Assembly: GCA_937927195.1 (NCBI GenBank)
Contig: CALBCY010000069.1
Location: forward strand, 1 to 64,000
Length of the DNA stretch: 64,000 bases
Reading direction: 5' to 3'
DNA from: an uncultured Chitinophagales bacterium
GTDB taxonomy: Bacteria; Bacteroidota; Bacteroidia; Chitinophagales; UBA2359
Under the pieces are notes generated by a model. The model ran no database searches and had not been told where the DNA came from. It worked only from the letters and a program-made list of their open reading frames with translations. Of the stretch, positions 1 through 64,000 are shown piece after piece. The translations under genes were made by a program, and so were the position numbers. The stretch's first letter is position 1, and each line of letters opens with the position of its first letter.

Positions 1-2
1 CT

Positions 3-65
3 GATTTGCCTACAGCTTTGTGCATTTCCATTACTTATGTTGACAACCCTAGCGATTCAGATTAA
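3..65 (+). CDS. C-terminal end of a probable imelysin-family protein (5' part outside window)
   Basis: Frame 3 is open from the window edge to a TAA and encodes 20 residues, ending ISITYVDNPSDSD. A C-terminus of the form 'ITYxDxDGD' is typical, as I remember it, of Bacteroidota imelysin (peptidase M75-like) proteins. Those are periplasmic or lipid-anchored and commonly sit upstream of HTTM and TonB-receptor genes, as here. The fragment is too short to be certain; the identification rests on the ending plus the two downstream genes. Confidence 0.45.
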   Translation, partial: DLPTALCISITYVDNPSDSD

Positions 66-111
66 GTTTTTTCCTGCGGACGAAAGAGCATAGGACTATT
101 GGATTAAATAT

Positions 112-137
112 CTAAACATCCGAAATTCTAAACATCC
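112..137. repeat. Two copies of CTAAACATCC in the intergenic gap
   Basis: CTAAACATCC occurs at 112-121 and again at 128-137, a 16-base period (twice eight). Similar octamer-periodic sequence lies upstream of the genes starting at 10743 and 11872. No gene is visible between 66 and 235. Confidence 0.5.
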
Positions 138-235
138 AGACCTCCGAATAGACATTGAGAACAGATTTTTTTAAATAAAACAATTTCAAGCATTTGACAA
201 ATGCATCCTCCATATCGAACCTTTGTGATTTTAGA

Positions 236-1564
236 ATGCTATTCAAAAATCTCATCAACCAACCGGTTTCTATTGCTCCATTGATCAGCTTTAGAATCTT
301 GTTTGGTTTGTTAATGGCTTATGGTGGGATCAGATTTTGGTACATGGGTTGGATTGAAAAACTATATTTAAAACCAAGCTTCTTCTTCAAATACTATGGA
401 TTTGAGTGGGTGAAAGTTCTGGAACCCTGGGCAATGTACACGCTGTTCTTTGCTATAATTCTTTCTTCCTTAATGATTGCTGTCGGTTTACTTTATAAGC
501 CAGCAGCAATTGTGTTTTTTGGCACTTTTACTTATTCAGAATTGATTGACGCCAGCAACTACCTCAATCATTATTATTTGGTATGCTTGTTTGCTTTTCT
601 ATTGATTTTGCTTCCAGCAAACAAAGCTTTTTCACTGGATGTAAAATTGGGTATTTGCGATGAAATGCAAAAGATTCCAGCTTGGTGTATCAATATTTTA
701 ATATTTCAATTAGTCATTGTTTATACCTACGCTGGCCTAGCAAAAATAAATTACGACTGGCTCATCAATGCAATGCCAATGAGCGTTTGGCTAAAGGAGC
801 GATCAAGCAAACAAGGGCTGGGAATCATTTTAGGTTTGCCATTGGTTCCATATATTTTTTCTTGGATTGGTGCAATTTATGATTGCAGTATTTCATTTTT
901 CTTGTTAAATAAGTTTAGTCGAAAAGTGGCTTATTTCGCTGTCGTGATTTTTCATTTAATGACCAAGCTTTTATTTAATATTGGTCTATTTCCTGTTATA
1001 ATGATTTTCAGCACTTTGGTATTCTTTCCGGGCAAATTTCATGAAAAGCTTTTATCCAAAATAGGTTATCAAAACAAATCGAAAAGTAATTTTCAATACC
1101 GCAGTTTTGCCAATTGCTCCTTATCCATCGTTGTCGCTTGTTTTATTCTGCTGCAAATCTTCCTGCCCATGAGGCACTTGGCCTACAATGGTGATGTGAA
1201 GTGGACAGAGGAAGGATACCGATTTTCTTGGAGGGTAATGCTTGTTGAAAAAAATGGCCTGGCCACCTTTAAGGTAATAGACCCCGAAAGTGGTAGAAAA
1301 TCTGAAATAGTTAATGGGAATTATTTGAACAGATTTCAAGAAAAACAAATGTCCATACAAGCAGATTTCATTCTGCAATTTGCTCACTTTCTAGAAAGAG
1401 AATTTCAGCAAAAACATGGGATAAAAGAACCAAAAGTGACGGTAGATTCATTCGTTGCTTTGAACGGAAGAAGTAGTCAAGAATTCATTGATTCCAAAGT
1501 AGATTTAACTGAAATAAAAGACGGATTCCAAAAAAAGAATTGGATTAAGCATTTGGACTTATGA
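236..1564 (+). CDS. HTTM-domain (vitamin K-dependent gamma-carboxylase-like) membrane protein
   Basis: A polytopic inner-membrane protein of about 442 residues. Its first 300 residues are dominated by hydrophobic helices, in the pattern of bacterial HTTM proteins (horizontally transferred transmembrane domain, related to vitamin K-dependent gamma-carboxylase). A soluble C-terminal 130 residues follows. The enzymatic substrate of bacterial members is unknown. The start at ATG 236 is preferred; the longer frame begins with TTG at 194 and adds a polar stretch. The stop overlaps the next frame as ATGA, so HTTM and the TonB receptor are very likely co-transcribed. Imelysin-HTTM-TonB receptor is a recurrent Bacteroidota arrangement and suggests a role in acquiring a metal or an organic metal complex (inference). 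Confidence 0.85.
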   Translation: MLFKNLINQPVSIAPLISFRILFGLLMAYGGIRFWYMGWIEKLYLKPSFFFKYYGFEWVKVLEPWAMYTLFFAIILSSLMIAVGLLYKPAAIVFFGTFTYSELIDASNYLNHYYLVCLFAFLLILLPANKAFSLDVKLGICDEMQKIPAWCINILIFQLVIVYTYAGLAKINYDWLINAMPMSVWLKERSSKQGLGIILGLPLVPYIFSWIGAIYDCSISFFLLNKFSRKVAYFAVVIFHLMTKLLFNIGLFPVIMIFSTLVFFPGKFHEKLLSKIGYQNKSKSNFQYRSFANCSLSIVVACFILLQIFLPMRHLAYNGDVKWTEEGYRFSWRVMLVEKNGLATFKVIDPESGRKSEIVNGNYLNRFQEKQMSIQADFILQFAHFLEREFQQKHGIKEPKVTVDSFVALNGRSSQEFIDSKVDLTEIKDGFQKKNWIKHLDL

Positions 1565-1584
1565 TTGGAGAAGGCACATATAGA

Positions 1585-4005
1585 ATGAAATTTACAATAC
1601 TGACCCGCAACCTACTTTGTTTGTTCGCAATAGCTGCTTGTGTTTTTTGCACAACTGCTTTTGGGCAAAATGCAGAGATCACAGGATTCATATTGGATGC
1701 CGATAGCAAACAGCCCATCTCTGAAGCCAGTATATTTCTAGAAAATCAAAACGTCTATTTGCAAAGTGACAAAAAAGGAAAGTATGAAATTGAAAAGCTC
1801 GATCAAGGAATTTATTATTTGAATTTCTTTGCGGACGGCTACGAAAATTCTCGTCTGGAAATTCTCGTCCAAAAAGACGAGCAACTGTCCAAAGATATTT
1901 TTCTTTCGACCTTAGAGGTAGACATTAAGGAGATTGAAGTCCGTTCTGAACAAGATGAAAATTTTAGTTCGAGGCAATTGAGAAATGTGGAAGGAACAGC
2001 CATCTATGCGTCGAAGAAAAGTGAAGTTATCGATTTAGAAAATATTACGGCAAATCTCGCTACCAATAATTCTAGGCAAATTTACAAGGACGTTGCCGGA
2101 TTGAATATTTGGGAAAGTGATGGTGCAGGATTGCAATTGAGTATTGGATCAAGAGGGCTTGATCCCAATCGTACTTCTAGTTTCAATACTCGGCAAAATG
2201 GTTACGATATAAGCGCGGATGCTTTGGGCTATCCTGAAAGTTATTATACTCCTCCGGGACTTGCATTGAAAAAGATTGAAATAGTCAGGGGTGCAGCATC
2301 CCTACAATATGGACCACAATTTGGCGGCTTGTTAAATTTCATTTTAAAGAAAGGAAACCCTGCTAAACCTTTTGAATTTGTCAGTGTAAACAGCATCGGT
2401 TCATGGGGATTGCTCAATAGTTTCAACAGCATTGGAGGGCAATATAAAAATTTCAATTACTACGCATTCTACCAAAGAAAACAAGGAAATGGCTTCCGAC
2501 CAAATTCCGAATTTCATCAGAATACCGCCTTCGCTAACTTAAGCCTACAGTACAGTGAAAAGCTTAATGTTTCCTTTGAATATACCCACATGGATTATTT
2601 GGCTCAACAAGCTGGTGGTTTGGTTGATTTTGAATTTAACCAAAACCCTAGACAATCTAAGCGAGAAAGAAATTGGTTTCAAGTCAATTGGAATTTATTC
2701 TCCTTGAATTTGGATTATAAAATTTCAGATAAAACCAAGATCAACAATAAAACTTTTATGCTACATGCACAAAGAGATGCATTGGGTGTTTTGAGTAGAA
2801 TAAACCGACCCGATTCTGGTTTGGAAAGAGATTTAATCAAAGGCAAGTATCAAAACTTTGGAAATGAAACCCGTTTGATTCATCGATATAAAATAAAGGA
2901 AAAATACTCCACTCTTTTGCTGGGCTTTCGCTATTATAATGGCTACAGCCAATCTATGCAAGGTGATGCAAACAATGAGAGTGGTCCAGATTTTTATTTC
3001 CTAAATGAATTGGAGCCCGAAAAATCTTCTTATGAATTTCCCAGCCAAAACATTTCATTCTTTGCAGAAAATCTTTTCAACATCACTGACAATTGGAACA
3101 TCACGCCAGGCTTTAGATTTGAATACATCAAGACAGCTTCAATGGGCTACTACAAGTCAAGGGTCTTCTCTGGTGGAGAGTTAATTTTTGATCAGAAATT
3201 TGAGCAGGAAAAAGAACAAAAAAGAGCTTTCCCGCTTTTGGGAATTGGTAGTTCTTTTAAGGTCAACCCAAGCCTTGAAGTTTACTCCAATTTCTCTCAA
3301 AACTACAAATCTATCAATTTCAGTGACCTGGCTATTTCCAATCCCAACTTGATTGTTGACTCTTTATTGATGGATGAAAAAGGTTTCAATTTTGATCTGG
3401 GTTTCAGGGGAAAGGCTTTGAAAAACAGAATCCGATTTGACTTTAGTTTGTTTTACCTAAGTTATAAGAATAGAATTGGCATAGGCGATTTGGAAGGGGT
3501 TGCTTTCAGGACCAATATCGGAAATGCCAGAATAATCGGCTTGGAATCTTTCATCGAAAGTGCGCTTATTTCACCTAAAAAACAAGACAAGATTTCATTG
3601 AATCATTTCATAAATTTCAGCCTACTGAATGGAAAATATCTCAGCGGACTTAGCTTTTTTGAAGGCAACAATGTGGAGCTTATTCCACCAATAAATATAA
3701 AGACGGGTTTTAATTTCAAATACAAAAATCTGAAAGTATCTTATCAATTTTCTTTTGTAGACGAACAATACAGCGATGCAACAAATGCAGAATTGGTACC
3801 GCATGCCACAGTTGGCCTCATCCCTTCTTATCATGTTCAGGATCTGTCTTTGGATTACACAATTAAGAAATTTAAATTTGGAGCAGGAATTAACAACTTA
3901 TGGAATAACTATTATTTTACCAGAAGAGCCAATGCCTATCCAGGACCAGGAATCATTCCAGCCGATGGAAGGAACTTCTATTTTAACTTTGGGGTGATTT
4001 TTTGA
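1585..4005 (+). CDS. TonB-dependent outer-membrane receptor with carboxypeptidase-like N-terminal domain
   Basis: About 806 residues. The order is signal peptide (hydrophobic core LCLFAIAACVF, cleavage near AFGQ), a CarboxypepD_reg-like beta-sandwich (about residues 28-110), a plug domain (about 130-245, with the typical sequence VRGAASLQYGPQFGG), then a 22-strand-type barrel ending in an aromatic residue (NFYFNFGVIF). It imports a ligand across the outer membrane with TonB energy. The ATG at 1585 gives a clean signal peptide; an ATG at 1561 overlaps the HTTM stop by four bases and cannot be excluded. By context the ligand is probably an iron or other metal chelate. Confidence 0.92.
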   Translation: MKFTILTRNLLCLFAIAACVFCTTAFGQNAEITGFILDADSKQPISEASIFLENQNVYLQSDKKGKYEIEKLDQGIYYLNFFADGYENSRLEILVQKDEQLSKDIFLSTLEVDIKEIEVRSEQDENFSSRQLRNVEGTAIYASKKSEVIDLENITANLATNNSRQIYKDVAGLNIWESDGAGLQLSIGSRGLDPNRTSSFNTRQNGYDISADALGYPESYYTPPGLALKKIEIVRGAASLQYGPQFGGLLNFILKKGNPAKPFEFVSVNSIGSWGLLNSFNSIGGQYKNFNYYAFYQRKQGNGFRPNSEFHQNTAFANLSLQYSEKLNVSFEYTHMDYLAQQAGGLVDFEFNQNPRQSKRERNWFQVNWNLFSLNLDYKISDKTKINNKTFMLHAQRDALGVLSRINRPDSGLERDLIKGKYQNFGNETRLIHRYKIKEKYSTLLLGFRYYNGYSQSMQGDANNESGPDFYFLNELEPEKSSYEFPSQNISFFAENLFNITDNWNITPGFRFEYIKTASMGYYKSRVFSGGELIFDQKFEQEKEQKRAFPLLGIGSSFKVNPSLEVYSNFSQNYKSINFSDLAISNPNLIVDSLLMDEKGFNFDLGFRGKALKNRIRFDFSLFYLSYKNRIGIGDLEGVAFRTNIGNARIIGLESFIESALISPKKQDKISLNHFINFSLLNGKYLSGLSFFEGNNVELIPPINIKTGFNFKYKNLKVSYQFSFVDEQYSDATNAELVPHATVGLIPSYHVQDLSLDYTIKKFKFGAGINNLWNNYYFTRRANAYPGPGIIPADGRNFYFNFGVIF

Positions 4006-4159
4006 TTGAACCTCAAGGTATTTAACCACCTAAATCAACCTAGTTTGTGTTGTTGATTGAACCACAGGATTGCTTGCCGCATAGTACACTTGTAGAGAAC
4101 AATTTGGATGAGCACTTGGAGACAGCACTTGATGAAAGAACTTGGAGAGCAAATGCATT

Positions 4160-4951
4160 TTAGGAATAAGATCCTGCAATAATTTTTTCAAAGATTCTGC
4201 TTCCTAAAATTCCTTTTAAATAGACAGCCAATTTCTGGATTGGCGCCCCTACTAAGTATCGGACTTTGTGACCAGATTCCTTTTTTATCAATCGCTCAAT
4301 CAATTTGGCGACTTCGATGGGGTCTGCCCCACTCTGTTCATCTTTTTCGAATATCTCAACCGCTTTTTTAAATTGTTCATTGTAAACACTGTCGGGATTT
4401 TCTGTAAACACTCTGTTCGCCGTAAAAGAAGTTTTAAAGTCCCCAGGATTGACATTGACCACCTTGACATTAAAATCCTTGGTCTCCATTCGCAAGGCTT
4501 CTGTATAGCCCTCTAAGGCAAATTTGCTAGCAGAATAAAACCCTTGAAAAGGCAATCCCAATAATCCTCCAATAGAACTGACATTGATGATTAATCCCTC
4601 TTTTTGTTTTCGCATATGAGGAAGCACCGCTTTGTTCATTCGCACTGTACCAAAGAAATTGCTGTCCATTTGGGAAATGGCATCCTCCATTTTGGTTTCT
4701 TCTATAGAACCTGAAATTCCATATCCAGCATTGTTAACCAAAACATCAATTTTTCCATTTTCTTTCACAAATTTTTCAATTGCATTTTCAACAGAATCAT
4801 CCTTCGTAATGTCAAGTGCCAGACTAGGGAATGGACTGTCCCCTTTTGGATTTCTAGAACTCCCGACTACTTTGTAGCCTGCAGCATGAAGATGCTCTGC
4901 CATGATTTTCCCCAAGCCAGAACTTGTTCCTGTTATAAAAATGTTTTTCAT
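4160..4951 (-). CDS. Short-chain dehydrogenase/reductase
   Basis: A classical SDR of 263 residues with a Rossmann fold. The cofactor motif TGTSSGLG is at residues 7-14, NNAG at 73-76, the catalytic Ser at about 125-126, and Tyr139-x-x-x-Lys143 in YSASK. It should be a cytosolic NAD(P)(H)-dependent oxidoreductase. The substrate cannot be read from sequence; an Arg soon after the first glycine motif (SSRNP) hints at NADP preference. It is monocistronic and convergent with the TonB receptor gene. Confidence 0.93.
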   Translation of the reverse strand: MKNIFITGTSSGLGKIMAEHLHAAGYKVVGSSRNPKGDSPFPSLALDITKDDSVENAIEKFVKENGKIDVLVNNAGYGISGSIEETKMEDAISQMDSNFFGTVRMNKAVLPHMRKQKEGLIINVSSIGGLLGLPFQGFYSASKFALEGYTEALRMETKDFNVKVVNVNPGDFKTSFTANRVFTENPDSVYNEQFKKAVEIFEKDEQSGADPIEVAKLIERLIKKESGHKVRYLVGAPIQKLAVYLKGILGSRIFEKIIAGSYS

Positions 4952-5079
4952 ACTAAATATTGATTGAAAAATTATTGATTACCAATCCAAATGGAAAGTC
5001 CTAACACCTTATTTAAAAGGGCAACGGATGCTGATTTCAAAAAGCCAAAAGCTACAGGCAAAAACCCAAAGCCGCTACC

Positions 5080-5592
5080 TTAAACATAATCAAACCAAAC
5101 TTCTAACATCCCTTCATGCTCATGTCGATTCACACTTTTCACTTCATCGAAAACAAAAAGCAAATTCATCACTTCGTTTTTCAAAATGCCTTTCCCTCGA
5201 CCGTGGATTATTTCCACACGAGGTACTCTGTTTTTAATGGCTTCTTTGAGGTAATTTCTACATTTGTAAACTTGAAAATCCAATTCACCACTTGGCCAAC
5301 TTCTAGGTTCATAATCATTGAAGGATTCCATGTGCAGATCAAACTTTCTGTTAAAAGAAGCCATTTCCATTATTTCAAAATTGAAATCTTTACCCTTTTG
5401 CACCTTCTTCTTCGGTTGAATGAATACATCTTCATCCTCTTCTTGCATTAGGTCACTTGGGGCAGCAAGCTTAAGCTCCTTTCCTATTCTTACGTTTGCC
5501 ATACCGCTTGGATCGACTCCTTCAAACTTACCAATTTCTCCACTAGAAATCATCTTTACTTTATCTCCGATCCACAAATCATTTAAATCCAT
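5080..5592 (-). CDS. Smr (small MutS-related) domain protein
   Basis: 170 residues from the preferred start MDLNDLWIGDKV. The longer frame to 5661 adds 23 non-conserved residues. The N-terminal 50 residues look like a small KOW/SH3-type barrel (WIGDKVKMISSGEIG). The C-terminal half is an Smr domain with the signature IHGRGKGILKNEV. Smr domains bind or cleave nucleic acids; stand-alone bacterial forms act in ribosome rescue or recombination control. Which applies here is unknown. Acidic and lysine-rich linkers separate the domains. Confidence 0.85.
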   Translation of the reverse strand: MDLNDLWIGDKVKMISSGEIGKFEGVDPSGMANVRIGKELKLAAPSDLMQEEDEDVFIQPKKKVQKGKDFNFEIMEMASFNRKFDLHMESFNDYEPRSWPSGELDFQVYKCRNYLKEAIKNRVPRVEIIHGRGKGILKNEVMNLLFVFDEVKSVNRHEHEGMLEVWFDYV

Positions 5593-5759
5593 ACTATAAA
5601 ATTTCAAAAATATTTTTAGAATTAATCTTGGTTGTTTAGTTATGCCTCTTAAATTAAGCATTTTTCCTTCGTTTCATAAAAGTTCACCAGGTGTACATCT
5701 CAAGTTTAAGCTACGTTCTTTTGATTTAACTCCTGAAGGCTTTCCGAAATAATGAACAG

Positions 5760-6101
5760 TTATTTCTTTTTTTTTGTTGCTTTTGGTGGCAAGGAATTAA
5801 CATAAGCATAACTTTCTTTTAAGTATTTGGCCACCATCTTTAAATCCGTTAACATAGCATCTGTTACCAAAACGTAATCGCGCATGACTGCTCCATGAGA
5901 TTTAAAAATTGTAGAATCATATTTTTCCTTGAAAATTTCCTGGCTTTCTTTTGAAAGCCGGATACCAATTTCCGCTTCTTTGTTTAACAGAGAAAACATA
6001 TAACCATTCGAGGAAGTATAAGCCATAGTCTTTCCCTTTCTTTCTATTTCAGGACAAAGAGCCACTATTTCATCGTAAATCTTTAGTTTCTTTTCGTACA
6101 T
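5760..6101 (-). CDS. TfoX/Sxy N-terminal-domain-like protein
   Basis: 113 residues. The central segment (NGYMFSLLNKEAEIGIRLS) and the C-terminal pattern 'MRDYVLVTD...KESYAYVNSLPPK' match the small stand-alone TfoX_N-like proteins common in Bacteroidota. These are related to the competence regulator Sxy but usually have no proven regulatory role. It ends in a lysine-rich tail (KATKKKK). It stands alone and is divergent from the asparagine-synthase-like gene. Confidence 0.7.
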   Translation of the reverse strand: MYEKKLKIYDEIVALCPEIERKGKTMAYTSSNGYMFSLLNKEAEIGIRLSKESQEIFKEKYDSTIFKSHGAVMRDYVLVTDAMLTDLKMVAKYLKESYAYVNSLPPKATKKKK

Positions 6102-6225
6102 TTTGTCAATATAGCGGTAAAATTGAATATTGAAAAAAAATACAGCATATTTTTCAAAAGCAGCATTTTATCGAATTTGTTCGATTATGATAACACTTAT
6201 ATTTATCCTACTTTAGAGCCATCGA

Positions 6226-7863
6226 ATGAACCCGATCTACAATCATAAAATCTATCCTTGGCAGACCGATGAGACCAATAAATGTATGGCCAGAGGCTTT
6301 GCATTTTACAATGGTAAAAAATTGAGCTCCCGTGATTTAATCGAACATTTGAAAGGCATTTCAAACAAGCAAGGTTTTAGAAATTTTTTGCTAGAATTAA
6401 ACGGCTTTTTCACGCTGGTCCTCCACCTTGAAAACGAAAGTTTGGCCGCCTCAGATTTGATGGCTACATTTCCACTTTTGTATAAAATAAAAGACAACAA
6501 AATATCCTTTGCCGAAAGCAATGAAATAGATTTCAACAATCAAAAATTACTGGACAAGGATGATCCGCAAATCAATTCATTTATCTGTTCTGGCTTTACC
6601 ATTGGTTCGCAAAGTATTGCCAAGGAATACCAACGCTTGGAATCCAGAAGCCTGATTCATTTTGTGGATGGTCAAATAACAATAGAACAATACCATCCGA
6701 ATTTTGAACAGCCAAAAAACACAGGTCTCCTTTTGCATTTCAAAGAAAGGCTGCATCGAATCAGTCTTAAAGTTTTTAAGCGGCAATTGGAATTTATTGG
6801 TGATCAACAAGTCATTATTCCTTTAAGTGGTGGATATGATTCCAGGTTTATATTGGCCATGTTGCATCAATTGAAACATAAAAACATCCTTTGTTTTACC
6901 TATGGTCGAAAAGATTCTTTTGAGGATAAAATTGCCAAAGCAGTTTGTGAAAAATTAAAGATCGAATGGCATTTTATCGAATTCAATAAAGACCTTTTTG
7001 AAAATTACTTCTCCAACTCCTATCAGAAATATGAAACCGCTGCCTTCAATGGGTTCGGGTTGGTATATGAACAAGACTTTTTGGCCTTGGCAGACTTAAA
7101 GAAAAAGGGGCTGATCCAAGCCAAGGCTTTCATTTTATCCGGTCTCGGCGGGGACATTCTAAGTGGCAATTGGCTACCCAACGCCATTCAATTTGAAGGA
7201 ATAGAAATTTCAAGAGCGGGTTTGATAAAATACATTTCAAAACAGCCAAAATTTTTCAATCAAGAAAATCCATTGATCGATCGGACAGCTCTTGCCAAAC
7301 TGATAGATCAAACTTTGCCTAAAGGTGAAATATCTGACAAAACGGATTGGCTAAATAAAATGGAAAACTGGGGAATTGAACAACGGACTTCTCGTTATCA
7401 CATTGGTGGAATGCGAGCATTTGAATTTTTCGAATTGAATTGGTTAATGCCCTTATGGGATAAAGACTTCATTGAATTTTGGAACACAGTACCCTATGAG
7501 TTTCGAAAAGATTGCAAGCTTTACAAATCTTACTTAGGCGAATATCTTTTTGAACCAAAGGACATTAACATTTACCATGAAAATATATTTCACACCAATA
7601 AAGAGGAACTACTGAGCACTAAGATAAAAAGCAAGACGCCAAAGTGGTTGAAACAATTGGCAAAGCCACTTTTTATCAAAAGGTCGGAAATAGATGTACT
7701 AGGTTATGACTATTTATGTGAAATGCTTTATAAAAAATTAAGTAAAGCGAGACAGGCAGCTTTAAAGAAGAATCAAAAAGATTTGAATTTATTAGAAGCA
7801 ATATATTTCATTGATGGTCTTTACGATGATAATTTGCTAGAAAGGGAAGGTAGTCTCGATTAA
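6226..7863 (+). CDS. Asparagine synthase-like protein lacking the catalytic N-terminal cysteine
   Basis: 545 residues. The N-terminal 170 residues follow a class II glutamine amidotransferase fold, but the protein begins MNPIYN, so the nucleophile Cys2 is absent and glutaminase activity is unlikely. The C-terminal part is an AsnB-type ATP-pyrophosphatase domain with PLSGGYDSR (Ser201, Asp205) for PPi binding and a second glycine-rich segment SGLGGDILSG. It should adenylate a carboxylate and amidate it with free ammonia or another amine. AsnB homologues of this type occur in polysaccharide and natural-product loci, but no such neighbours are present, so the substrate is unknown. Confidence 0.83.
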   Translation: MNPIYNHKIYPWQTDETNKCMARGFAFYNGKKLSSRDLIEHLKGISNKQGFRNFLLELNGFFTLVLHLENESLAASDLMATFPLLYKIKDNKISFAESNEIDFNNQKLLDKDDPQINSFICSGFTIGSQSIAKEYQRLESRSLIHFVDGQITIEQYHPNFEQPKNTGLLLHFKERLHRISLKVFKRQLEFIGDQQVIIPLSGGYDSRFILAMLHQLKHKNILCFTYGRKDSFEDKIAKAVCEKLKIEWHFIEFNKDLFENYFSNSYQKYETAAFNGFGLVYEQDFLALADLKKKGLIQAKAFILSGLGGDILSGNWLPNAIQFEGIEISRAGLIKYISKQPKFFNQENPLIDRTALAKLIDQTLPKGEISDKTDWLNKMENWGIEQRTSRYHIGGMRAFEFFELNWLMPLWDKDFIEFWNTVPYEFRKDCKLYKSYLGEYLFEPKDINIYHENIFHTNKEELLSTKIKSKTPKWLKQLAKPLFIKRSEIDVLGYDYLCEMLYKKLSKARQAALKKNQKDLNLLEAIYFIDGLYDDNLLEREGSLD

Positions 7864-7904
7864 ATCAAATCTCGATCTTTGACTAATCTAATTTCTCGCA
7901 TCCA

Positions 7905-8453
7905 TTACTTTAAGCTTTTAAATAAGTTCTCCATATATTCCAATCCCTTTTCATTGCAGAATTCGATGTTCCTTTGTGGAATAGATTCTGTATTTCCATG
8001 AGCATCTATTACACGACTTAGGCTCTCTTCTCTCAAAATATGTAAAATAGGATAAGGAGAACGATTCGTAAAATTAGAAGGGTCATTTGGTTCTGTGCCG
8101 CCAAACTGATAATTGGGATGGAAACTCGCAATTTGGAAGATTCCAAGGAAATCAAATTCTTCTAACAGCTCATTAGCCACCTCTAGTAAATCCAGATAGT
8201 CTTCAAAGTTTTGATAAGAATCTGGCAGGATCAACAAACTGGTCTCAATTTCCGGAAATTTCGATAACATTCTAATTTCATTCAATATGTAATCTTCTAT
8301 TGTTGAATCATCCTTTTCAAAGAAAAGGGAATATCTAATTGTTTCATTGATGAATTCACCCTTTGCGAAAGGGCAGAAATTATGGGCAATGACAACATTC
8401 TCTAACCATTTTTTAACAGGCAGAATAAACGTATTGGACTTTTTTTCGTTCAA
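7905..8453 (-). CDS. DUF1415 family protein
   Basis: 182 residues, matching DUF1415 over its full length: an N-terminal 'WLENVVIAHNFCPFAKG' segment with a conserved Cys, a central acidic region, and 'IASFHPNYQFGGTEPND' followed by 'NRSPYPILHILRE'. Function is unknown and it is probably cytosolic. It is convergent with the asparagine-synthase-like gene and divergent from the zinc protease gene, with promoter elements for both directions in the 99-base gap. Confidence 0.88.
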   Translation of the reverse strand: MNEKKSNTFILPVKKWLENVVIAHNFCPFAKGEFINETIRYSLFFEKDDSTIEDYILNEIRMLSKFPEIETSLLILPDSYQNFEDYLDLLEVANELLEEFDFLGIFQIASFHPNYQFGGTEPNDPSNFTNRSPYPILHILREESLSRVIDAHGNTESIPQRNIEFCNEKGLEYMENLFKSLK

Positions 8454-8470
8454 AATATTGAGATTTAAAG

Positions 8471-8478
8471 CAAAGATA
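8471..8478 (-). promoter_or_regulatory. -7 promoter element for the DUF1415 gene
   Basis: On the minus strand this reads TATCTTTG, an exact match to the Bacteroidota consensus TAnnTTTG. It lies 17 bases before the ATG at 8453. No clear -33 TTG is seen. Confidence 0.45.
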
Positions 8479-8511
8479 AAATGGATTCTATGTCCTTTTA
8501 ATAAAAAACTT

Positions 8512-8519
8512 TAAATTTG
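8512..8519 (+). promoter_or_regulatory. -7 promoter element for the zinc protease gene
   Basis: TAAATTTG matches TAnnTTTG exactly and ends 33 bases before the ATG at 8553. This argues against the alternative TTG start at 8517, which lies inside the element. Confidence 0.45.
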
Positions 8520-8552
8520 ATAAAAACAATCAACAAATTAAACAATAACAAT

Positions 8553-9422
8553 ATGCGTTGGGAAGGACGAGAAAAAAGTAGAAATGTAGAAGATCATCGA
8601 GGCAAGAGCATGAAACGTGTTGCTGGAGGCATTGGAATTGGGACCATCCTTATGTTGGGCTTGGCACTTTTCTTTGGTGGTGATGTAGGTCAAATATTAA
8701 ATCAGGTGGCTACACAATCACAGCAAGGACAATCTCAAATTCAACAAAGTGGTGCCCAGCCGGGCAATAGAGCAGACGATGCACTAGCAGAATTTGTTGG
8801 TGTTGTGCTGAAAGATACAGAAGATGTTTGGAATAAGATATTTGCTGAACAGTTGGGTCAAAGATACCGTGAGCCGAAATTGGTTATTTTTGATGGTCAA
8901 ATCGGATCAGCTTGTGGACATGCAAGTGCAGCCACTGGACCATTTTACTGCCCGGGAGATGAAAAAGTTTACATAGACCTTAGCTTTTATAAACAATTAA
9001 GGGACAGATTTAAAGCTCCTGGTGATTTTGCTATGGCTTATGTGGTTGCCCATGAGGTCGCTCACCATGTGCAAAAGCTATTGGGTTATACTGATTTCGT
9101 GCATTCGAAAAAAGGCCGAGTAAGCCAGAAAGAATACAATGATCTTTCAGTACGTCTTGAGCTACAAGCTGATTATTTAGCTGGTGTATGGGCGAGGTAT
9201 GGTCATGAAATGAATGGATTCTTAGAAGAAGGAGATATTGATGAGGCATTAAATGCAGCACATGCAATTGGTGACGATAGAATCCAAAAGCAAAGTCAAG
9301 GATATGTTGTTCCTGATTCCTTTACACATGGTACTTCGGAACAAAGAGCCAGGTGGTTTACAAAAGGGGTTCAGAATGGAACACTAAAAGGTGGTGATAC
9401 CTTCAATGCAAGAGTTTTATAG
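8553..9422 (+). CDS. ypfJ: Neutral zinc metallopeptidase, YpfJ/KPN_02809 type
   Basis: 289 residues from ATG 8553, beginning MRWEGREKSRNVEDHRG, the usual N-terminus of the family. One membrane helix follows at about residues 24-42 and a Gln/Ser-rich linker at about 45-70. The catalytic domain carries a zinc-binding HEVAHH (His167, Glu168, His171) and a downstream acidic metal ligand in RLELQADYLAG. The protein is anchored in the inner membrane with its protease domain most likely on the periplasmic side. Substrates are unknown. It has its own promoter and no operon partner. Confidence 0.92.
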   Translation: MRWEGREKSRNVEDHRGKSMKRVAGGIGIGTILMLGLALFFGGDVGQILNQVATQSQQGQSQIQQSGAQPGNRADDALAEFVGVVLKDTEDVWNKIFAEQLGQRYREPKLVIFDGQIGSACGHASAATGPFYCPGDEKVYIDLSFYKQLRDRFKAPGDFAMAYVVAHEVAHHVQKLLGYTDFVHSKKGRVSQKEYNDLSVRLELQADYLAGVWARYGHEMNGFLEEGDIDEALNAAHAIGDDRIQKQSQGYVVPDSFTHGTSEQRARWFTKGVQNGTLKGGDTFNARVL

Positions 9423-9845
9423 ATAAGCAATGGTAGATTTGCTGTGAACAAGCCTTTCGTGAACAATAATAGCCATGCATTTGTTTAAATTTGAATGCAA
9501 CAACTTGACATTCGATAACTTTCCGTTTTTGGGACATACTATGCGAGCTTTACACCAATTAAGTTTTAGACTTTTTTTGTATATTGAGTATAGTAAATGG
9601 TTGTAAATTTCAAATTGACTAGGAATTCTCATTTTGGGAATTTCTTAATTTTTGTTGATATATTTAGTCAAAATAACCATTGTATAGAGAACATTAAATT
9701 CGTTTTCAAAGTATAAATACAAGGAATTAAGAATTTAGAAACAAGGTCTATAATTGTTTCCCAGATTGTTTGATAAATTAGGAACACAAAAAATAACAGT
9801 TAAATGTTTGAAGCTACATCCCACGAGCTTTTAACCCAATATTCT
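9423..9845. other. Intergenic gap without a supported gene
   Basis: About 420 AT-rich bases. Short frames on either strand lack coding character. The only regulatory candidate is a weak TTG...TAAATTAG arrangement near 9760-9780 (TAAATTAG is one base off TAnnTTTG), which could drive the response regulator gene. Confidence 0.5.
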
Positions 9846-10259
9846 ATGAATCACCCTAACATTATGCTGATCGATGATGATCCAACGACTCATTTTTATC
9901 ATAAAATGATGATAGAACTTGCAGGTATGGATAAATCTTCTGTTTCTGAATATTTGTACGCAGCTGATGCACTCGTTTTCATGAAGGAACAATTGGTAGA
10001 AAATAGTTTGGAAAACTGGCCTGATTTTATCTTTCTCGATATCAATATGCCAAAAATGAATGGCTGGGAATTTTTGAATGAAATAAAAAAACTTGATTTG
10101 GGCGAAAAGCTTCCTAAAATATATATGGTAAGCAACTCAGATGATCCCTTGGAACACGAAAAGTTAAAACAATACGACATAGTTATTGAACTCAAGAAAA
10201 AATATCTTGACAAAGACTTCTTCATAAGAATTGTCAAACCAGAAGCATCAGATATTTAA
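9846..10259 (+). CDS. Single-domain response regulator (receiver only)
   Basis: 137 residues from the preferred start MNHPNIMLIDDD; 14 upstream residues from 9804 look non-native. A stand-alone CheY-like receiver with an acidic pocket DDD at 10-12, phospho-acceptor Asp65 in FIFLDINMP, a Ser in YMVSNSDD as the switch residue, and a Lys in ELKKKYLD. There is no output domain, so it probably relays phosphate or binds a partner. No histidine kinase is adjacent. The family is abundant in Cytophaga/Saprospira-type bacteria. Confidence 0.9.
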   Translation: MNHPNIMLIDDDPTTHFYHKMMIELAGMDKSSVSEYLYAADALVFMKEQLVENSLENWPDFIFLDINMPKMNGWEFLNEIKKLDLGEKLPKIYMVSNSDDPLEHEKLKQYDIVIELKKKYLDKDFFIRIVKPEASDI

Positions 10260-10281
10260 ACTATTGTATTTGTCTCGTTTG

Positions 10282-10743
10282 CTATGCAGGCTTCTCTTCA
10301 ACAATACCTCTTCTGTAATAATTTACTTGCCCTAAATGATAAGACAAATGGGTGGTTAAATGAACCAAAAACAACATCGTTGGCAAATCCTTATCGGAGA
10401 ACACCTTCAAAGGGAAAATTCCATTCAGCGTTTCATCATCCAGATTTGACAAGACATCTTTGACCATTGCATTGGCCGCTTCCAAACCTTTAACGATCTG
10501 ATCAACTGGCACATTTTTAATTGAAAACTCCAAAGGTCTGTCTCTTTTATAATCTGTTTTTCCCAATGCATGTCCAATAAAATGATTCAGATTACCAACT
10601 ATATGGCAGGCAAGGTTTCCTGGTGAATTAGAAATTTTCCCTCTAGTCTCCCATAAATCAGATTCATTTTTAAAAAGCCTCATTTCTTTTATCAGCTTTT
10701 TAATGTCTCTGTCGAAGATTGAAATTAAATGTTGTCGGATCAT
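10282..10743 (-). CDS. DinB-like / DUF1572 family protein
   Basis: 153 residues, predicted as a four-helix bundle of the DinB/YfiT superfamily, with metal-ligand-type histidines spaced along it (LACHIVGNLNHFIGHALG near residue 50; LTTHLSYHLGQVNYYR near 135). Members are metal-dependent and some are thiol S-transferases; many have no known role. It is convergent with the response regulator gene. Confidence 0.82.
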   Translation of the reverse strand: MIRQHLISIFDRDIKKLIKEMRLFKNESDLWETRGKISNSPGNLACHIVGNLNHFIGHALGKTDYKRDRPLEFSIKNVPVDQIVKGLEAANAMVKDVLSNLDDETLNGIFPLKVFSDKDLPTMLFLVHLTTHLSYHLGQVNYYRRGIVEEKPA

Positions 10744-10803
10744 GATGTTTTGATATTTAGAATTTCAGACATTCAGATGTTTAGATGTTTAGATGTTTAG
10801 AAT
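10744..10803. repeat. Octamer tandem repeat TTTAGATG upstream of the DinB-like gene
   Basis: TTTAGATG at 10780-10787 and 10788-10795, then TTTAGAAT at 10796-10803, with degenerate units before (ATATTTAGAATTTCAGACATTC). This is the reverse complement of the CTAAACATC motif at 112-137. Confidence 0.6.
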
Positions 10804-10858
10804 TAGCAACAAAGTATTACACATTTTAAATGTCTAAAAATCCAAAGGTCCTTACAAT

Positions 10859-11872
10859 TCAACAAAAGAAAAAATAATCTTTGGCCTTTTCAAGTTTTTG
10901 TTCAATTAAATCTTTTTCAATTATTCCTTGTTCTGCCCTTTGAGCGACAGAAATTATTATCTGAACAGCAGTTTTGTTCCCTGCATTAAGGCGGTCCTCA
11001 CTTTGTAATATTTTACCATAAATTTCGCGACCAATCTTATTTTCATTGTTGCAAATCCACTCAAATTCACAATTCATGTTTATCATTCTTTTTGCCAAGT
11101 ATTTTCCTTTTTTTCCAGCTCCCCACAAGATCAACTCTGAATCGAGATTGCGATCCAAATCCAGAAAGTAATCGAGTTTGATGTCTAAAAACCGATTGTC
11201 TTTGTAATTTTCATCTGTGCGAGAAGTTCGATTAGAATAATCTCGCCAATGATGCAAAACTTTGTTGCTTGGAATAAGAATCAAGCCAGCCTTATAGAAC
11301 CGAAAACAAAGGTCATAATCTTCTGGATAACGGTCTGGTATAAAAGCAGCGCAAAGATTCAAATCATTTCGGTGGAGCATCCAGCATGGAGATGGGATGA
11401 CACATTCTTTGTATATTTCACTAAAAGCATTGCCCACTCCATTCAAGCCATTCAACCATTGTTCATATCTTTCATAACCTTCGCCCAATCCAGTCTCTGA
11501 AAAGTATTTCACCAATCCCACAGCCAAATGCCCTGCTCCATGGTCTAGCAATGCCTTTTTCAAGCATTGCAATTTATCTGAGCTCATTAGGTCATCCGAG
11601 TCCATTCTTGTGATGAATTCCCCTTTACTGTTCTCATAAGCCAATCTCAAAGCGGATATGATTCCTGAACCTGTGTTGTTGAAGTATTTAATCCTTTCAT
11701 CTCTCTCGGAAAAGTCTGCTAAAATACTTTCACAGGAATCTGTAGAATGATCATTGACGGCTATCAATTCCCAATTTTCTTCCGTCTGATTTAGGATGGA
11801 ATTCAAACAGTCTGTCAAGTACCTGGAAGAATTTTTCACAGGCATCAGAATACTAATTAGGGACTGTTCCAT
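10859..11872 (-). CDS. Family 2 glycosyltransferase with a C-terminal nucleotide-binding-like extension
   Basis: 337 residues. The N-terminal 230 residues form a GT-A domain with 'SILMPVKNSSRYL' at the start and the metal-binding MDSDD near residue 93. It is predicted to transfer a sugar from a nucleotide donor in the cytosol. After about residue 250 comes an unusual extension starting ELILWGAGKKGKYLAKRM, a Rossmann-like glycine motif found in some polysaccharide-locus glycosyltransferases. The gene directly before it in transcription order is mannose-6-phosphate isomerase, so a mannose-derived donor (GDP-mannose route) is possible but unproven. Confidence 0.88.
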   Translation of the reverse strand: MEQSLISILMPVKNSSRYLTDCLNSILNQTEENWELIAVNDHSTDSCESILADFSERDERIKYFNNTGSGIISALRLAYENSKGEFITRMDSDDLMSSDKLQCLKKALLDHGAGHLAVGLVKYFSETGLGEGYERYEQWLNGLNGVGNAFSEIYKECVIPSPCWMLHRNDLNLCAAFIPDRYPEDYDLCFRFYKAGLILIPSNKVLHHWRDYSNRTSRTDENYKDNRFLDIKLDYFLDLDRNLDSELILWGAGKKGKYLAKRMINMNCEFEWICNNENKIGREIYGKILQSEDRLNAGNKTAVQIIISVAQRAEQGIIEKDLIEQKLEKAKDYFFFC

Positions 11873-11899
11873 TTTGGATTTTTGGATTTTTGGATTTTC
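11873..11899. repeat. Octamer repeat TTTTTGGA next to the glycosyltransferase start
   Basis: GGATTTTT recurs with period eight immediately upstream of the ATG on the minus strand. This is the same period as the TTTAGATG repeat at 10780. Confidence 0.55.
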
Positions 11900-12031
11900 G
11901 AATGCTCCTTTGAGTCAAAAAAAGCGATGTGTTGCTATATGAACTATATGGTTCAGATTTATAAATACATAGTGAAATCGTGCACATAGTTGATATTTGC
12001 AGCTATATGAACTGCCTTGGTTCAAAAAAAC

Positions 12032-13024
12032 TTAAACATCCAAAACTCCAACATAAGATTCCAAAATTTTAAAACTTCCAATTGGATCTAACTTGACATG
12101 TTCAATGCATGCAGGGATTAGAATGGCATCTCCTTTTCCTACTTTCATTTCAAAATCATCTGCTTGCAAATTGAATGCTCCTTCCATGCAAACATAAATA
12201 ACAAAGGAATCTAATTTTGAGTAATCACGATTAACGAGCTTATCAAAGTTGAGCTTATTGGTCGTGAAATACGGACAACTGACCAGTTCGACAGGATCGT
12301 TTACTTTGTCCTTGTATAAGGTTTGATATTGATCGTAGAAATTGTAGTCTATGGCATCCAAGGCTTTTTCTACATGCAATTCTCTCATTTTACCATCCAA
12401 TCCCGGACGATCAAAATCGTAAATTCGGTAAGTAATATCGGAAGTTTGTTGGATCTCTGCGAGCAGCAAACCCTTCCCAATTGTATGAACTCGACCGGCA
12501 GGCAGAAAATAAACTTCATCAGATTTCACTTCCTCCACATTCAAAATGTCCAATAGTTTGCCTTCTTCGAAATACTTTAAGTAAGAAGTTTTATCCAAGG
12601 GACGATTGAATCCTGTAATCAATTTAGCTCCTTCATCGGCTTGAAAGATGTACCACATTTCAGTTTTACCATTAGAATCATGTCTGGTTTTCGCCAATTC
12701 ATCATCCGGATGAACTTGAATCGACAAATCATCATTGGCATCTATGAATTTGACAAGCAAAGGAAACTCGTTGCCAAATTTTTTATAAACAGATTCCCCA
12801 ACCAGTTTGTACTTGTAATTATCAAGCAATTCTCTGAGATTTGTCCCTTTTAGTGCGCCATTTTCAACTATTGAGATATTGGATTTTACCCCTGAAATTT
12901 CCCAAGTTTCACCACAATTGGGCAAATCACCGTAATCCTTTCCCAGAATTGTCTTAATCTTCTGACCACCCCATATCTTTTCCTTGTAGATGGTTTCGAA
13001 CTTTAAGGGATACAGCTGTTTCAT
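12032..13024 (-). CDS. manA: Mannose-6-phosphate isomerase, class I
   Basis: 330 residues from MKQLYPLKF; an ATG at 13039 would add five residues. It is a cupin-fold enzyme interconverting mannose 6-phosphate and fructose 6-phosphate. Features seen: KIWGG near the start, the zinc ligands Gln and His in LSIQVHPDDE, a Glu in GKTEMWYIF, and a His in GRVHTIGKG followed by AEIQQTSDITYR. The length fits the short Bacillus-type class I enzymes. It should supply mannose 6-phosphate for GDP-mannose or feed mannose into glycolysis. The promoter position supports the later start. Confidence 0.93.
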   Translation of the reverse strand: MKQLYPLKFETIYKEKIWGGQKIKTILGKDYGDLPNCGETWEISGVKSNISIVENGALKGTNLRELLDNYKYKLVGESVYKKFGNEFPLLVKFIDANDDLSIQVHPDDELAKTRHDSNGKTEMWYIFQADEGAKLITGFNRPLDKTSYLKYFEEGKLLDILNVEEVKSDEVYFLPAGRVHTIGKGLLLAEIQQTSDITYRIYDFDRPGLDGKMRELHVEKALDAIDYNFYDQYQTLYKDKVNDPVELVSCPYFTTNKLNFDKLVNRDYSKLDSFVIYVCMEGAFNLQADDFEMKVGKGDAILIPACIEHVKLDPIGSFKILESYVGVLDV

Positions 13025-13048
13025 TTTATCATTATTCATTGAGCCACA

Positions 13049-13056
13049 AATATATA
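13049..13056 (-). promoter_or_regulatory. -7 promoter element of manA
   Basis: The minus strand reads TATATTTG (exact TAnnTTTG). A TTTG lies about 23 bases upstream. Transcription would begin near 13043, giving about 19 bases of leader to ATG 13024 but only about 4 to ATG 13039. Confidence 0.5.
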
Positions 13057-13235
13057 GCTGTCAGACAAAGAATAAAACAAATTGTAAAATATGATTTTTG
13101 GTAAAGTGTCTTTTTGAAATGAATTTTACAAGACAAATTTAAGATACAGTGCTGTATATCAGTGATTAATAAAAGTAAAATTAGTGTTTGATTAGTATTT
13201 GTATTGCTTTACAAGCCCAATGCCTAATGCTCCAA

Positions 13236-15425
13236 TTAATGACTGGATTTCACTATTTTATCCTTTACTACCGTTCCATCTGCCATTTGGATTTCAAGTA
13301 AATAAACTCCCGTTGGAAGTCCAGCCGTATTAATTGTTGTCTTTTCAAGCATCAGATTTGGATTCTTAAAAATTTCACGACCTGTTAAATCGAAAATAGA
13401 AATGCTTTTAATCGGCTCTTGAGCCATTATTTGAAATTGGTTCTTAAAAGGATTGGGAAAGATTTCAAGATTCACCTTTGTCTCCTTCAAGGCACTGATT
13501 ACTTCTCCTTCAGGGATTGAAGCCAAAGCAATTTTGTTGGCATTTAAAATCTCTTTGCTTTCACGATCCTGTACGAAAACAACAGCAGTCATGTGCTCGA
13601 TATTCCAATCTTCGTCGATCTCCAAATCGATTGGAATGGACAGATTGTTTCCTTTCGATGAAATATCAATACTCAATCCATCAGCTCCCTTGTATTGAGT
13701 TCTAGCGACAAAATTGATTTGATCAATGCCCAACCAACTTTCCTGAATTTCAGACTCCGTCAAAATCACATGCAAACGATTGTCATCTCCATAGGCCAAT
13801 CCAGGGACATCCACTTGGATCGAAGCCCCAAATTTTCTTTCTGCTGTGTTTTTAACAGGATTGACTATTGAAATGCTAACTGGACTTGTTCTGTCAACTG
13901 CAGTTAAGACAATATTGGCGTAGGCATTGAACTGATTTTCTGCGGCTGTTCCTCCACCATTGTATTCATTTCGGCCATCAAATATGGCATATGGAAAACC
14001 CTCGACATTGTAATAATCCAATCTTGCCAGGGCTTGCTCATTTTCGTAACTGTCATCTTCATGGTAACTGACAATTGCAACAGAATAATCGTATTCGATT
14101 AGGTCATCCAAGCCATTGGCAGCAGCGGGGCAAAACGTACACCATGTTCCACTGCCCTCCTCTATCAAAACCAAATCACGGGCGACATTGCTGTCTTCAA
14201 TTAATTTCACCAACATACTGGTATTGGCTCCTTCTAAAACAACTTGATCGTTCCTGTAGTAATAACCGGTTGCAAAGGCTGTAAAATCATAAATTCCGGG
14301 TTCAACATCAAAAATACTTGCATTTCCAGTTTGATCTGCTGTTAGAAATTGATCGTTGATTTGGACAACAGCTCCTGGAATTGCTTGATCATTTTCATTC
14401 ACGATGTCAAAACGGATAAAAGTACCCTCTGATCCCAGGGTGAAATCAAAGACATTGTTGCTTGCATTTACTGTAATACTGTTTCCGTTGCTGTTTCCAA
14501 AACCATCGGCAGAAATGTCAAAAGTGTAGTTTCCATTGTATAAATTTGGAAGTGTATAATTCCCGTTGCTGTTTGTGCTTAGGTAAAATACTGCTCCAGA
14601 TTCATTGTCAGTAATTTCAACAAGAGCGTCTGCAACACCTTGGCCATCACTGGTTATCTGCCCGCTAACAGATTGTGATTCAGGAAGGGAGTATGGAATA
14701 GCCAATGCAGTGAATTGAGCGGTTTCACCAAAAAAACCTACAAGGCTTGCATTCCCAGAATTTGTATTTATGGTATACAAAACCGGATCACTGGAGCCCT
14801 CTACCAAACAGGATAAATATAAATTTCCATTGTTTCGGTCAAATGCGAGATCTAAACCAAAAGTAATTTCTATTCCTGTATTGCCAATAATTGAAGCCTG
14901 ACCAGTCGCAGCATTTACCTCATATAAGTTGTTGTTTATTGCATCGACACCGAATATTTGACCGAATCGATTGGAGGCGATGGAAAACATTTGACCAGAA
15001 TTGCCCATATCAGCTATGTACACAACTTGACCATTGGAAGGACTCACTTCATAAAATTTGTCAGAAGAACAGGCGAACCACTTTTGTAGGACTGGCGAGT
15101 AGGTTAAGCCCGATATTTGAGTTCCTAGAATGCCCATCTGGTCTTGTTGACCTGTGTTCATATTTACAGACCACAGCTTAGGACTGAAATCACAAACCAA
15201 ATAATTTCCCTGTTCATCAAAGTCTCCGCTTTGATAATAAGTTTCAGTCATAGGGCCGATAAATTCAATATCTTGAGGATCTTCAAGATTGAATGAATAC
15301 AATCCTGGACCAAAGCTGCCATCATCTAAAGAAATGGCAATGACTTGTGCTGAAACTTGAATAGACAAGAAGCAGAGCAATAGAAAGGCTAAAAGCTTGC
15401 TATTGAAGATAGAGGGAGTTTTCAT
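13236..15425 (-). CDS. Secreted T9SS protein with carboxypeptidase-like repeats and an Omp28-like thioredoxin domain
   Basis: 729 residues. The order is signal peptide (core LLAFLLLCFLSIQV, cleavage at SAQ), a beta-propeller-like region (about 25-245) with repeated 'T..ag..s.ig' motifs, two carboxypeptidase-regulatory-like beta-sandwiches (about 250-405), an Omp28-type thioredoxin-like domain holding a CxxC (TWCTFCPAA, near residue 430), and a type A T9SS sorting domain (about 650-729, with IFPNPF and GVYLLEI). It should cross the outer membrane by type IX secretion and be attached or released. The role of the CxxC at the surface is unknown. It is monocistronic. Confidence 0.88.
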   Translation of the reverse strand: MKTPSIFNSKLLAFLLLCFLSIQVSAQVIAISLDDGSFGPGLYSFNLEDPQDIEFIGPMTETYYQSGDFDEQGNYLVCDFSPKLWSVNMNTGQQDQMGILGTQISGLTYSPVLQKWFACSSDKFYEVSPSNGQVVYIADMGNSGQMFSIASNRFGQIFGVDAINNNLYEVNAATGQASIIGNTGIEITFGLDLAFDRNNGNLYLSCLVEGSSDPVLYTINTNSGNASLVGFFGETAQFTALAIPYSLPESQSVSGQITSDGQGVADALVEITDNESGAVFYLSTNSNGNYTLPNLYNGNYTFDISADGFGNSNGNSITVNASNNVFDFTLGSEGTFIRFDIVNENDQAIPGAVVQINDQFLTADQTGNASIFDVEPGIYDFTAFATGYYYRNDQVVLEGANTSMLVKLIEDSNVARDLVLIEEGSGTWCTFCPAAANGLDDLIEYDYSVAIVSYHEDDSYENEQALARLDYYNVEGFPYAIFDGRNEYNGGGTAAENQFNAYANIVLTAVDRTSPVSISIVNPVKNTAERKFGASIQVDVPGLAYGDDNRLHVILTESEIQESWLGIDQINFVARTQYKGADGLSIDISSKGNNLSIPIDLEIDEDWNIEHMTAVVFVQDRESKEILNANKIALASIPEGEVISALKETKVNLEIFPNPFKNQFQIMAQEPIKSISIFDLTGREIFKNPNLMLEKTTINTAGLPTGVYLLEIQMADGTVVKDKIVKSSH

Positions 15426-15630
15426 GTGAGCCGGATTTAGTAAATCTTTATACTTTGGCTCTACGATTTTTTTGGAGAAATGTTTGGAAAATGCGGTGAT
15501 TTTTGCACAGCCAAGCCCCTAAAATGTTGGCTTTTGTATTTGATCTGATAGTGTCAATGTCGAAGTAAAAGAAAAATCCTAATCACCTGATATATTCTTC
15601 ACTTCGTTTGTTGAAATAGGCAAGCACCTC

Positions 15631-16296
15631 TCACCTTGCATTACGAACTTTCAAACCATTGTATAATCGTTCTATTTTATCCTTATTCAAAACCAAATCA
15701 CGACCTTCAGCTTCTGCCTTTTTTATGTCACGAAGATCTGGAAAGGACAATTTCGCATAGGCCAAAGAGTAAGTCCAGATCAAATCTACAATGTTGAAGA
15801 GTAAATTTAGCTTAACAAAAAATCCAGCTTTTTTTATCTTAAAACCCAATTTCATAACAGACTGCTCACTGAAAAAATAGGAGCTTCCACTGACCTTAAC
15901 GGTTTCAGGAATGTTCCCATTTTCAATTTCATTGATAATTTTAAGCAAGCCTCCTAGATAATGCTCCAATATTTTATTCCTCCACGAAGGCCCAGGTTTT
16001 GTTCCTTTCATTATCATAAAATAATCAAAGGAAGTTCCCAAATGGAGATCCAGTTTTTTAGGGGATGGTGCATAAGCTAAAAGCATCGGCGAATAATACC
16101 TGTATAAGCCGAATAATGTGAACAATGGAGCGCCCAAAAACTGAAACACAGGTACAATTAAAAAGAGCAATAAATAATACCAGGAGCTTTGCTCTTTAAT
16201 TTCAGCCCAAAGCAACATGATGGCCATTCCCATTGCAAAAAGTACAATTGCGATTAACCATTGCAATGGTTTGGGCAAGTCGTAAAACTTATTCAT
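15631..16296 (-). CDS. Uncharacterised membrane protein with two N-terminal helices
   Basis: 221 residues. Two hydrophobic helices (about 13-32 and 40-66) are followed by a basic cytosolic region with another hydrophobic stretch near 160-185. I do not recognise a family. The start overlaps the stop of the upstream DUF1801-like gene by four bases, so the two are translationally coupled and may act together. Confidence 0.7.
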   Translation of the reverse strand: MNKFYDLPKPLQWLIAIVLFAMGMAIMLLWAEIKEQSSWYYLLLFLIVPVFQFLGAPLFTLFGLYRYYSPMLLAYAPSPKKLDLHLGTSFDYFMIMKGTKPGPSWRNKILEHYLGGLLKIINEIENGNIPETVKVSGSSYFFSEQSVMKLGFKIKKAGFFVKLNLLFNIVDLIWTYSLAYAKLSFPDLRDIKKAEAEGRDLVLNKDKIERLYNGLKVRNAR

Positions 16297-16736
16297 TTGG
16301 CCATCTTTATTTTTGAAATGCTTTGCTTGGTTTTATAATTGTCCAACTCCACATCACTCAAGGAAAACGCCACAGCTTTATTAATTAGTTTTTCTACTTT
16401 TTTATTCTTGAAATCTTCCACTTTTTCAATGGGAATGTGCCGAATCAACTTTCCTGTTCCTTGTAGTAAATTATCGGAATCGTCTAATAAATTTCCTTTG
16501 TTGAAACCCAAATTCAAATGTTTGTTATAAATAGGAATGTGGATAAAACCGCTTCCTAATTTCGGTGTAATTGCATAAACTGAAGTGAGTGCATGTGTAT
16601 GGTAAAACAGCTCGTTGCTATCTGGATAGATCGACAATACGTAGTTTCTAAGAGCTTTGTATAATGCTCCTAAAGTTATGGGTTTTAGTTCAAGAAAGTA
16701 TTCAAAATCTGGATGAATAGGACGAATTTCGCTCAT
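16293..16736 (-). CDS. DUF1801-like protein
   Basis: 147 residues from MSEIRPIHPDFEYF; a longer frame to 16790 overlaps the upstream gene and is less likely. It matches the YdhG/DUF1801 fold (frataxin-like or YdeI-like): an 'AITPKLGSGFIHIPIYNKHL' segment followed by the characteristic 'LLQGTGKLIRHIPI'. Function is unknown; it is a small cytosolic domain. It lies in a tight minus-strand run GNAT, DUF1801, membrane protein. Confidence 0.78.
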   Translation of the reverse strand: MSEIRPIHPDFEYFLELKPITLGALYKALRNYVLSIYPDSNELFYHTHALTSVYAITPKLGSGFIHIPIYNKHLNLGFNKGNLLDDSDNLLQGTGKLIRHIPIEKVEDFKNKKVEKLINKAVAFSLSDVELDNYKTKQSISKIKMAK

Positions 16737-16761
16737 TGAGTATTGTTTATTGAAATTTATT

Positions 16762-17298
16762 TTATGAATTGCTAGTCTTCTGTCGTTCAATTTCGTAGTA
16801 CATTAAATCCTCCTCGTCATTGGGTATTCGAATTATTTTAATGAAAGTCAATCCCAATTTTTCAAGCAATTTTTGTGAAGCTATATTTTCTTTCGTTGTT
16901 ATGGCACTTATTTTATTTTGATTAAATGTTTCGAATCCTGCTTTCAATATTCTAGCAGCACTTTCGGTGCCATAACCTTGCCCTTCAAATTCTGGCAAAA
17001 AAGCAAAACCAATGTCTACAACATCCAGCCCAACTCTTTCATAAAGACCACAAGAACCCAATTTGGTTCCATCTGCTTTTCTTATCACCGTGTAATTCGA
17101 AAAGCCCAATTTCACCAATTGACTGGTTATTTTTGTCTTAATGTACAATGTTGAATCTTCCAAGTTTTGAACTTTCCGGTCTCCGATATTGGCTATCCAT
17201 TTGGGAGTATTTAACAATTTTAAAATAAACTCAGCGTCTTCTAAAGAGGTTGGCCTAATGAACAACCGTTCTGTTTCAAATGTTTTGTAATCGCTCAT
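16762..17298 (-). CDS. GNAT-family N-acetyltransferase (RimJ/RimL-like)
   Basis: 178 residues. Acetyltransf_3-type GNAT: N-terminal 'FETERLFIRPTSLEDAEF', a central beta-bulge region ending 'VVDIGFAFLPEF', and the acetyl-CoA pyrophosphate loop 'EGQGYGTESA' (Q/R-x-x-G-x-G/A). It is likely an acetyltransferase for a protein N-terminus or a small molecule. It is the first gene of the three-gene minus-strand run. Confidence 0.9.
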   Translation of the reverse strand: MSDYKTFETERLFIRPTSLEDAEFILKLLNTPKWIANIGDRKVQNLEDSTLYIKTKITSQLVKLGFSNYTVIRKADGTKLGSCGLYERVGLDVVDIGFAFLPEFEGQGYGTESAARILKAGFETFNQNKISAITTKENIASQKLLEKLGLTFIKIIRIPNDEEDLMYYEIERQKTSNS

Positions 17299-17334
17299 TT
17301 CTTGCTTTCTTTCCTTTCTCGCTCTAATGACATT

Positions 17335-19239
17335 TCAATCAACAACAAGCATTTTTATAGAATAGGTTTCCTTTGGGTTTTTTAATTTTAAAACATAACT
17401 TCCAGCCTCTAGTAAATCATCTGTAAAACTGCTTATAAAATCATTTTGGTTTGACAATATGTATGCCCCGGAATGAATCATTTTTCCCTCAATGCTGTAC
17501 AATTCAAATGAGTAAACTCCTTCTGGTAAACCTGTCAAATAGAAACTTTGATTTATTGAAATTGGATTTGGAATGAGTTTTATTTGCACTCCCCTATTTT
17601 CGTCTATGTCATTCAAAGCTAAAACGACGTCACTGGTATCTTCCAATACTTCATGCAAGTTATTAATTTCAGGACCAATCAATAACTGACTGCTAGCACC
17701 AGGCCAAACAATCTTGACCGAATCCACCACTGCAATTTCACCCAAACCAAAATGAATGATGGAAGAATTTTGAGAGGTGTGACTCGAACCACCCTGAATT
17801 TCACGAACAAAAGCCCGCCCATCGGCATACAAATATGCCTTGCTTCCATATCCATCTCTATTGGCCTTAAGGCCTTGAAGTTTAAATTTAATCCAGTTGC
17901 CTGAATCTGAATCATTCCGATACAATCGAAATTTTCCACTGCCTACATTATTGGGATTTACATTGACCAACAGTATGTCCATGTCTCCATCCTGATTGTA
18001 ATCAAAAACTGCTGATCCACGACCTATCTTTGTATCTGCCAAATTAGACGATTGGCCAATTTCACTAAAAGTCCCATCTCCATTGTTGTGGTACAACAAA
18101 CAAGGATCATTTTCTTGCGTTTCATTAAAGGAAGTTGTTGGAATAAAACCATTAGAGACATAAAGATCAAGGTAGGTGTCATTGTCAAAATCGGCAAAAT
18201 TGCATCCCCAACTTGTGGCATAAAGTTCTTCGTGAAATTCATTGGCAACTCCCGCCTCATCGGTCAAATCGGAGAAAGTTACATCGCCATTGTTATTCAG
18301 CAAAACATTTCTGCCAATATTGGTTACATAATAATCCAAATCCAGGTCTTCATCATAATCACCAATGGCTATTCCCATTCCGTAAAGTGAAATGTCCAAT
18401 CCACTGGATTGACTGATATTAGTAAAACCATCATCAGGGTAATTATTTAGATAAGCAACGTTAGGATTGACCCATTCACCAAAATCATTGGCCACATAAA
18501 TATCGGGATGGTGGTCTCCATTGAGGTCTGTAAAAGAGGTGGCAAGCGCACAGCCAGCATCGTCCAACTCCAATTCTGCAGCTCGATTGCTAAAGGTGCC
18601 ATCCCCATTGTTCACGTAAAATTTGTTTTCAAAACAAGTGTGCTGATAAAATGTGCTTGGATCAGATTCATCTCCAACCAATCCCTCTTCGATGTAATCC
18701 ACAACAATAAGGTCTAAATAACCATCTAGATTGTAATCACCAAAACTTGCTCCCATGGTCATTGCAGAATCCAGCAAACCTGCTTGGCTTATTATATTCT
18801 CGTAAATTCCAACATCGTTTTTCTTGAACAGGTAATTTGGACTGGAAAAAAGTAAAGGGGAATCTGCTCTTTTGGTTGTGTAAACATAAATTTCACGCTC
18901 CCCATCATTGTCAATGTCGGCCGTAAGCACTCCAGCTGTAGTGTTGTCGAGGGTTTCTTCCAAACCGATTGCAAGGTCCAACTTAGTGAAAGTAAAATCT
19001 CCATTGTTTTCATAAATGGCATCAATCTGGTTTCCACCAGTTATGTACAGGTCTTCATATCCATCATTGTTGTGGTCGAAAACAGCAACACCTCCACCCA
19101 TATAAATTTCAGATTCCATAAAGAAATCAATCCCGGCAGCTTGACTTACATTTGTAAAGCTTTGTCCAAACATTTCATTACAGAAACATAATAAAAGCAT
19201 AAAGACGATTTTAGTATAAAATAAATGGCGCTTTTTCAT
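17335..19239 (-). CDS. Secreted CRTAC1-like VCBS/FG-GAP protein with ASPIC/UnbV and T9SS sorting domains
   Basis: 634 residues. A signal peptide (cleavage near MFGQ) is followed by about seven VCBS/FG-GAP repeats rich in calcium-loop motifs such as DHNNDGYED, DIDNDGERE and DYNQDGDMD, forming a beta-propeller. Then comes an ASPIC/UnbV domain (about 465-530, with REIQGGSSHTSQNS and HFGLG) and a type A sorting domain (about 555-634). Such proteins are surface-exposed and calcium-stabilised; the ligand is unknown. A TATATTTA promoter element ends a few bases before the ATG. Confidence 0.9.
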   Translation of the reverse strand: MKKRHLFYTKIVFMLLLCFCNEMFGQSFTNVSQAAGIDFFMESEIYMGGGVAVFDHNNDGYEDLYITGGNQIDAIYENNGDFTFTKLDLAIGLEETLDNTTAGVLTADIDNDGEREIYVYTTKRADSPLLFSSPNYLFKKNDVGIYENIISQAGLLDSAMTMGASFGDYNLDGYLDLIVVDYIEEGLVGDESDPSTFYQHTCFENKFYVNNGDGTFSNRAAELELDDAGCALATSFTDLNGDHHPDIYVANDFGEWVNPNVAYLNNYPDDGFTNISQSSGLDISLYGMGIAIGDYDEDLDLDYYVTNIGRNVLLNNNGDVTFSDLTDEAGVANEFHEELYATSWGCNFADFDNDTYLDLYVSNGFIPTTSFNETQENDPCLLYHNNGDGTFSEIGQSSNLADTKIGRGSAVFDYNQDGDMDILLVNVNPNNVGSGKFRLYRNDSDSGNWIKFKLQGLKANRDGYGSKAYLYADGRAFVREIQGGSSHTSQNSSIIHFGLGEIAVVDSVKIVWPGASSQLLIGPEINNLHEVLEDTSDVVLALNDIDENRGVQIKLIPNPISINQSFYLTGLPEGVYSFELYSIEGKMIHSGAYILSNQNDFISSFTDDLLEAGSYVLKLKNPKETYSIKMLVVD

Positions 19240-19271
19240 AAATAAATATAATCATTTGCTGCATAAAATCA

Positions 19272-19304
19272 CAAAAAAACCACGAGTAGCATAGCCACTC
19301 GTGG
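19272..19304 (-). terminator. Intrinsic terminator after the GEVED/PKD gene
   Basis: CCACGAGT (19280-19287) pairs perfectly with ACTCGTGG (19297-19304) around a nine-base loop. On the minus strand the stem is followed by seven T. It lies about 80 bases after the stop of the gene at 19384-21663. Confidence 0.85.
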
Positions 19305-19383
19305 AAATCATGTTAACCTGATAGATAATGATTGAAAAAACAATGAAGTACTTACAAAAAAGTACCAGCAACTTTTCATATAC

Positions 19384-21663
19384 CTATCTACCCAAAATCA
19401 CCTTTAAATTTTGTTTTTGTTCTCCCGATTCAATTTTAAGGAAATACAAGCCTTGTGATTGATCGCTTAAATCGAACTGATAAATTTTATCAGCAACATA
19501 TTGTTCTTTTCCAAAAGCCACGATTTTCCCATTTATATCGCTGATCTCATAATCAAAATGACTCCTTGAAAGGACCAGGCCAACCAAGTTGATTTGACCA
19601 GCCGTAGGATTGGGATAAACATAGGCTCTCTGTATAAGCAACTCTTCTATAGCTGTATTCCCTGTTCCATCCACTGTAATAAAAGCATTTTTGGTGATTA
19701 AATCACTTCCTACTTCATTGCTTACCAACAAAGAAACATCATATGTTCCCGGATTTGAATAACTTACCAAATGTGGTCCCGCAGTATTGGCTGTTGCCGG
19801 GTTCCCTCCCGGAAATGCCCATTGGTAGGTTGTCGGCTCGTTTTGTGAAATGCTACTGATTAAAACGGCCGTTCCAATTTGTGTTGTGGCATTATTGACG
19901 GTAAAATCAGCTATTGGTTCCAAAATTGGCTGAACCACTGTCACGAATCCTGTTTTGTTTTCGGTGTCCGTTCCTGCTGGATTGGTAACGGTCAAAGAAA
20001 CATCGTATGAGCCAGGATTGGTGTAAGCAATAACATGAGGGCCAGCTGTATTTGCTGATGAAGGTACACCTCCTGGAAAAGACCAAGAATAAGCACTCGG
20101 ATTGTTGCTGGATTGACTTGTGAAAATTACAGAACTATTGGGTTGAATCTCGCTTTGATTGACTAGAAAAATTGCCTCTGGAGGAAGATTCATTGGATTG
20201 ACTGTAATATAGTTTGACTTGGTTTCTGTATCTGATCCGGCAGAATTCGAAGTAGTTAATGAAACACTGTAAGTTCCAGCGGTATTGAATTGAATGGAAT
20301 GCGGACCAGGCCCTGAAACAGTCTCAGGAGTTCCACCAGCAAAGTTCCAGTTAAAAGAGGTAGGATTATTGGTACTAACATTGGTAAAAGTTAAACTCTC
20401 CCCTTCTATCAATTCTGTATTCGAAACATAAAAGTCTGTAACGGGAGCCACAATTGCCTCATTGACCACAATCGTCGAAACAGTAGCATGTACAGCAACA
20501 GAATTGTATGCGGTCAATGAAACTTCATAGGTTCCCGGGCTGTTAAACAAGACCAACGGATTGACATCATTGGAAAAAGAAGGGCTCGCATCAGGTCCGT
20601 TAAACTCCCAATCATAAAAATCGGCATTTTGAGAAGCGTTTAAAAACTGAACTTGCAAAGGCGCATTCCCATTAACTGGATTAAAAGAAAAAGCAGCAAC
20701 AGGATCTGGTATGACTTCAAAGACATTGACCATATAATCTTCAGCCTCCCCAGTAAATGAGTTGACCTCAGGACATGAACCATTTATAAAATTTCCCCAA
20801 CTCATGAAAACTCTCGTTCTGTAAGTTCCAGGTAAAATAGATGCGGGCAACATAAAAGAACCAGTGACGGCCTCTGGACTTGGACCATCTGAAACAAAAA
20901 CGACTTCTTCTTCAGAGAAGAATCCATCGCTATTGGCATCTAGATAGATTTTCCACAATTCACCCCATTCAGTACCTGAATAACCAGGGGTCAAACTTAC
21001 ATTTACTGGCAAATCCTTTTGCAACTGAAAAGTTAAATGACTCATTTCAGCAAAGCCACAATTGTTTCCTGTATAAACCCCAACTTCATTAAAAAAAACA
21101 GTAGAGATCCATTCTTCTTCACTAACTCCAGAGGTAAAACAATACGATCCTAGACCATTTCCTTTTTCTATCATATTGATGCTGTAATCTTCTACTTCTC
21201 CTAGGCTGATGTTGCCACATGGACCTAAAATTGGATTGTAACTCATTATGATCCGCATTCTAGAAGGACCAATTGATCCAAAATCTGGCAAACTAAATGT
21301 GCCATTTAACTCATTTTCACCATTAGCAGTAAATAAAAGCTCTCCATCATCCAAGAAATCTTGATCACTGTTCAAATCAATATAAATTGCCCAGTTTTCG
21401 AACCATTGTGTTGAGGAGTATCCAGGATTTAGAACCACTGAAAAAGTAGCGCCATATTGCAAAGAAAATTCCGAAAATGATTCGTTCAATGCATATCCTG
21501 AATTGTTTGCAGAAACAGATGAAATGCATCCAACTTGGATGTTTTCAATCCACTCTGCCGACGAATTGTTGCCCATCGATTCGCAATATTGGGCATTTAA
21601 AATCAATCCCGAAAAAGAAAATAAGAGGAAAAATAAGGTGAATAAAAGTTTTTGATATTTCAT
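19384..21663 (-). CDS. Secreted T9SS protein with two GEVED and four PKD domains
   Basis: 759 residues. A signal peptide (core LLFTLFFLLFSFSGLIL) is followed by two GEVED-type domains (about 26-165 and 172-315), each with the 'W.iyiD.NsD..f.d.GE' pattern and ending 'GEVEDYSINM' or 'GEAEDYMVNV'. Four PKD domains (about 320-675) with repeated 'SxNxPTSxxWxFxGG' and 'GTYdVsLtvsN' motifs follow, then a type A sorting domain (about 680-759). It is probably a surface adhesin or carbohydrate-binding scaffold; no catalytic domain is visible. Confidence 0.9.
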   Translation of the reverse strand: MKYQKLLFTLFFLLFSFSGLILNAQYCESMGNNSSAEWIENIQVGCISSVSANNSGYALNESFSEFSLQYGATFSVVLNPGYSSTQWFENWAIYIDLNSDQDFLDDGELLFTANGENELNGTFSLPDFGSIGPSRMRIIMSYNPILGPCGNISLGEVEDYSINMIEKGNGLGSYCFTSGVSEEEWISTVFFNEVGVYTGNNCGFAEMSHLTFQLQKDLPVNVSLTPGYSGTEWGELWKIYLDANSDGFFSEEEVVFVSDGPSPEAVTGSFMLPASILPGTYRTRVFMSWGNFINGSCPEVNSFTGEAEDYMVNVFEVIPDPVAAFSFNPVNGNAPLQVQFLNASQNADFYDWEFNGPDASPSFSNDVNPLVLFNSPGTYEVSLTAYNSVAVHATVSTIVVNEAIVAPVTDFYVSNTELIEGESLTFTNVSTNNPTSFNWNFAGGTPETVSGPGPHSIQFNTAGTYSVSLTTSNSAGSDTETKSNYITVNPMNLPPEAIFLVNQSEIQPNSSVIFTSQSSNNPSAYSWSFPGGVPSSANTAGPHVIAYTNPGSYDVSLTVTNPAGTDTENKTGFVTVVQPILEPIADFTVNNATTQIGTAVLISSISQNEPTTYQWAFPGGNPATANTAGPHLVSYSNPGTYDVSLLVSNEVGSDLITKNAFITVDGTGNTAIEELLIQRAYVYPNPTAGQINLVGLVLSRSHFDYEISDINGKIVAFGKEQYVADKIYQFDLSDQSQGLYFLKIESGEQKQNLKVILGR

Positions 21664-21674
21664 TTGGATAAATT

Positions 21675-21712
21675 TGCGTCTATAAATTATATTATTTGTG
21701 AAATAAGACGCA
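21675..21712. promoter_or_regulatory. Inverted repeat TGCGTCT...AGACGCA between divergent genes
   Basis: TGCGTCT at 21675-21681 and AGACGCA at 21706-21712, 24 bases apart. It lies just upstream of the PKD gene start and could be an operator or a 5'UTR hairpin. Confidence 0.3.
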
Positions 21713-21726
21713 GACTAGTTGTTGAA

Positions 21727-21758
21727 TTGGAAAAGGAGATTCGTTTTTTGTACTTTTG
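21727..21758 (+). promoter_or_regulatory. Promoter for the C45-ligase-oxidoreductase group
   Basis: TTG at 21727-21729 and an exact TAnnTTTG (TACTTTTG) at 21751-21758, separated by 21 bases. It leaves about 80 bases of leader before ATG 21846. Confidence 0.55.
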
Positions 21759-21845
21759 AAATGAACTTGAAATGAAATAAGTTTGCTTTCATTTCTAACA
21801 AATGGAACAGCAATTAGAACGACAATTAGAACAAATGACTCATCC

Positions 21846-23528
21846 ATGACGAGCAGGAATTACAAGCGATTTTTTATTAGACTAATATTGGTGTTGTTGC
21901 TCATTTGGATCATAATGGGGATAATTTTTTATTTCATTATCAAAATACCCAATCCAGAGGGAGCGGACAATATCAAAACTGACTACGAACGCTATGAATC
22001 CGTCAGTAAAAATTTCACGCTCAAAAACGACAAGGATTGGCTAAGATACTATGAAGATGGAATTTGGGAAATGAGCATCAGTGGAGCACCTTATGAGCGT
22101 GGAGTTAAATATGGAATTCTCGCAGCAGAGTTGCTTGACCAACAAGAAGCGGCAATGATTGAACAGATCGAAACAAAAGTACCTTCTAAGTCCTACTTAA
22201 AATTTCTAAAATACTTCATCGGATTTTTCAATAGAAATCTCGATCATCACATACCTTTGGAATATCTGCAAGAAATTTACGGTGAATCTTTGGCTTCCCC
22301 TGATAAGTTTGACTTTGTTGGTCCCAAATATCAAAGAAAGTTGAATTACCATGCTGCACATGACATTGGCCATGCCTTAGAAAACATGAAAATGGTTGGT
22401 TGCACTTCTTTCGGAGTGTGGGACGAAGCAAGCGAAGATGGGCAGTTGACCATTGGAAGAAATTTCGACTTTTACTTCGGAGAGGAATTTGCCAAGAAGA
22501 AAATGATATTAATGGTCGATCCAGATAAAGGATACAGTTTCCTATCTGTTTCATGGCCTGGTATGTTAGGAGTTGTTTCAGGAATGAATGAAAAAGGCTT
22601 GACCATTACTTTAAATGCTGCTCCCTCAACCATTCCTTCTCAGGGCAAAACGCCCATTACTATTTTAGCCAGAGAAATTTTACAATATGCCTCAAACATT
22701 GAGGAAGCTATTGAAATTGCCAACAAGCGGGAAACGTTTGTATCGGAATCTCTTCTTATTGGCTCTGCCAATGACGGGAAAGCCATTGTCATAGAAAAAA
22801 GCCCGGAAACTACTGCTGTTTATGAAAGTGGAATTAATGAAATAATCTGCGCAAACCACTTCCAAAGCGAGGAGTTAAAGGACACAGAAGTCAATCAAGA
22901 AGGCAAGATTGAACTCACTACCTTACCTCGACATAAAAGAATGATTGAATTGCTGAGTAGATTTGGAGCAATAGATTTAGAAGAAACAAGTAAAATTTTA
23001 AGAGATCAAAAAGGTCCAGGAGATTTTGAATTGGGATATGGAAACGAAAAAGCCATTAACCAACTGATCTGCCATCATTCTGTAATTTTTCAACCAGAAC
23101 AGCTTAAAATGTGGGTCAGCAAACCTCCCTACCAATTAGGAGAATACATATTGTATGATTTTCGTGAAATGCTAAAAGGTTCTGAGACAAACAATTGGCA
23201 CAGCGCCGACAGTTTGGATATTGAGGCGGATCCATTTTTAGAAAGCGAAGACTATGAAAAATTCGAAGCCTATTTAGAAACCAAAAGGATCATCGAATCA
23301 ACCATGCAAGGAAAACTTGAACGGGTGCTTGAAGAAAAGGATATTGAAAAATTCATTGCAAATAATCCCGATTCTTATCAAGCATATTATCTTAGTGGCG
23401 AATATTACGAATACTTGGGAGAGAAGGAAAAATCTTGCAAATATTTCACACTTTCACTTGACAAACCCATTGCGCGTCCATCAGAAAAAGAAGAAATTTT
23501 AGATGGACTGAAATGGTGTAAAAATTAA
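21846..23528 (+). CDS. C45-family Ntn-hydrolase / acyltransferase, membrane-anchored
   Basis: 560 residues from ATG 21846 (the longer frame starts with TTG). One N-terminal helix (LILVLLLIWIIMGIIFYFII) anchors the protein. The core is of the acyl-CoA:6-aminopenicillanate acyltransferase (peptidase C45) type: the autoproteolytic nucleophile is probably Cys186 in MVGCTSFGVWD, followed by LTIGRNFDFYFGE, VSGMNEKGLTITLNA and ANHF. A C-terminal TPR-like stretch ends the protein. Relatives occur in flexirubin/dialkylresorcinol gene clusters of Bacteroidota, where an acyl transfer role is likely. It is first of three co-directional genes; six bases separate it from the next. Confidence 0.83.
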   Translation: MTSRNYKRFFIRLILVLLLIWIIMGIIFYFIIKIPNPEGADNIKTDYERYESVSKNFTLKNDKDWLRYYEDGIWEMSISGAPYERGVKYGILAAELLDQQEAAMIEQIETKVPSKSYLKFLKYFIGFFNRNLDHHIPLEYLQEIYGESLASPDKFDFVGPKYQRKLNYHAAHDIGHALENMKMVGCTSFGVWDEASEDGQLTIGRNFDFYFGEEFAKKKMILMVDPDKGYSFLSVSWPGMLGVVSGMNEKGLTITLNAAPSTIPSQGKTPITILAREILQYASNIEEAIEIANKRETFVSESLLIGSANDGKAIVIEKSPETTAVYESGINEIICANHFQSEELKDTEVNQEGKIELTTLPRHKRMIELLSRFGAIDLEETSKILRDQKGPGDFELGYGNEKAINQLICHHSVIFQPEQLKMWVSKPPYQLGEYILYDFREMLKGSETNNWHSADSLDIEADPFLESEDYEKFEAYLETKRIIESTMQGKLERVLEEKDIEKFIANNPDSYQAYYLSGEYYEYLGEKEKSCKYFTLSLDKPIARPSEKEEILDGLKWCKN

Positions 23529-23534
23529 ACAACA

Positions 23535-24842
23535 TTGAATTTTAATCATCCAAATCTTTCATTTCAATCCAGTGAAAAGATTAAATCATTCCAAGAAAAT
23601 GCACTTCGGGAATTGATTTCATATACTGCCAGTAAAAGTAATTTTTACAAAAAGCAATGGGCTGATTTAAAGATCAATCCTTCCAGTATTCAGCATCTAG
23701 AAGATTTAGAAAAGCTTCCTTTTACAGAGAAGAAAGACTTACAAGATTATAATTGGGATTTTCTTTGTGTTCCCAAAAGTGAAATCAAGGACTTTGTAAG
23801 TACTTCTGGAACTACAGGTAAACCCATTTTTATTGGTCTTAACAAAAATGACTTGGAACGGTTGGCTTATAATGAAATGCGCTCGCTTCAAATTGCAGCC
23901 TGTTCTGCCGATGATAATTTTCAGTTGACAACTACTATGGACAAGCGATTCATGGCAGGATTGGCCTATTATTTAGGTGTCCAAAAACTGGAGGGATCCA
24001 TTGTACGCGTTGGAGCTGGAAGCCCAGCTCTTCAATGGGATACGATAAAAGAATTAGAGAGTTCAGTCATCATAACAGTCCCCTCATTTTTCCTTCAAAT
24101 GGTAAAATATGCTGCTGATAAAAACATTGATTTGAGCAATACCAGTTTAAAAAAATGCATTTGTATTGGAGAACCGATTCGCAATAAAGAACTGGAAGAC
24201 AGCAGCATTAGCAAGAAAATAAAGGAAATACTTAACATAGAATTGTATTCAACCTATGCTTCGACCGAAATGGCAACTGCCTTTACAGAATGTGCGCATA
24301 AAAACGGAGGGCATCATCAACCCGAGCTCTTGATTGTAGAATTTATAAAGGAAGATGGATCAAAAGCATTGAGTGGTGAAATGGGTGAAATAGTCGTTAC
24401 GCCATTGGGAATGGAAAGCATGCCACTGATTCGTTATAAAACAGGAGATGTTTGTTATCACTATGAAGAAACCTGTTCTTGTGGTCGAAACAGTCTAAGG
24501 ATTGGTCCAATTCAAGGAAGAAAGAATCAATTGATCAAATACAGAGGAACCAGCCTATTTCCTGGTGCTTTGATTGAATCCATGCGCAAAACATCTTGGA
24601 TCAAAGATTATTTATTGATCATAGAACATGATGAAATGGGTTTGGATCAAATTGAAATAATGATCAAGCCAACATCAATAGAAACCTTTAATAAGGAACT
24701 TGAACAGTTAAAAGACGAATTTCGAGCAGCATGTAGGGTAAGTCCTATTTTGACCTGTTGCAATCAATCTGACTTGAATGAAATCAGAGCAAAAATTGAA
24801 AGTAGAAAACTTTTAACAGTTTTAGACAAACGCCCTATCTGA
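23535..24842 (+). CDS. PaaK-like adenylate-forming ligase (phenylacetate-CoA ligase family)
   Basis: 435 residues. AMP-binding features in order: phosphate loop VSTSGTTGKPIF (near residue 95), the YASTEMATAFTEC motif, IRYKTGDVC, a Cys pair CSCGRNS as in PaaK-type ligases, and a small C-terminal domain. It should activate an aryl or acyl carboxylate as adenylate and pass it to CoA or a carrier. The start must be TTG 23535: the previous stop is in the same frame nine bases upstream, and the next Met is more than 100 residues in, after the catalytic loop. Coupled to the C45 gene. Confidence 0.87.
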   Translation: MNFNHPNLSFQSSEKIKSFQENALRELISYTASKSNFYKKQWADLKINPSSIQHLEDLEKLPFTEKKDLQDYNWDFLCVPKSEIKDFVSTSGTTGKPIFIGLNKNDLERLAYNEMRSLQIAACSADDNFQLTTTMDKRFMAGLAYYLGVQKLEGSIVRVGAGSPALQWDTIKELESSVIITVPSFFLQMVKYAADKNIDLSNTSLKKCICIGEPIRNKELEDSSISKKIKEILNIELYSTYASTEMATAFTECAHKNGGHHQPELLIVEFIKEDGSKALSGEMGEIVVTPLGMESMPLIRYKTGDVCYHYEETCSCGRNSLRIGPIQGRKNQLIKYRGTSLFPGALIESMRKTSWIKDYLLIIEHDEMGLDQIEIMIKPTSIETFNKELEQLKDEFRAACRVSPILTCCNQSDLNEIRAKIESRKLLTVLDKRPI

Positions 24843-25043
24843 ATTCTTAAGCAAAACCATAATTACATGTCTGCCAAAAAGATATGCTAATAATGTGATG
24901 ATAAAATGCTGATAAAATAGACGGTTCGAATGTGCATTACAACAGACTTATGTAAAATTAAGCTTCATTTTTTTTGTTAAGGAGCTGGCAGTCTTTTTAC
25001 TTGATACTTTTTACTTTGTACTATTCATACTATATTTAGGTAT

Positions 25044-26291
25044 ATGAAAATTAATGACACAGATATTTTTGTTATTGGAGGTGGACCAGCAGGCAGTGTT
25101 GCGGCAGCCATGGTAGCACAATCTGGATTAACTGTCAGTGTTATTGAAAAACAGCATTTCCCAAGATTTGTGATTGGCGAAAGCCTTTTGCCAAAATGCA
25201 TGGAAGATTTGGAGGAGGCTGGTTTTCTCGAAGATTTAAAGACCAAAGACTTTGCTGTCAAAAATGGAGCAAAATTCACCTTGAATGGAGTCAGCTGCCA
25301 TTTTGATTTCAGTGAATCCTTTACAGAAGGATGGTCATGGAGCTGGCAAGTATCAAGAGCCCAATTCGATAAGGCTTTAACAGACAATCTTGAAAAAAGA
25401 GGGATCCCAGTTCACTTTGGACAAAAAGTTACTGATTTCCAATACGATGGTAGTAATTGCCATCTTAGTATCGAGGATGAAGCTGGTAAAATTCAACACG
25501 TTAGAAGCAAATTTGTAATTGATGCCAGCGGATATGGAAGAGTCCTTCCCAACCTAATGGGCCTTGACAAAACGATTGGCAAAGAATCGAGATCCGCGTT
25601 TTTCGCTCATGTTAAAGACGATATTTTACCAATCGACCAAAAAGAAGATTTCATTACGATTGTCATTCATGAGCAAAAACTTTGGCTTTGGATAATACCT
25701 TTTGGATCAGGCGTAACATCAGTTGGCTTTGTTGGTGATCCTGATTTCATCAACCAATTTGAATTGGATGATTCCCTTTCAGAAGAGGATAAGTTTACGG
25801 CTTTATTGAATCAAGTAACAGATCTAGATGGACGTTTTAGCAATCCAGAATATGTTAGAACTCCAAAAAGAATAAATGCCTTTGGTGTTTCCTCCTCAGA
25901 AATTTACGGACCAGGCTTTGCGGTTTGCGGAAACAGTTCTGACTTTATCGATCCTATTTTTTCATCTGGAGTTACCTTTGCTACTGCTTCAGGATCACTT
26001 GCTGGTAAATTGGCTTCAAGACAATTAAAAGGAGAAACCATAGATTGGGAAAATGAGTATAGCCAATATCTAGAAAGTGGAATCAATACCTTTAGAGCAT
26101 TTGTTTTGTCTTGGTATGCTGGAAAACTGCCTGAAATATTTTTCTATTCCAACGAATCTAATGGAAAATTAAAAAAGCAAATTTGCTCAATTCTAGCAGG
26201 TTATGTTTGGGACAAAGAAAACCCATTTGTTAGGAAAGCAGCGAGATCTATCCGAGCAATTAGCAATTTCATCGAACGTAATCCAAACTAA
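25044..26291 (+). CDS. FAD-dependent oxidoreductase with flavin-halogenase motifs
   Basis: 415 residues. The dinucleotide-binding GGGPAG is at 12-17, then the GES segment 'FPRFVIGESLLPKCMEDLEEAG'-type pattern shared by halogenases and geranylgeranyl reductases. Two halogenase-associated motifs are visible: W214-L-W-I-I-P219 (WxWxIP) and F301-I-D-P304-I-F-S307-S-G309 (FxxPxxSxG). The length is shorter than tryptophan halogenases (about 530) and close to phenolic or carrier-bound types. It either halogenates or oxidises an aromatic substrate; sequence alone cannot decide. It follows the ligase gene by 201 bases and probably shares its pathway. Confidence 0.8.
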   Translation: MKINDTDIFVIGGGPAGSVAAAMVAQSGLTVSVIEKQHFPRFVIGESLLPKCMEDLEEAGFLEDLKTKDFAVKNGAKFTLNGVSCHFDFSESFTEGWSWSWQVSRAQFDKALTDNLEKRGIPVHFGQKVTDFQYDGSNCHLSIEDEAGKIQHVRSKFVIDASGYGRVLPNLMGLDKTIGKESRSAFFAHVKDDILPIDQKEDFITIVIHEQKLWLWIIPFGSGVTSVGFVGDPDFINQFELDDSLSEEDKFTALLNQVTDLDGRFSNPEYVRTPKRINAFGVSSSEIYGPGFAVCGNSSDFIDPIFSSGVTFATASGSLAGKLASRQLKGETIDWENEYSQYLESGINTFRAFVLSWYAGKLPEIFFYSNESNGKLKKQICSILAGYVWDKENPFVRKAARSIRAISNFIERNPN

Positions 26292-26490
26292 AGCGATAAA
26301 ATAAATTGTACCCACCGACCTTTCTAGCTGATCCTATTCAGTTGGGCCTTTGCATTGAATCATAGAAACACTTTAAAAGATCCTCGTCGATTCTTCCTTA
26401 CAAATTTTATATAGCATAAACACTCCTTGGCCTTTTTACCATTTCATCCTTTAATACAATTTAAACCGCCAAACGTCCGAGATAAATGAA

Positions 26491-26605
26491 AAAAATCATC
26501 CAATCTCGTCGTTAAAAGCCTCGCAGTCGCATTTGGTTACCAAATCGTCGGACCGGCCTGCGTTTTTTGCCTTGGTGGGGAACCGCTTAGGCTTGAATGA
26601 TTTTT
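26491..26605. other. Nested inverted repeats, possible structured RNA or mobile-element relic
   Basis: Outer arms AAAAATCATCCAA (26491-26503) and TTGAATGATTTTT (26593-26605) pair with one mismatch. AAGCCT (26516-26521) pairs with AGGCTT (26589-26594). ATTTGGTTACCAAAT (26531-26545) is a palindrome. A run of six T follows CCGGCCTGCG near 26563. I do not recognise an RNA family. Confidence 0.35.
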
Positions 26606-26612
26606 CTTGCAT
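26496..26612 (-). CDS. Candidate 38-residue protein, unknown
   Basis: A closed frame from ATG 26612 with an in-frame TGA two codons upstream. The product begins MQEKSFKPKRFPTKAK and contains a CDC motif near its end (LVTKCDCEAFNDEIG). The local rise in GC relative to flanks fits coding sequence but also fits an RNA structure, since the frame covers almost exactly the inverted-repeat element. There is no ribosome-binding site to help. Treat as a candidate only. Confidence 0.25.
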   Translation of the reverse strand: MQEKSFKPKRFPTKAKNAGRSDDLVTKCDCEAFNDEIG

Positions 26613-26792
26613 GTCCAGTCAGACATTTGATCGAACAAATTTTATAAGATATTATAAAAACAATCCATAATTTTTCTTTTTGGAAAATATGTTTAGCAAT
26701 TTCGCGACCCCAAATTAATTCTGGGATACAATACAATTAAGTGTAAAACAAAGTCTATTGCATTTTACAATTAGCAATGGCACAATTTAAAA

Positions 26793-28649
26793 ATGGAATT
26801 GATTGAAAAAATAACTCAAACTTGCGCTAAGCAATTTGCCAATAGAAAATGCTCGGCTTTGTTGGGATATCTAATAATCATCTTTGTTTATTGTGCTTTG
26901 CCCTTTGCTTGTCTTTTATCTCAGCAAAGCCACGAAAGCTTTGAAGAATTGATAGATCAGATTCCTAAACAAGATAGAAACGATTCAAACCTGTACATCG
27001 ATAGCCTATTAGCTTTGGGTTCTTTTGCGAATCTAGAACAAGGAGTTTTGCATTTGGAGAAAGGAAAAAACTTCACAGTACTAAACAAATTCAAATTGGC
27101 AATTGAAGAGTTCAATTTAGCTGCCCCTATCTTTAAAAAAGAAAAGAACCAAAAGTATCTTGCCCTTAATCATTTCTACTTAGGAACAAGTTATCCTTTT
27201 ATTGATAAAAAAGAAGAGGGAATTGAAAATTTATTGATCGCCTTGGAGAAAGCCAGACAACTAGAAGACAGGAAACTTAGTTCAAAAATATTCAACTCAC
27301 TCGCTCACGTTCACTACCTCTATAAAGATTTTGAAAAAGCAATTGATTTCACAAAACAAGCTGCGGAGATTCAATCCAACCCAATGGACACATTGGCCTT
27401 GTCTGCCACTTATAACAATCTAGCTGTAATTTACAAGAACACTGGCAAGCTCCATGATGCTATAGAATACAATGAAAAGTCTCTAGAGCTAAACAAGTTG
27501 CTTAACAATGAAATGGCAATTGCAAAGTCTTACAATAATATAGGTTTAATTTCAGAAGCTTTGGGTGAATTTGAAAATGCCGTCGGACTGTATAAAAAGG
27601 CAATACAATTAAATGAAAAAATTGATTTTTTAAATTCTGCACCACTTAGAAATTTAGGGAACTATTACCTAAATATAAACAACTTAAAAGAAGCAAAATC
27701 CAATTATTCTAAGGCATTGGCTATTGAAGAACAAAGAGACAAAATCAGTTTGCAGCGTGAGCTCAATAATGTTTTATTAACAATTTCACTCAAAGAAAAA
27801 GACTTTAAGAATTCTCTCGTTTACCAGAAACAAAAAGATTCGCTTTATCTACTTGAGAAAGAAAATGAAAACCAAGAAAAATTTAAATTGGTTGAAAATC
27901 AATATAAACTTGCATCAAGAGAAAAGGAATTGATTCAAACTAAAGATTTGAATAAGAAAAACAAACTTATTTTTGGCATTATGTCTAGCTTGATATTGTT
28001 GAGTATTCTATTCATTTCGCAGAGAAACAAAATGATAAAAACAGAACTTGCCAAAGAGAAGTTGGTTTTGGAACAAACAGTTCTCCGTTCGCAAATGAAT
28101 CCTCATTTTATTTTCAATGTATTGTCAGCTATCCAAAATTCACTTTTGGACAACAACCCCATTCAATCTGCTTCCTACATCTCTCGCTTTGCAAAACTAA
28201 TCCGCCAGAACTTTGATTTTATAAACCAAAACAAAATCACCTTGCGAGAAGAATTGGACGCCTTAAGAAATTATATGGATGCCCAAAATTTGCGTTTTGA
28301 GAACAAATTTGAATACGAGATAAATGTCTATCCTCAAGTCGATATTGATTTGATGGAATTGCCTCCTTTGTTGCTACAACCCTTTATTGAAAACAGCATA
28401 GAGCATGGTTTTAAGAATAAAAAAGAAAAAGGCAAGATTGAATTGAACATTTCAAAAGAAAAAAATCAACTTAAATTTGAAGTTATTGACAATGGGAGTG
28501 GATTTTCAAAAAAAATCAAAGATGGCAAGGTCCATGCCATTGATGTGTTTAAAAAAAGATTGGCCCTGGAGGGCAAAAATGAAGAACATTCATTTAGCAT
28601 TACTTCCAATGAAATTGGTACAACCATTAATTTTTTACTAAAGATATGA
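26793..28649 (+). CDS. TPR-containing LytS-type sensor histidine kinase
   Basis: 618 residues. An N-terminal hydrophobic segment (about 24-45) targets it to the membrane. Tetratricopeptide repeats fill about 65-345 and would lie outside the cytosol, a second helix is at about 390-411 (IFGIMSSLILLSILFI), and a short coiled coil follows. The kinase is of the His_kinase (LytS/YehU) type with the phosphorylated His at about 437 in MNPHFIFNVLSAI, an N-box QPFIENSIEHGF near 530 and a G-box DNGSGF near 565. It overlaps the LytTR gene by four bases and will phosphorylate that regulator. The extracytoplasmic signal is unknown. Confidence 0.93.
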   Translation: MELIEKITQTCAKQFANRKCSALLGYLIIIFVYCALPFACLLSQQSHESFEELIDQIPKQDRNDSNLYIDSLLALGSFANLEQGVLHLEKGKNFTVLNKFKLAIEEFNLAAPIFKKEKNQKYLALNHFYLGTSYPFIDKKEEGIENLLIALEKARQLEDRKLSSKIFNSLAHVHYLYKDFEKAIDFTKQAAEIQSNPMDTLALSATYNNLAVIYKNTGKLHDAIEYNEKSLELNKLLNNEMAIAKSYNNIGLISEALGEFENAVGLYKKAIQLNEKIDFLNSAPLRNLGNYYLNINNLKEAKSNYSKALAIEEQRDKISLQRELNNVLLTISLKEKDFKNSLVYQKQKDSLYLLEKENENQEKFKLVENQYKLASREKELIQTKDLNKKNKLIFGIMSSLILLSILFISQRNKMIKTELAKEKLVLEQTVLRSQMNPHFIFNVLSAIQNSLLDNNPIQSASYISRFAKLIRQNFDFINQNKITLREELDALRNYMDAQNLRFENKFEYEINVYPQVDIDLMELPPLLLQPFIENSIEHGFKNKKEKGKIELNISKEKNQLKFEVIDNGSGFSKKIKDGKVHAIDVFKKRLALEGKNEEHSFSITSNEIGTTINFLLKI

Positions 28650-29374
28650 TTCCAACTTTAATTATTGAAGACGAACAGAATGCCAGAGAAGCATTGAAAA
28701 AAATGCTCAACTTGACTCAACCAAAACTCAAAATAATTGGTGAGGTTACGAGAATTGAGGAGGCACTTGATTTCTTAAATAACAATCAAGTAGAGCTCGT
28801 CTTTTTGGACATAGAATTAGAAGATGGAACGGCTTTCGAATTTCTGGAGCAGTTAAATGATGTCAATTTTAAAATAATATTTACCACTGCTTATAACCAA
28901 TTTGCCATAAAAGCTTTTAAATATAGTGCTATTGATTACTTGCTCAAACCAATTGATCCATTTGAATTGAAAGGAGCTGTAGAAAAATCCATGGAACTAA
29001 TTCAAAACGAAGAGGAGTATAAAAAGTTAATAAATGTAGTAAAAAACAACATGCACCAAAGTCCTAAAAAAATCGCTTTAAAAACAGCCGAACAAACTTT
29101 TGTATTTTTGGTAAACGATATCGTTCGATTAGAAGCAGAAGGAGCTTATACGCATTTCATCACCACCAATCAGAAAGTGATTATTTCAAAAAACATAAAA
29201 CATTATCAATCATTACTAGATGAAACTTTTATTCGTTGTCATCAATCTCATTTGGTAAATAGCAAACACATTCTTTCTATCGAAAAAGGCGATTTCTTAA
29301 AAATGTCGAATGAAGACTTGGTTCCGATTTCTACCCGAAGAAAAGCTGAAATCAAACAGTTCATCCAAAACTAA
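28646..29374 (+). CDS. LytTR-family response regulator
   Basis: 242 residues. Receiver domain at 1-120 with acidic residues EDE at 8-10, phospho-acceptor Asp55 in VFLDIEL, a Thr in FTTAYNQ and Lys in LLKPIDP. A LytTR DNA-binding domain at about 135-240 contains 'DIVRLEAEGAYTHF' and 'RCHQSHLVNSKHI'. It is the partner of the overlapping histidine kinase gene. It stands directly before the WGR island, so it may regulate it, but no LytTR-type paired direct repeats were identified upstream of 29501. Confidence 0.93.
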   Translation: MIPTLIIEDEQNAREALKKMLNLTQPKLKIIGEVTRIEEALDFLNNNQVELVFLDIELEDGTAFEFLEQLNDVNFKIIFTTAYNQFAIKAFKYSAIDYLLKPIDPFELKGAVEKSMELIQNEEEYKKLINVVKNNMHQSPKKIALKTAEQTFVFLVNDIVRLEAEGAYTHFITTNQKVIISKNIKHYQSLLDETFIRCHQSHLVNSKHILSIEKGDFLKMSNEDLVPISTRRKAEIKQFIQN

Positions 29375-29500
29375 TCATCTTCTACCTTTCCTATTTTATT
29401 ATTGACAACAGTCTCCCCTATCAGATATTAATTACTTCTACACACTTATCAATCACATTTGCTCCTACTTGATTTTGCACATAACTTGTGCAAAAAAAAG

Positions 29501-29701
29501 ATGAGCAACCCATTCAAACAAATTACAGACAATGCCAATAAATCCCAAAAGAAATGGGAAAGGAAGGAAGCATCCGAACTAGTAGGAAGAAAATGTGAAG
29601 GTTGTGGTTCCGCAAGACCCAAAGACACAAATTTGACAACTTGTGATTATTGTGGCTTTAAATTTATGTCCATTGATGAAGAAATTAAAACGGATAAATA
29701 A
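29501..29701 (+). CDS. Small zinc-ribbon protein
   Basis: 66 residues from ATG 29501; 14 further residues from 29459 are unlikely. A lysine-rich N-terminus (NKSQKKWERKE) precedes a zinc ribbon with CEGCGSARPK and CDYCGFKF. No other domain is present. Its stop shares one base with the next start, so it is coupled to another zinc-ribbon protein. Role unknown; it may be an adaptor of the following module. Confidence 0.75.
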   Translation: MSNPFKQITDNANKSQKKWERKEASELVGRKCEGCGSARPKDTNLTTCDYCGFKFMSIDEEIKTDK

Positions 29702-30552
29702 TGTTCAATTTTTTCAATAAGAAACAAGAAAAAAAAGCCGAAGACCAAGCCGAATTTATTGAATTGGTAAAAAGGTGGGATGCCTTTCTAATCAACATTG
29801 AGGGCCGGTTTGAAGACTTGTTAAGTCATGCAGAATCTGCTGTAATGGACAATTTAGTAACTAGCAATTTTGACATTTTACCCACGACAAGAGCATGGAA
29901 TGGTATAAAAAGTCAGTTAATGGGGCTGATGCAAAAGATTGAAGACACATTTGATGACAATGTAAAACCAAAAATGCAAGCCTTCAAAGAAGATTATGAT
30001 TTGATAGATGAAAGTAAAAAAGGAACCCGATTGGCAGAATCAATTTACCATCGCATCAATCGATGTGAAATAGAATTGGAGGGCAAGTTGGCGCTTAAGT
30101 TCTATGATCATGCCATTCAATTTTTAAATGAAGATTTTAACTGCAGTCAATGTGGAGGAAAAGTAAATGCAAGAAATGATCTCTTTCGTTCACATTACCT
30201 TAGTTGTGATTATTGCAATACCGTCAACACATTTACTCCCAACTCAAAGGTAAATGAAATCCAAGGCTTTGCGATAGATAACATTGCAAAATATAAAGCC
30301 ATTCAAGAATGGGAAGAAATGGAAAAAGCTGAACAATTGTTTGGAGAAATTAGATGCCCACACGGAACAGAAGACAAAACGAATTACATAAATGGATTTA
30401 AAAGGAGGGAGGAAACGCTCCGCACCTATTGGAACAAATATTACAACGAACGCAGTCAGTTATTGCCTGAAACAAAGGCGAGCATTGAGTCAGATGTAGA
30501 AAACAAAATGAAGCATTTTTACTCAGAACGAAAACGAGAATTAAATTTTTAA
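29701..30552 (+). CDS. Helical protein with a zinc ribbon
   Basis: 283 residues. Amphipathic N-terminus MFNFFNKKQEKK, long helical region (about 15-145) compatible with coiled coil, a zinc ribbon at about 148-175 (CSQCGGK and CDYCNTVN), and a second helical part with a lone CPHG near 220. No signal peptide. The general plan, a helical membrane-associated-type protein plus zinc ribbon beside an SPFH gene, recalls the PspA-linked YdjG/YdjH group of Bacillus, but I see no direct homology signature. Unknown function. Confidence 0.7.
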   Translation: MFNFFNKKQEKKAEDQAEFIELVKRWDAFLINIEGRFEDLLSHAESAVMDNLVTSNFDILPTTRAWNGIKSQLMGLMQKIEDTFDDNVKPKMQAFKEDYDLIDESKKGTRLAESIYHRINRCEIELEGKLALKFYDHAIQFLNEDFNCSQCGGKVNARNDLFRSHYLSCDYCNTVNTFTPNSKVNEIQGFAIDNIAKYKAIQEWEEMEKAEQLFGEIRCPHGTEDKTNYINGFKRREETLRTYWNKYYNERSQLLPETKASIESDVENKMKHFYSERKRELNF

Positions 30553-30570
30553 TCAGTAAATAAAAATATT

Positions 30571-31170
30571 ATGGAAGCAATTAATGGAGTAACATTTAAA
30601 GATTATGCCTGTGCATCAGCCAACTTGGTGGCAGGAATGCCTATAGAGAAAATATGTGACGTATTAGGAATAGAAATGCCAGTTTGGGAGGCTACCAAAG
30701 ATGCCTGGAATAACAAAATGGCAGAATTATCGATGGAAGACATGAAGTTTTATGGAGAAGTTTTCACGAATCCAAAGCAAGGAAAATTTGCAAATGTGGA
30801 AGGTGGAGCTGCTGGCCCAGAAGTAGTTTTAGCCAAATACCCTGAATGGAGTGATACCATCAAAATGGAAAAATACATGGAGCATGCGAGTGCCGTTGGT
30901 ATTGACATCGACTTCGAAAAAGAGTTTGACATTTCTCTAACTGCCTATTCACAATTAGCAGGGCACTGGTCAGCCTATTACAAGGAGCATGTCGTTGATG
31001 TTCAAACGAGGTCATCAGAGCAAATTCTAAATGACGACTGGAATGAAGCGCAAGTAAAGGCCGGAAAGATAAGTGAAGAAAGAGATTCAATCGCTGAAAA
31101 ATGGGATGCACATTACAAAGAAGTTTATAAGAACACTGCCGCAAATGTAGCAGAAGACATCGAATTTTAA
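30571..31170 (+). CDS. DUF6620-like protein
   Basis: 199 residues, acidic, no signal or membrane helix. The N-terminus (INGVTFKDYACASANLVAG) and the repeated 'W' helices look like the DUF6620 family from Bacteroidota; this is from memory and tentative. It lies 18 bases after the zinc-ribbon gene and is followed by a strong terminator, so it ends the first transcription unit of the island. Confidence 0.55.
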   Translation: MEAINGVTFKDYACASANLVAGMPIEKICDVLGIEMPVWEATKDAWNNKMAELSMEDMKFYGEVFTNPKQGKFANVEGGAAGPEVVLAKYPEWSDTIKMEKYMEHASAVGIDIDFEKEFDISLTAYSQLAGHWSAYYKEHVVDVQTRSSEQILNDDWNEAQVKAGKISEERDSIAEKWDAHYKEVYKNTAANVAEDIEF

Positions 31171-31183
31171 TCCAATAAAATTC

Positions 31184-31231
31184 AAAGTATTGATGCTACA
31201 AATAGAATTTGTAGTGTCGATACTTTTTCTA
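31184..31231 (+). terminator. Strong intrinsic terminator
   Basis: A 20-base arm (31184-31203) pairs with 31207-31226 over its whole length if three G-U pairs are allowed, leaving a three-base loop. TTTTTC runs from 31224. It separates the DUF6620-like gene from the following genes and could also work on the other strand. Confidence 0.85.
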
Positions 31232-31264
31232 TTTATCAAATATAATAATCAATAAAACAGGTCC

Positions 31265-32458
31265 ATGAAAAATGTTTTACCAGCCTATCAAAGACCCATT
31301 TATTCCATAAGTGATCCAATAATCAATGTAGATGAATGGGAGAAAGCAACAGATGCTTTTGATGAAAAAAATTACAAACAATCGATAATACATGTCATCA
31401 ATTATGTAAATCCAAAGTTGTTGGAAAATATTGATTTAACAGGAAACATAAAGATTTCTCAAATGCAGGGAAGTGCAGAAATAAATATTGAAATTTCTGA
31501 GAATGGATTTTCTGTGCAAGCTCCTTTTCTAAAGATGACTGACAAAACCAACAAGGTAGCTCTTAAAAGGAAGATTGCCGAGGTCAATTTTCATCCTTTA
31601 ACCTTGGCACAAATCCGTCAGATTAATCATGATTTTTGGTTTGAGTTTGAGACAGAATTGGTCTTATGCAATCCACACAAAATTTATGATGTCTTAAAGG
31701 AGGTTTGTGTGTTGGCAGACGATTATGATGACCTGTTTATTGAAAAATATAAAGCGGAATTTTACAAAACACCAAAAGTAACGGCTTTATCTGAGGAAGA
31801 ATTGGTTCAGGTTTGGAATCAAATATCTAAGGTATTCGAAGATTACCAAAATTATTTTCAATTGTTCACAGAAAAACGCTGGGAAAATTTTAAATGGGAC
31901 ATCATAATGATTTCTCTATTGAAACTTTCTAACATGGCCTACCTAAATGGCAAACTACGATCAGATTTAATTGAGTATGTCAACCTAATGCTCGATCAAA
32001 ATATGGAGTTCAAAATGAGGGTTGATAAGGGGATCAATTTCATGAATCAGCTTGTAAAAAAATCCAAAGAAGAAATTTTAAAAAATGTATATCATGCTGA
32101 GCAATTACAATCAAATCGTTGGAGAAGTTCTGAAAAAATAATTTCTGAGAGACTTGAAAATTGTAAAGAACAAGTCGATAGTTACATGACCAGTGACAGT
32201 TTCTTCAATCTTTCCTATTACCTGCAATACACTTTTCTTAAACTCATCTATGATTACAATCTAAATGAGGATTATAGAAATGCAATCCATACCGCTCTTG
32301 AAAACGCAGCAGGACTAAGCCCTGAAATTGGATACAAAACGCTTGTTGACACCTTTTCTGATTTACTGAACGCAACCGTTAAAAAACCATTGCTCAAGAA
32401 CGAAGATGTAGTTACAAAAAAAGTCAAAAAAGGTTTCTTCGCTAAACTATTTTCTTAG
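31265..32458 (+). CDS. Uncharacterised helical protein
   Basis: 397 residues without signal peptide or membrane helix. The first 110 residues alternate beta and alpha elements, possibly a YbjN/type III chaperone-like fold. The rest is strongly helical and rich in Tyr, Leu and Asn, ending in a basic, hydrophobic tail VKKGFFAKLFS that could touch a membrane. I do not recognise a family. It lies 17 bases upstream of the protease gene and probably belongs to the same module. Confidence 0.6.
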   Translation: MKNVLPAYQRPIYSISDPIINVDEWEKATDAFDEKNYKQSIIHVINYVNPKLLENIDLTGNIKISQMQGSAEINIEISENGFSVQAPFLKMTDKTNKVALKRKIAEVNFHPLTLAQIRQINHDFWFEFETELVLCNPHKIYDVLKEVCVLADDYDDLFIEKYKAEFYKTPKVTALSEEELVQVWNQISKVFEDYQNYFQLFTEKRWENFKWDIIMISLLKLSNMAYLNGKLRSDLIEYVNLMLDQNMEFKMRVDKGINFMNQLVKKSKEEILKNVYHAEQLQSNRWRSSEKIISERLENCKEQVDSYMTSDSFFNLSYYLQYTFLKLIYDYNLNEDYRNAIHTALENAAGLSPEIGYKTLVDTFSDLLNATVKKPLLKNEDVVTKKVKKGFFAKLFS

Positions 32459-32475
32459 TACTTAAATTCAAAAAG

Positions 32476-33546
32476 ATGGAAAACAATATTAAAGATTCAA
32501 TTTACAAAGTCATCACTTCTTCTGGTTCAGGAACTGCTTTTAAAGTAGAAAACAAAGATTTTATAATCACCAATTACCACGTAGTAAGAGGCAATAAAAA
32601 AGTGGCCTTAGAGTCACACAACAAAGATCGATTTTTAGCGAATGTTGTTATGGTAAACACAAAACTAGATTTGGCATTTCTTCATGCTAATGAATTGCGA
32701 GATGCCAAAGGATACATCAAACTAAACCCTGCAACAGAAGTAAAAAACCAGCAAAAACTGTCAATAAATGGATTTCCATTTGGGATGCCTTATACAGTAA
32801 CTCAAGGAATTGTTTCTTCTACAAACCAACCGATGCTTGGAAGAAATTATTTACAAACAGATGCTGCTGTGAATCCAGGCAATTCAGGTGGTCCAATGTT
32901 AAATGAAAGTGGAGAATTGTTAGCTGTTACAACTTCTAAGTTCAAAGATGCCGACAATATAGGTTTCGGAATATTGGCTGAAGATGTCATGAAACAAGTA
33001 AATAACTTCACACTGCATGAGGACTTGTATCAAGTCAGATGTAACTCTTGTGATACATTGATTGCGAGTGAAACAGAGTTCTGTGAAAATTGCGGTGCAG
33101 ATGTTGACAAATCAGTCTTTGAAGAATTTGAGAAATCCTATTTCGCCGAATTTACAGAAACAGCGCTAGAAGAACTAGGCATCAATTCTATTCTTTGCCG
33201 AGCAGGCAGAGACTACTGGGAATTCTATCAAGGAAGTGCTCTAATCAGAATATTTGTTTATAAAAACAATTATTTATGCGCGACCTCTCCTTTAAATGAA
33301 CTACCCAAACAAAACTTAAACAGCTTGTTGGATTACATCAATTCTAATAAGGTTGCTCCATACATGTTAGGCTTAGATGATAATAAAATCTACTTATCCT
33401 ATCGAACACATTTGTCAGATATCTATTCAGATAAAAAAGAAGAAATCAAAAAACAATTGACTAACCTCGCTTTGAAGGCTGATGAATTGGATGACATTTT
33501 TGTAAAGGAATTTTCTTGTGAAATGTCGATAGAATCAAAAAAATAA
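32476..33546 (+). CDS. Cytosolic trypsin-like serine protease with zinc ribbon
   Basis: 356 residues. HtrA/DegP-like chymotrypsin-fold protease (about 5-175) with an intact triad: His35 in NYHVV, Asp65 in LDLAFL, Ser137 in GNSGGP. There is no signal peptide, so it should stay in the cytosol, unusual for this fold. A zinc ribbon follows (about 190-215, CNSCDTL and CENCGAD), then a C-terminal domain of about 130 residues (FTETALEELGI...) resembling YbjN/type III chaperone-like modules. No PDZ domain. The zinc ribbon and chaperone-like domain probably choose partners or substrates, perhaps the adjacent SPFH protein (inference). Confidence 0.82.
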   Translation: MENNIKDSIYKVITSSGSGTAFKVENKDFIITNYHVVRGNKKVALESHNKDRFLANVVMVNTKLDLAFLHANELRDAKGYIKLNPATEVKNQQKLSINGFPFGMPYTVTQGIVSSTNQPMLGRNYLQTDAAVNPGNSGGPMLNESGELLAVTTSKFKDADNIGFGILAEDVMKQVNNFTLHEDLYQVRCNSCDTLIASETEFCENCGADVDKSVFEEFEKSYFAEFTETALEELGINSILCRAGRDYWEFYQGSALIRIFVYKNNYLCATSPLNELPKQNLNSLLDYINSNKVAPYMLGLDDNKIYLSYRTHLSDIYSDKKEEIKKQLTNLALKADELDDIFVKEFSCEMSIESKK

Positions 33547-33551
33547 GTACA

Positions 33552-34541
33552 ATGAATGTATTCAATCAGTTTCGATCAGTCATTCAATGGGATACTCCAA
33601 ATGACCAAGATCTTTTCATAAAATTCACCAGCAAAGGAGAAGAAATTAAAAATGCTTCTACCCTTACTTTATTGGATGGTCAAGCATGTATTTTAACCTA
33701 CGAAGGGCAAATTGAAGGAATCTTAGAAGAAGCAGGTACTTATGATCTGAAATCTGAGAATAAACCCTTCATTACAAGCATTAAAAAATTCCTTCAATTT
33801 AAAGAAGGAAGTGAGCATTTGATGGGGATCTGGTTTTTCAGGAAAGCCGATATTCTAAATATGCGGTGGGGCACTCGTGTGCCAATTGCATATAAAGATC
33901 CAATTTACAAATTCCCAATCTTATTGACAGCTTTTGGTAACTATTCCATTCGAATTACTAAACCCAAATATTTTTTCACCAATATTTTAGCCGGTCAAGA
34001 AGTTTACTGCAAAAGTGACTTAAAAGAAATATTCATTTCCAGAGTGGTCCAACCTATCACTGATTATTTAGCAAATGCGAAATTTTCATTTCAAGAGATC
34101 GATGCAAATTTGGAAAGCATTGCTGCTATTGCCAGAGAAAGAACTGCTCCAATTTTTGAGGATTTAGGATTTGAAATCATTGATTTCAGAATAGAAGGTT
34201 CACAGTTTGATCGTGAAACATTGAATCGAATCAATGAAATTTCAGATGTCCAAGCAGAAGTAAATGCTGCTGAAATAGCAGGTGTCAATTTTGCAGAATT
34301 ACAAAAATTAAAAGCCCTTCGTGATGCAGCGAAAAATGAAAGTGCAGCAGGAATGGCAATGGGGATGATGTCTGGTTTGAACTTAGCCAACGATACCCAT
34401 ACCCCCTCAATTCAAAACAATGCACTTTCAAAGGATCAGTTAAAATCAAAACTCAAAGACTTAAAAGAGCTATTCGATGAGGATTTAATAACAGAGGAAG
34501 AATACCAAGACAAGCGAAAGGCTTTGATGGAAAAATTTTAG
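33552..34541 (+). CDS. SPFH-domain protein with C-terminal SHOCT
   Basis: 329 residues. Virion-core/YdjI-type SPFH protein: an N-terminal beta region with 'RSVIQWDTPNDQDLFIKF', the SPFH core to about 225, a helix rich in Ala (VNAAEIAGVNFAELQKLKALRDAA), an Ala/Met/Gly-rich linker, and a SHOCT helix pair at 295-329 (LKDLKELFDEDLITEEEY). SPFH proteins form rings or scaffolds at membranes; YdjI recruits PspA in Bacillus. Only five bases separate it from the protease gene, so joint function is likely. Confidence 0.85.
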   Translation: MNVFNQFRSVIQWDTPNDQDLFIKFTSKGEEIKNASTLTLLDGQACILTYEGQIEGILEEAGTYDLKSENKPFITSIKKFLQFKEGSEHLMGIWFFRKADILNMRWGTRVPIAYKDPIYKFPILLTAFGNYSIRITKPKYFFTNILAGQEVYCKSDLKEIFISRVVQPITDYLANAKFSFQEIDANLESIAAIARERTAPIFEDLGFEIIDFRIEGSQFDRETLNRINEISDVQAEVNAAEIAGVNFAELQKLKALRDAAKNESAAGMAMGMMSGLNLANDTHTPSIQNNALSKDQLKSKLKDLKELFDEDLITEEEYQDKRKALMEKF

Positions 34542-34571
34542 ATCATGGAAAATAAACGCTTATAATAGCAG

Positions 34572-35267
34572 ATGCTTATAAAAATTTTATTCGCTTTAAT
34601 AGGCTTGATTGCAGGCGGTATGTTTGGTTTGTTTGGAGTCTATTATCTTTGTGTTTTCATAGATTATTTGAATCCTCCAAAGCCGGGCGCTGGAATGGGG
34701 AGTATAGGATGGGTGTTTACCTTCGTAACCGTTCCCCTGTTTGCCATTATAGGGTTTACTTATGGCATAAAATTATCTTCTAACAAAATGAAAAACGACT
34801 TGGACTATCGCATCATTGCAGACGAATTGACTGGAAAGACCAAGCTCTCTCTCGTTGAAGATCAAGAAATCACCGATGTTGAAAAAGAATTGAATATAAG
34901 ATTCGAATCCGATTACAAGAGGTACGTGACTACTTACGGCATTGGAATTCTAGGCGGATCTTTCATTCGAATATATGCACCTTGGAGAATTAAAAATGAA
35001 AGGACACAATGGACAAAACGAATTACGAAGTTTTATTTTTGGAATGATAAAAATTTGAATAAAGACCAAGTGTTACAATCACTGATCATTGGCGATACGA
35101 TGGGTGGTGATGAAATTATATTTTATGCAAACCAATATTATGTATTGCCGCATAGCAAAACAGAAATATTTTCCATTGGTCAATCATTGAATGAGGCGAT
35201 TGAATGGTTGTGTTCTTCAGGAGTTTTAACTGAAGCTTTTAAGGAAAGAAACTTTGAACCGTTTTAA
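34572..35267 (+). CDS. Membrane-anchored SUKH (SMI1/KNR4)-like protein
   Basis: 231 residues. Two N-terminal membrane helices (about 2-26 and 44-66) and a cytosolic domain (about 92-225). That domain starts 'DVEKELNIRFESDYKRYVTTYGIGIL', the layout of SUKH immunity domains, and ends with a short helix 'SLNEAIEWLCSSG'. SUKH proteins usually neutralise nuclease toxins; no toxin gene is seen here. The assignment is from pattern, not from a search. Confidence 0.6.
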   Translation: MLIKILFALIGLIAGGMFGLFGVYYLCVFIDYLNPPKPGAGMGSIGWVFTFVTVPLFAIIGFTYGIKLSSNKMKNDLDYRIIADELTGKTKLSLVEDQEITDVEKELNIRFESDYKRYVTTYGIGILGGSFIRIYAPWRIKNERTQWTKRITKFYFWNDKNLNKDQVLQSLIIGDTMGGDEIIFYANQYYVLPHSKTEIFSIGQSLNEAIEWLCSSGVLTEAFKERNFEPF

Positions 35268-35271
35268 AGCA

Positions 35272-36441
35272 ATGAAATTTTACAGAAACCAAACTATGCT
35301 ATTAAAAGCAATAATTATTTTCCTGCATTTATCAACGATATTTTGCCTCTCTCCAATACTGCTCTTTGCAAACAATAAAAAACCATTGATGGAACAAATA
35401 TTTCAAGACATAAAAAAAATTGAGGAAGAATTTTCCAAATCATTTATTGAAGCTATCTCATCAAAATCAATAGAGGCTTGTGCAGACTTAGTCTTAAGTT
35501 ATGAGGACAACAGTACATTAGAAGTTGACTATGGCTTATCAGAAAAACGCTATAGAAAAAGATTACTTGAACAAAGTGAAAATTTTTTAAAAGGGCAGAG
35601 CAAATTTATTGACAAAAAAAATGCAGCATTAGAAAGTGCTATTTCTTTTGAAAATTTTGAAGAGATAAATACTTATGATTTCGAAATTCCAAAGAAACAT
35701 CCTGCATGTTTTATAAAAACCATTTCTATCACCATGAAAAAGCGATTGGTGGATGGTATTTTTTATCAAGTGGGATTTCAAATTGAGGATGCGGTTTTTG
35801 TTAATGGAAAAATTAAAATTAACAATCTATTTTCTGTTAGGATGCATGAAAGTTTTTGGGATGAAATTAATGAAGAGAATACTCCCTACCTATTAATTGA
35901 GGATAAAGCCAGTTTAAATGAAATCTTAGGTAACCACTCCGATAGAGAATATGCAGAAATTTTGGATCATTACAATAATTGGTACCTACATACAGGAGAC
36001 CTAGTTCTTGATAGCTATGAGGTCAAAGTCAATCTAATTGTAACAGGAAACTTAAAAATAAAAGAGCCAGTAACTGAAGTCCTGCACGAGTTGATAGTGT
36101 TAGGAAATACCTCTTTAAACACTTTATTTTTAGAAGAAACAAATGATGTTTTGTTTCTAGGGGGAATAGAATTTACCGTCGGGCTTTTTATTATGGATTC
36201 TGGAGCTTATCAAATATTTAATAGTCCGAAAGGCCCAATTATATTTGCCCAATCTGAAACAATAGAAGTTGAAAATACACAAAACATACTGTGCCTATAT
36301 GCTCCAGAGTTGGATAAAAATGGTGATTATTCTGAAATAATATTAGATGAATTTTGCGGCAAAGAGGAAGGTAATGAATATTTAGAAATTGAACTCATTA
36401 TCGAAACACTTCGAGCAGAAAGGCCAATTTTCAAGAAATGA
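35272..36441 (+). CDS. Exported protein with a beta-solenoid (polymer-forming-like) segment
   Basis: 389 residues from ATG 35272; the frame to 35254 overlaps the previous gene. A hydrophobic N-terminus (LLKAIIIFLHLSTIFCLSPILLF) suggests export or anchoring. Residues 70-190 look alpha/beta. Residues about 235-335 contain short beta strands of the 'GDLVLDSYEVKVNLIVTGNLKI' type, a right-handed solenoid pattern also found in the products of 42533-43249 and 43514-47836. The C-terminus is acidic. Function unknown. Confidence 0.6.
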   Translation: MKFYRNQTMLLKAIIIFLHLSTIFCLSPILLFANNKKPLMEQIFQDIKKIEEEFSKSFIEAISSKSIEACADLVLSYEDNSTLEVDYGLSEKRYRKRLLEQSENFLKGQSKFIDKKNAALESAISFENFEEINTYDFEIPKKHPACFIKTISITMKKRLVDGIFYQVGFQIEDAVFVNGKIKINNLFSVRMHESFWDEINEENTPYLLIEDKASLNEILGNHSDREYAEILDHYNNWYLHTGDLVLDSYEVKVNLIVTGNLKIKEPVTEVLHELIVLGNTSLNTLFLEETNDVLFLGGIEFTVGLFIMDSGAYQIFNSPKGPIIFAQSETIEVENTQNILCLYAPELDKNGDYSEIILDEFCGKEEGNEYLEIELIIETLRAERPIFKK

Positions 36442-36602
36442 AACTGATCATTGCAAAAAGAAAGATGACAGATCAAGGGTCGAACAAAGAATTTCGTTCC
36501 TAGATTGATCAAGACGGAAATCTTATAAGCTCAGAAGAATATAATGAGGATTTACTTCGGAATGCAGAAAATGGATTGCTATATTGGAATCAATTAAAGT
36601 AA
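36438..36602 (+). pseudogene. Short frame interrupted by an in-frame TAG
   Basis: ATG 36438 overlaps the previous stop as ATGA. The frame reads 21 codons (MKLIIAKRKMTDQ...), TAG at 36501-36503, then 32 further sense codons (IDQDGNLISSEEYNED...LLYWNQLK) to TAA 36600-36602. Both halves are in one frame and look coding. It is a nonsense-interrupted small gene, or two tiny frames; readthrough is possible but unsupported. Confidence 0.5.
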
Positions 36603-36631
36603 AATTATTGGAACAACAGATAAGACAAAAC

Positions 36632-37675
36632 ATGAAAACAGAAAATATCACATTATTTTACAAACAAGAAAAAAGCGACAAAATTTACAAAGCATCATTG
36701 AATGAAAAAGAAGGCCTGTTTGTAGTCAACTTTGCTTATGGTAGAAGAGGTGCTACACTTAAAACTGGAACAAAAACCCAGGCTCCAGTAGATTATGAAA
36801 AAGCAAAAAAAATCTATGACAAACTGGTTCATTCTAAAGCTGCAAAAGGTTATGTTCCTGATGCTGATAGTTCAGATTATGTTTACGAAAGCGATCAAAT
36901 AAAAACAGGCATCCATTGCCAATTACTGAACCCTATCGAAGAAGATTCCCTCCAGGATTTCATTGAAAGCGAGGAATGGTGGGCACAAGAAAAAATGGAT
37001 GGAAAACGAATGCTCATTCAGAAATCGGATGAAATAATTGCCATCAATAGAAAAGGTTTTTCTGTTGGTGCCCCGCAATCTATTATTGAAAGTGCCGCAA
37101 AATCAGATCGTACATTTATTCTGGATGGCGAAGCAGTTGGGGACTTTTTATTTGTTTTTGATGTTTTATCATTAGATGACAAAGACTTAAAAAGTAAAAC
37201 ATATAAAGAACGCTATGATTTGCTCATCAGTTTGGAGTTAACTGATGCAATAAAAATTGTTCCGACCTCAAAATCCAAATCCCAAAAAGAAGCATTGATT
37301 AATAAACTGAAATCAGATGGTTCAGAGGGAGTGGTTTTAAAAAAACACGATTCGCATTATCATGCAGGACGACCTAACAGTGGTGGGAACCAGATGAAAT
37401 TTAAATTTTATGATACTGCTACCGTAATTGTATCAAAAATTAATGACAAGCGAAGTGTGGGGATGACATTATTAGAAAATGGCGAGGAAATATTCGTGGG
37501 CAATGTTACGATTTCAGCTAACAAAGAGATTCCAAAAGAAAGAGATATTGTTGAAGTGAGGTATTTATATGCCTATAAAGGAGGCAGTCTTTATCAACCT
37601 ACATTTTTAAACAAAAGAACTGACATTGATGAAAAAGAATGTTTGTTAAACCAATTAAAGTATAAGAAAGAGTGA
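36632..37675 (+). CDS. WGR domain fused to an ATP-dependent DNA/RNA ligase
   Basis: 347 residues from ATG 36632 (the longer frame begins with TTG and overlaps the broken frame). Residues 1-75 form a WGR domain with NFAYGRRGATLKTG. The rest is a nucleotidyltransferase-type ligase: motif I EKMDGKRM with adenylated Lys121, RKG, motif III ILDGEAVGDFLFVFDVL, motif IV EGVVLKK, motif V QMKFKFY, followed by an OB-fold. All catalytic motifs look intact. WGR domains bind nucleic acid ends in PARPs, so this enzyme likely seals nicks in DNA or RNA. A direct WGR-ligase fusion is notable. Confidence 0.88.
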   Translation: MKTENITLFYKQEKSDKIYKASLNEKEGLFVVNFAYGRRGATLKTGTKTQAPVDYEKAKKIYDKLVHSKAAKGYVPDADSSDYVYESDQIKTGIHCQLLNPIEEDSLQDFIESEEWWAQEKMDGKRMLIQKSDEIIAINRKGFSVGAPQSIIESAAKSDRTFILDGEAVGDFLFVFDVLSLDDKDLKSKTYKERYDLLISLELTDAIKIVPTSKSKSQKEALINKLKSDGSEGVVLKKHDSHYHAGRPNSGGNQMKFKFYDTATVIVSKINDKRSVGMTLLENGEEIFVGNVTISANKEIPKERDIVEVRYLYAYKGGSLYQPTFLNKRTDIDEKECLLNQLKYKKE

Positions 37676-37814
37676 AAGCCCTTAACAAAAATGACTTGTT
37701 GGGTAAAATGAAAATTCAATTGCAAGGTCAACTTAAATCTAAATATTTTTTTGATGTATTCAAGATTAAACCTATTTCAATAATTTAAAATAAGCACTTT
37801 AATCATCAAACATC

Positions 37815-37830
37815 ATGAATGAATGAATGA
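37815..37830 (+). repeat. Four tandem ATGA units at a start codon
   Basis: ATG occurs at 37815, 37819, 37823 and 37827. The first three open only MNE-stop frames; the fourth starts the next gene. This may allow re-initiation, or be a slippage site. Confidence 0.6.
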
Positions 37831-38234
37831 ATAGATCAATAAACATAAAAAAATTAGAACCGACCAAGCACATGTTTGAATGGCTGGCTGAAAAACCATT
37901 CGAAACAATGCTTAATAATATTGACAGCATCCTTTCCAAACAAGTAAAAAATGCTAGCATACAACATTTCGAAGCTATTAGTGAACCTCAATGGTTGAAA
38001 GGAGGAATACATGATGAAAATAATGTAAACAAGGTTGTTTTAGTAAGGACTGGAGTTGCATTTGAATTTAAACTTACGGTGATTAGCCCTGATGGTAAAG
38101 AACTACTAAGCGGTGTCTATTCTTGGGTAAGAAAAAAAGTAGGAGATCAATTTTATTCCCAAACTTGGTTTGACATCAATGGAACACTTGATGAATTTGG
38201 AGACAAAGGAGCTTTGGCAGAAAGAATTTATTAA
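37827..38234 (+). CDS. Uncharacterised protein, intact member of a locally duplicated family
   Basis: 135 residues, no signal or membrane helix. The central part has beta-strand character (VVLVRTGVAFEFKLTVIS) and the C-terminus reads 'QFYSQTWFDINGTLDEFGDKGALAERIY' in type. The decayed frame at 41498-41731 aligns to two regions of this protein, showing that the family was duplicated here. Small, cytosolic, likely immunity-like by context; no known domain recognised. Confidence 0.6.
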   Translation: MNRSINIKKLEPTKHMFEWLAEKPFETMLNNIDSILSKQVKNASIQHFEAISEPQWLKGGIHDENNVNKVVLVRTGVAFEFKLTVISPDGKELLSGVYSWVRKKVGDQFYSQTWFDINGTLDEFGDKGALAERIY

Positions 38235-38243
38235 AAGAATAAA

Positions 38244-38768
38244 ATGGCCATATATTTTGATATTATTATTCCTTTGGAAAAGCTGTTCAAAAGAATAACA
38301 GCACTAAAGCTGAATGAGCAGTTGGATGGCTATTGCGGTTATTTCAATATAAAAACAAAGGACAGCAATATAAAAATAGATTTATCAAATTATGACGCCT
38401 CTGTTTTCAATCATCCTGATTACAGCTTTTTCTTTTTGATTTCAAAACAGGCAAACTTCAAGGCTGAAAAATCTCCATATGATGATTCTTTCTTTCCTTT
38501 CACTATTGAAATGACTGGTGGGAGAGAAACCGAAACAGAGATAGAACAACTTAGGTTTAGAGGACTTGCAAAACAACCTGACAAAGAAACCGACAAAGCT
38601 TTTCAGAAATTACAAAGGAGTTTTAACAAGGATTCAAATATAGGGAAAGGTTTGCATTGGGGGAAGCATTTTTATAAAAGAAAATATTATGAAAAAAATA
38701 AAAAAAAAATAGTTTGGGGAAATTTTAAAAATAGAGGTGTTGGCCCAATCCCAAATAATGAAGATTAG
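38244..38768 (+). CDS. Uncharacterised basic protein
   Basis: 174 residues. The first 120 residues look alpha/beta; the C-terminal 50 are very basic (HFYKRKYYEKNKKKIVWGN), suggesting nucleic-acid or phospholipid contact. No family recognised. It lies nine bases after the preceding gene, so the two are likely co-transcribed. Confidence 0.6.
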   Translation: MAIYFDIIIPLEKLFKRITALKLNEQLDGYCGYFNIKTKDSNIKIDLSNYDASVFNHPDYSFFFLISKQANFKAEKSPYDDSFFPFTIEMTGGRETETEIEQLRFRGLAKQPDKETDKAFQKLQRSFNKDSNIGKGLHWGKHFYKRKYYEKNKKKIVWGNFKNRGVGPIPNNED

Positions 38769-38812
38769 TATCTTTTTGAATTCTTGAGTTAAGGTTAAGA
38801 AAAAATTTAACT

Positions 38813-39379
38813 ATGTGTAGATATGCCATGACAACCTACAAACCACATTTTGCTTGTTTTGATTGTCGCAAGACCTTTAAAAGAAAACTACTAGTAGACA
38901 TCAATAAAGATAAGGCCTATGATAAAAACCATTTGGGAAAAGAATCAAAATGTCCAGATTGTGGAGAACTTATGGCCAATATGGGTTTAGATTTTGAAGC
39001 TCCAAAAAAGACAAATGTAAAAGCTTGGAAGCATTTGAGTAGTTTGTATGAAACAGGAATCACCTTCCATTCTTGTGGTTGTGGTGGGCCAGGATATGTC
39101 CCAAGAGACCAGCAAGAATTGATTGATCATTTCACTGAAATAAAAAAAGGCTATGTAGAACATCGACGATTTTGGTCAAATCGAAAAATTTCATCGAAGA
39201 AACAATCTCAACAAAAGAAACAATTAGATTGGAAAGAGAATGGAAAATTCATTTGTAGAATTCCATCTAAAATGAAAATCGGTACTAGAAAAAACAAATC
39301 AATTGACATTGCCGATGCAATACAATATTGGTTGGATAAAATTAAAGAAATAGATGGATATATTGCTAGTGTTCAATGA
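38813..39379 (+). CDS. Zinc-ribbon-like protein (MCRYAMTTYKPHFACFDC family)
   Basis: 188 residues. Two CxxC pairs (FACFDCRK at 14-17 and SKCPDCGEL at about 47-50) make a zinc ribbon, followed by HSCGCGGPGY. The C-terminal half is basic and helical. I remember the conserved beginning 'MCRYAM.TYKPH.ACF.CRK' from hypothetical proteins in many bacteria, with no known function. The Cys arrangement suggests a metal-binding adaptor or nucleic-acid binder. Confidence 0.7.
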   Translation: MCRYAMTTYKPHFACFDCRKTFKRKLLVDINKDKAYDKNHLGKESKCPDCGELMANMGLDFEAPKKTNVKAWKHLSSLYETGITFHSCGCGGPGYVPRDQQELIDHFTEIKKGYVEHRRFWSNRKISSKKQSQQKKQLDWKENGKFICRIPSKMKIGTRKNKSIDIADAIQYWLDKIKEIDGYIASVQ

Positions 39380-39574
39380 ACATGATTCAAGCTCATTGAA
39401 AGCTGATGCTATTTTCTTGAACAAACTTTAATCATAAACAATTAAAAAAAAGGCTCAATCTGCAGATTGTACAGAATTTCACAAATAATAACACTCCTCT
39501 GTTTTGGAAAATTCCAAAAAGAAAGCCTAAAACTGATTGATAAAAAATAGGAGCTGAGTATTTGAAAAAACAAC

Positions 39575-40324
39575 ATGACACAAACTGATAAATTAATTAC
39601 AAACCGAGAATATCTTTACTGTGAAAAGAGATTCAAAAACCTAAAGCGGATCGTTTATTGGCTTTGGTCTATTTACATTTTGATTGTATTGGTAAGTTTG
39701 CCTTTTATTTTTTTGGAAACACCTTTTTTTTTGAAATGCTTTGGCTTTGGGCTTTTATTTATAGGATTGGCTGGCGCAGTTTACTTCAAAATGAGCGGCT
39801 ACAGAACAAAATTCATAATTGATGAACAGCGCTACTTCTGCCAAGGAAATTTGAAATCAGAAACGAAGTATATAGCAGGAAAGCATATCAATCAATACTA
39901 CATAAATGATAATTTACTAATGATACCTAGTGGGATCGAAATGTATTGGGCAGAATTAGTTGATAAATATAGGCATCAAATAGTTTCTGGTCAGTTCGGT
40001 ATCTGCAGGCAAACCACTAAAGACAAAGTTATTTTTTTTTATACACCCCTGCAATTAGAAGATGATCTCTGCATAGACCAAGCAATACAAAAACATGGTA
40101 AAAACTTCTTAAGGTCTTCTGAATTTGGGATGTACTACTATTTAGCAAAATTTGTTTCCTTACCCTTCCTTTGGTTTTTTATCTGCTTTGGCATTTTCGA
40201 TTCATTAGATTTGATTGGAATTATGTTTTTCTTTCTGATTCCGGGCTGGTTTGCAATCTTATTATTATATCCCCAATATTTCCCTTTGGATAATAGCAAA
40301 ACTGTAGAAAAACTTAGATGCTAA
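39575..40324 (+). CDS. Integral membrane protein with PH-like central region
   Basis: 249 residues. Two N-terminal helices (about 26-47 and 50-70), a central soluble part of about 110 residues rich in beta strands, and two C-terminal helices (about 188-210 and 213-235). The topology puts both termini and the central part on the same side. No family recognised. The 195-base gap before it holds the palindrome CAATCTGCAGATTG near 39455 but no gene. Confidence 0.6.
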   Translation: MTQTDKLITNREYLYCEKRFKNLKRIVYWLWSIYILIVLVSLPFIFLETPFFLKCFGFGLLFIGLAGAVYFKMSGYRTKFIIDEQRYFCQGNLKSETKYIAGKHINQYYINDNLLMIPSGIEMYWAELVDKYRHQIVSGQFGICRQTTKDKVIFFYTPLQLEDDLCIDQAIQKHGKNFLRSSEFGMYYYLAKFVSLPFLWFFICFGIFDSLDLIGIMFFFLIPGWFAILLLYPQYFPLDNSKTVEKLRC

Positions 40325-40380
40325 AAAGAAATAACAAGTAAAATGGTTAGTAAAAACATTTACACAAGAAAACATCTGAA

Positions 40381-41379
40381 ATGAAAATAATAATTCTTTT
40401 GATAGCATTGTTTTTTGCTACAAATATATTGGCCCAAATTGACCCCCTTGTTCATGATAAAACAGCTACTGTTATACAAAGTAGTTGGTTGGAATCAATT
40501 AAGACAAATAAAGGAATTTATAAAAACGGAGAGCCATTTAAAGGCGATTTTTTTCTGGTTAATAAAAAAATAGAAAGCCTATCTCGCTTTGAAAATGGAT
40601 TTAGAACAGGTGACCAATATTCACTCATAAAACATGAAGACAGTTCCAGTAATTGTGAGGTCATACTTTACCAAAATGGAAAAGCTTTTGAAGGTTCAGA
40701 ATTGAAATATGAAAACGATTATTATCAATTGCATGAATATGAAAAAGGACAATTAAAAAAAATAATTGTTGATGCCAATAATCCATATGCGATTCCAGAG
40801 GCGGTTATAAGGTTCAAGGAAAACGGTTTTACTACAAATATTTACGATCATGAAAAAAACAAACAAATCTTAAACAATAAACTTACCTATTCGAACAAGA
40901 AAAAGACGAATGGTTCAGTAACATTTTTTGATAACGAAAAACCTGCGGGCAAACTACTTTTTAGGAATAATAAAATCACCGATTTAAACTTTGAGTTTGA
41001 GATAAAGGATGCAGAAGTAAATATTGCTTTAAACAAAGAAGGAAGTTTAATTACTGTAATCAAAGAGCCCTATCTCGTATATAAATACTTTCCAATTTTT
41101 GAATTCCCTACTCCCTTAGGTCATCTTGATTTCATCAATTTACCACGCCATCTGTTAATCTTGGATGGGAACGGTAGTTTGTATTTAGATGATGATATGA
41201 AGGAAGCTATTTCGGACTTTGAAATCAAAAATGGTAATTTTCATAGTGGGGAAATAATAGATTACAAAACGGATATGAACACGTATTCCTATATGAAATA
41301 CGAAGAAGGGAAGGAGATTGAATTAAAGGAGGGACTTTCAAAAGAAGCCTTAATCAAACATTTAGAAATAAGGCAATAA
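40381..41379 (+). CDS. Exported protein with MORN/YwqK-like repeats
   Basis: 332 residues. Signal peptide (IIILLIALFFATNILAQ) followed by irregular repeats of the 'NGEPFKGDFFLV' and 'YENDYYQLHEYEKGQL' kind, the style of YwqK/MORN_2 proteins ('toxin-antitoxin system YwqK family' in databases). It shares plan and repeat style with the product of 59044-60249, so the two bracket the central part of the island. It is likely periplasmic or surface-located; no enzyme domain is visible. Confidence 0.62.
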   Translation: MKIIILLIALFFATNILAQIDPLVHDKTATVIQSSWLESIKTNKGIYKNGEPFKGDFFLVNKKIESLSRFENGFRTGDQYSLIKHEDSSSNCEVILYQNGKAFEGSELKYENDYYQLHEYEKGQLKKIIVDANNPYAIPEAVIRFKENGFTTNIYDHEKNKQILNNKLTYSNKKKTNGSVTFFDNEKPAGKLLFRNNKITDLNFEFEIKDAEVNIALNKEGSLITVIKEPYLVYKYFPIFEFPTPLGHLDFINLPRHLLILDGNGSLYLDDDMKEAISDFEIKNGNFHSGEIIDYKTDMNTYSYMKYEEGKEIELKEGLSKEALIKHLEIRQ

Positions 41380-41497
41380 TAAATTTAACGAGAAGTATCA
41401 ATTATTTAAAATTATTCCATTCCAGTTTTAACTAAAAAAAATACGTTAATCTTTATGCTCTACCCTACTATTGGTCAAACAATAACAAGAAACAACA

Positions 41498-41731
41498 TTT
41501 GGAAGAAGCGAAACAGAAGCAGATTTATAGGATGCTACATCAGCCATCGATGCAAGGCTGCTTCCCAATCTAAAAAAAGCAACACTTCAATTTGATATCC
41601 AAAAATAGAGGTGATAATAAAATTTAAGGATAGGACAAGAAGAAGAATTTCATTCCCAAGCGTGGTTTCACACAAATGATACATTGGCTAAATTTGACAA
41701 TGAGAGAAATTTGAAACAACGATTTTTTTAA
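41498..41731 (+). pseudogene. Decayed copy of the 37827-38234 gene
   Basis: One frame over 78 codons with several stops. The segment 'AIDARLLPNLKKATLQFD' aligns with 'NIDSILSKQVKNASIQHFE' of the intact protein, and 'QEEEFHSQAWFHTNDTLAKF' with 'GDQFYSQTWFDINGTLDEF'. The roughly 50 residues between them are missing, and stops (TAG, TGA, TAA, TAA) cluster at that joint (41609-41620). The rest of the 41380-41762 gap shows nothing further. Confidence 0.6.
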
Positions 41732-41762
41732 ACACATTTCAACATTTATATTAACTAGAATA

Positions 41763-42548
41763 ATGCACCTAAATCAAACGAACAAAAAAACATTTGACTT
41801 TCTCCAGCAATGGCAAAGTGAATACCATATTTACAATTTTGAACAATTACACAGTATTTATTTTTATGAAGAAGAAAGTGAATACTTGGAACGAAATTTT
41901 GATGAAGACTTGACAGAACACATCACGGATAAATTTGTCACACTAGGTATTGATGGAGCTGGAGGATCTTATTGTTTTTGGCATTATCCAGGTTTAGAAG
42001 GAGAAGCTCCAATTGTATTATTGGATAGTGAGGGAGGTTCTAAATTTTTAGCAAATAGCTTAAACGATTTCGTTTGCAGAATGATAAATGAAATCGAATT
42101 TTGTGGTGGCTGGATTTGCGAAGGACAAGACCCTGAAGAAGAATTGGAGAATGAGTTATACGACTTAGCGAATAATTACAACGAAGAAAAAGGCAAGTCT
42201 ATTTCGGAAACAACAGCAAAGGATTTGCTCATAGAAGAGAGAAAGTTGTTTAAAGAAAAACTATTGCCACTCATTACTTATAAAACCAGAGAACAGACTC
42301 AAGAAAAACTACATCCTAGTTTTAATCTTTTTGTCACTAAAGCAGAAATCAAAACATGGGAATTACCACTCATTAAAAAATATGGCAAAAAGGATTTGCA
42401 TGAATACGATAAGTTTTATGAATGGTTGGAAAAAATCATTGAGACGGAATATTATGAAGCCAACAAAGCAAGTGTCATTCAAGTGGTAAAGGATAATTAT
42501 GCAACGAGCTATAACACGCAAAAATTTCAAGCATGGATAAAAAGTTAG
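41763..42548 (+). CDS. SUKH-like protein
   Basis: 261 residues, acidic, cytosolic. A SUKH-like core near residues 35-110 has 'FVTLGIDGAGGSYCFWHYPGLEG', then 'PIVLLDSEGG', then 'ANSLNDFVCRM'. The same DGxGG...W...PI...SEG...A.s..dF series recurs in the products of 50984-52807 and 56387-58984. The C-terminal 140 residues are helical and include a Trp-rich segment. Its end overlaps the next gene by 16 bases, pointing to coupled translation with the solenoid protein. Confidence 0.62.
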   Translation: MHLNQTNKKTFDFLQQWQSEYHIYNFEQLHSIYFYEEESEYLERNFDEDLTEHITDKFVTLGIDGAGGSYCFWHYPGLEGEAPIVLLDSEGGSKFLANSLNDFVCRMINEIEFCGGWICEGQDPEEELENELYDLANNYNEEKGKSISETTAKDLLIEERKLFKEKLLPLITYKTREQTQEKLHPSFNLFVTKAEIKTWELPLIKKYGKKDLHEYDKFYEWLEKIIETEYYEANKASVIQVVKDNYATSYNTQKFQAWIKS

Positions 42549-43249
42549 ACCAGCAGTTTCAACTAATTTCAAGGCAAGAAGCGAATGAACAATTTAAGAT
42601 AGACTCGTATTGGTTTGACGGAGATCCATTCGATCCAATGCTAATCTTCCTACACAAAGGAGACATACTAATTGAAGGCGATTTGAATTTTGATTGGTTT
42701 CTGCATCGTTCCTATACTCTATTTGAAGAATATCCAGGAGCACTTTCTTTTCTTCTTATTATTGATGGAAACTTGACGCTGGATGGGGTAATTGAGAGTC
42801 CATATCATCCTTGTCTGTTTGTAACAGGAACAATCAAAACGAAAGATGCTTTTGAGAATCTTTGGGAGTTAACAAAAAATAAAAAAATAGAGGCTCCGTC
42901 TTTGAAGATTGATTTAGACATTGAGCAAATGGTTTGTAAAATTGACATTAATACTTTTACCAGGATTAATTTCAAAAAGATGGTAAACAAAATACCATTA
43001 GTACATCAGGTTGTTTTTATAGAAGCGACAATGAAGAGAGGGCTTATTGCTAGAGAATGTGTGGATGGCATGACCATCTGTCAATATATGCTATTGCATT
43101 GGGTAGAGCAAGAGTATAAAGGGACTAAAAAAGAGAAATTAATATTGGGTAAAAAAGTAGCTCAATTCTATGGTTTGTCAGTTAGAGATTTTAGAATCAA
43201 TGGAACTCCACCACCTAGCTTGTTACCCACCATACAGAAGTATTTTTAA
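42533..43249 (+). CDS. Beta-solenoid-containing cytosolic protein
   Basis: 238 residues. Residues 30-110 carry solenoid-type strands (FLHKGDILIEGDLNF, LLIIDGNLTLDG, LFVTGTIKTKD), close in style to the segment of the giant WGR protein encoded next. The C-terminal 100 residues are helical with 'ARECVDGMTICQYMLLHW'. No signal peptide. The next in-frame Met is 36 residues in, inside the solenoid, so the overlapping start is kept. Confidence 0.6.
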   Translation: MDKKLDQQFQLISRQEANEQFKIDSYWFDGDPFDPMLIFLHKGDILIEGDLNFDWFLHRSYTLFEEYPGALSFLLIIDGNLTLDGVIESPYHPCLFVTGTIKTKDAFENLWELTKNKKIEAPSLKIDLDIEQMVCKIDINTFTRINFKKMVNKIPLVHQVVFIEATMKRGLIARECVDGMTICQYMLLHWVEQEYKGTKKEKLILGKKVAQFYGLSVRDFRINGTPPPSLLPTIQKYF

Positions 43250-43250
43250 T

Positions 43251-43379
43251 GGCAAAGAAAACTTAAAATTTGACCACTATTAAAAACAGTGGGATAAGCT
43301 GTTAAACAAATATGTTCAAGCTAAAGACCTTTTCAATGCCTAGTTTAACGAATATAAATTGGCATTGCACACTTGTTAA
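43251..43379 (+). pseudogene. Decayed coding remnant with three in-frame stops
   Basis: Directly after the previous stop one frame reads coding-like sequence (NGKENLKFDHY, KQWDKLLNKYVQAKDLFNA, FNEYKLALHTC) separated by TAA 43281 and TAG 43341, ending TAA 43377. The last part resembles DNA at 50870-50907 (ACGAATATAAATT...ACACTTGT). The gene family is unknown. Confidence 0.35.
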
Positions 43380-43513
43380 TTAAAACTTATTTTATCAAAA
43401 TACTAGGCTATTTTTATTAAAATATAGAGGTGAATAAAAATGAATCATTACCTCCTAGTAATCTTGAATAAAATCCTCAAGACTGCGAAAACCATTCCAA
43501 GCAATATCCAATT

Positions 43514-46500
43514 ATGAAGTACTTCAAACATATAAAAACAAAACAATTTCTGTTTATTGATAGTAAGCCGCTTTGGTTTGAAACATTCCGATTTAATATG
43601 GTTCGCAACCAGATAAAAACAGATTATGAATATTCAGAAAAAGACAATAAAAAAGACTTAGCCAAAAAATTGGCATCATATATTTCAAAATATGAAAAGA
43701 AAGGCTTTGAAGAAAAAGAGATCACCCAACCGGCAATAGATAAGACAAATGCATTTTGTGAAAAAATAGAAATAGGCAAATCATATTATTTCCATATAAA
43801 AAATACAGTCTCACTAATGAAGGAGAAGGTGGTGGAAGTAAAAGTAACCAAAGACCCTACAAACATAGAAAAATACAGAGTTTGCGCATTTGAAACCGAT
43901 GGATATGACGACAAATCTTCCTTTTCTACCCTCTCTGATTACCTTAATGGCAGCATTAGATTACATTGCGAAGAAACGAATGACTTTGAAGTATTAGAAA
44001 CCCTTATGCCAAAACTATGGATGCTATTCACATTGGGATTCGAATGGGTCACTGAACAATTCATTTTAGAGAAAATCGCAGGAAAGTCCATAAATTTAGA
44101 ACAAGAATATGAAGCAGATATCTATAAACAGCAACATAGTTTTTCAGCTGCTGAATCCTGCGTAAAGGTCAACTTTTTCGAGGAGGACTTATTAGTTGTC
44201 ACTCACAATTATTTTCTTTTAGAAGAAAAAATTATTGGGACGAAACAAATATATTCTACCTTCCAGACAATTGAAGAGTTTAAAGAAGGAAGGAAAAACA
44301 TTGAAACATATTATAAAGATTCGGACAGCCTTAAATGGTTTATGAGCGAGGTGGACTTCAAAAATAAATACCCTGTTACAAAAGATGCCATTCAATATTT
44401 TCAAGCACCTGAACTGATCAAAGCAACAAGGCCCAATTTTCCTATAAACGTTCCTCAGGGTAAAATTGACTTTCCTATAGGCTCATTTTATGCAAATCTA
44501 GTTAATGTCAATCGACTTTACTTTTATGTCAATGAAGAAGGGGACGATCCAATGGAATGGAAGGCTGCATTCATAGTACTCAAAAATTTGGAAACCTCTG
44601 TTTACTTAGCCACCAAAGTTTTTACACTGAAAAATTTCAATAAAATATATGCAAATACTGAAGAATCTGAGGCGTTAAAATATTCAAGTGATTTGGAAGA
44701 GTTTTTCAAAAAGAAAGCGAAATCTTACAAAAAAGCAAAGCTCAAACCATACGATACTGAAAAAATAATCGAACTTCTCAGTCAAAACAACTTGACAGAT
44801 TTAAACAATCAAAAATCTCTAGAATCTTTCTGCTTCCAAGGGAATTATTTTAAGCACATAGTAGACTGCTACAAAAACTATGCAAACATTTGGATTGCCG
44901 GAAATGACAAGATTCATTATTTACAATTCTTTAAAGATGAAAAATCCAGAATGGAATGGCTAAACAAAACAAGGCCAGAATCAACAGTTGATTTATATCC
45001 AACTGAAATGAAAAGAATCAAAGATTTCATCGACCACATCAGCAGCAATGACGATGCTTTCAAACTCAAAGAAAATTTGTCAAACAACAATGCCAAACTA
45101 AAAGAATATTTAAAAAGTGACTACAACAAGAAAAGATTCCTAAAAACGAATTGTGAAATAATAGAGGACGACTGGGAAGTAGATGGTGACCTTATTTTGT
45201 CAAGGAACCAATCTCTTTTGCTTCGTGGAAACCTTAAAGTAAATGGAACATTATTTTTCACCTCCTCTTCCAATCAAAAATATTCAAACAATCCATTTCT
45301 TATCATTGAAGGCAATGTCATTGTTCAAAACTTATTAATGAATGGTGGCTTTGAATACCTCCAAATAGATGGAGATTTTATAGTAACAGAACTTGCTGCA
45401 TGTTCCTATTCCAAAGACCGTAATAATTTTAACATCAATGGATCGGCTGAAACAAATATTTTATTACATAGAAATAAAAACGCGTCAAGTTTTAAACCTT
45501 GCTTTGATTTCAAGAAAGAAGTAGGTCCATTCAGCAATGCTGTTTTAGAACCAAGTATTTTCAGCAAAGACAAATACGATTCGATGAATGTCGAGCACCC
45601 TATTGTTTTTGATTTTTTAAAAGAAGGCAAGAAATTCCTTTCAGATAACATCGAAGAAACGGTCGTCAATTTAGATGAATATTACCAACTTGAATTTGAG
45701 CGGAGAATGAAAAATTGGGGAAACTTTTATCCCGCTTATGCAGGCTGTGAGGAACTAGGTATCTCAGAAGATAATGAAATAAAAGGAAATGGCATTTATC
45801 CTGGAAGTGGTGATTGGGTTGTCAATGACTTAAGGGGTAAAAGTGGCACCTATGGAGTTAGCCACGAAGATTATTCTATTTGTAAGTTAAAAGTAAAAAT
45901 GCCAACTAAATTTGGAATCGACTATAAGCAAAAGCCACTAAAATTAATGCTTAGTGCTGAAGAATTGATGAACAGGTATATTCGAATTTCAATGCTGTAC
46001 ATGAACTGGGCACATAGAAAAACAGTGAGTTTCGAAATTGAAAATACAGACGAAGTTTTTCAAAAAGAAAAAGAGGTGTTCAAGGATGATCCCCACTTAG
46101 CACTGTATTGGCTAAATCATTTTGGGGCTACATTGGACCAACGTTATCATGAAGTCGTTAAAATAATTGAAGTAAACAAGTTAACTGAGGAATTAGAAAT
46201 ATTAAGAGAACCTTTGGCCTTCTTCAAAAGAACCAATGCCTTTTATGACCTGAAAATAGGAACTAGCTCCAGTGGTGAAAAAGACTTTGAAAATTTATTT
46301 TTAAAACGAAGGTCATTTTTAGTTTACATAGAACAAGTCTATAAAAATTACAAACCAGAAAACTTAGAACTGTGGTGGAAATCAATATGCATATACCCTA
46401 AGGTAGAAGAAAATTTAATAGTGCGGATGCGTTGGTTAAAAAACAACTTAAACAAATGCAACAATTGGTCAGATTTTGAGGAGTTAATTAAAGACGAAGA

Positions 46501-47836
46501 CAAAAACATTCCATTGTTGTCTTATGTTTTGTCTTGTAATCCAAACACCTCAAAGAAAGACAAAACGAAATATGCCAACATCCTTATTGCCGAATTATAT
46601 GAGCATAAAAACCATTTCAAAACACCACATAAAAAACAATTTGCTGAAATATTACTTTGGGATGTTAGAGACTTTGTAAGTGATAAAGAAAAGCTGCAAG
46701 AAGTAGCTAAATTTTATTTTAAAGGAAATGAGACCAGCAAAGAATATCAAGACATACAATCGATATTAGGAATAAAAAATGAAAACATTGAAGACATTAA
46801 AGCAGCTTTAGAAAAGCTAAACAATGCTTTTGCAGGCTATGATCGATTTAAAACAACAGCTCAAGAAAAAGCGAAGTATCATTCAAAAATAGTATCTATC
46901 CTAGAAGAATTTACACCCGATATTTTATTGGAAACTGCCCATAACATTCAAAATCATGAACTAGCAAAACGCTATTTTGTTTATTTATGGCAGGCCAATA
47001 TTCTCAACAAAAAAGAAGCCCTAATTAGGCTATTCATTTTTATAGAATTGGCCGATTATGACATTAGTTATGAAATGTTTGGTGAGCAATTCTCAAAACT
47101 TTTAAAAGACGACGATGACCCAAACAAAGAGATTGCAAAAGCACTGCTGAATATTCCTGAAGCTGATTTTAGAAATGATAGTATGTGGAAAAATTCTAAA
47201 CAAGCAGCCGCAAAATTCTTTTTGAACTCAGCACATCAACCCAAAACGTTTGACTTTCTGATAGAAACGGTAAAACAGGCACCCACCAAAGAAAATCAAC
47301 AGGTCATTGATGCCATCTATACAAGCTTGTTTTCTACTGATTATAAGAGCAATATAAATCCAGTTCTAAAGTTTTCAAAAGAGCAAGTAGAATGCATGTT
47401 GGAAACTATTTGCGACTGGTTTTTGAAGTATGGATATCAAGCGGAAGGCTATCGTTCTATTTATTATTGTGCCAATCCATTAGCTGAAGATTGGATAAAA
47501 GAACATAAGAGCAATAAAAAATGGCTGAACAAGTTTGCGCACATTTCCACTTTTTATGACCCATTGGATGAGGAATTAAAGGATGCTTTTGTAAGTGCCT
47601 TAGAATTTATTCAAGCAGAAAAACACAATACCTATTTGGAGTTTAAAGACGACAAATCACACAAATTTTGGGGGATTGCATTTTATGGTGAAGCCTATAT
47701 TGTAACTTATGGTAAAATAGGGACAGAAGGTAGAAAATCAGAAAAAACCTTTAAAACGGAAAAGGAGTGCTATAAAGCAGGCGACAAACTAATAGAACAG
47801 AAATTAAAGAAGGGATATCTAAAGACTGAGAAATAA
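43514..47836 (+). CDS. Giant WGR / beta-solenoid / helical-repeat protein
   Basis: 1440 residues, no signal peptide. The N-terminal 70 residues look like a degenerate WGR (FRFNMVRNQ..., ending ISKYEKKGFEE). Up to about 545 there is alpha/beta sequence of unknown fold. A beta-solenoid lies at about 551-660 (DDWEVDGDLILSRNQ, LLLRGNLKVNG, FLIIEGNVIV, YLQIDGDFIV). A long helical region with HEAT-like periodicity fills about 760-1370. A canonical WGR is at about 1374-1440 (FWGIAFYGEAYIVTYGKIGT). No nuclease or ATPase motif was seen. It is the largest gene of the island and the best candidate scaffold. Confidence 0.75.
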   Translation: MKYFKHIKTKQFLFIDSKPLWFETFRFNMVRNQIKTDYEYSEKDNKKDLAKKLASYISKYEKKGFEEKEITQPAIDKTNAFCEKIEIGKSYYFHIKNTVSLMKEKVVEVKVTKDPTNIEKYRVCAFETDGYDDKSSFSTLSDYLNGSIRLHCEETNDFEVLETLMPKLWMLFTLGFEWVTEQFILEKIAGKSINLEQEYEADIYKQQHSFSAAESCVKVNFFEEDLLVVTHNYFLLEEKIIGTKQIYSTFQTIEEFKEGRKNIETYYKDSDSLKWFMSEVDFKNKYPVTKDAIQYFQAPELIKATRPNFPINVPQGKIDFPIGSFYANLVNVNRLYFYVNEEGDDPMEWKAAFIVLKNLETSVYLATKVFTLKNFNKIYANTEESEALKYSSDLEEFFKKKAKSYKKAKLKPYDTEKIIELLSQNNLTDLNNQKSLESFCFQGNYFKHIVDCYKNYANIWIAGNDKIHYLQFFKDEKSRMEWLNKTRPESTVDLYPTEMKRIKDFIDHISSNDDAFKLKENLSNNNAKLKEYLKSDYNKKRFLKTNCEIIEDDWEVDGDLILSRNQSLLLRGNLKVNGTLFFTSSSNQKYSNNPFLIIEGNVIVQNLLMNGGFEYLQIDGDFIVTELAACSYSKDRNNFNINGSAETNILLHRNKNASSFKPCFDFKKEVGPFSNAVLEPSIFSKDKYDSMNVEHPIVFDFLKEGKKFLSDNIEETVVNLDEYYQLEFERRMKNWGNFYPAYAGCEELGISEDNEIKGNGIYPGSGDWVVNDLRGKSGTYGVSHEDYSICKLKVKMPTKFGIDYKQKPLKLMLSAEELMNRYIRISMLYMNWAHRKTVSFEIENTDEVFQKEKEVFKDDPHLALYWLNHFGATLDQRYHEVVKIIEVNKLTEELEILREPLAFFKRTNAFYDLKIGTSSSGEKDFENLFLKRRSFLVYIEQVYKNYKPENLELWWKSICIYPKVEENLIVRMRWLKNNLNKCNNWSDFEELIKDEDKNIPLLSYVLSCNPNTSKKDKTKYANILIAELYEHKNHFKTPHKKQFAEILLWDVRDFVSDKEKLQEVAKFYFKGNETSKEYQDIQSILGIKNENIEDIKAALEKLNNAFAGYDRFKTTAQEKAKYHSKIVSILEEFTPDILLETAHNIQNHELAKRYFVYLWQANILNKKEALIRLFIFIELADYDISYEMFGEQFSKLLKDDDDPNKEIAKALLNIPEADFRNDSMWKNSKQAAAKFFLNSAHQPKTFDFLIETVKQAPTKENQQVIDAIYTSLFSTDYKSNINPVLKFSKEQVECMLETICDWFLKYGYQAEGYRSIYYCANPLAEDWIKEHKSNKKWLNKFAHISTFYDPLDEELKDAFVSALEFIQAEKHNTYLEFKDDKSHKFWGIAFYGEAYIVTYGKIGTEGRKSEKTFKTEKECYKAGDKLIEQKLKKGYLKTEK

Positions 47837-47888
47837 AAAAAAACATGCAATTTACATTAGTAAATTATAATTAAGCAAAAAAAACACA

Positions 47889-48458
47889 ATGACAAATTTA
47901 ACAATCAATCTAAACGCGAAACTACAACCAATGCACCGTCATGAATTAGAGGATGTATTGCAGGAAACACTCGAAAAACAAGAAATTAAAGGAGAAACCA
48001 CTGGTGGTGGAACAGCTCAAGAATCGACTGGTGAAATAGCATCTTGCGATATAGAGTTAAGCCTTAATGATGCTTCTGATTCAAACATACAGAAAATCAT
48101 AGAGATCATGGAATCTATGTTAGCGCCAGTAGGTTCAAAAATAATCATTTACCCAAAAGATCAAAATGCTGATGTACAATACATTCCATTTGGTGTTCAT
48201 CAAGGCTTGGGCTTATATTTAAATGGTAAAGATCTAGCCGATAAAGTTTACGAAGAATGCGATGTAAATTTTGTTTATGAAGAAATCGAACGTCTGCTTG
48301 GAGATTTCAAAACAGGTCACATCGCTAGTCATTGGGAAGGAGAAGAAACTGCTCTTTATTTGTATGGTGCCAGCTTTGATGAAATGCACAATCGAATCAA
48401 ACCATTGCTGGATGAATACCCATTGTGTCAAAAATGTCGAGTGGTTAAAATTGCATAA
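47889..48458 (+). CDS. Uncharacterised small protein, immunity-like
   Basis: 189 residues. A ferredoxin-like N-terminal half (NLTINLNAKLQPMHRHELEDV; DIELSL) with a Gly/Thr-rich loop, and a second half with 'GVHQGLGLYLNG', 'YEECDVNFVYEEIERLL' and 'ETALYLYGASFDEM...PLCQKCRVVKI'. Related proteins are, from memory, widespread hypothetical proteins in bacteria, including actinomycetes. No known activity. It stands 53 bases after the giant WGR gene. Confidence 0.6.
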   Translation: MTNLTINLNAKLQPMHRHELEDVLQETLEKQEIKGETTGGGTAQESTGEIASCDIELSLNDASDSNIQKIIEIMESMLAPVGSKIIIYPKDQNADVQYIPFGVHQGLGLYLNGKDLADKVYEECDVNFVYEEIERLLGDFKTGHIASHWEGEETALYLYGASFDEMHNRIKPLLDEYPLCQKCRVVKIA

Positions 48459-48555
48459 ACAAAGAATATGCATAATATCCAGCCAACTACCATCGTAGCC
48501 TTGTGCCTAATTGGGACAAACAAATGAAAAGTAATTGTACCACATAAAAAATAAA

Positions 48556-49212
48556 ATGGACAAAGAAACATATAGAAGTAAATTCAAAGAAGAAGATGCT
48601 GTTGGGTGGAAATCAATAGATGATTCTTTGCGAAGAATTTATGGAAATACTGAACCCAAACATTATGGCCCATTGTGTGGCATTCATTTCAAAATTGGTG
48701 GAACTGATCCTATTGACGGGGCTAGCATTTATGATTCTGATGGTAATATTGTGCACAAACATATTATAAGTTATGGTATGTCAGAACTTTACTACAATGA
48801 AAACAAAGTTGGAGGGGAATTTAGTAAATGGGGCTTTGAATTTACATTCAGATTAAAACCATTTGAAGAGGACAAGGGAGAACCTTTATGGGTCATCCAG
48901 ATAATGAACAACCTAGCCAGATATGTCTTTAAAAGCGGGAGGTGGTTTGAAGAGAATCAATTCATTCCTGCAAATGGCCCCATTAGGCTAAATACCGAAA
49001 CTAAAATCGTCGGCTTCGTTTTCACCATTGATCCTCAACTGGGAACGATTGAAACACCCCATGGAAGCCTTTCATTTTTACAACTCGTAGGCATTACAGA
49101 GAATGAATTAAAAAGGTTGCAAGCAAATTCTACTACAACAGAAGTTGAAAACCTAATCAACGAATTAAAAAAAGAGAATCCATTATTAATAACTGACTTA
49201 AATAGAAAATGA
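48556..49212 (+). CDS. Suppressor-of-fused (SUFU) domain protein
   Basis: 218 residues from MDKETYRSKF. The SUFU signatures are clear: 'GWKSIDDSLRRIYGNTEPKH', 'IGGTDPIDGASIYDS', 'HIISYGMSELYYNE', 'FEFTFRLK' and 'NNLARYVFKSGRWFE'. Bacterial SUFU proteins are described as immunity proteins in polymorphic-toxin and polyimmunity loci. Four-base overlaps link it to the next gene and that one to the following, so three genes form a tight translational unit. Confidence 0.9.
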   Translation: MDKETYRSKFKEEDAVGWKSIDDSLRRIYGNTEPKHYGPLCGIHFKIGGTDPIDGASIYDSDGNIVHKHIISYGMSELYYNENKVGGEFSKWGFEFTFRLKPFEEDKGEPLWVIQIMNNLARYVFKSGRWFEENQFIPANGPIRLNTETKIVGFVFTIDPQLGTIETPHGSLSFLQLVGITENELKRLQANSTTTEVENLINELKKENPLLITDLNRK

Positions 49213-49751
49213 ACATAATAAATAAATACATTGCAGAATCTGAAAGCAATCAATATTATAAGAGTAAAATTGACAAATTAACAGAGGAGCAGAGAAATAA
49301 ATTGGAAATACTGCTCCAAAAACTAGAAGATTCCGGTGCCAAAAAACCACTAAGTTGGGCTTTAAGTGAGACAACAGAAAACATTCCACAATTTGCTAGG
49401 TTTTTATTTTTAAAAGGCCTAGCTGATATAGTTTCGGATGTTGAAGAAAACATGGGATTAGCGGATGATGTAGATGAAAATTATGAGGGCAATATTTTTG
49501 ATGTATCAAACAAATTAAAAGGAACAATTGGTGAATTGGAATTGAATAATTTTTTAATCTCTTATGCAAAAGGAATAATGTGGCAAGTGGCCAATCTGAT
49601 TGACAATGGAAATTACAATGAAAAGGGAGAACCAATGTGGTCCTTGAAAGAAATTGGTAAGAGCGAGGATGGAAATAGTGAAAGATTCATTAGCGGACTG
49701 CACGAAAATCTCAATAATTTTGAAGAAGAGTTAATTAAATTATCGAAATGA
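49209..49751 (+). CDS. Uncharacterised helical protein
   Basis: 180 residues, acidic and mainly helical, with no signal peptide. Sequence features: 'SWALSETTENIPQFARFLFLKGL', an acidic stretch near 80-90, and 'MWQVANLIDNGNYN'. No family recognised. Overlapping start and stop (ATGA) on both sides tie it to the SUFU gene and the DUF2004-like gene. Confidence 0.6.
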   Translation: MNIINKYIAESESNQYYKSKIDKLTEEQRNKLEILLQKLEDSGAKKPLSWALSETTENIPQFARFLFLKGLADIVSDVEENMGLADDVDENYEGNIFDVSNKLKGTIGELELNNFLISYAKGIMWQVANLIDNGNYNEKGEPMWSLKEIGKSEDGNSERFISGLHENLNNFEEELIKLSK

Positions 49752-50260
49752 TTATAATAAAGTCGAAATATTTCGGAGACATCGACATTGATAAAATTGA
49801 AGAATGCTATGAATGTGAATTGCAGTATAAAAGTGCAATTATATTCCCTTTGCTGCTTTTTGAAAAAGCTTATTTTTCAACTAAAAAAATCCAAGAAAAA
49901 GATGTAAAAGCTGCAGATTTTCTGATAGATAATTTTGAACAATATATAGACAATTCCTATAAACCCATAATAAAATCCTTCAATAAGAAAGGAGAAGTCT
50001 TTGAATATATAGAGCATCATTTCGAGGAATTTGACAAAACAGATCTAACTAAATTGGGAGTTGATTCAGAACAATCTAAAAAGAAATTACTTGAAGCCAT
50101 ACTTAGTAAAATGCATTTTACAGGAATGATAATTGACCCGACAAAAGAAGAAGAGGCCCTGACACTTGATTTTACAATTTCAAAAGAGTTAACTCAATAC
50201 ATCATTGCTATAAAAATGAATAAAGAGGGGAAAGTTTCACAAATTGAAATGGAAAGCTAA
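49748..50260 (+). CDS. DUF2004-like protein
   Basis: 170 residues. The N-terminus 'YFGDIDIDKIEECYECELQYK' and the C-terminal 'LTLDFTISKELTQYIIAIKMN' fit the small DUF2004 group (beta-rich N-terminus, helices, C-terminal strand), often found in immunity-type arrays. The assignment is tentative. Third gene of the overlapping trio. Confidence 0.5.
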   Translation: MIIIKSKYFGDIDIDKIEECYECELQYKSAIIFPLLLFEKAYFSTKKIQEKDVKAADFLIDNFEQYIDNSYKPIIKSFNKKGEVFEYIEHHFEEFDKTDLTKLGVDSEQSKKKLLEAILSKMHFTGMIIDPTKEEEALTLDFTISKELTQYIIAIKMNKEGKVSQIEMES

Positions 50261-50331
50261 AAGCCATGACAACCCTATTAGATTCATCAGCATCCCAACC
50301 AATTTTTAGGCAATCATGAAAGCTTATAAAG

Positions 50332-50820
50332 ATGCAGATCAAACAAATTAAAGAAAAATTCAACTTTGACGTCGGCGCTCCTATGCCGACAATTTTATCA
50401 AATTAGCACAACCTGTATTTAACTTTTTACACCAGGAATATCCATCCCAATTGGGATGGAACAACTGTTCATCTTCGAAACAAAAAAGATAAAGGAATCG
50501 CTACTATAAAATTTACAAATTTCGCTCAATTAAAATTCGGAAACCCCAATGATGAAACTACAGAAGGGCATCCACTCTACAAATATGGACTTGAGCCTTA
50601 CTCAATTCAGGAAGTATTAGAATCTGAATGGATCATTGAACTAAATAAGATCAATTCAGTTCAATCAGCCCATAAAGAGAAATATTTTTCAAAATACAGG
50701 CATTTCATTTTTTTCTTTCATGATACTTGCTTCGAAATTGTATCAAATGGATATTCTATCGATGAAAATTCCAAAACCAATATAAGGGAAGAGATTCAAC
50801 GAATAGGGCTGTTATTGTAA
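50332..50820 (+). pseudogene. Gene with a single in-frame TAG (conserved hypothetical family)
   Basis: ATG 50332 opens 24 codons (ending FDVGAPMPTILSN), then TAG at 50404-50406, then 137 sense codons to TAA 50818-50820. The second part carries a pattern I know from a widespread uncharacterised family: 'NWDGTTVHLR', 'FGNPNDETTEGHPLYKYGLEPY', 'NKINSVQSAH', 'RHFIFFFHDTCFEIV'. Both parts continue one family in one frame, so a single nonsense change (or recoding) splits an otherwise full-length gene of about 161 residues. It occupies most of the 50261-50983 gap. Confidence 0.65.
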
Positions 50821-50983
50821 AATATCCAAAGCATTTCATATACAATGTTGCCAATATACCTTCGACAAATTTTACGAATATAAATTTGCCAACAACACTT
50901 GTCAATTGTCCAATATTTATCTCAATATTGTAGCCTAAATTGCATTGGCAATTTAGTTCTAAGGGCAATTGAAATTATTCAAA

Positions 50984-52807
50984 ATGAAAAAACAACTAGA
51001 ATACAAAGACGAAACGTCTCAAAAATTTTGGACGATCCAAGTAGTCGAGAAAAAATTCATTGTGGTCTATGGTAAAATAGGTACCGAAGGTCAATCAAAG
51101 ACCAAAACTTTCGAAAGTACAGAAGTTGCCTTAAAAGAAGCCAATAAAATAGTCGCAAACAAAATAAAAAAAGGCTATAAAGAAACAAAAGACAAGAACT
51201 TTACAGGCAATAAAGAGGATGAAAATGCAAATAAAGAACCTGTTAACTATTACAAAGAACTTAAAAAATTCGATAAACAATATGGCGGTGAAAGCTATGC
51301 TCAATCATTTTGGATAGAAGAGGACGAAGACGATTTTTTTGAAACTTGGTTGTATGACATTTCCGACGAACAAAAAAAAGAATATGCTCAGTCCTTCCAA
51401 GTTTTTGCAGGAGCAGATGGTACCGGCGCTAGATATGCTTTTTGGTTTTCCAATGGCAATAAAGATGTCAATCAAGCACCCATTATCTGCTTTGGAAGTG
51501 AAGGACAAATAGACATCATAGCCTGTGACATTAAAGACTTGATTAAAATACTGAGCTTTGGACAAGAACCCAATGACGGTAGTTTTTACTTCGGAATGTA
51601 TGACATTGATGATTTTGAAACAAAAAAAGAGTTCTTTGAGGATACTTTAGAATACAGACCAAATTTTTTAACTTTCAGAAAATGGATGAAAGAAGATTTA
51701 GGAATTACACCAGTAAAAAAATGGAAAATTGAAGACAATAAAGAGGTGAATAAGTTGGTAAAAAAGGCGGTTAAGAAATATAAGAAACCTTTTGATAAGT
51801 GGCAATATCAATTTTACCCAAACCCTGAAGATGAAAAGGAAGAGTACGCATCTGAGCAGAAGGAAAAATATGAAAAAACTAAAGCACAGCTCCTTGATGA
51901 AATATCAAAAACACCTACCGCAAAAGGATATTATCAGTTATCAGAAAATGAAAAGCTAACATACGATATTACAGAAAGCATCAATCATAAACTAAGAAAA
52001 GAATATTTAAAGAAAGCAGCTGAATTAGATCCTAAAAATTTAAACGTTTTAAAGGACTTAGCTGAACTACAAACTTATCCAAAAAACATCGAAACCTTTA
52101 AAAAATTATTGGAAGTTCATGATGCACCTGAAGAATTCTATTCAGATATCGCAAGTATTTACAAAGATAATGAAAACTACAAAGATGCTTTAGACTATTA
52201 TTTGAAATCTATACAGGCAGAGAAAAATGGTTGGGATGGATGCTACCATGACTACGTCATAGATATTTGCCAACAGTTAAAAATAAATGGAATAGAAGTT
52301 TTAGAAAAAACCATAAAAGACAAGCCCAACTCTAGTGCCTACAAAGCATTGTATAAACAATATTTCAAAAAGAAGGACTATCAAAAGGCGGCTGAATATG
52401 CCGAAAAATATATCGACCATACGGATATTCAAGCTCATAACTATATGGACATAGCCAATAAATTCTTAAAGAAAAAAGCCTATAAAGAAGTACTTCCAAT
52501 TTTAGAAAAAACAGTCCCAAGACACAGTTGGGATGATCGAAAAATGAGAACCCTCAACAACATCGGCCTTTGCCATTTCAGAATTACACCACAAGATATT
52601 GACAAAGCCTTGGAGGCCTTTATGAAAGCATACAAACTTGTAAAAAATGAGCCCGCTTTGCATCAAAATTTGTATCTCTGTGGCAAATCATTTTATGACA
52701 ATAGACAACACAAAAAAGCTATAAAAGTATTAGAGTTTTGTGTGGCCAATTTTGAGTACGAAAAAGAAAACAGTTCTAAAATGATTCAAGAAATAAAAAA
52801 CAAATGA
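50984..52807 (+). CDS. WGR-SUKH-TPR protein
   Basis: 607 residues from ATG 50984 (the longer frame begins with TTG). WGR at 1-70 (QKFWTIQVVEKKFIVVYGKI). A SUKH-like core at about 80-200 with 'FAGADGTGARYAFWF', 'PIICFGSEGQ' and 'ACDIKDLIKIL'. A lysine-rich linker, then TPR-like helical repeats from about 325 to the end. The DNA encoding the WGR core is close to that of the giant gene (TATGGTAAAATAGG then AC then GAAGGT in both). Cytosolic; perhaps an adaptor joining nucleic acid to a protein partner. ATGA overlap with the next gene. Confidence 0.8.
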   Translation: MKKQLEYKDETSQKFWTIQVVEKKFIVVYGKIGTEGQSKTKTFESTEVALKEANKIVANKIKKGYKETKDKNFTGNKEDENANKEPVNYYKELKKFDKQYGGESYAQSFWIEEDEDDFFETWLYDISDEQKKEYAQSFQVFAGADGTGARYAFWFSNGNKDVNQAPIICFGSEGQIDIIACDIKDLIKILSFGQEPNDGSFYFGMYDIDDFETKKEFFEDTLEYRPNFLTFRKWMKEDLGITPVKKWKIEDNKEVNKLVKKAVKKYKKPFDKWQYQFYPNPEDEKEEYASEQKEKYEKTKAQLLDEISKTPTAKGYYQLSENEKLTYDITESINHKLRKEYLKKAAELDPKNLNVLKDLAELQTYPKNIETFKKLLEVHDAPEEFYSDIASIYKDNENYKDALDYYLKSIQAEKNGWDGCYHDYVIDICQQLKINGIEVLEKTIKDKPNSSAYKALYKQYFKKKDYQKAAEYAEKYIDHTDIQAHNYMDIANKFLKKKAYKEVLPILEKTVPRHSWDDRKMRTLNNIGLCHFRITPQDIDKALEAFMKAYKLVKNEPALHQNLYLCGKSFYDNRQHKKAIKVLEFCVANFEYEKENSSKMIQEIKNK

Positions 52808-53349
52808 TGACCATAGAAAAATTTTACGATGTTTTGTTTCAACGAATAGAAGGTTTGGAAAGAGATTTGGAAGAATACCTGTTGGCATTGCACAAGATAG
52901 TTTTAGAAGAACAAAACAAGACGATTTCATTTGAATTGATAATTGATATGCTGGCAAAGGCTTTTACCACTAAGCCATCTCCTTTTGATGAACAATGGTT
53001 GGAAATCACTCAATCGCCCCGTCAAAATGGGAGGAGTCGAAAAATGACGAATCCTGATTTTAAAGATTTAGTGGACAAAAACACACCGTCTGATTTGGAG
53101 GGACTTGCTTTTACATTGGAAGTGATAAAGTTTCAAGCAGCAGAACTAAATAAGATGAGAGGCAAGCAATTAAAAGATAAATACAAAGAATTTGGTATAA
53201 ACTCTGAAACAGGAAACCGTTGGTACAATTTCAAACCTCATTCCAATCTGTCTTGTGGGATTAGATGCATGATTGACAATGATTTGGAAGAAGCAAGTGA
53301 TTGGTCTTTTATTGGTTACCTGTTGGAGGATGGTAGAATTTATGAATAA
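52804..53349 (+). CDS. Uncharacterised protein
   Basis: 181 residues, mostly helical. The C-terminal end 'WYNFKPHSNLSCGIRCMIDN...DWSFIGYLLEDGRIYE' looks like a conserved block that I remember from hypothetical proteins in immunity-type arrays. No known function. It overlaps the WGR-SUKH-TPR gene by four bases; an ATG at 52807 is an alternative start one codon later. Confidence 0.6.
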   Translation: MMTIEKFYDVLFQRIEGLERDLEEYLLALHKIVLEEQNKTISFELIIDMLAKAFTTKPSPFDEQWLEITQSPRQNGRSRKMTNPDFKDLVDKNTPSDLEGLAFTLEVIKFQAAELNKMRGKQLKDKYKEFGINSETGNRWYNFKPHSNLSCGIRCMIDNDLEEASDWSFIGYLLEDGRIYE

Positions 53350-53360
53350 GAATTTAGACC

Positions 53361-53681
53361 ATGATTAGCATTTATAATATTGCTTTCGATCTTACATTCC
53401 TATTTATCGAAACAATAAAAATAGAGATTTCAAGATTCTTTTTTAAACAGTTTTCGATATCAATAGATGTTTATCATGAAATATTAGAAGCGAGAGAACC
53501 AAATTATAAAAACATAATTTTGTATGTATCAAAAGAAAACTTTGAAGTTTTTAAATTCAAAAATGATACTGGAGACTATGAAATGAAAACACAATTATTT
53601 GATAAGAATGGTAAAATAGATTTCACCATCCATTTAGAAATAAAAACAATTAATGGTATGACCAAGCCATTTTTCATTTAA
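53361..53681 (+). CDS. Uncharacterised small protein
   Basis: 106 residues. A hydrophobic N-terminal part (AFDLTFLFIETIKIEISRFFF) and a beta-rich remainder ending IKTINGMTKPFFI. No domain recognised. It lies 11 bases after the previous gene, same strand. It may be a short immunity-type domain. Confidence 0.5.
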   Translation: MISIYNIAFDLTFLFIETIKIEISRFFFKQFSISIDVYHEILEAREPNYKNIILYVSKENFEVFKFKNDTGDYEMKTQLFDKNGKIDFTIHLEIKTINGMTKPFFI

Positions 53682-53710
53682 CTGAAATAATTTAAGCAAA
53701 ACGCATTGCA

Positions 53711-54361
53711 ATGACAGAGAACCAAGAATTTATCAATGAATCAATTTACGACCAAGTTAGAATGGGATTTCTTTCCTTTGAAGAAATCAAAGAAAATATT
53801 ATTGAAGAAATTGAAGACAATGGATTTGAAGAAGAAATTTCCAAGGATTGGGCAATTGAAAAAATTGAGAACGAGTTTAAATCCTTAACTGAAGAAAGCA
53901 AGAACTGGAAAAAACCAACAGACACTGAAAAACTAGTTAAAGCATTTGATGAACTCTGTAAAAATAATATCATCGCTCTACACAAAGCTGGATACACCTC
54001 TGGCGATGGACACAATGAAGCAGTAGAAGTGGAAAGGAGTTTACGCAAACAGAATGTCATTTCAGATGGATATTGTTTTTATCATGAGCAAGATTTGGCT
54101 AGGGCCATTCAAAAAGAAAATCCAAGTTTATACATTGCCTTTCAAAAAGTGGACAATGAAAGTGATGAAGTAACCATAGCTGTCGGAAAGCAAATCGTGG
54201 CTACTTTAAACGAAAATGGCTTAGAAACAGAATGGGAAGAAGTACCAAATAAAAGGATCTTAATTCCCAATTTCAAATGGCAACTTCTATATGACGAAAA
54301 CAATAGAGATTTAGAAGATTATGAAAAGACGCTAGAATTATTGATTCAGGCAAAGAATTAA
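53711..54361 (+). CDS. DUF6891-like protein
   Basis: 216 residues. An acidic helical N-terminus is followed by a domain with 'GYTSGDGHNEAVEVERSL', 'GYCFYHEQDLARAIQ', 'LYIAFQKVDNESDEVTIAVG' and 'GLETEWEEVPNKRILIPNFKW', which matches my memory of DUF6891. This family is frequently found next to WGR and other immunity-type genes. Cytosolic; function unknown. Confidence 0.65.
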   Translation: MTENQEFINESIYDQVRMGFLSFEEIKENIIEEIEDNGFEEEISKDWAIEKIENEFKSLTEESKNWKKPTDTEKLVKAFDELCKNNIIALHKAGYTSGDGHNEAVEVERSLRKQNVISDGYCFYHEQDLARAIQKENPSLYIAFQKVDNESDEVTIAVGKQIVATLNENGLETEWEEVPNKRILIPNFKWQLLYDENNRDLEDYEKTLELLIQAKN

Positions 54362-54368
54362 AACAAGG

Positions 54369-54452
54369 ATGAAAGCGATTTATCAAAATACCAGCGATGG
54401 CTGGAACAGATTATTAAGTGCAGATATTTTTGCACCAATGCTTAAAGCATAA
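54369..54452 (+). CDS. Candidate 27-residue frame
   Basis: ATG 54369 starts eight bases after the previous stop and ends 11 bases before the next ATG (MKAIYQNTSDGWNRLLSADI...). It may be a truncated gene remnant or chance; nothing similar was recognised. Confidence 0.2.
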   Translation: MKAIYQNTSDGWNRLLSADIFAPMLKA

Positions 54453-54463
54453 TTTTAAGTAAA

Positions 54464-55162
54464 ATGAAACACGAGCTTTATTATCAAGATGACACGTCCA
54501 ATAAATTTTGGACCATAGAACTTAAAGGAACAGGATACATCACCTCAAACGGTCGAATAGGTTCAAGTCCTCGAACAAATGAGAAAGATTGTGGAGATGT
54601 AGAAACAGCAAAAAAGCAAATAGAAAAGCTTGTAAAATCGAAACTAAAAAAAGGATACAAAGTGGGCGTCCCTCCTAGCTATGAAAAACCAGACTGGTCC
54701 GCTATGAAAATGAACGATGAAATTTTTTGGAGAATAATCAACCTTTTAAACTGGAAAAAGACTGGTGACGACAATGCCGTCTTAAAGTATTCTGTTCAAG
54801 CCTTATCTGAAATGGAAGTATCTGAAATCGAAAAATTCGAAGACATTATGAGCGAAAAACTATTCACTTTAGATACACTTGAACATGCAAAAGAAATTGG
54901 AGAAGAAGCTTATAGGGAAGGAAAATATTTTTCAAATGATTGGTTCTTGTATTGCAGATGCTGTGTTGTTGCAAATGGAAATTTATTTTATAAAAAAGTT
55001 CTAAAAAATGCCAAAAGCTTCCCCAAAGATTTGGAATTTGAGGCACTACTTTCTATTGCGAGAGAGGCATATGAAATGAAAACGAATGAGGAATGGAATT
55101 ACTTCAATGATAAAATTTCATACGAAACTTACTCCAACGGAGAAGGGTGGAAAGTTAATTAA
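54464..55162 (+). CDS. WGR domain fused to a DUF4240-like domain
   Basis: 232 residues. WGR at 1-65 (NKFWTIELKGTGYITSNGRIG; the glycine-Arg-Ile-Gly core is kept), then from about 80 a helical domain with 'DEIFWRIINLLNWKKTGDDN', 'EIEKFEDIM' and 'YFSNDWFLYCRCCVVANGNLFY', the layout of DUF4240. DUF4240 proteins are otherwise single-domain hypothetical proteins of actinomycetes and others. Cytosolic; the fusion suggests that WGR acts as a common targeting module in this island. Confidence 0.75.
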   Translation: MKHELYYQDDTSNKFWTIELKGTGYITSNGRIGSSPRTNEKDCGDVETAKKQIEKLVKSKLKKGYKVGVPPSYEKPDWSAMKMNDEIFWRIINLLNWKKTGDDNAVLKYSVQALSEMEVSEIEKFEDIMSEKLFTLDTLEHAKEIGEEAYREGKYFSNDWFLYCRCCVVANGNLFYKKVLKNAKSFPKDLEFEALLSIAREAYEMKTNEEWNYFNDKISYETYSNGEGWKVN

Positions 55163-55242
55163 ATAAAAAATGCCAAATAGAAGTTATTTATCCAGTTTTA
55201 AAAAAAATAAGCAAGCCGCTTCATGCTAATAACTGAAAACAA

Positions 55243-56118
55243 ATGATACCGACCTGGAAAGAATACAACTACATTTCTAAGCAATCGTATAAAGACATTG
55301 AACAATATGAAATAGTGAAAGCTGACTTTGAGAAATGTACTTTCCATCAGGTCTCATTTTATTGGAATGAATTTCATTGTGTTGACCTCAAAGAATGTAT
55401 TTTTGTCAATTGCACATTTGCAGGTGTTTCATTTGTTGATAGTACTTTCGTGAAATGCACTTTCTATAATTGTGAATTTGTAAAAAGTAAAAAAGGGAAT
55501 TATCCAACATCCGAAGATTCTTATGCCATAGATTGTATTATTGACGAATCATCTTCTCAAAATAATCCATTAAGCATTCAACAAGCAAAAGACGAAGTAC
55601 TCTTAACGCCAGAAATAAAACAACTGCTCTACAGTACATTTGTAGAGCGGAGACCAGATTTAGCAGTAGATAAACCTGGACATTGTTTATCCTGTGAAGA
55701 GACACAAGAAACACATGAAAAAATAATAAAATTAGAAACCTTGACGGTTGACCATTTTAGTATTTGCTATATGTCTGTTGAGGCATTTTCACAAAAGGCC
55801 CTACGGTATTATATGCCAAAATTGTTAGAATTATTATTGTCTGGTGAAGAAAACAAATGGGATAGTTATAAAAGAGGCTTCTTAAGTCAATTAATCCCAA
55901 ATCAATTTGGAGACAGGTTTCAAGACTATCATCAAGAACAAATAAAGTTGATTGTAGTCTTATTGGAATTGTTCTATAATAAATACAATAAAATAGAAGA
56001 AACCTGGGATTATGAAAAAGAAATGATGACTGATGCATCTATGTATAAAGATGAATTGGAACATTGCCAACAAGCCATAAAATTTTGGAGAAATAAATGG
56101 AATGATAACAATGAATGA
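55243..56118 (+). CDS. Pentapeptide-repeat protein with DUF6714-like C-terminus
   Basis: 291 residues. Residues 25-85 contain pentapeptide-type repeats (ADFEKCTF, DLKECIFVNCTFAGVSF, STFVKCTFYNCEF) with many Cys. The C-terminal part has 'PDLAVDKPGHCLSCEETQETHE' and 'YMSVEAFSQKALRYYMPKLL', similar to DUF6714. Pentapeptide folds can mimic DNA shape; here only about eight repeats are present. Cytosolic, function unknown. Confidence 0.62.
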   Translation: MIPTWKEYNYISKQSYKDIEQYEIVKADFEKCTFHQVSFYWNEFHCVDLKECIFVNCTFAGVSFVDSTFVKCTFYNCEFVKSKKGNYPTSEDSYAIDCIIDESSSQNNPLSIQQAKDEVLLTPEIKQLLYSTFVERRPDLAVDKPGHCLSCEETQETHEKIIKLETLTVDHFSICYMSVEAFSQKALRYYMPKLLELLLSGEENKWDSYKRGFLSQLIPNQFGDRFQDYHQEQIKLIVVLLELFYNKYNKIEETWDYEKEMMTDASMYKDELEHCQQAIKFWRNKWNDNNE

Positions 56119-56122
56119 ATAA

Positions 56123-56329
56123 ATGAGTGACATTAGAAACAATCATAGAAAAGAGAATTACCTGGATAAAATCTTAGAAGAAACTTTAAAAAGTATTGAC
56201 ATAAAATTTAAGGAACTACGATTTATAGGAATCATTGCCGGACACGTTTATTTTGAATTTGGAGTGGTTGAAATTTCAGTTTTCATTCATAATAAAACCG
56301 AAGTTATTCAATATTATAATTGGATTTAG
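56123..56329 (+). CDS. Uncharacterised small protein
   Basis: 68 residues, starting five bases after the previous stop. Basic N-terminus (NNHRKENYLDKILEE), then beta-strand character (FIGIIAGHVYFEFGVVEISVFI). It could be a complete small domain or a truncated relative of an immunity protein. No family recognised. Confidence 0.45.
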   Translation: MSDIRNNHRKENYLDKILEETLKSIDIKFKELRFIGIIAGHVYFEFGVVEISVFIHNKTEVIQYYNWI

Positions 56330-56386
56330 GATAAGGCAAAAAACCAAATTTAGCATCGAATATTATAGACAGTCTGAAATTTAAAA

Positions 56387-58984
56387 ATGAAAATAAAAGC
56401 TAGTAAAAATTCAATAGAAACACTGAGATTGTTATACGAATGGGAGAAAAAAAATGAACCATACAACATTCAACTTCACAACATTGAATTGTACGAGGAT
56501 TTCGAACAAATTGATTTTTTAAATGATTGGTTTGGATTCGATTTTGACAGCCAATACCAAGATCGATTTTTAGCCTTTGGAGATGATGGAACAGGGGGCT
56601 CTATTGCTTTATGGTTTTATCCAGGCCTAAATAGTCAACCTCCAATAGTCTTTGTCGGTAGTGAAGGCCAAACCAACTTTATAGCAAACTCTATGGAAGA
56701 TTTTGCCTGCAAACTTACGACTGGAAAGGTGTTAAATCCAAATAGCATAGACGATGGCAGAACCGCAAAAACCATTTGGTCTGATATTAACAAATGGCAA
56801 ATAGAAGACTTGGCTGCAAAGCATCAAATAAGTGCGAAAAAAGCAACAAAGCGATTGGATAAAAGCATCTCTAAATTTAAAAATTTCGTCCATAAAAAAA
56901 TACTTTGCAATGAAATAGTGAGTATCACAAAAACTGCAAAACATCCAGATTTTATAAAGTGGGCAGACTCAATATTTGATAAAAATCCCGAGGAAACATT
57001 AAAACTCAAAAAGGAAAAAGAGGCGCTACATCTAGAACTGTTTGACAATGGATTGATGGAGGTGCCCTTATCCATATTGGACAACCCTGACATTATAAGC
57101 TTGGATTTAAGCGACAATAAAATTTCTGTTATTCCTGAATTCATTACGAAACTGACTCAATTAGAAGATTTGGTTTTAAACAACAATCTAATAGCTGAAG
57201 TCCCAACCTTTCTGACGGAATTGAAAAACTTAAAAAATTTAGATTTAGACCATAATCAAATTAAATCGCTACAGTTAGATATTCCTTCAATGAAATCTTT
57301 AGAGTTCCTTAGTCTTAATGAAAATCCAGATTTCGAATACATTGACCCTAGTATTTACAACTCTACTTCACTGCTAGATTTTGATTATGACTCAACAAAA
57401 TTAGAATCAGAATTGAGCAAATTAGATTTCATCTCTAAATCAATTTCAGAAAACATCCTAAATGACATCGAAGACTATTTAGTGAATTTTGATATAGATA
57501 CACCTGAACAAGAAACCATAGAGCAGACCTTACAAAAAAGAGTCCAGTTGTATCCTACCATAAACAATCTGTATCATTTCGCCAAAGCCTATCAATATGA
57601 TTTTGATAATCACCAAAAATCTGAAGAAATATATCTAAAAGTTTTAGAGATAGAAAACATAGATCCACAACTTAAGGGAACTATTTATTCTAGTTTAGGT
57701 AGCCTTTATTGGCATTCTTTCAACGACAATGACAATGCAAACAAATACATGCAATTGTCAATTGAGCAAAGCCCCAATAATGAAGATTGCTTAGAAAACT
57801 ATGCATCATTTTTAAGCATTTCAAATAGAGATTTAGAGAAATCAAAAAAATTATACAAAAGACTAATTAAGTTAGCACCAAAGAACAGAACACATCTAAA
57901 TGAATATGCTGATTTATTGTCCACCAAGTTAGACGACTATAAAAATGCCATAAAAGCATACAAAAAATGCTTGGCTATAAAAAAAACGGAGCAAACATAC
58001 AGTGACTATCTACATGCCCTTTGGATGAATGATTCTTCTACAGAAAAAATAGAGAACGTTTACAAAAAGGCTTTAAAGAAATATCCAAAATCAAAAAACT
58101 TAATACAGACTTATGCTGAATTTCAAGCCAGTATCGGAAACACAGCTTTTTATGAAAAGTACATTAAAGAACGCATTACAAAAAAACCAAACAAATTAAA
58201 ACTGGTTTTGGATTACATTGGATTTTTAATTGAACAACAAAAAAATAAAGACGCCAAGCCAATAATAGAAAATGCAATTGCTAAATTTGGAGAGGACATT
58301 AGATTATTAAGACATCAGGCGCGTGTTTTAGTAAGCCTAGATTCAGATCCAAAGATTACTGAAAGCATATTTAAAAAGATTTTAGCCAAATCTGATAAAA
58401 TTGAAATGGATCAATTTGTCTACTTAAATTTTCTATTTAAATCTGGATCAGATTCAGAGAGCGTTATTAAACTCGCCAAAGAAACTAAAAAACTGCTAAA
58501 CAATTCTAGTAGCAAGAATTCTGAAAATTGCATGAACATTTGCGATCAAATAATAAAAGCTAAATCCTTTGATGAGACCAAAGTGTCTACGACTGGATTC
58601 GAGAATGAAATTGCAAAATTCAAAGGCGACAATGATAAATTAATTTTAGCAAGCAAACAAGCATTTGAAGAAGGGAATAAGGGTAAATCATTAGCATTTA
58701 TTAAAGCAGTAGAAAAGACAGACCCCAACCACTACAATATGCTGAGTCTCTATGCCAGCATTAAAGCAGCATCTAGCGGTCCAAAAAATGGATTCGACTA
58801 TTTATTAGAGAAACAAAAAGATAGTCCCAAAAGCAAAAATGTTTACAAAGCCATCATAACATTTTGCATGCTGGGCAACAAACTGAAGCATGCATTAATG
58901 TGGTCTAGGATCGCAATAGAAAACTTACCAAATGACAAAGAGCTAAAATCCAATTTGGAATATTTTGAAAATTTAGATTTGTAA
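56387..58984 (+). CDS. SUKH-LRR-TPR protein
   Basis: 865 residues. The SUKH-like core is at about 30-110 ('FLAFGDDGTGGSIALWFYPG', 'PIVFVGSEGQ', 'ANSMEDFACKL'). Leucine-rich repeats at about 213-325 follow the 'LxxLxLxxNxIxxxP' pattern (SLDLSDNKISVIPEF, DLVLNNNLIAEVPTF, NLDLDHNQIKSL). Long TPR/half-TPR arrays then run to the C-terminus. No signal peptide or enzyme motif. It shares its SUKH core with the products of 41763-42548 and 50984-52807 but lacks a WGR; a scaffold or receptor-like role is inference. Confidence 0.8.
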   Translation: MKIKASKNSIETLRLLYEWEKKNEPYNIQLHNIELYEDFEQIDFLNDWFGFDFDSQYQDRFLAFGDDGTGGSIALWFYPGLNSQPPIVFVGSEGQTNFIANSMEDFACKLTTGKVLNPNSIDDGRTAKTIWSDINKWQIEDLAAKHQISAKKATKRLDKSISKFKNFVHKKILCNEIVSITKTAKHPDFIKWADSIFDKNPEETLKLKKEKEALHLELFDNGLMEVPLSILDNPDIISLDLSDNKISVIPEFITKLTQLEDLVLNNNLIAEVPTFLTELKNLKNLDLDHNQIKSLQLDIPSMKSLEFLSLNENPDFEYIDPSIYNSTSLLDFDYDSTKLESELSKLDFISKSISENILNDIEDYLVNFDIDTPEQETIEQTLQKRVQLYPTINNLYHFAKAYQYDFDNHQKSEEIYLKVLEIENIDPQLKGTIYSSLGSLYWHSFNDNDNANKYMQLSIEQSPNNEDCLENYASFLSISNRDLEKSKKLYKRLIKLAPKNRTHLNEYADLLSTKLDDYKNAIKAYKKCLAIKKTEQTYSDYLHALWMNDSSTEKIENVYKKALKKYPKSKNLIQTYAEFQASIGNTAFYEKYIKERITKKPNKLKLVLDYIGFLIEQQKNKDAKPIIENAIAKFGEDIRLLRHQARVLVSLDSDPKITESIFKKILAKSDKIEMDQFVYLNFLFKSGSDSESVIKLAKETKKLLNNSSSKNSENCMNICDQIIKAKSFDETKVSTTGFENEIAKFKGDNDKLILASKQAFEEGNKGKSLAFIKAVEKTDPNHYNMLSLYASIKAASSGPKNGFDYLLEKQKDSPKSKNVYKAIITFCMLGNKLKHALMWSRIAIENLPNDKELKSNLEYFENLDL

Positions 58985-59043
58985 ACAATGCAAAAAGACA
59001 AGCAAATGGCCAATAGAATTCCAAAACCAATCAAACTCCATAA

Positions 59044-60249
59044 ATGAGAATCAAACAAGTTATTTTATTATTGTTAATCTACACATCTTGCTATTCTCAA
59101 ACAACCTATTTCAGTAAAAACTGGAAAGAAACGTCCAAAGAAAAAGCACATTTTTATCGCCATACAAAGTCTATCAATGATTCACTTTTTGCAATTAAGG
59201 ATTATTATATAAATGGCATTTTGCAAATGGAAGGATCTATAAATGCAGAACAAGAAGAAACCCTTCATGGCAGGGCAATTTGGTACAATGATTTGGGGCA
59301 AAAAACCAGTTCCATGGTTTATGAAAATGGCATTGTCAATGGAATCGTGGAAACCTATTACAATGACACTTTAGTCACTACTGGAATTTACAAACAAGAC
59401 GAACCTTTTAACGGCCAGTTTGCAAACTTTGAGCGTAAAATTTATATGAAGCTTATTTCAACTTATCTAAATGGAACAAAAGTTTCAGAATATTTTCCCT
59501 ATCACAATGGATTAGAAAAAGGAGCAGAAGTGTTTTATCAACTTGATGGCTTAAATTCTGAATTTCCTTTAAAGAAAGTATTCTACAATCGAAATGGAGA
59601 TGTAATTGGGGACGTTTTTTATAAAGCAGATAGTGTCTATCCAAATGAGATTGTAAAAGGGACACTCTTTGAGTTTAACGACATCGATGGATTCATTACG
59701 ACTATTCTAACTAAGAAGAATTACAAGAATGGAAAGAAAGAAGGCGAGGCTGTTTATTACGACCTTGATGAAAACGTAAGGGCCCTAGGGATTTTTAAAG
59801 AAGATCGTCCATTCAATGGATTTTTTATCTTTAGAGACAGACAAGAAGAATATCTCAATGGAAAACAAATTGGGCAAGAAATATACTTTGACTATGATTT
59901 GAACGTCATTGCCCAGGTTTCTATCATTGATGAAAAACCCTTTGATGGAATTACCATAGATGGTGCTTCCAAATACTTTTATGAAAAAGGAGTGCTGGAA
60001 AAGATAAACTACTATTTTATCAATACGAATCTAAAAGATCTAGAATCTGTTATCGATTACCACGACAACAATACTTCTCATCGAATGTGGTACAATCAGG
60101 AAGGTAAAGAAATTGCAAAATGCTTGTTTAACGACGGACAGCCATTTGAAGGCGTCTATTACAGAGCGTATCAAAATCTTTATGAGACCTATAAAAACGG
60201 GCAAAAAACAGTTTTTGACAAAATCGATGAGGGCGATCAGAAACAATAA
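59044..60249 (+). CDS. Exported YwqK/MORN_2-repeat protein
   Basis: 401 residues. Signal peptide (VILLLLIYTSCYSQ) followed by many YwqK-type repeats such as 'GRAIWYNDLGQKTSSMVYENGIVNG', 'NGKKEGEAVYYDLDENVRALG' and 'FKEDRPFNGFF'. Proteins of this kind are annotated as 'toxin-antitoxin system YwqK family' but without demonstrated antitoxin function. Same plan as the 40381-41379 product. It is the last gene of the co-directional island. Confidence 0.72.
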   Translation: MRIKQVILLLLIYTSCYSQTTYFSKNWKETSKEKAHFYRHTKSINDSLFAIKDYYINGILQMEGSINAEQEETLHGRAIWYNDLGQKTSSMVYENGIVNGIVETYYNDTLVTTGIYKQDEPFNGQFANFERKIYMKLISTYLNGTKVSEYFPYHNGLEKGAEVFYQLDGLNSEFPLKKVFYNRNGDVIGDVFYKADSVYPNEIVKGTLFEFNDIDGFITTILTKKNYKNGKKEGEAVYYDLDENVRALGIFKEDRPFNGFFIFRDRQEEYLNGKQIGQEIYFDYDLNVIAQVSIIDEKPFDGITIDGASKYFYEKGVLEKINYYFINTNLKDLESVIDYHDNNTSHRMWYNQEGKEIAKCLFNDGQPFEGVYYRAYQNLYETYKNGQKTVFDKIDEGDQKQ

Positions 60250-60612
60250 AATTATTTTTTGATTGTATGCCATGTTTGGTTTTGTGAAATTTGAGACTGC
60301 AGCTATAAAATTAATATTAATAAAATCTAAAGGAATCATATTTCGGAAATTTAGTACAATTGAATACAGAAATTGAATACAGATTTTTTTTTTCTAAATC
60401 TTAGTATAATTTGATGATCAACTTTTTTGTTTAACGAAACATTCATTAATTGCTAAATCCCCCATTTCATGCTATATTTAAGTACTTGAGATTTACATAC
60501 GCTTCAAATTTTTAGCCAAAAACTCAATATTTACTCTTTTTACATTGGCCGAAACAGATAAATTTTCAAAAAAGATGTTTATAAATCCGTTTACAAACGG
60601 TATCTACTTTAT
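60250..60612. other. Intergenic gap at the end of the island
   Basis: 363 AT-rich bases with no supported gene. AATTGAATACAGA occurs twice in tandem (60358-60370 and 60371-60383). TATATTTA near 60474 is one base off the -7 consensus and might serve the next gene. No terminator hairpin was found after 60249. Confidence 0.5.
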
Positions 60613-63240
60613 ATGAATCTACAAACCATTGAATTTTCCCAGTTCTGCCTTTGTAGGTTTGCTTACGCTGTTCTTTTGTTTCTATTGTTTTCCTGCCAAT
60701 TTACAGCGGCTCAAAATGTCACTCTAGAAGGAATCATTGTAGACAACGAAAGCGAAGAAGGCGTGCCATTTGCCCACATCGTTCTGTCCAACCACCTAAG
60801 CATTGGAACCTCGGCCGATATCGATGGGCGTTTTTATCTTGAAATCCCAAATGACCTTTCACCCGACTCAATAATTATCAGTGCATTGTCTTATGAAATA
60901 TTGAGAATAAAATTTCAAGAAAACACACAACCACTAATCATCAAACTGGAAGCACAGGCTTTTAAAATGATGGAAATTGTCGTTCTCGCTGAAGGGAAGA
61001 AAGAAGATCCAGCCACATCGATAATGGACAAAGTAATCAAAAGTAAATCAGAAAATAATTACGAAAAGCATGCCCAGTTTCAGTGCGAAAAATACAACAA
61101 ACTAGAACTAGATTTTGAGAACCTAAACGAAGAATGGAAAGAAAAGAAAGTATTGAATCAATTTGACTTCATCTTTGAAAACATTGACAGTTCCAGTAAT
61201 GACATTCCTTATATACCAATTTTCATATCTGAAAAGATAAGTAAACTGAGCTTCAAGGCGGATCCCTATTTCAAGCAGGAAGAATTAGAGGCCGCACAAA
61301 TGAGTGCATTCGAAAACAAAACCATCGACCCTTTTCTAGAATCATTTTCCAATGAAGCAAACATCTACAACAATTGGATCGATGTTTTCAACGATGAATT
61401 TTTAAGCCCCATTGCCAACACTGCCCTCAATGCCTATAACTACCAGATTCAAGATACCGTTTGTTTTGACAATGATTGCTATTTCAATATCAGCTTTAGT
61501 CCCAAACGAATTTTAAAAAAAGGGTTTTATGGAAATGCATTTATACATTGGGGCAGCTATGCAATTAAAAAATTCTCAATAAAAACACCGCCAGATGTCA
61601 ACATAAATTTTGTGGACTATTTCAGCCTAAGTCAAGAGTTTAAAAAGCATACGGTAGAGGCAAATCCAGATCAAACAAATAACCCAATCAATGTTTGGTG
61701 GCTTCCAATTAAAGAAACGCACATCGCCCGGTTCACTGAATTGACTGAACCAGCAATCGGTACTTATTTCAAAAGCCAAAAAGAAAAGCCCAATCTAAAA
61801 GCTCGAAAAAAAATCAACTATTATGACTATAAAATAGGCGCTTCAATCAAGGAAGCACTAAAAGACAAGAAAGGAAACAAGGAATTAAGCGACGATGCGG
61901 AAGCTTGGAAAAACAAGAAGGACCAATCCTATTGGGAAAGCAAACGACCAGAACGATTGACCAAAAATGAAGAGCAAGTTTTCGAAATCATCGACAAAAC
62001 CAAAGAACTTCCTATTGTAAAAACTGGCGAGCGAATTTTCATTTCTATTTTCTCCGGATTCGTCCCAATAGGCAAACTTGAATTTGGAAACATCTACAAC
62101 ATCTATCAAAAAAACTGGATAGATGGCGATCGCCTCAACCTGGCTCTTAGAACAGGCATAAAATTCAGTAAGAAAATACTAATTAGTGGAAATCTTGGCT
62201 ACGGATTTAAAAACCAAAAATTTCGATATGGCTTGGAGTTTCTTTACCTCCCCAAAAAAGACCCAAGAACTATTTTTGGTTTATCATTTAAAAGAGATGT
62301 AAATTCAAATCTAAATTTAAGTTCCACTTTGGCCAACAATCAATTTGGTGGTGAGAACAGCCAACTCTTCAGAAGAAAAAACATTCCATTCAAACTCTTC
62401 GAATTCGATCAACTAAAAGTTTGGGGAGCACATGAACTAAAAAACGGATTGACTTTTGGCCTTTCTCTTTTTCACCAAAGAGTCGATCCCAATTTTGAAA
62501 TCAACTTTAAAACCACAAATTACACACTCACAGAAAACGATAATTTCATCCGTAGTGAAGTAGAATTTCAAGCAAGGTACGCCTACAGAGAAAAATTTAT
62601 AGACGGGACATTCAATAGAATTAGCCTTGGTAGCAAATACCCCATTATTCAAGTATCCTATAAAAGGTCAATCCCCAACCTCTTCGATTCCAACTTTTCA
62701 GCCCATTACTTTAAAGCCAATCTTTCCTACCGATTTAAAACAGCTCCACTGGGTTATGCAATAATGGAAGGAGAATATGGAATTAGTTCTGGAAACCTGC
62801 CTTTCTTTTTCATGTTCAACACAAAGGGAAATGAAAGCGCATTCTTAAACAAATCAGGGTTCAATCTGCTCTGGGCCTACGAATATTCCTTTGACGAATA
62901 CGAATCCGCCTTCTGGGAACAACACTTCAATGGATTCTTCCTTGATAAAATACCAATCATAAACAAATTAAAATTAAGATCCATTCTCCATTATCGCATT
63001 CTGCTAGGTTCATGGACCCAACAAAATCAACTATCCAATCTTGAAAATTTATGGAACAATGATCCAATCGAAGGCTTCATTCTATTAAGAGAACTGACCA
63101 AAATCCCCTACATGGAAGTGGGAATCGGCCTCGAAAACATCCTCCACTTCCTAAGAATCGACGCCATTTGGCGAATCAATTATCGAGATTCCTACAGCCC
63201 CAATTTCGGCATCCGTGGTTCATTTGTCATTTCATTCTAA
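60613..63240 (+). CDS. DUF5686 / carboxypeptidase-regulatory-like outer-membrane protein
   Basis: 875 residues. A signal peptide (core AYAVLLFLLFSC, cleavage near TAAQ) is followed by a carboxypeptidase-regulatory-like sandwich (about 38-120, 'LEGIIVDNESEEGVPFAHIV'), the DUF5686 region, and a C-terminal beta-barrel with alternating aromatic strands ending RGSFVISF. This is a common Bacteroidota outer-membrane family without known substrate. It has a gap on both sides and is separate from the WGR island by style (exported, housekeeping-like). Confidence 0.9.
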   Translation: MNLQTIEFSQFCLCRFAYAVLLFLLFSCQFTAAQNVTLEGIIVDNESEEGVPFAHIVLSNHLSIGTSADIDGRFYLEIPNDLSPDSIIISALSYEILRIKFQENTQPLIIKLEAQAFKMMEIVVLAEGKKEDPATSIMDKVIKSKSENNYEKHAQFQCEKYNKLELDFENLNEEWKEKKVLNQFDFIFENIDSSSNDIPYIPIFISEKISKLSFKADPYFKQEELEAAQMSAFENKTIDPFLESFSNEANIYNNWIDVFNDEFLSPIANTALNAYNYQIQDTVCFDNDCYFNISFSPKRILKKGFYGNAFIHWGSYAIKKFSIKTPPDVNINFVDYFSLSQEFKKHTVEANPDQTNNPINVWWLPIKETHIARFTELTEPAIGTYFKSQKEKPNLKARKKINYYDYKIGASIKEALKDKKGNKELSDDAEAWKNKKDQSYWESKRPERLTKNEEQVFEIIDKTKELPIVKTGERIFISIFSGFVPIGKLEFGNIYNIYQKNWIDGDRLNLALRTGIKFSKKILISGNLGYGFKNQKFRYGLEFLYLPKKDPRTIFGLSFKRDVNSNLNLSSTLANNQFGGENSQLFRRKNIPFKLFEFDQLKVWGAHELKNGLTFGLSLFHQRVDPNFEINFKTTNYTLTENDNFIRSEVEFQARYAYREKFIDGTFNRISLGSKYPIIQVSYKRSIPNLFDSNFSAHYFKANLSYRFKTAPLGYAIMEGEYGISSGNLPFFFMFNTKGNESAFLNKSGFNLLWAYEYSFDEYESAFWEQHFNGFFLDKIPIINKLKLRSILHYRILLGSWTQQNQLSNLENLWNNDPIEGFILLRELTKIPYMEVGIGLENILHFLRIDAIWRINYRDSYSPNFGIRGSFVISF

Positions 63241-63262
63241 ACTGTAATCTCACCCCCTGCAC

Positions 63263-63440
63263 AACAGTCATCTCGACCCTCACCAACTGGCATCTCGACC
63301 GCTAGGGAGAGATCTTCTCACCACCCCCATCTGTCATCTCGACCGCCAGGGAGAGATCTTCTCAACTCCCCAATAAATTTCTCCTTTACAACAATCACAA
63401 TCATGCCCCCAACTGTCATCTCGACCGCCAGGGAGAGAAC
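63263..63440. repeat. Interspersed GTCATCTCGACC-type intergenic repeats
   Basis: Full copies at 63286-63320 and 63331-63364 (GTCATCTCGACCGCCAGG then GAGAGATCTTCTCA, the first with two changes), a shortened copy at 63412-63440, and a partial at 63263-63280. Start distances are 45 and 81 bases, so they are not regular. Each copy can fold through ATCTC/GAGAT. The segment is richer in GC than its surroundings. Confidence 0.8.
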
Positions 63441-63446
63441 CCTTCC

Positions 63447-64000
63447 CTACTTTCTCTTCTTATTGTAAGCCTTCAAATCAGACTTGTAATCCTTCGCACT
63501 TTGCTCGAAAACACTTCTGATTCCTGCTGCCCAATAATTACGAAGACCAAAACCACCTGGCTTTCCTTCATACTTTTTCATTGAATGAATCTCCTTCGTC
63601 TCGATATCAAAGAAAGTTAGATAGACACTTGCTTTTTCTGTCCTTTTATTAAATGACTCAACAATCATAACCAAACCCAAACCTTCTTTGTCTTCACCTT
63701 CAGAATACAAACCAACCATAGTTGGAATTTCAGCAGGATTAAGTGTATAAGATTTATTCGTTTTCAAGTTTTTCCAATCAACTGTCTCATTTCTTTCAAA
63801 GACAGGATCTAGATCATAATACACATTGTTTTTTTGGTAATACTTAGGAATGTTATATTTGTCTGCTTCTGCAACAATCAAATCATTCCACCTTCCAAAC
63901 AAGGATTCCTTAATAACTCGAGGATCAGTAAAACCCTCGGATCCGATTAACCTTACATTGGAGAAGTCAATGCCATACCAAACGATATTGTCCGCTTTAT
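63447..64000 (-). CDS. Uncharacterised protein, 5' end outside window
   Basis: The minus-strand frame is open to the window edge, giving 183 residues of the C-terminal part (KADNIVWYGIDFSNVRLIG ... YNKKRK). The apparent start at 63902 is an internal TTG (Leu), not the true start. It looks like a common Bacteroidota hypothetical protein: 'DNIVWYGIDFS' near the N-terminus, later 'AEIPTMVGLYSEGEDKEGLGLVMIVESF', and a basic C-terminus. Probably exported as in relatives, but the N-terminus is not visible. Confidence 0.75.
   Translation of the reverse strand, partial: KADNIVWYGIDFSNVRLIGSEGFTDPRVIKESLFGRWNDLIVAEADKYNIPKYYQKNNVYYDLDPVFERNETVDWKNLKTNKSYTLNPAEIPTMVGLYSEGEDKEGLGLVMIVESFNKRTEKASVYLTFFDIETKEIHSMKKYEGKPGGFGLRNYWAAGIRSVFEQSAKDYKSDLKAYNKKRK

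Follow-up and report, generated by a model that had tools for sequence, protein, structure and literature searches.

A plus-strand gene island in an uncultured Chitinophagales bacterium is probably a mosaic of conserved modules and an immunity-type array

The analysed window comprises 64,000 nucleotides of a contig (CALBCY010000069.1) from an uncultured Chitinophagales bacterium. All 30 genes chosen in positions 29501–60249 lie on the plus strand, as the original prediction held. The intergenic gaps have a median of 44 bp, with 6 of the 29 exceeding 140 bp (long gaps lie at 41380, 43250 and 50261) and the largest reaching 708 bp, so the island is not a single tight operon. Pfam recognises WGR, Band_7_1, Trypsin_2, ATP-dependent ligase, SUFU, SUKH, DUF6620, DUF6891, DUF4240, pentapeptide, LRR and TPR families, and about half of the island proteins have no family match. 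The WGR domain exceeds the Pfam cut-off in four proteins, the number predicted, and four of the five WGR matches in a scan of the whole genome fall inside the island. The predicted SUFU, SPFH, cytosolic trypsin-like and WGR-ligase proteins are likewise present. The features are as follows, all on the plus strand (+), with the supporting evidence in brackets.

29501–29701, +, z1, small protein containing two CxxC pairs, unit 1 (sequence; a homologue adjoins z2 in 6 of 8 loci)
29701–30552, +, z2, helical, with zinc ribbon C148/C151/C169/C172, unit 1 (four Cys invariant)
30571–31170, +, d3, DUF6620 part, unit 1 (PF20325 5.2e-7, above cut-off; alignment)
31265–32458, +, s4, chaperone-like protease partner, unit 2 (neighbourhoods, alignments, profile matches)
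32476–33546, +, trypsin-like protease without signal peptide, with zinc ribbon and s4-related C-terminal domain, unit 2 (Trypsin_2 1.8e-23)
33552–34541, +, SPFH protein with SHOCT-like C-terminal end and no transmembrane helix, unit 1 (Band_7_1 5.9e-28)
34572–35267, +, SUKH protein with hydrophobic N-terminus (PF09346 7.2e-8)
35254–36441, +, x8, hydrophobic N-terminus, otherwise without family, unit 3 (66% in L014/L022)
36584–37675, +, WGR and ATP-dependent nucleic-acid ligase, unit 3 (PF01068 3.3e-18)
37827–38234, +, x10, 135 aa, unit 3 (55% in L014)
38244–38768, +, x11, orphan (no significant Pfam and no NCBIfam match)
38813–39379, +, x12, Cys-rich orphan (homologue in L050, 46%; more places in G001, G123, G369)
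39575–40324, +, membrane protein, orphan (Pfam, hydropathy)
40381–41379, +, x14, orphan with hydrophobic N-terminus (Pfam, hydropathy)
41639–41728, +, remnant of a broken gene like x10 (30 aa at 43% identity to x10 of L014)
41763–42548, +, SUKH-like protein (shared core by BLAST)
42533–43249, +, x16, orphan (no Pfam match; weakly similar to x8)
43514–47836, +, 1440-residue protein with C-terminal WGR, unit 3 (Pfam WGR; homologue 66% in L014)
47889–48458, +, x18, orphan (74% in L047, 46% in L046)
48535–49212, +, SUFU (PF05076 1.5e-43)
49209–49751, +, x20 (60% in L048; 38% in L049)
49748–50260, +, x21 (homologues in several genomes)
50407–50820, +, open stretch lacking a usable start, perhaps a dead gene (ORF list, gap searches)
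50969–52807, +, WGR, SUKH-like core and TPR (Pfam, BLAST)
52804–53349, +, x23, orphan (no Pfam match)
53361–53681, +, x24, orphan (no significant Pfam match)
53711–54361, +, DUF6891 protein (PF21831 1.4e-53)
54464–55162, +, WGR-DUF4240 (Pfam)
55243–56118, +, pentapeptide-repeat protein (Pfam)
56123–56329, +, 68-residue ORF of doubtful gene status (no Pfam match)
56387–58984, +, SUKH-like core, LRR and TPR (Pfam, BLAST)
59044–60249, +, repeat-rich protein, orphan (no significant Pfam match)

The G+C content is 0.32–0.35 in parts of 29501–60249, against 0.37 in 1–26300 and 60613–63240. It is also 0.32 in the two genes immediately upstream, a TPR histidine kinase and a response-regulator-like gene (26793–29374, same strand), and this pair could be a candidate controller of the island. 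At 194–1564 the window encodes a bacterial homologue of vitamin K-dependent gamma-carboxylase (HTTM and lumenal domain). No recombinase was found among the ten flanking proteins scanned, nine of which lie to the left of the island. The DUF5686 gene on the right flank is matched in 10 of 20 genomes, not counting our own; in the five genomes examined its neighbours match nothing else in the window, and no empty site emerged from them.

Relics of related genes had been predicted between the island genes. One is present: the gap 41380–41762 contains a C-terminal remnant of the x10 family (blastx: E 4e-4 against x10 of L014; 38%, E 0.006 against the island's own x10). The stretch 50407–50820 lies open between two stops, yet no usual start gives an ORF of 60 aa there, and neither Pfam nor NCBIfam recognises it. 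The other gaps gave no convincing match. The solenoid segment proposed for x8, x16 and the 1440-residue protein was not recovered by hhalign, which gave only weak pairwise scores (probabilities 1, 12 and 1%). Predicted structures were too poor for use, with a mean pLDDT of 38.5 for x8 and 31.7 for residues 1–1100 of the 1440-residue protein.

Homologues of z2, d3 and the SPFH gene occur together in all eight loci around z2 or d3 matches (L032–L034 and L037–L041), at 20 to 61% identity to the window across unit 1. The genes follow three different orders, and the order of the window, z1-z2-d3-SPFH, is kept in two loci. Seven of the eight loci come from one genus (g90) of another family and the eighth from a second family, so the loci are not independent. 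The count omits six further genomes with z2 or d3 matches; in two of these, G179 and G334, the z2 and d3 matches lie at most 1 kb apart. Unit 1 is uncommon, with a z2 profile match in 4 of 208 genomes, our own included. All eight aligned z2 sequences keep the four zinc-ribbon cysteines. By hydropathy, the SPFH protein has no transmembrane helix, and z1, z2 and d3 lack any strongly hydrophobic segment; Pfam finds no PspA match, and in d3 a Virulence_fact match below threshold. No SPFH relative was found in viral contigs.

In Bacillus subtilis, YdjI offers a precedent for a membrane-associated SPFH assembly that has zinc-ribbon partners (PMC8581546; PMC9239133). Its operon, pspA-ydjGHI, resembles unit 1 in that an SPFH protein lacking a membrane anchor of its own is encoded together with a zinc-ribbon protein (PMC8581546; PMC9239133). 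Unit 1 differs in having no PspA match and no transmembrane partner, with DUF6620 in their place. By this comparison, unit 1 might produce a cytosolic SPFH oligomer that acts with zinc-ribbon partners at the membrane under stress.

The s4 and protease genes form unit 2. In a coordinate comparison, s4 lies adjacent to a trypsin homologue at 31 of 39 s4 places and in 29 of 37 genomes, our own included; these places are drawn from genomes up to G202, the span of the trypsin matches, with 27 s4 matches in higher-numbered genomes excluded. The protease stands next to s4 in six of the seven s4 loci examined, and such pairs are common in the order. At E-values up to 1e-60, 61 of 208 genomes have a trypsin homologue; our own is among them and has a second copy at G000:C94. 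A hydrophobic N-terminus is absent from the protease by hydropathy. Its residues H35, D65 and S137, which we take to be the catalytic triad after the trypsin family, and its four zinc cysteines are invariant in seven of seven sequences. In two genomes the protease is longer and carries a SHOCT-like end resembling that of the SPFH protein.

Profile comparison relates the C-terminal domain of the protease to that of s4 (hhalign probability 75%, pairwise E 2.6e-5), and a chaperone-like domain appears to be common to the two partners. The s4 domain has a weak match to Tll0839, a protein of known structure (2plg; E 0.0021, and E 0.0044 for the whole s4 family) with a type III secretion chaperone-like fold. 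The profile of the protease C-terminus fails to find 2plg, its best PDB match having an E-value of 0.24, and CesT is touched by only one of seven members (E 0.067). The s4 protein ends in a KKGFFxKLF-like tail (window 32400–32455) whose final LF is invariant in eight of eight sequences; the tail is perhaps a docking or membrane motif. Through related chaperone-like domains, the cytosolic trypsin-like protease would pair with s4.

In the window, the s4–protease pair lies between d3 and the SPFH gene, a nesting in unit 1 seen only here among the loci examined; G307 has unit 1 on one contig and unit 2 on another. According to the accessible text of PMC2636767, SPFH proteins pair with proteases elsewhere, namely the NfeD serine protease and FtsH. 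The island is comparable to the systems of that text in placing an SPFH gene beside a serine-protease gene (PMC2636767). Its protease, unlike the NfeD type, is a cytosolic Trypsin_2 protein of trypsin fold with a zinc ribbon, and the s4–protease pair, unlike the SPFH–NfeD pairing, is apart from SPFH in the other loci examined. The nesting of unit 2 in unit 1 is the sole direct hint of joint action, and it may serve the recruitment of the protease by the SPFH assembly.

Unit 3 consists of x8, the WGR-ligase, x10 and the 1440-residue protein. The four genes are contiguous in a Saprospiraceae metagenome bin of another family (L014), where the ligase is 82% identical to that of the island. The set is flanked there on one side by OmpA, PorP/SprF and CHU_C genes, and the rest of the island is absent. 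L014 and L022 are the same contig and were counted once, and unit 3 is known from two genomes. As far as examined, co-occurrence in a distant genome, the check named in the original prediction, holds for this four-gene set and not for the ligase, protease, SPFH and immunity genes as one system. Relatives of the 1440-residue protein without its WGR were found in 1 of 298 genomes, namely our own; the L014 genome gave no match there and apparently lies outside that sample.

The ligase itself is found more widely. A scan of a species-level genome collection returned three loci; the gene occurs in 5 of 396 genomes of the order, our own included and one cut by a contig end, and in 1 of 296 genomes of the phylum, again our own. 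Five other carriers (L015, L016 and L023–L025) have no other island relative, L023–L025 being short contigs of 4.7–6.8 kb and the ligase gene of L025 being cut by the contig end; the ten scanned neighbours of the ligase differ between these loci. The island ligase is closer to its counterpart in the other-family L014 (82%) than to those of the same-genus G001 (65%) and the same-family G005 (63%), which argues for transfer. It also occurs in 18 plasmid records (31–45% identity among the 15 matches listed of 18), in one phage, Tunturi_5 (33%), and in six viral contigs (28–45%). The WGR-ligase gene is mobile, carried by plasmids and phages. These WGR-ATP ligases have both domains in common with the island protein; they differ in their surroundings, with no match to x8, x10 or the 1440-residue protein nearby in 12 loci (six viral contigs, five plasmids and one phage). 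Beyond the ligase and WGR, no other island match was found at E 1e-3 in these 12 loci, which include L057 and L059, by appearance near-copies of one virus. No x8 was found in plasmids, and no 1440-residue protein in viral contigs (two patterns) or plasmids (residues 1–1100).

Motif I of ATP-dependent DNA ligases is KxDGxR, and in the island family K137, D139, G140 and R142 are invariant in four of four sequences, which fits this superfamily. In PARP enzymes, WGR domains attach to nucleic acid close to breaks, and on this ground the WGR-ligase may have a role in nick or end repair. Unit 3 would then be a mobile set for processing DNA ends or nicks, its WGR domains perhaps bringing the ligase and the 1440-residue protein to nucleic-acid ends.

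Several other WGR arrangements were observed. By eye, the N-terminus of the 1440-residue protein (43514–43710) resembles a degenerate second WGR, where Pfam finds none. A same-family genome (L027, 7253–16094) encodes tandem WGR-ankyrin proteins of 1442 and 1453 residues, whose common part with the 1440-residue protein by BLAST is WGR only. In a Tsukamurella plasmid (L063, 5986–11223), a WGR-ligase gene is followed on the same strand by a gene of 125 residues and an AAA-type gene of 1145 residues, a row similar to unit 3 in gene size. We rejected this arrangement as a counterpart of unit 3 because its two genes are unrelated to those of the island (hhalign 0.1 and 0.7%, AAA-type matches); they may form another ligase-linked set.

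The original prediction joined the ligase, protease, SPFH and immunity genes into one undescribed system. In the other genomes examined, none of three elements, the SPFH operon, the protease pair or the WGR-ligase, is found with either of the other two or with relatives of the island SUKH and SUFU genes. One system is rejected on these gene neighbourhoods, because the related genes elsewhere fall into independent units. An integrated conflict system, with the SPFH scaffold, protease, ligase and immunity proteins jointly active, would account for the co-location, the common strand and the recurrence of WGR in four proteins; it is very improbable given the separation of the modules in other genomes and the 12 plasmid, phage and viral-contig loci in which the ligase stands without other island relatives.

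The WGR-ligase scores against the PADLOC models WGR_XIII and HEAT-ARM_XIII, and its ligase part alone reaches 38.8 bits against PDLC02920 (HEAT-ARM_XIII). That model seems to contain a WGR-ligase sequence, and so may mislabel such genes as retron parts. Type XIII retrons combine a reverse transcriptase with SWIM and WGR genes; WGR is common to both, whereas the reverse transcriptase is absent from the island. A retron origin of the WGR-ligase is rejected, as Pfam scans of the island show no reverse transcriptase nearby. The genome does have a type XIII retron set elsewhere (L026, G000:C163:14000–33999, minus strand 3808–5343, 5566–7215 and 7221–10292), and its reverse transcriptase, SWIM and WGR proteins are very strong PADLOC matches.

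These comparisons bear on the possibility of an anti-phage defence island, in which unit 3 would sense and process phage DNA ends and the SPFH–protease set would lead to abortive infection. PADLOC counts WGR among the components of type XIII retrons, two models of which the ligase matches, and the accessible part of PMC7159879 places trypsin-like proteases in conflict systems. Yet Pfam scans of the island recovered no reverse transcriptase or nuclease family, PADLOC on 10 of the 30 island proteins gave nothing beyond similarities to protease, WGR and ligase and a single weak match to GajA, and s4–protease pairs are common in the order. We regard an anti-phage role for the whole island as unlikely.

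The remaining genes include four of SUKH type, one SUFU, one with LRR, and orphans, not all of them adjacent. The protein at 34572–35267 passes the PF09346 cut-off. It carries a SUKH domain different from the core that, as predicted, is shared by 41763–42548, 50969–52807 and 56387–58984 (pairwise BLAST 6.6e-22, 1.8e-10 and 3.6e-6); two of these three cores reach PF09346 below cut-off and the third not at all. No toxin domain exceeds the Pfam cut-off in the island, many proteins of which match nothing. We follow the definition of heterogeneous polyimmunity loci in the available portion of Zhang et al. 2012 (PMC3482391). The remaining island genes resemble, at the level of sequence, such a locus in their SUKH, SUFU and LRR families, single orientation, mostly small gaps and, so far as Pfam matches go, lack of a recognised toxin gene, as far as that portion describes these loci. 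Its text contains no WGR, DUF4240 or pentapeptide proteins, so the assignment of the WGR proteins to immunity is our inference. Each of the SUKH, SUFU, DUF and orphan proteins might bind and block a different incoming toxin.

Array members recur singly in relatives. The congeners G001 and G002 have one member each (x12 and x20, respectively), in drafts 82–83% complete with two candidates scored per genome; as the homologue search scored the two best candidates in every genome, absences are weak. In L049, x20 lies two genes from a SUKH gene; in one locus, a DUF1266 gene is found at the same distance from x18.

The likeness to polyimmunity loci that had been predicted extends over 34572–35267 and 38244–60249 except for the 1440-residue protein, and does not extend to the island as a whole, into which three conserved modules without a known immunity role are built. 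If the whole stretch were a single heterogeneous polyimmunity locus, the protease, SPFH and ligase genes would be further immunity factors. Common orientation, mostly small gaps, the presence of SUKH and SUFU and the lack of a toxin domain above the Pfam cut-off are all compatible with this. Against it, units 1 and 2 occur elsewhere as fixed sets, and none of their 15 loci (L032–L045 and L051) has a BLAST match to the island SUKH, SUFU or WGR proteins, a search that more divergent SUKH genes would escape. We consider a single locus of this kind quite unlikely.

A mosaic accretion island is the probable explanation: three or more modules, each conserved independently, joined to a mixed array of immunity-type genes. 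The genes brought together are most likely those of envelope stress, nick repair and immunity. The common strand over 30 kb counts against a mosaic, being also expected of one selected system. The gene content, the module structure, the conserved catalytic and zinc residues and the likeness of the two chaperone-like domains are established; biochemical roles and physical contacts are proposed throughout by inference. Except for unit 3 and the s4–protease pair, the parts of the island are of known kinds, and their combination is new among polyimmunity-like islands. A literature search, with most subscription papers outside its coverage, found no description of unit 3, the s4–protease pair or the whole island set. 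It is possible, though doubtful, that unit 3 is a self-contained, horizontally moving system of an undescribed kind, active in nucleic-acid end processing or in defence and having a partner that is membrane-anchored or exported, and that the s4–protease pair constitutes a second undescribed system, a cytosolic protease distinct from unit 3 and able to couple with an SPFH scaffold.

The island indicates that polyimmunity-like loci can fuse with stress and repair modules, and cautions against reading such islands as one system. It also isolates two units for study. One is the mobile set of the ligase and the giant WGR protein; the other is the protease pair, which is widely conserved and whose two members seemingly share a chaperone-like domain.

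Follow-up and report, generated by a model that had tools for sequence, protein, structure and literature searches.

A widespread WGR-ligase fusion as a candidate mobile ATP-dependent DNA ligase

Introduction

The WGR domain is the module by which the PARPs sense 5'-phosphorylated breaks. What would such a domain do when it is joined to an enzyme of the kind that closes them? The question is raised by an open reading frame in the contig of an uncultured Chitinophagales bacterium, analysed here over a stretch of 64,000 nucleotides (the window), whose product carries a WGR domain in front of an ATP-dependent ligase core (Table 1). The reading preferred here, to which a probability of roughly two in three is given, is that the protein would be a mobile accessory ATP-dependent DNA nick-sealing ligase in which the WGR acts as a break-binding module, replacing the usual DNA-binding domain. 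We infer the ligase activity, the DNA substrate, the function of the WGR and the role of the protein from what is observed, namely its sequence, motifs, architecture, conservation and genomic context.

Table 1. Features of the WGR-ligase and of its surroundings in the window
Feature	Position	Strand	Remarks
WGR-ATP-dependent ligase fusion	36632..37675 (stop codon counted)	+	347 aa
WGR domain	36665..36865	+	residues 12-78, core YGRRG at 36-40; PF05406, PDB profile and fold matches
Adenylation (nucleotidyltransferase) domain, motifs I to V	36965..37405	+	PF01068; NCBIfam and PHROG DNA-ligase matches
Motif I EKMDGKRM	36989..37012	+	residues 120-127, catalytic Lys121
C-terminal OB-like region	37415..37672	+	beta-strand-rich in the AF2 model; Foldseek alignment with DNA ligase NTase-OB cores
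Motif VI-like RxD	37616-37624	+	RTD, residues 329-331 (R329, D331)
A+T-richer island	29701..60249	main genes all +	GC about 0.32-0.34 versus 0.355-0.376 outside
Neighbour, 395 aa	35254..36441	+	no Pfam family; 67% homologue directly 5' of the ligase in L031
Neighbour, 135 aa	37827..38234	+	no Pfam family; L031 homologue overlaps the ligase stop codon by 4 nt
1440-aa protein, C-terminal WGR	43514..47836	+	66% homologue two genes after the ligase in L031

Gene and domain layout

The gene probably starts with the ATG at 36632, since close homologues begin at that position; an in-frame TTG is located at 36584, 48 nt 5' of it, and the opposite strand of 36632-37675 is full of stops. The first-pass annotation had described a WGR domain and a ligase with intact motifs in one protein, and the profile searches that it proposed bear this out. 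Both Pfam families are matched above their cut-offs, PF05406 (WGR) over residues 12-78 with E 1e-6 and 29.2 bits versus a cut-off of 22, and PF01068 (DNA_ligase_A_M) with E 3.6e-18 and a score above the curated cut-off; the quoted motifs are found in the protein, and their residues are conserved in 87 relatives. PF09414 (RNA_ligase) likewise scores above its curated cut-off, with E 1.5e-11. Motif I is followed by DGE (residues 165-167), FD (176-177), EGVVLKK (232-238) and QMKFKFY (254-260), and the protein contains the sequence features that define the ligase superfamily: the KxDG motif with its lysine, motifs III, IIIa, IV and V, and an OB-like region with motif VI. The WGR family is defined by a PF05406 match above cut-off together with a W/Y-G-R core, and both are found.

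The Pfam OB models gave no match in the C-terminal region, which indicates that the OB-like region is divergent in sequence. A beta-clamp-binding motif suspected in the C-terminal QLKYK was dropped, since this segment lies inside an ordered part of the AF2 model and does not fit the usual consensus for such motifs.

Distribution and conservation of the fusion

Full-length relatives number at least 75 and come from chromosomes, megaplasmids and large phage contigs. The genome contigs scanned contributed 76 loci, spread over Verrucomicrobiota, Thermodesulfobacteriota, Thiotrichaceae, Gallionellaceae, Planctomycetota, Actinomycetota and Bacteroidota, other groups being represented by single members. 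Relatives covering at least 80% of the protein are present in 16 plasmid records, with hosts that include Tsukamurella, Variovorax, Mycolicibacterium, Mycobacterium avium, Pseudomonas aeruginosa and Acidisarcina, among others, and the jumbo phage Tunturi_5 carries one as well. Viral contigs returned nothing with a single protein as query and 13 loci with an alignment of six rows, on contigs of up to 479 kb. Within Bacteroidia the fusion is rare, one genome out of 395 sampled being positive at E <= 1e-30, namely that of the window itself; two further genomes among close relatives have the fusion at 65 and 63% identity. The general rarity implied by the first-pass annotation did not hold. The fusion is widespread, and public records, in which the architecture can already be seen, list it under the names 'WGR domain-containing protein', 'RNA ligase family protein', 'ATP-dependent DNA ligase' or hypothetical protein. 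Among the top-listed results of literature searches, whose coverage leaves out most subscription journals, there was no functional study of it.

The two halves of the protein are retained together. PF01068 was matched in 75 of 75 relatives scanned and the WGR in 74, and in the alignment of 87 rows the ligase residues K121, E167 and E232 are invariant, with K237 and K256 kept in 86 rows and K258 in 84; F176 and D177 are likewise invariant or nearly so. In the C-terminal part R329 is found in all rows and D331 in 84, and in the WGR part G37 and G40 are present in 87/87 and R38 and R39 in 82/87. The canonical tryptophan of the WGR is replaced by a tyrosine, Y36, and this position is Tyr in 76 rows and Phe in five. 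Since both domains and the catalytic residues are kept across the relatives, the fusion is a stable and old architecture of about 350 residues; the same architecture in many independent genomes excludes chance or an assembly artefact. In the tree, whose inner branches are in many cases weakly supported, the Bacteroidota rows group as one clade adjoining Thermodesulfobacteriota and Thiotrichaceae, and the plasmid and viral rows are scattered, as would fit a mobile family. Damaged copies were also seen: in one Gallionella bin a copy cut short (L102, 8001-8423) and one with an internal stop (L085, 8001-9071) are found along with an intact copy (L098).

The ligase core

The AlphaFold2 model of the full protein has a mean pLDDT of 92.5, and its best 50 fold matches in the PDB, obtained with Foldseek, are all DNA ligases. 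They include the LigD ligase domain, African swine fever virus ligase, human ligases I, III and IV, archaeal ligases, Lig E, and the T4 and Prochlorococcus ligases, Lig E (6gdr) having the highest target TM-score, 0.68. The best NCBIfam match is an NHEJ DNA ligase domain, and that of PHROG an ATP-dependent DNA ligase. Membership of two named families was not supported, since the score was 68 bits versus a cut-off of 228 with TIGR02779 (NHEJ ligase) and 31 bits versus a cut-off of 200 with NF006592 (PRK09125 DNA ligase), the model used for Lig E.

An RNA-repair ligase, sealing RNA breaks left for example by a toxin or an immune nuclease, would explain the PF09414 match, which is shared by 57 of the 75 relatives scanned, as well as the RefSeq records titled RNA ligase family protein. 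This is highly improbable, given that PF01068 scores better and is present in every member, that the PDB sequence profile search, like the best fold matches, gave DNA ligases only, and that the genomic context is one of DNA metabolism. In addition, an OB region with motif VI is typical for DNA ligases and capping enzymes rather than for Rnl-type RNA ligases. An RNA ligase family member would match PF09414 and have no DNA-ligase OB; here the profile matches, but the OB-like region is present and PF01068 is the better match.

The WGR domain

Modelled alone, the WGR domain has a pLDDT of 85.4, and its best 26 fold matches are all PARP1 or PARP2 chains containing a WGR, with weak E-values (best 0.04) and probabilities of 0.96 to 1.00. 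In PARP2 the WGR grips the phosphorylated DNA end via Trp151, Lys130, Lys183 and Tyr201, and Arg153 touches the nucleotide adjoining the end (PMC8190142). A profile of the domain searched against the PDB matched PARP3 and a Bacteroides protein, 2ra8. Through the PARP3 alignment Trp151 corresponds to Y36, Lys130 to K17, Lys183 to K69 and Arg153 to R38, Tyr201 being beyond the aligned part; this mapping to PARP2 numbering depends on the PARP3 alignment together with the residue correspondence between PARP3 and PARP2. Among the 87 rows, K17 is conserved in 86 and R38 in 82; K69 is found in 85, the remaining two having Arg, and 81 rows have Tyr or Phe at position 36. The near invariance of these equivalents is the main sequence evidence that the WGR has kept an end-binding role; the domain would help the ligase to find or hold nicks. 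The earlier proposal was that the WGR would steer a nick-sealing enzyme, and a steering to 5'-phosphorylated breaks is, in the light of this correspondence and of the PARP WGR fold match, a reasonable idea.

The replacement of the canonical Trp by Tyr could be taken otherwise, as the mark of a WGR that has drifted to protein-protein contacts and senses no breaks, the enzyme then being a generic accessory ligase. In bacteria, WGRs are often joined to TPR, LRR or DUF domains for which no DNA role is known, and the several WGR proteins encoded around the ligase might contact one another. Such a drift is nevertheless very unlikely, because the phosphate-binding and arginine positions remain near invariant across phyla, which favours retained binding, and because the WGR is matched in all but one of the relatives scanned.

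Genomic neighbourhood in other genomes

A DnaN-like sliding clamp is encoded near the WGR-ligase in 29 loci. Of the 24 Verrucomicrobiota rows 20 have it, mostly as the first or second gene 3' of the ligase. PD-(D/E)XK nucleases are found in 15 loci, RadC in 11 and the YqaJ exonuclease in five, identities that were confirmed with Pfam on examples. On three large viral contigs, genes for a clamp, DnaX and RNR- or TMK-like (thymidylate kinase) proteins lie nearby, and some plasmid copies are located close to ParB, SSB or PRTRC genes, a replication initiator or RNase HI. It is above all in Verrucomicrobiota, Gallionella-like bacteria and one phage group that clamp and nuclease genes flank the ligase; such neighbours are missing from the loci of Bacteroidota, Thermodesulfobacteriota and Thiotrichaceae. 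As the gene is found in replication and recombination modules of megaplasmids, large phages and Verrucomicrobia, its job would most likely be the repair or completion of the DNA of the element that carries it.

The island of the window and the question of immunity

In the window the ligase gene belongs to a gene-rich island, probably acquired, that encodes SUKH, SUFU, DUF4240-WGR, WGR-TPR, SPFH and trypsin-like proteins together with the 1440-aa protein with a C-terminal WGR. On a Saprospiraceae contig (L031) the 395-aa gene, the ligase, the 135-aa gene and the 1440-aa WGR protein occur together with 55 to 83% identity, and on a Flavobacteriaceae contig (L080) the ligase lies near homologues of the SPFH, 397-aa and trypsin-like genes of the window. 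Some neighbours thus recur in Bacteroidota, and a local functional partnership is possible.

Other features of these loci deserve mention. The SPFH, 397-aa and trypsin/zinc-ribbon set of the window (31265-34541), which recurs in L080 at 54-69% identity, is a possible stress or conflict module. The SUKH-like genes and a SUFU gene lie at 34572-35267, 41763-42548, 56387-58984 and 48535-49212, and no recognisable toxin domain was found in the island, which encodes SUKH, SUFU and DUF4240 proteins; an island of the polyimmunity type would be an array of several immunity genes lacking a toxin. The three further WGR proteins of the island, the 1440-aa protein and those of the WGR-TPR (50969-52807) and WGR-DUF4240 (54464-55162) types, have WGR domains that resemble each other more than that of the ligase. 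A conserved three-gene operon (about 203, 236 and 455 aa), at 379-3113 in L080 and found also in L035, L120 and L121, ends with the gene of another ATP-dependent ligase, distinct from the WGR-ligase and extended at its C terminus; it adjoins the WGR-ligase in L080 and L035, and the L120 and L121 stretches have no WGR-ligase adjacent to it. A C-terminal WGR-like domain, suspected by eye on this second ligase of L080, was dropped after profile comparison gave a probability of 1.9%.

The first-pass annotation placed the gene within an immunity-like island. The SUKH, SUFU and DUF4240-WGR genes are indeed there, but a tie to immunity across the family found no support. According to an immune reading, the WGR would recognise foreign or retron-type DNA ends, and the ligase would be the effector or the self-repair partner in the island. 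To the immunity-type genes of the island may be added the L080 locus, where the ligase is accompanied by the SPFH, 397-aa and trypsin-like homologues and where a long ORF resembling a helicase, taken here for a restriction-enzyme subunit, lies nearby. PADLOC also labels the protein with parts of type XIII retrons, WGR_XIII on the WGR domain (1e-27) and HEAT-ARM_XIII along the whole protein (1.8e-21), and contig C163 of this genome carries what looks like a complete type XIII retron (L125 1566-6292, L127 1204-2739), made of a 1023-aa WGR protein (WGR_XIII 5.7e-246), a 549-aa SWIM protein (SWIM_XIII 2.9e-222) and a 511-aa reverse transcriptase. The ligase is not beside this retron, however: the only PF00078 reverse transcriptase of the genome is on C163, another contig than that of the ligase, and the analysed flanks of the WGR-ligase relatives contain no retron WGR or SWIM partner. 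Nor is there a clear enrichment of type XIII retrons, strong SWIM_XIII matches being found in five of 50 WGR-ligase genomes versus about nine of 100 relatives (raw counts from an unmatched sample). In a comparison with L134-L143, the HEAT-ARM_XIII model (PDLC02920) matches both retron WGR proteins and WGR-ligases and hence seems mixed. The retron partnership to which the PADLOC matches had pointed is thus unsupported by co-occurrence, by the flanks and by the model. Neighbours in most other loci are replication and recombination genes or unrelated ones, and a place of the ligase in an immunity system is, on balance, doubtful. Independently of this question, the HEAT-ARM_XIII model may mislabel WGR-ligases as retron parts.

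Proposed mechanism and significance

As an accessory nick-sealing enzyme the protein would be a ligase of minimal type, with an adenylation and an OB domain, in which the N-terminal WGR would take the place of the DNA-binding domain of larger ligases. ATP would adenylate Lys121, the AMP would be transferred onto the 5'-phosphate of a nick or break, and sealing of the bond would follow. Bound to the 5'-phosphorylated break, the WGR would keep the enzyme, or the two DNA ends, in place. In the genome of the window this would be an accessory copy within the probably acquired island. The WGR and the ligase core could be rivals for a single 5'-phosphate; one way to share would be offered by two nicks, one on either side of a break, as in PARP2 bridging.

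The bridging of two 5'-phosphorylated DNA ends by PARP2 WGRs is also the model for a bolder proposal, in which a single protein joins ends: the WGR would hold the break on one strand and a ligase core, either its own or that of a partner molecule, would seal the other, resulting in double-strand break joining independent of Ku. Such end joining is unlikely; if true, it would serve megaplasmids and large phages. The nick-sealing reading itself brings together a break-sensing module and a break-closing enzyme in a stable form of about 350 residues across bacterial phyla, plasmids and phages. Its mechanism is directly testable, and through it the binding partners of bacterial WGR domains could be tested in a simple way. 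It would also represent a new way to bring a minimal ligase to DNA, and an enzyme of practical use may come of it.

Comparison with known systems

Full-length WGR-ligases are already in RefSeq/GenBank (for example WP_162571076, WP_163670447 and XOB77504); they have the same architecture at about 31-46% identity over 95-100% of the length, and the annotation seen gives no functional description for any of them; most are on megaplasmids or a jumbo phage, whereas the window copy is in a Bacteroidota genome. The type XIII retron WGR protein (PADLOC WGR_XIII) has a WGR 46-51% identical to that of the ligase, but it is about 1000 aa long with HEAT-like repeats, has no ligase domain, and its gene is accompanied by those of a SWIM protein and a reverse transcriptase. 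Among the ligases, Lig E (PDB 6gdr, 8u6x, 4d05) has, like the WGR-ligase, a nucleotidyltransferase and OB core of similar size; sequence similarity is weak, and Lig E has no WGR domain. The LigD ligase domain (PDB 1vs0, 6nhx; TIGR02779) gives the best profile and fold E-values and has motifs in common with the WGR-ligase. LigD acts with Ku and carries polymerase and nuclease domains, which are absent from the WGR-ligase. The WGR domains of PARP1, PARP2 and PARP3 correspond to that of the WGR-ligase in fold and in DNA-contacting residues, with Tyr in place of Trp, and the partner differs, this WGR being fused to a ligase and not to an ADP-ribosyltransferase.
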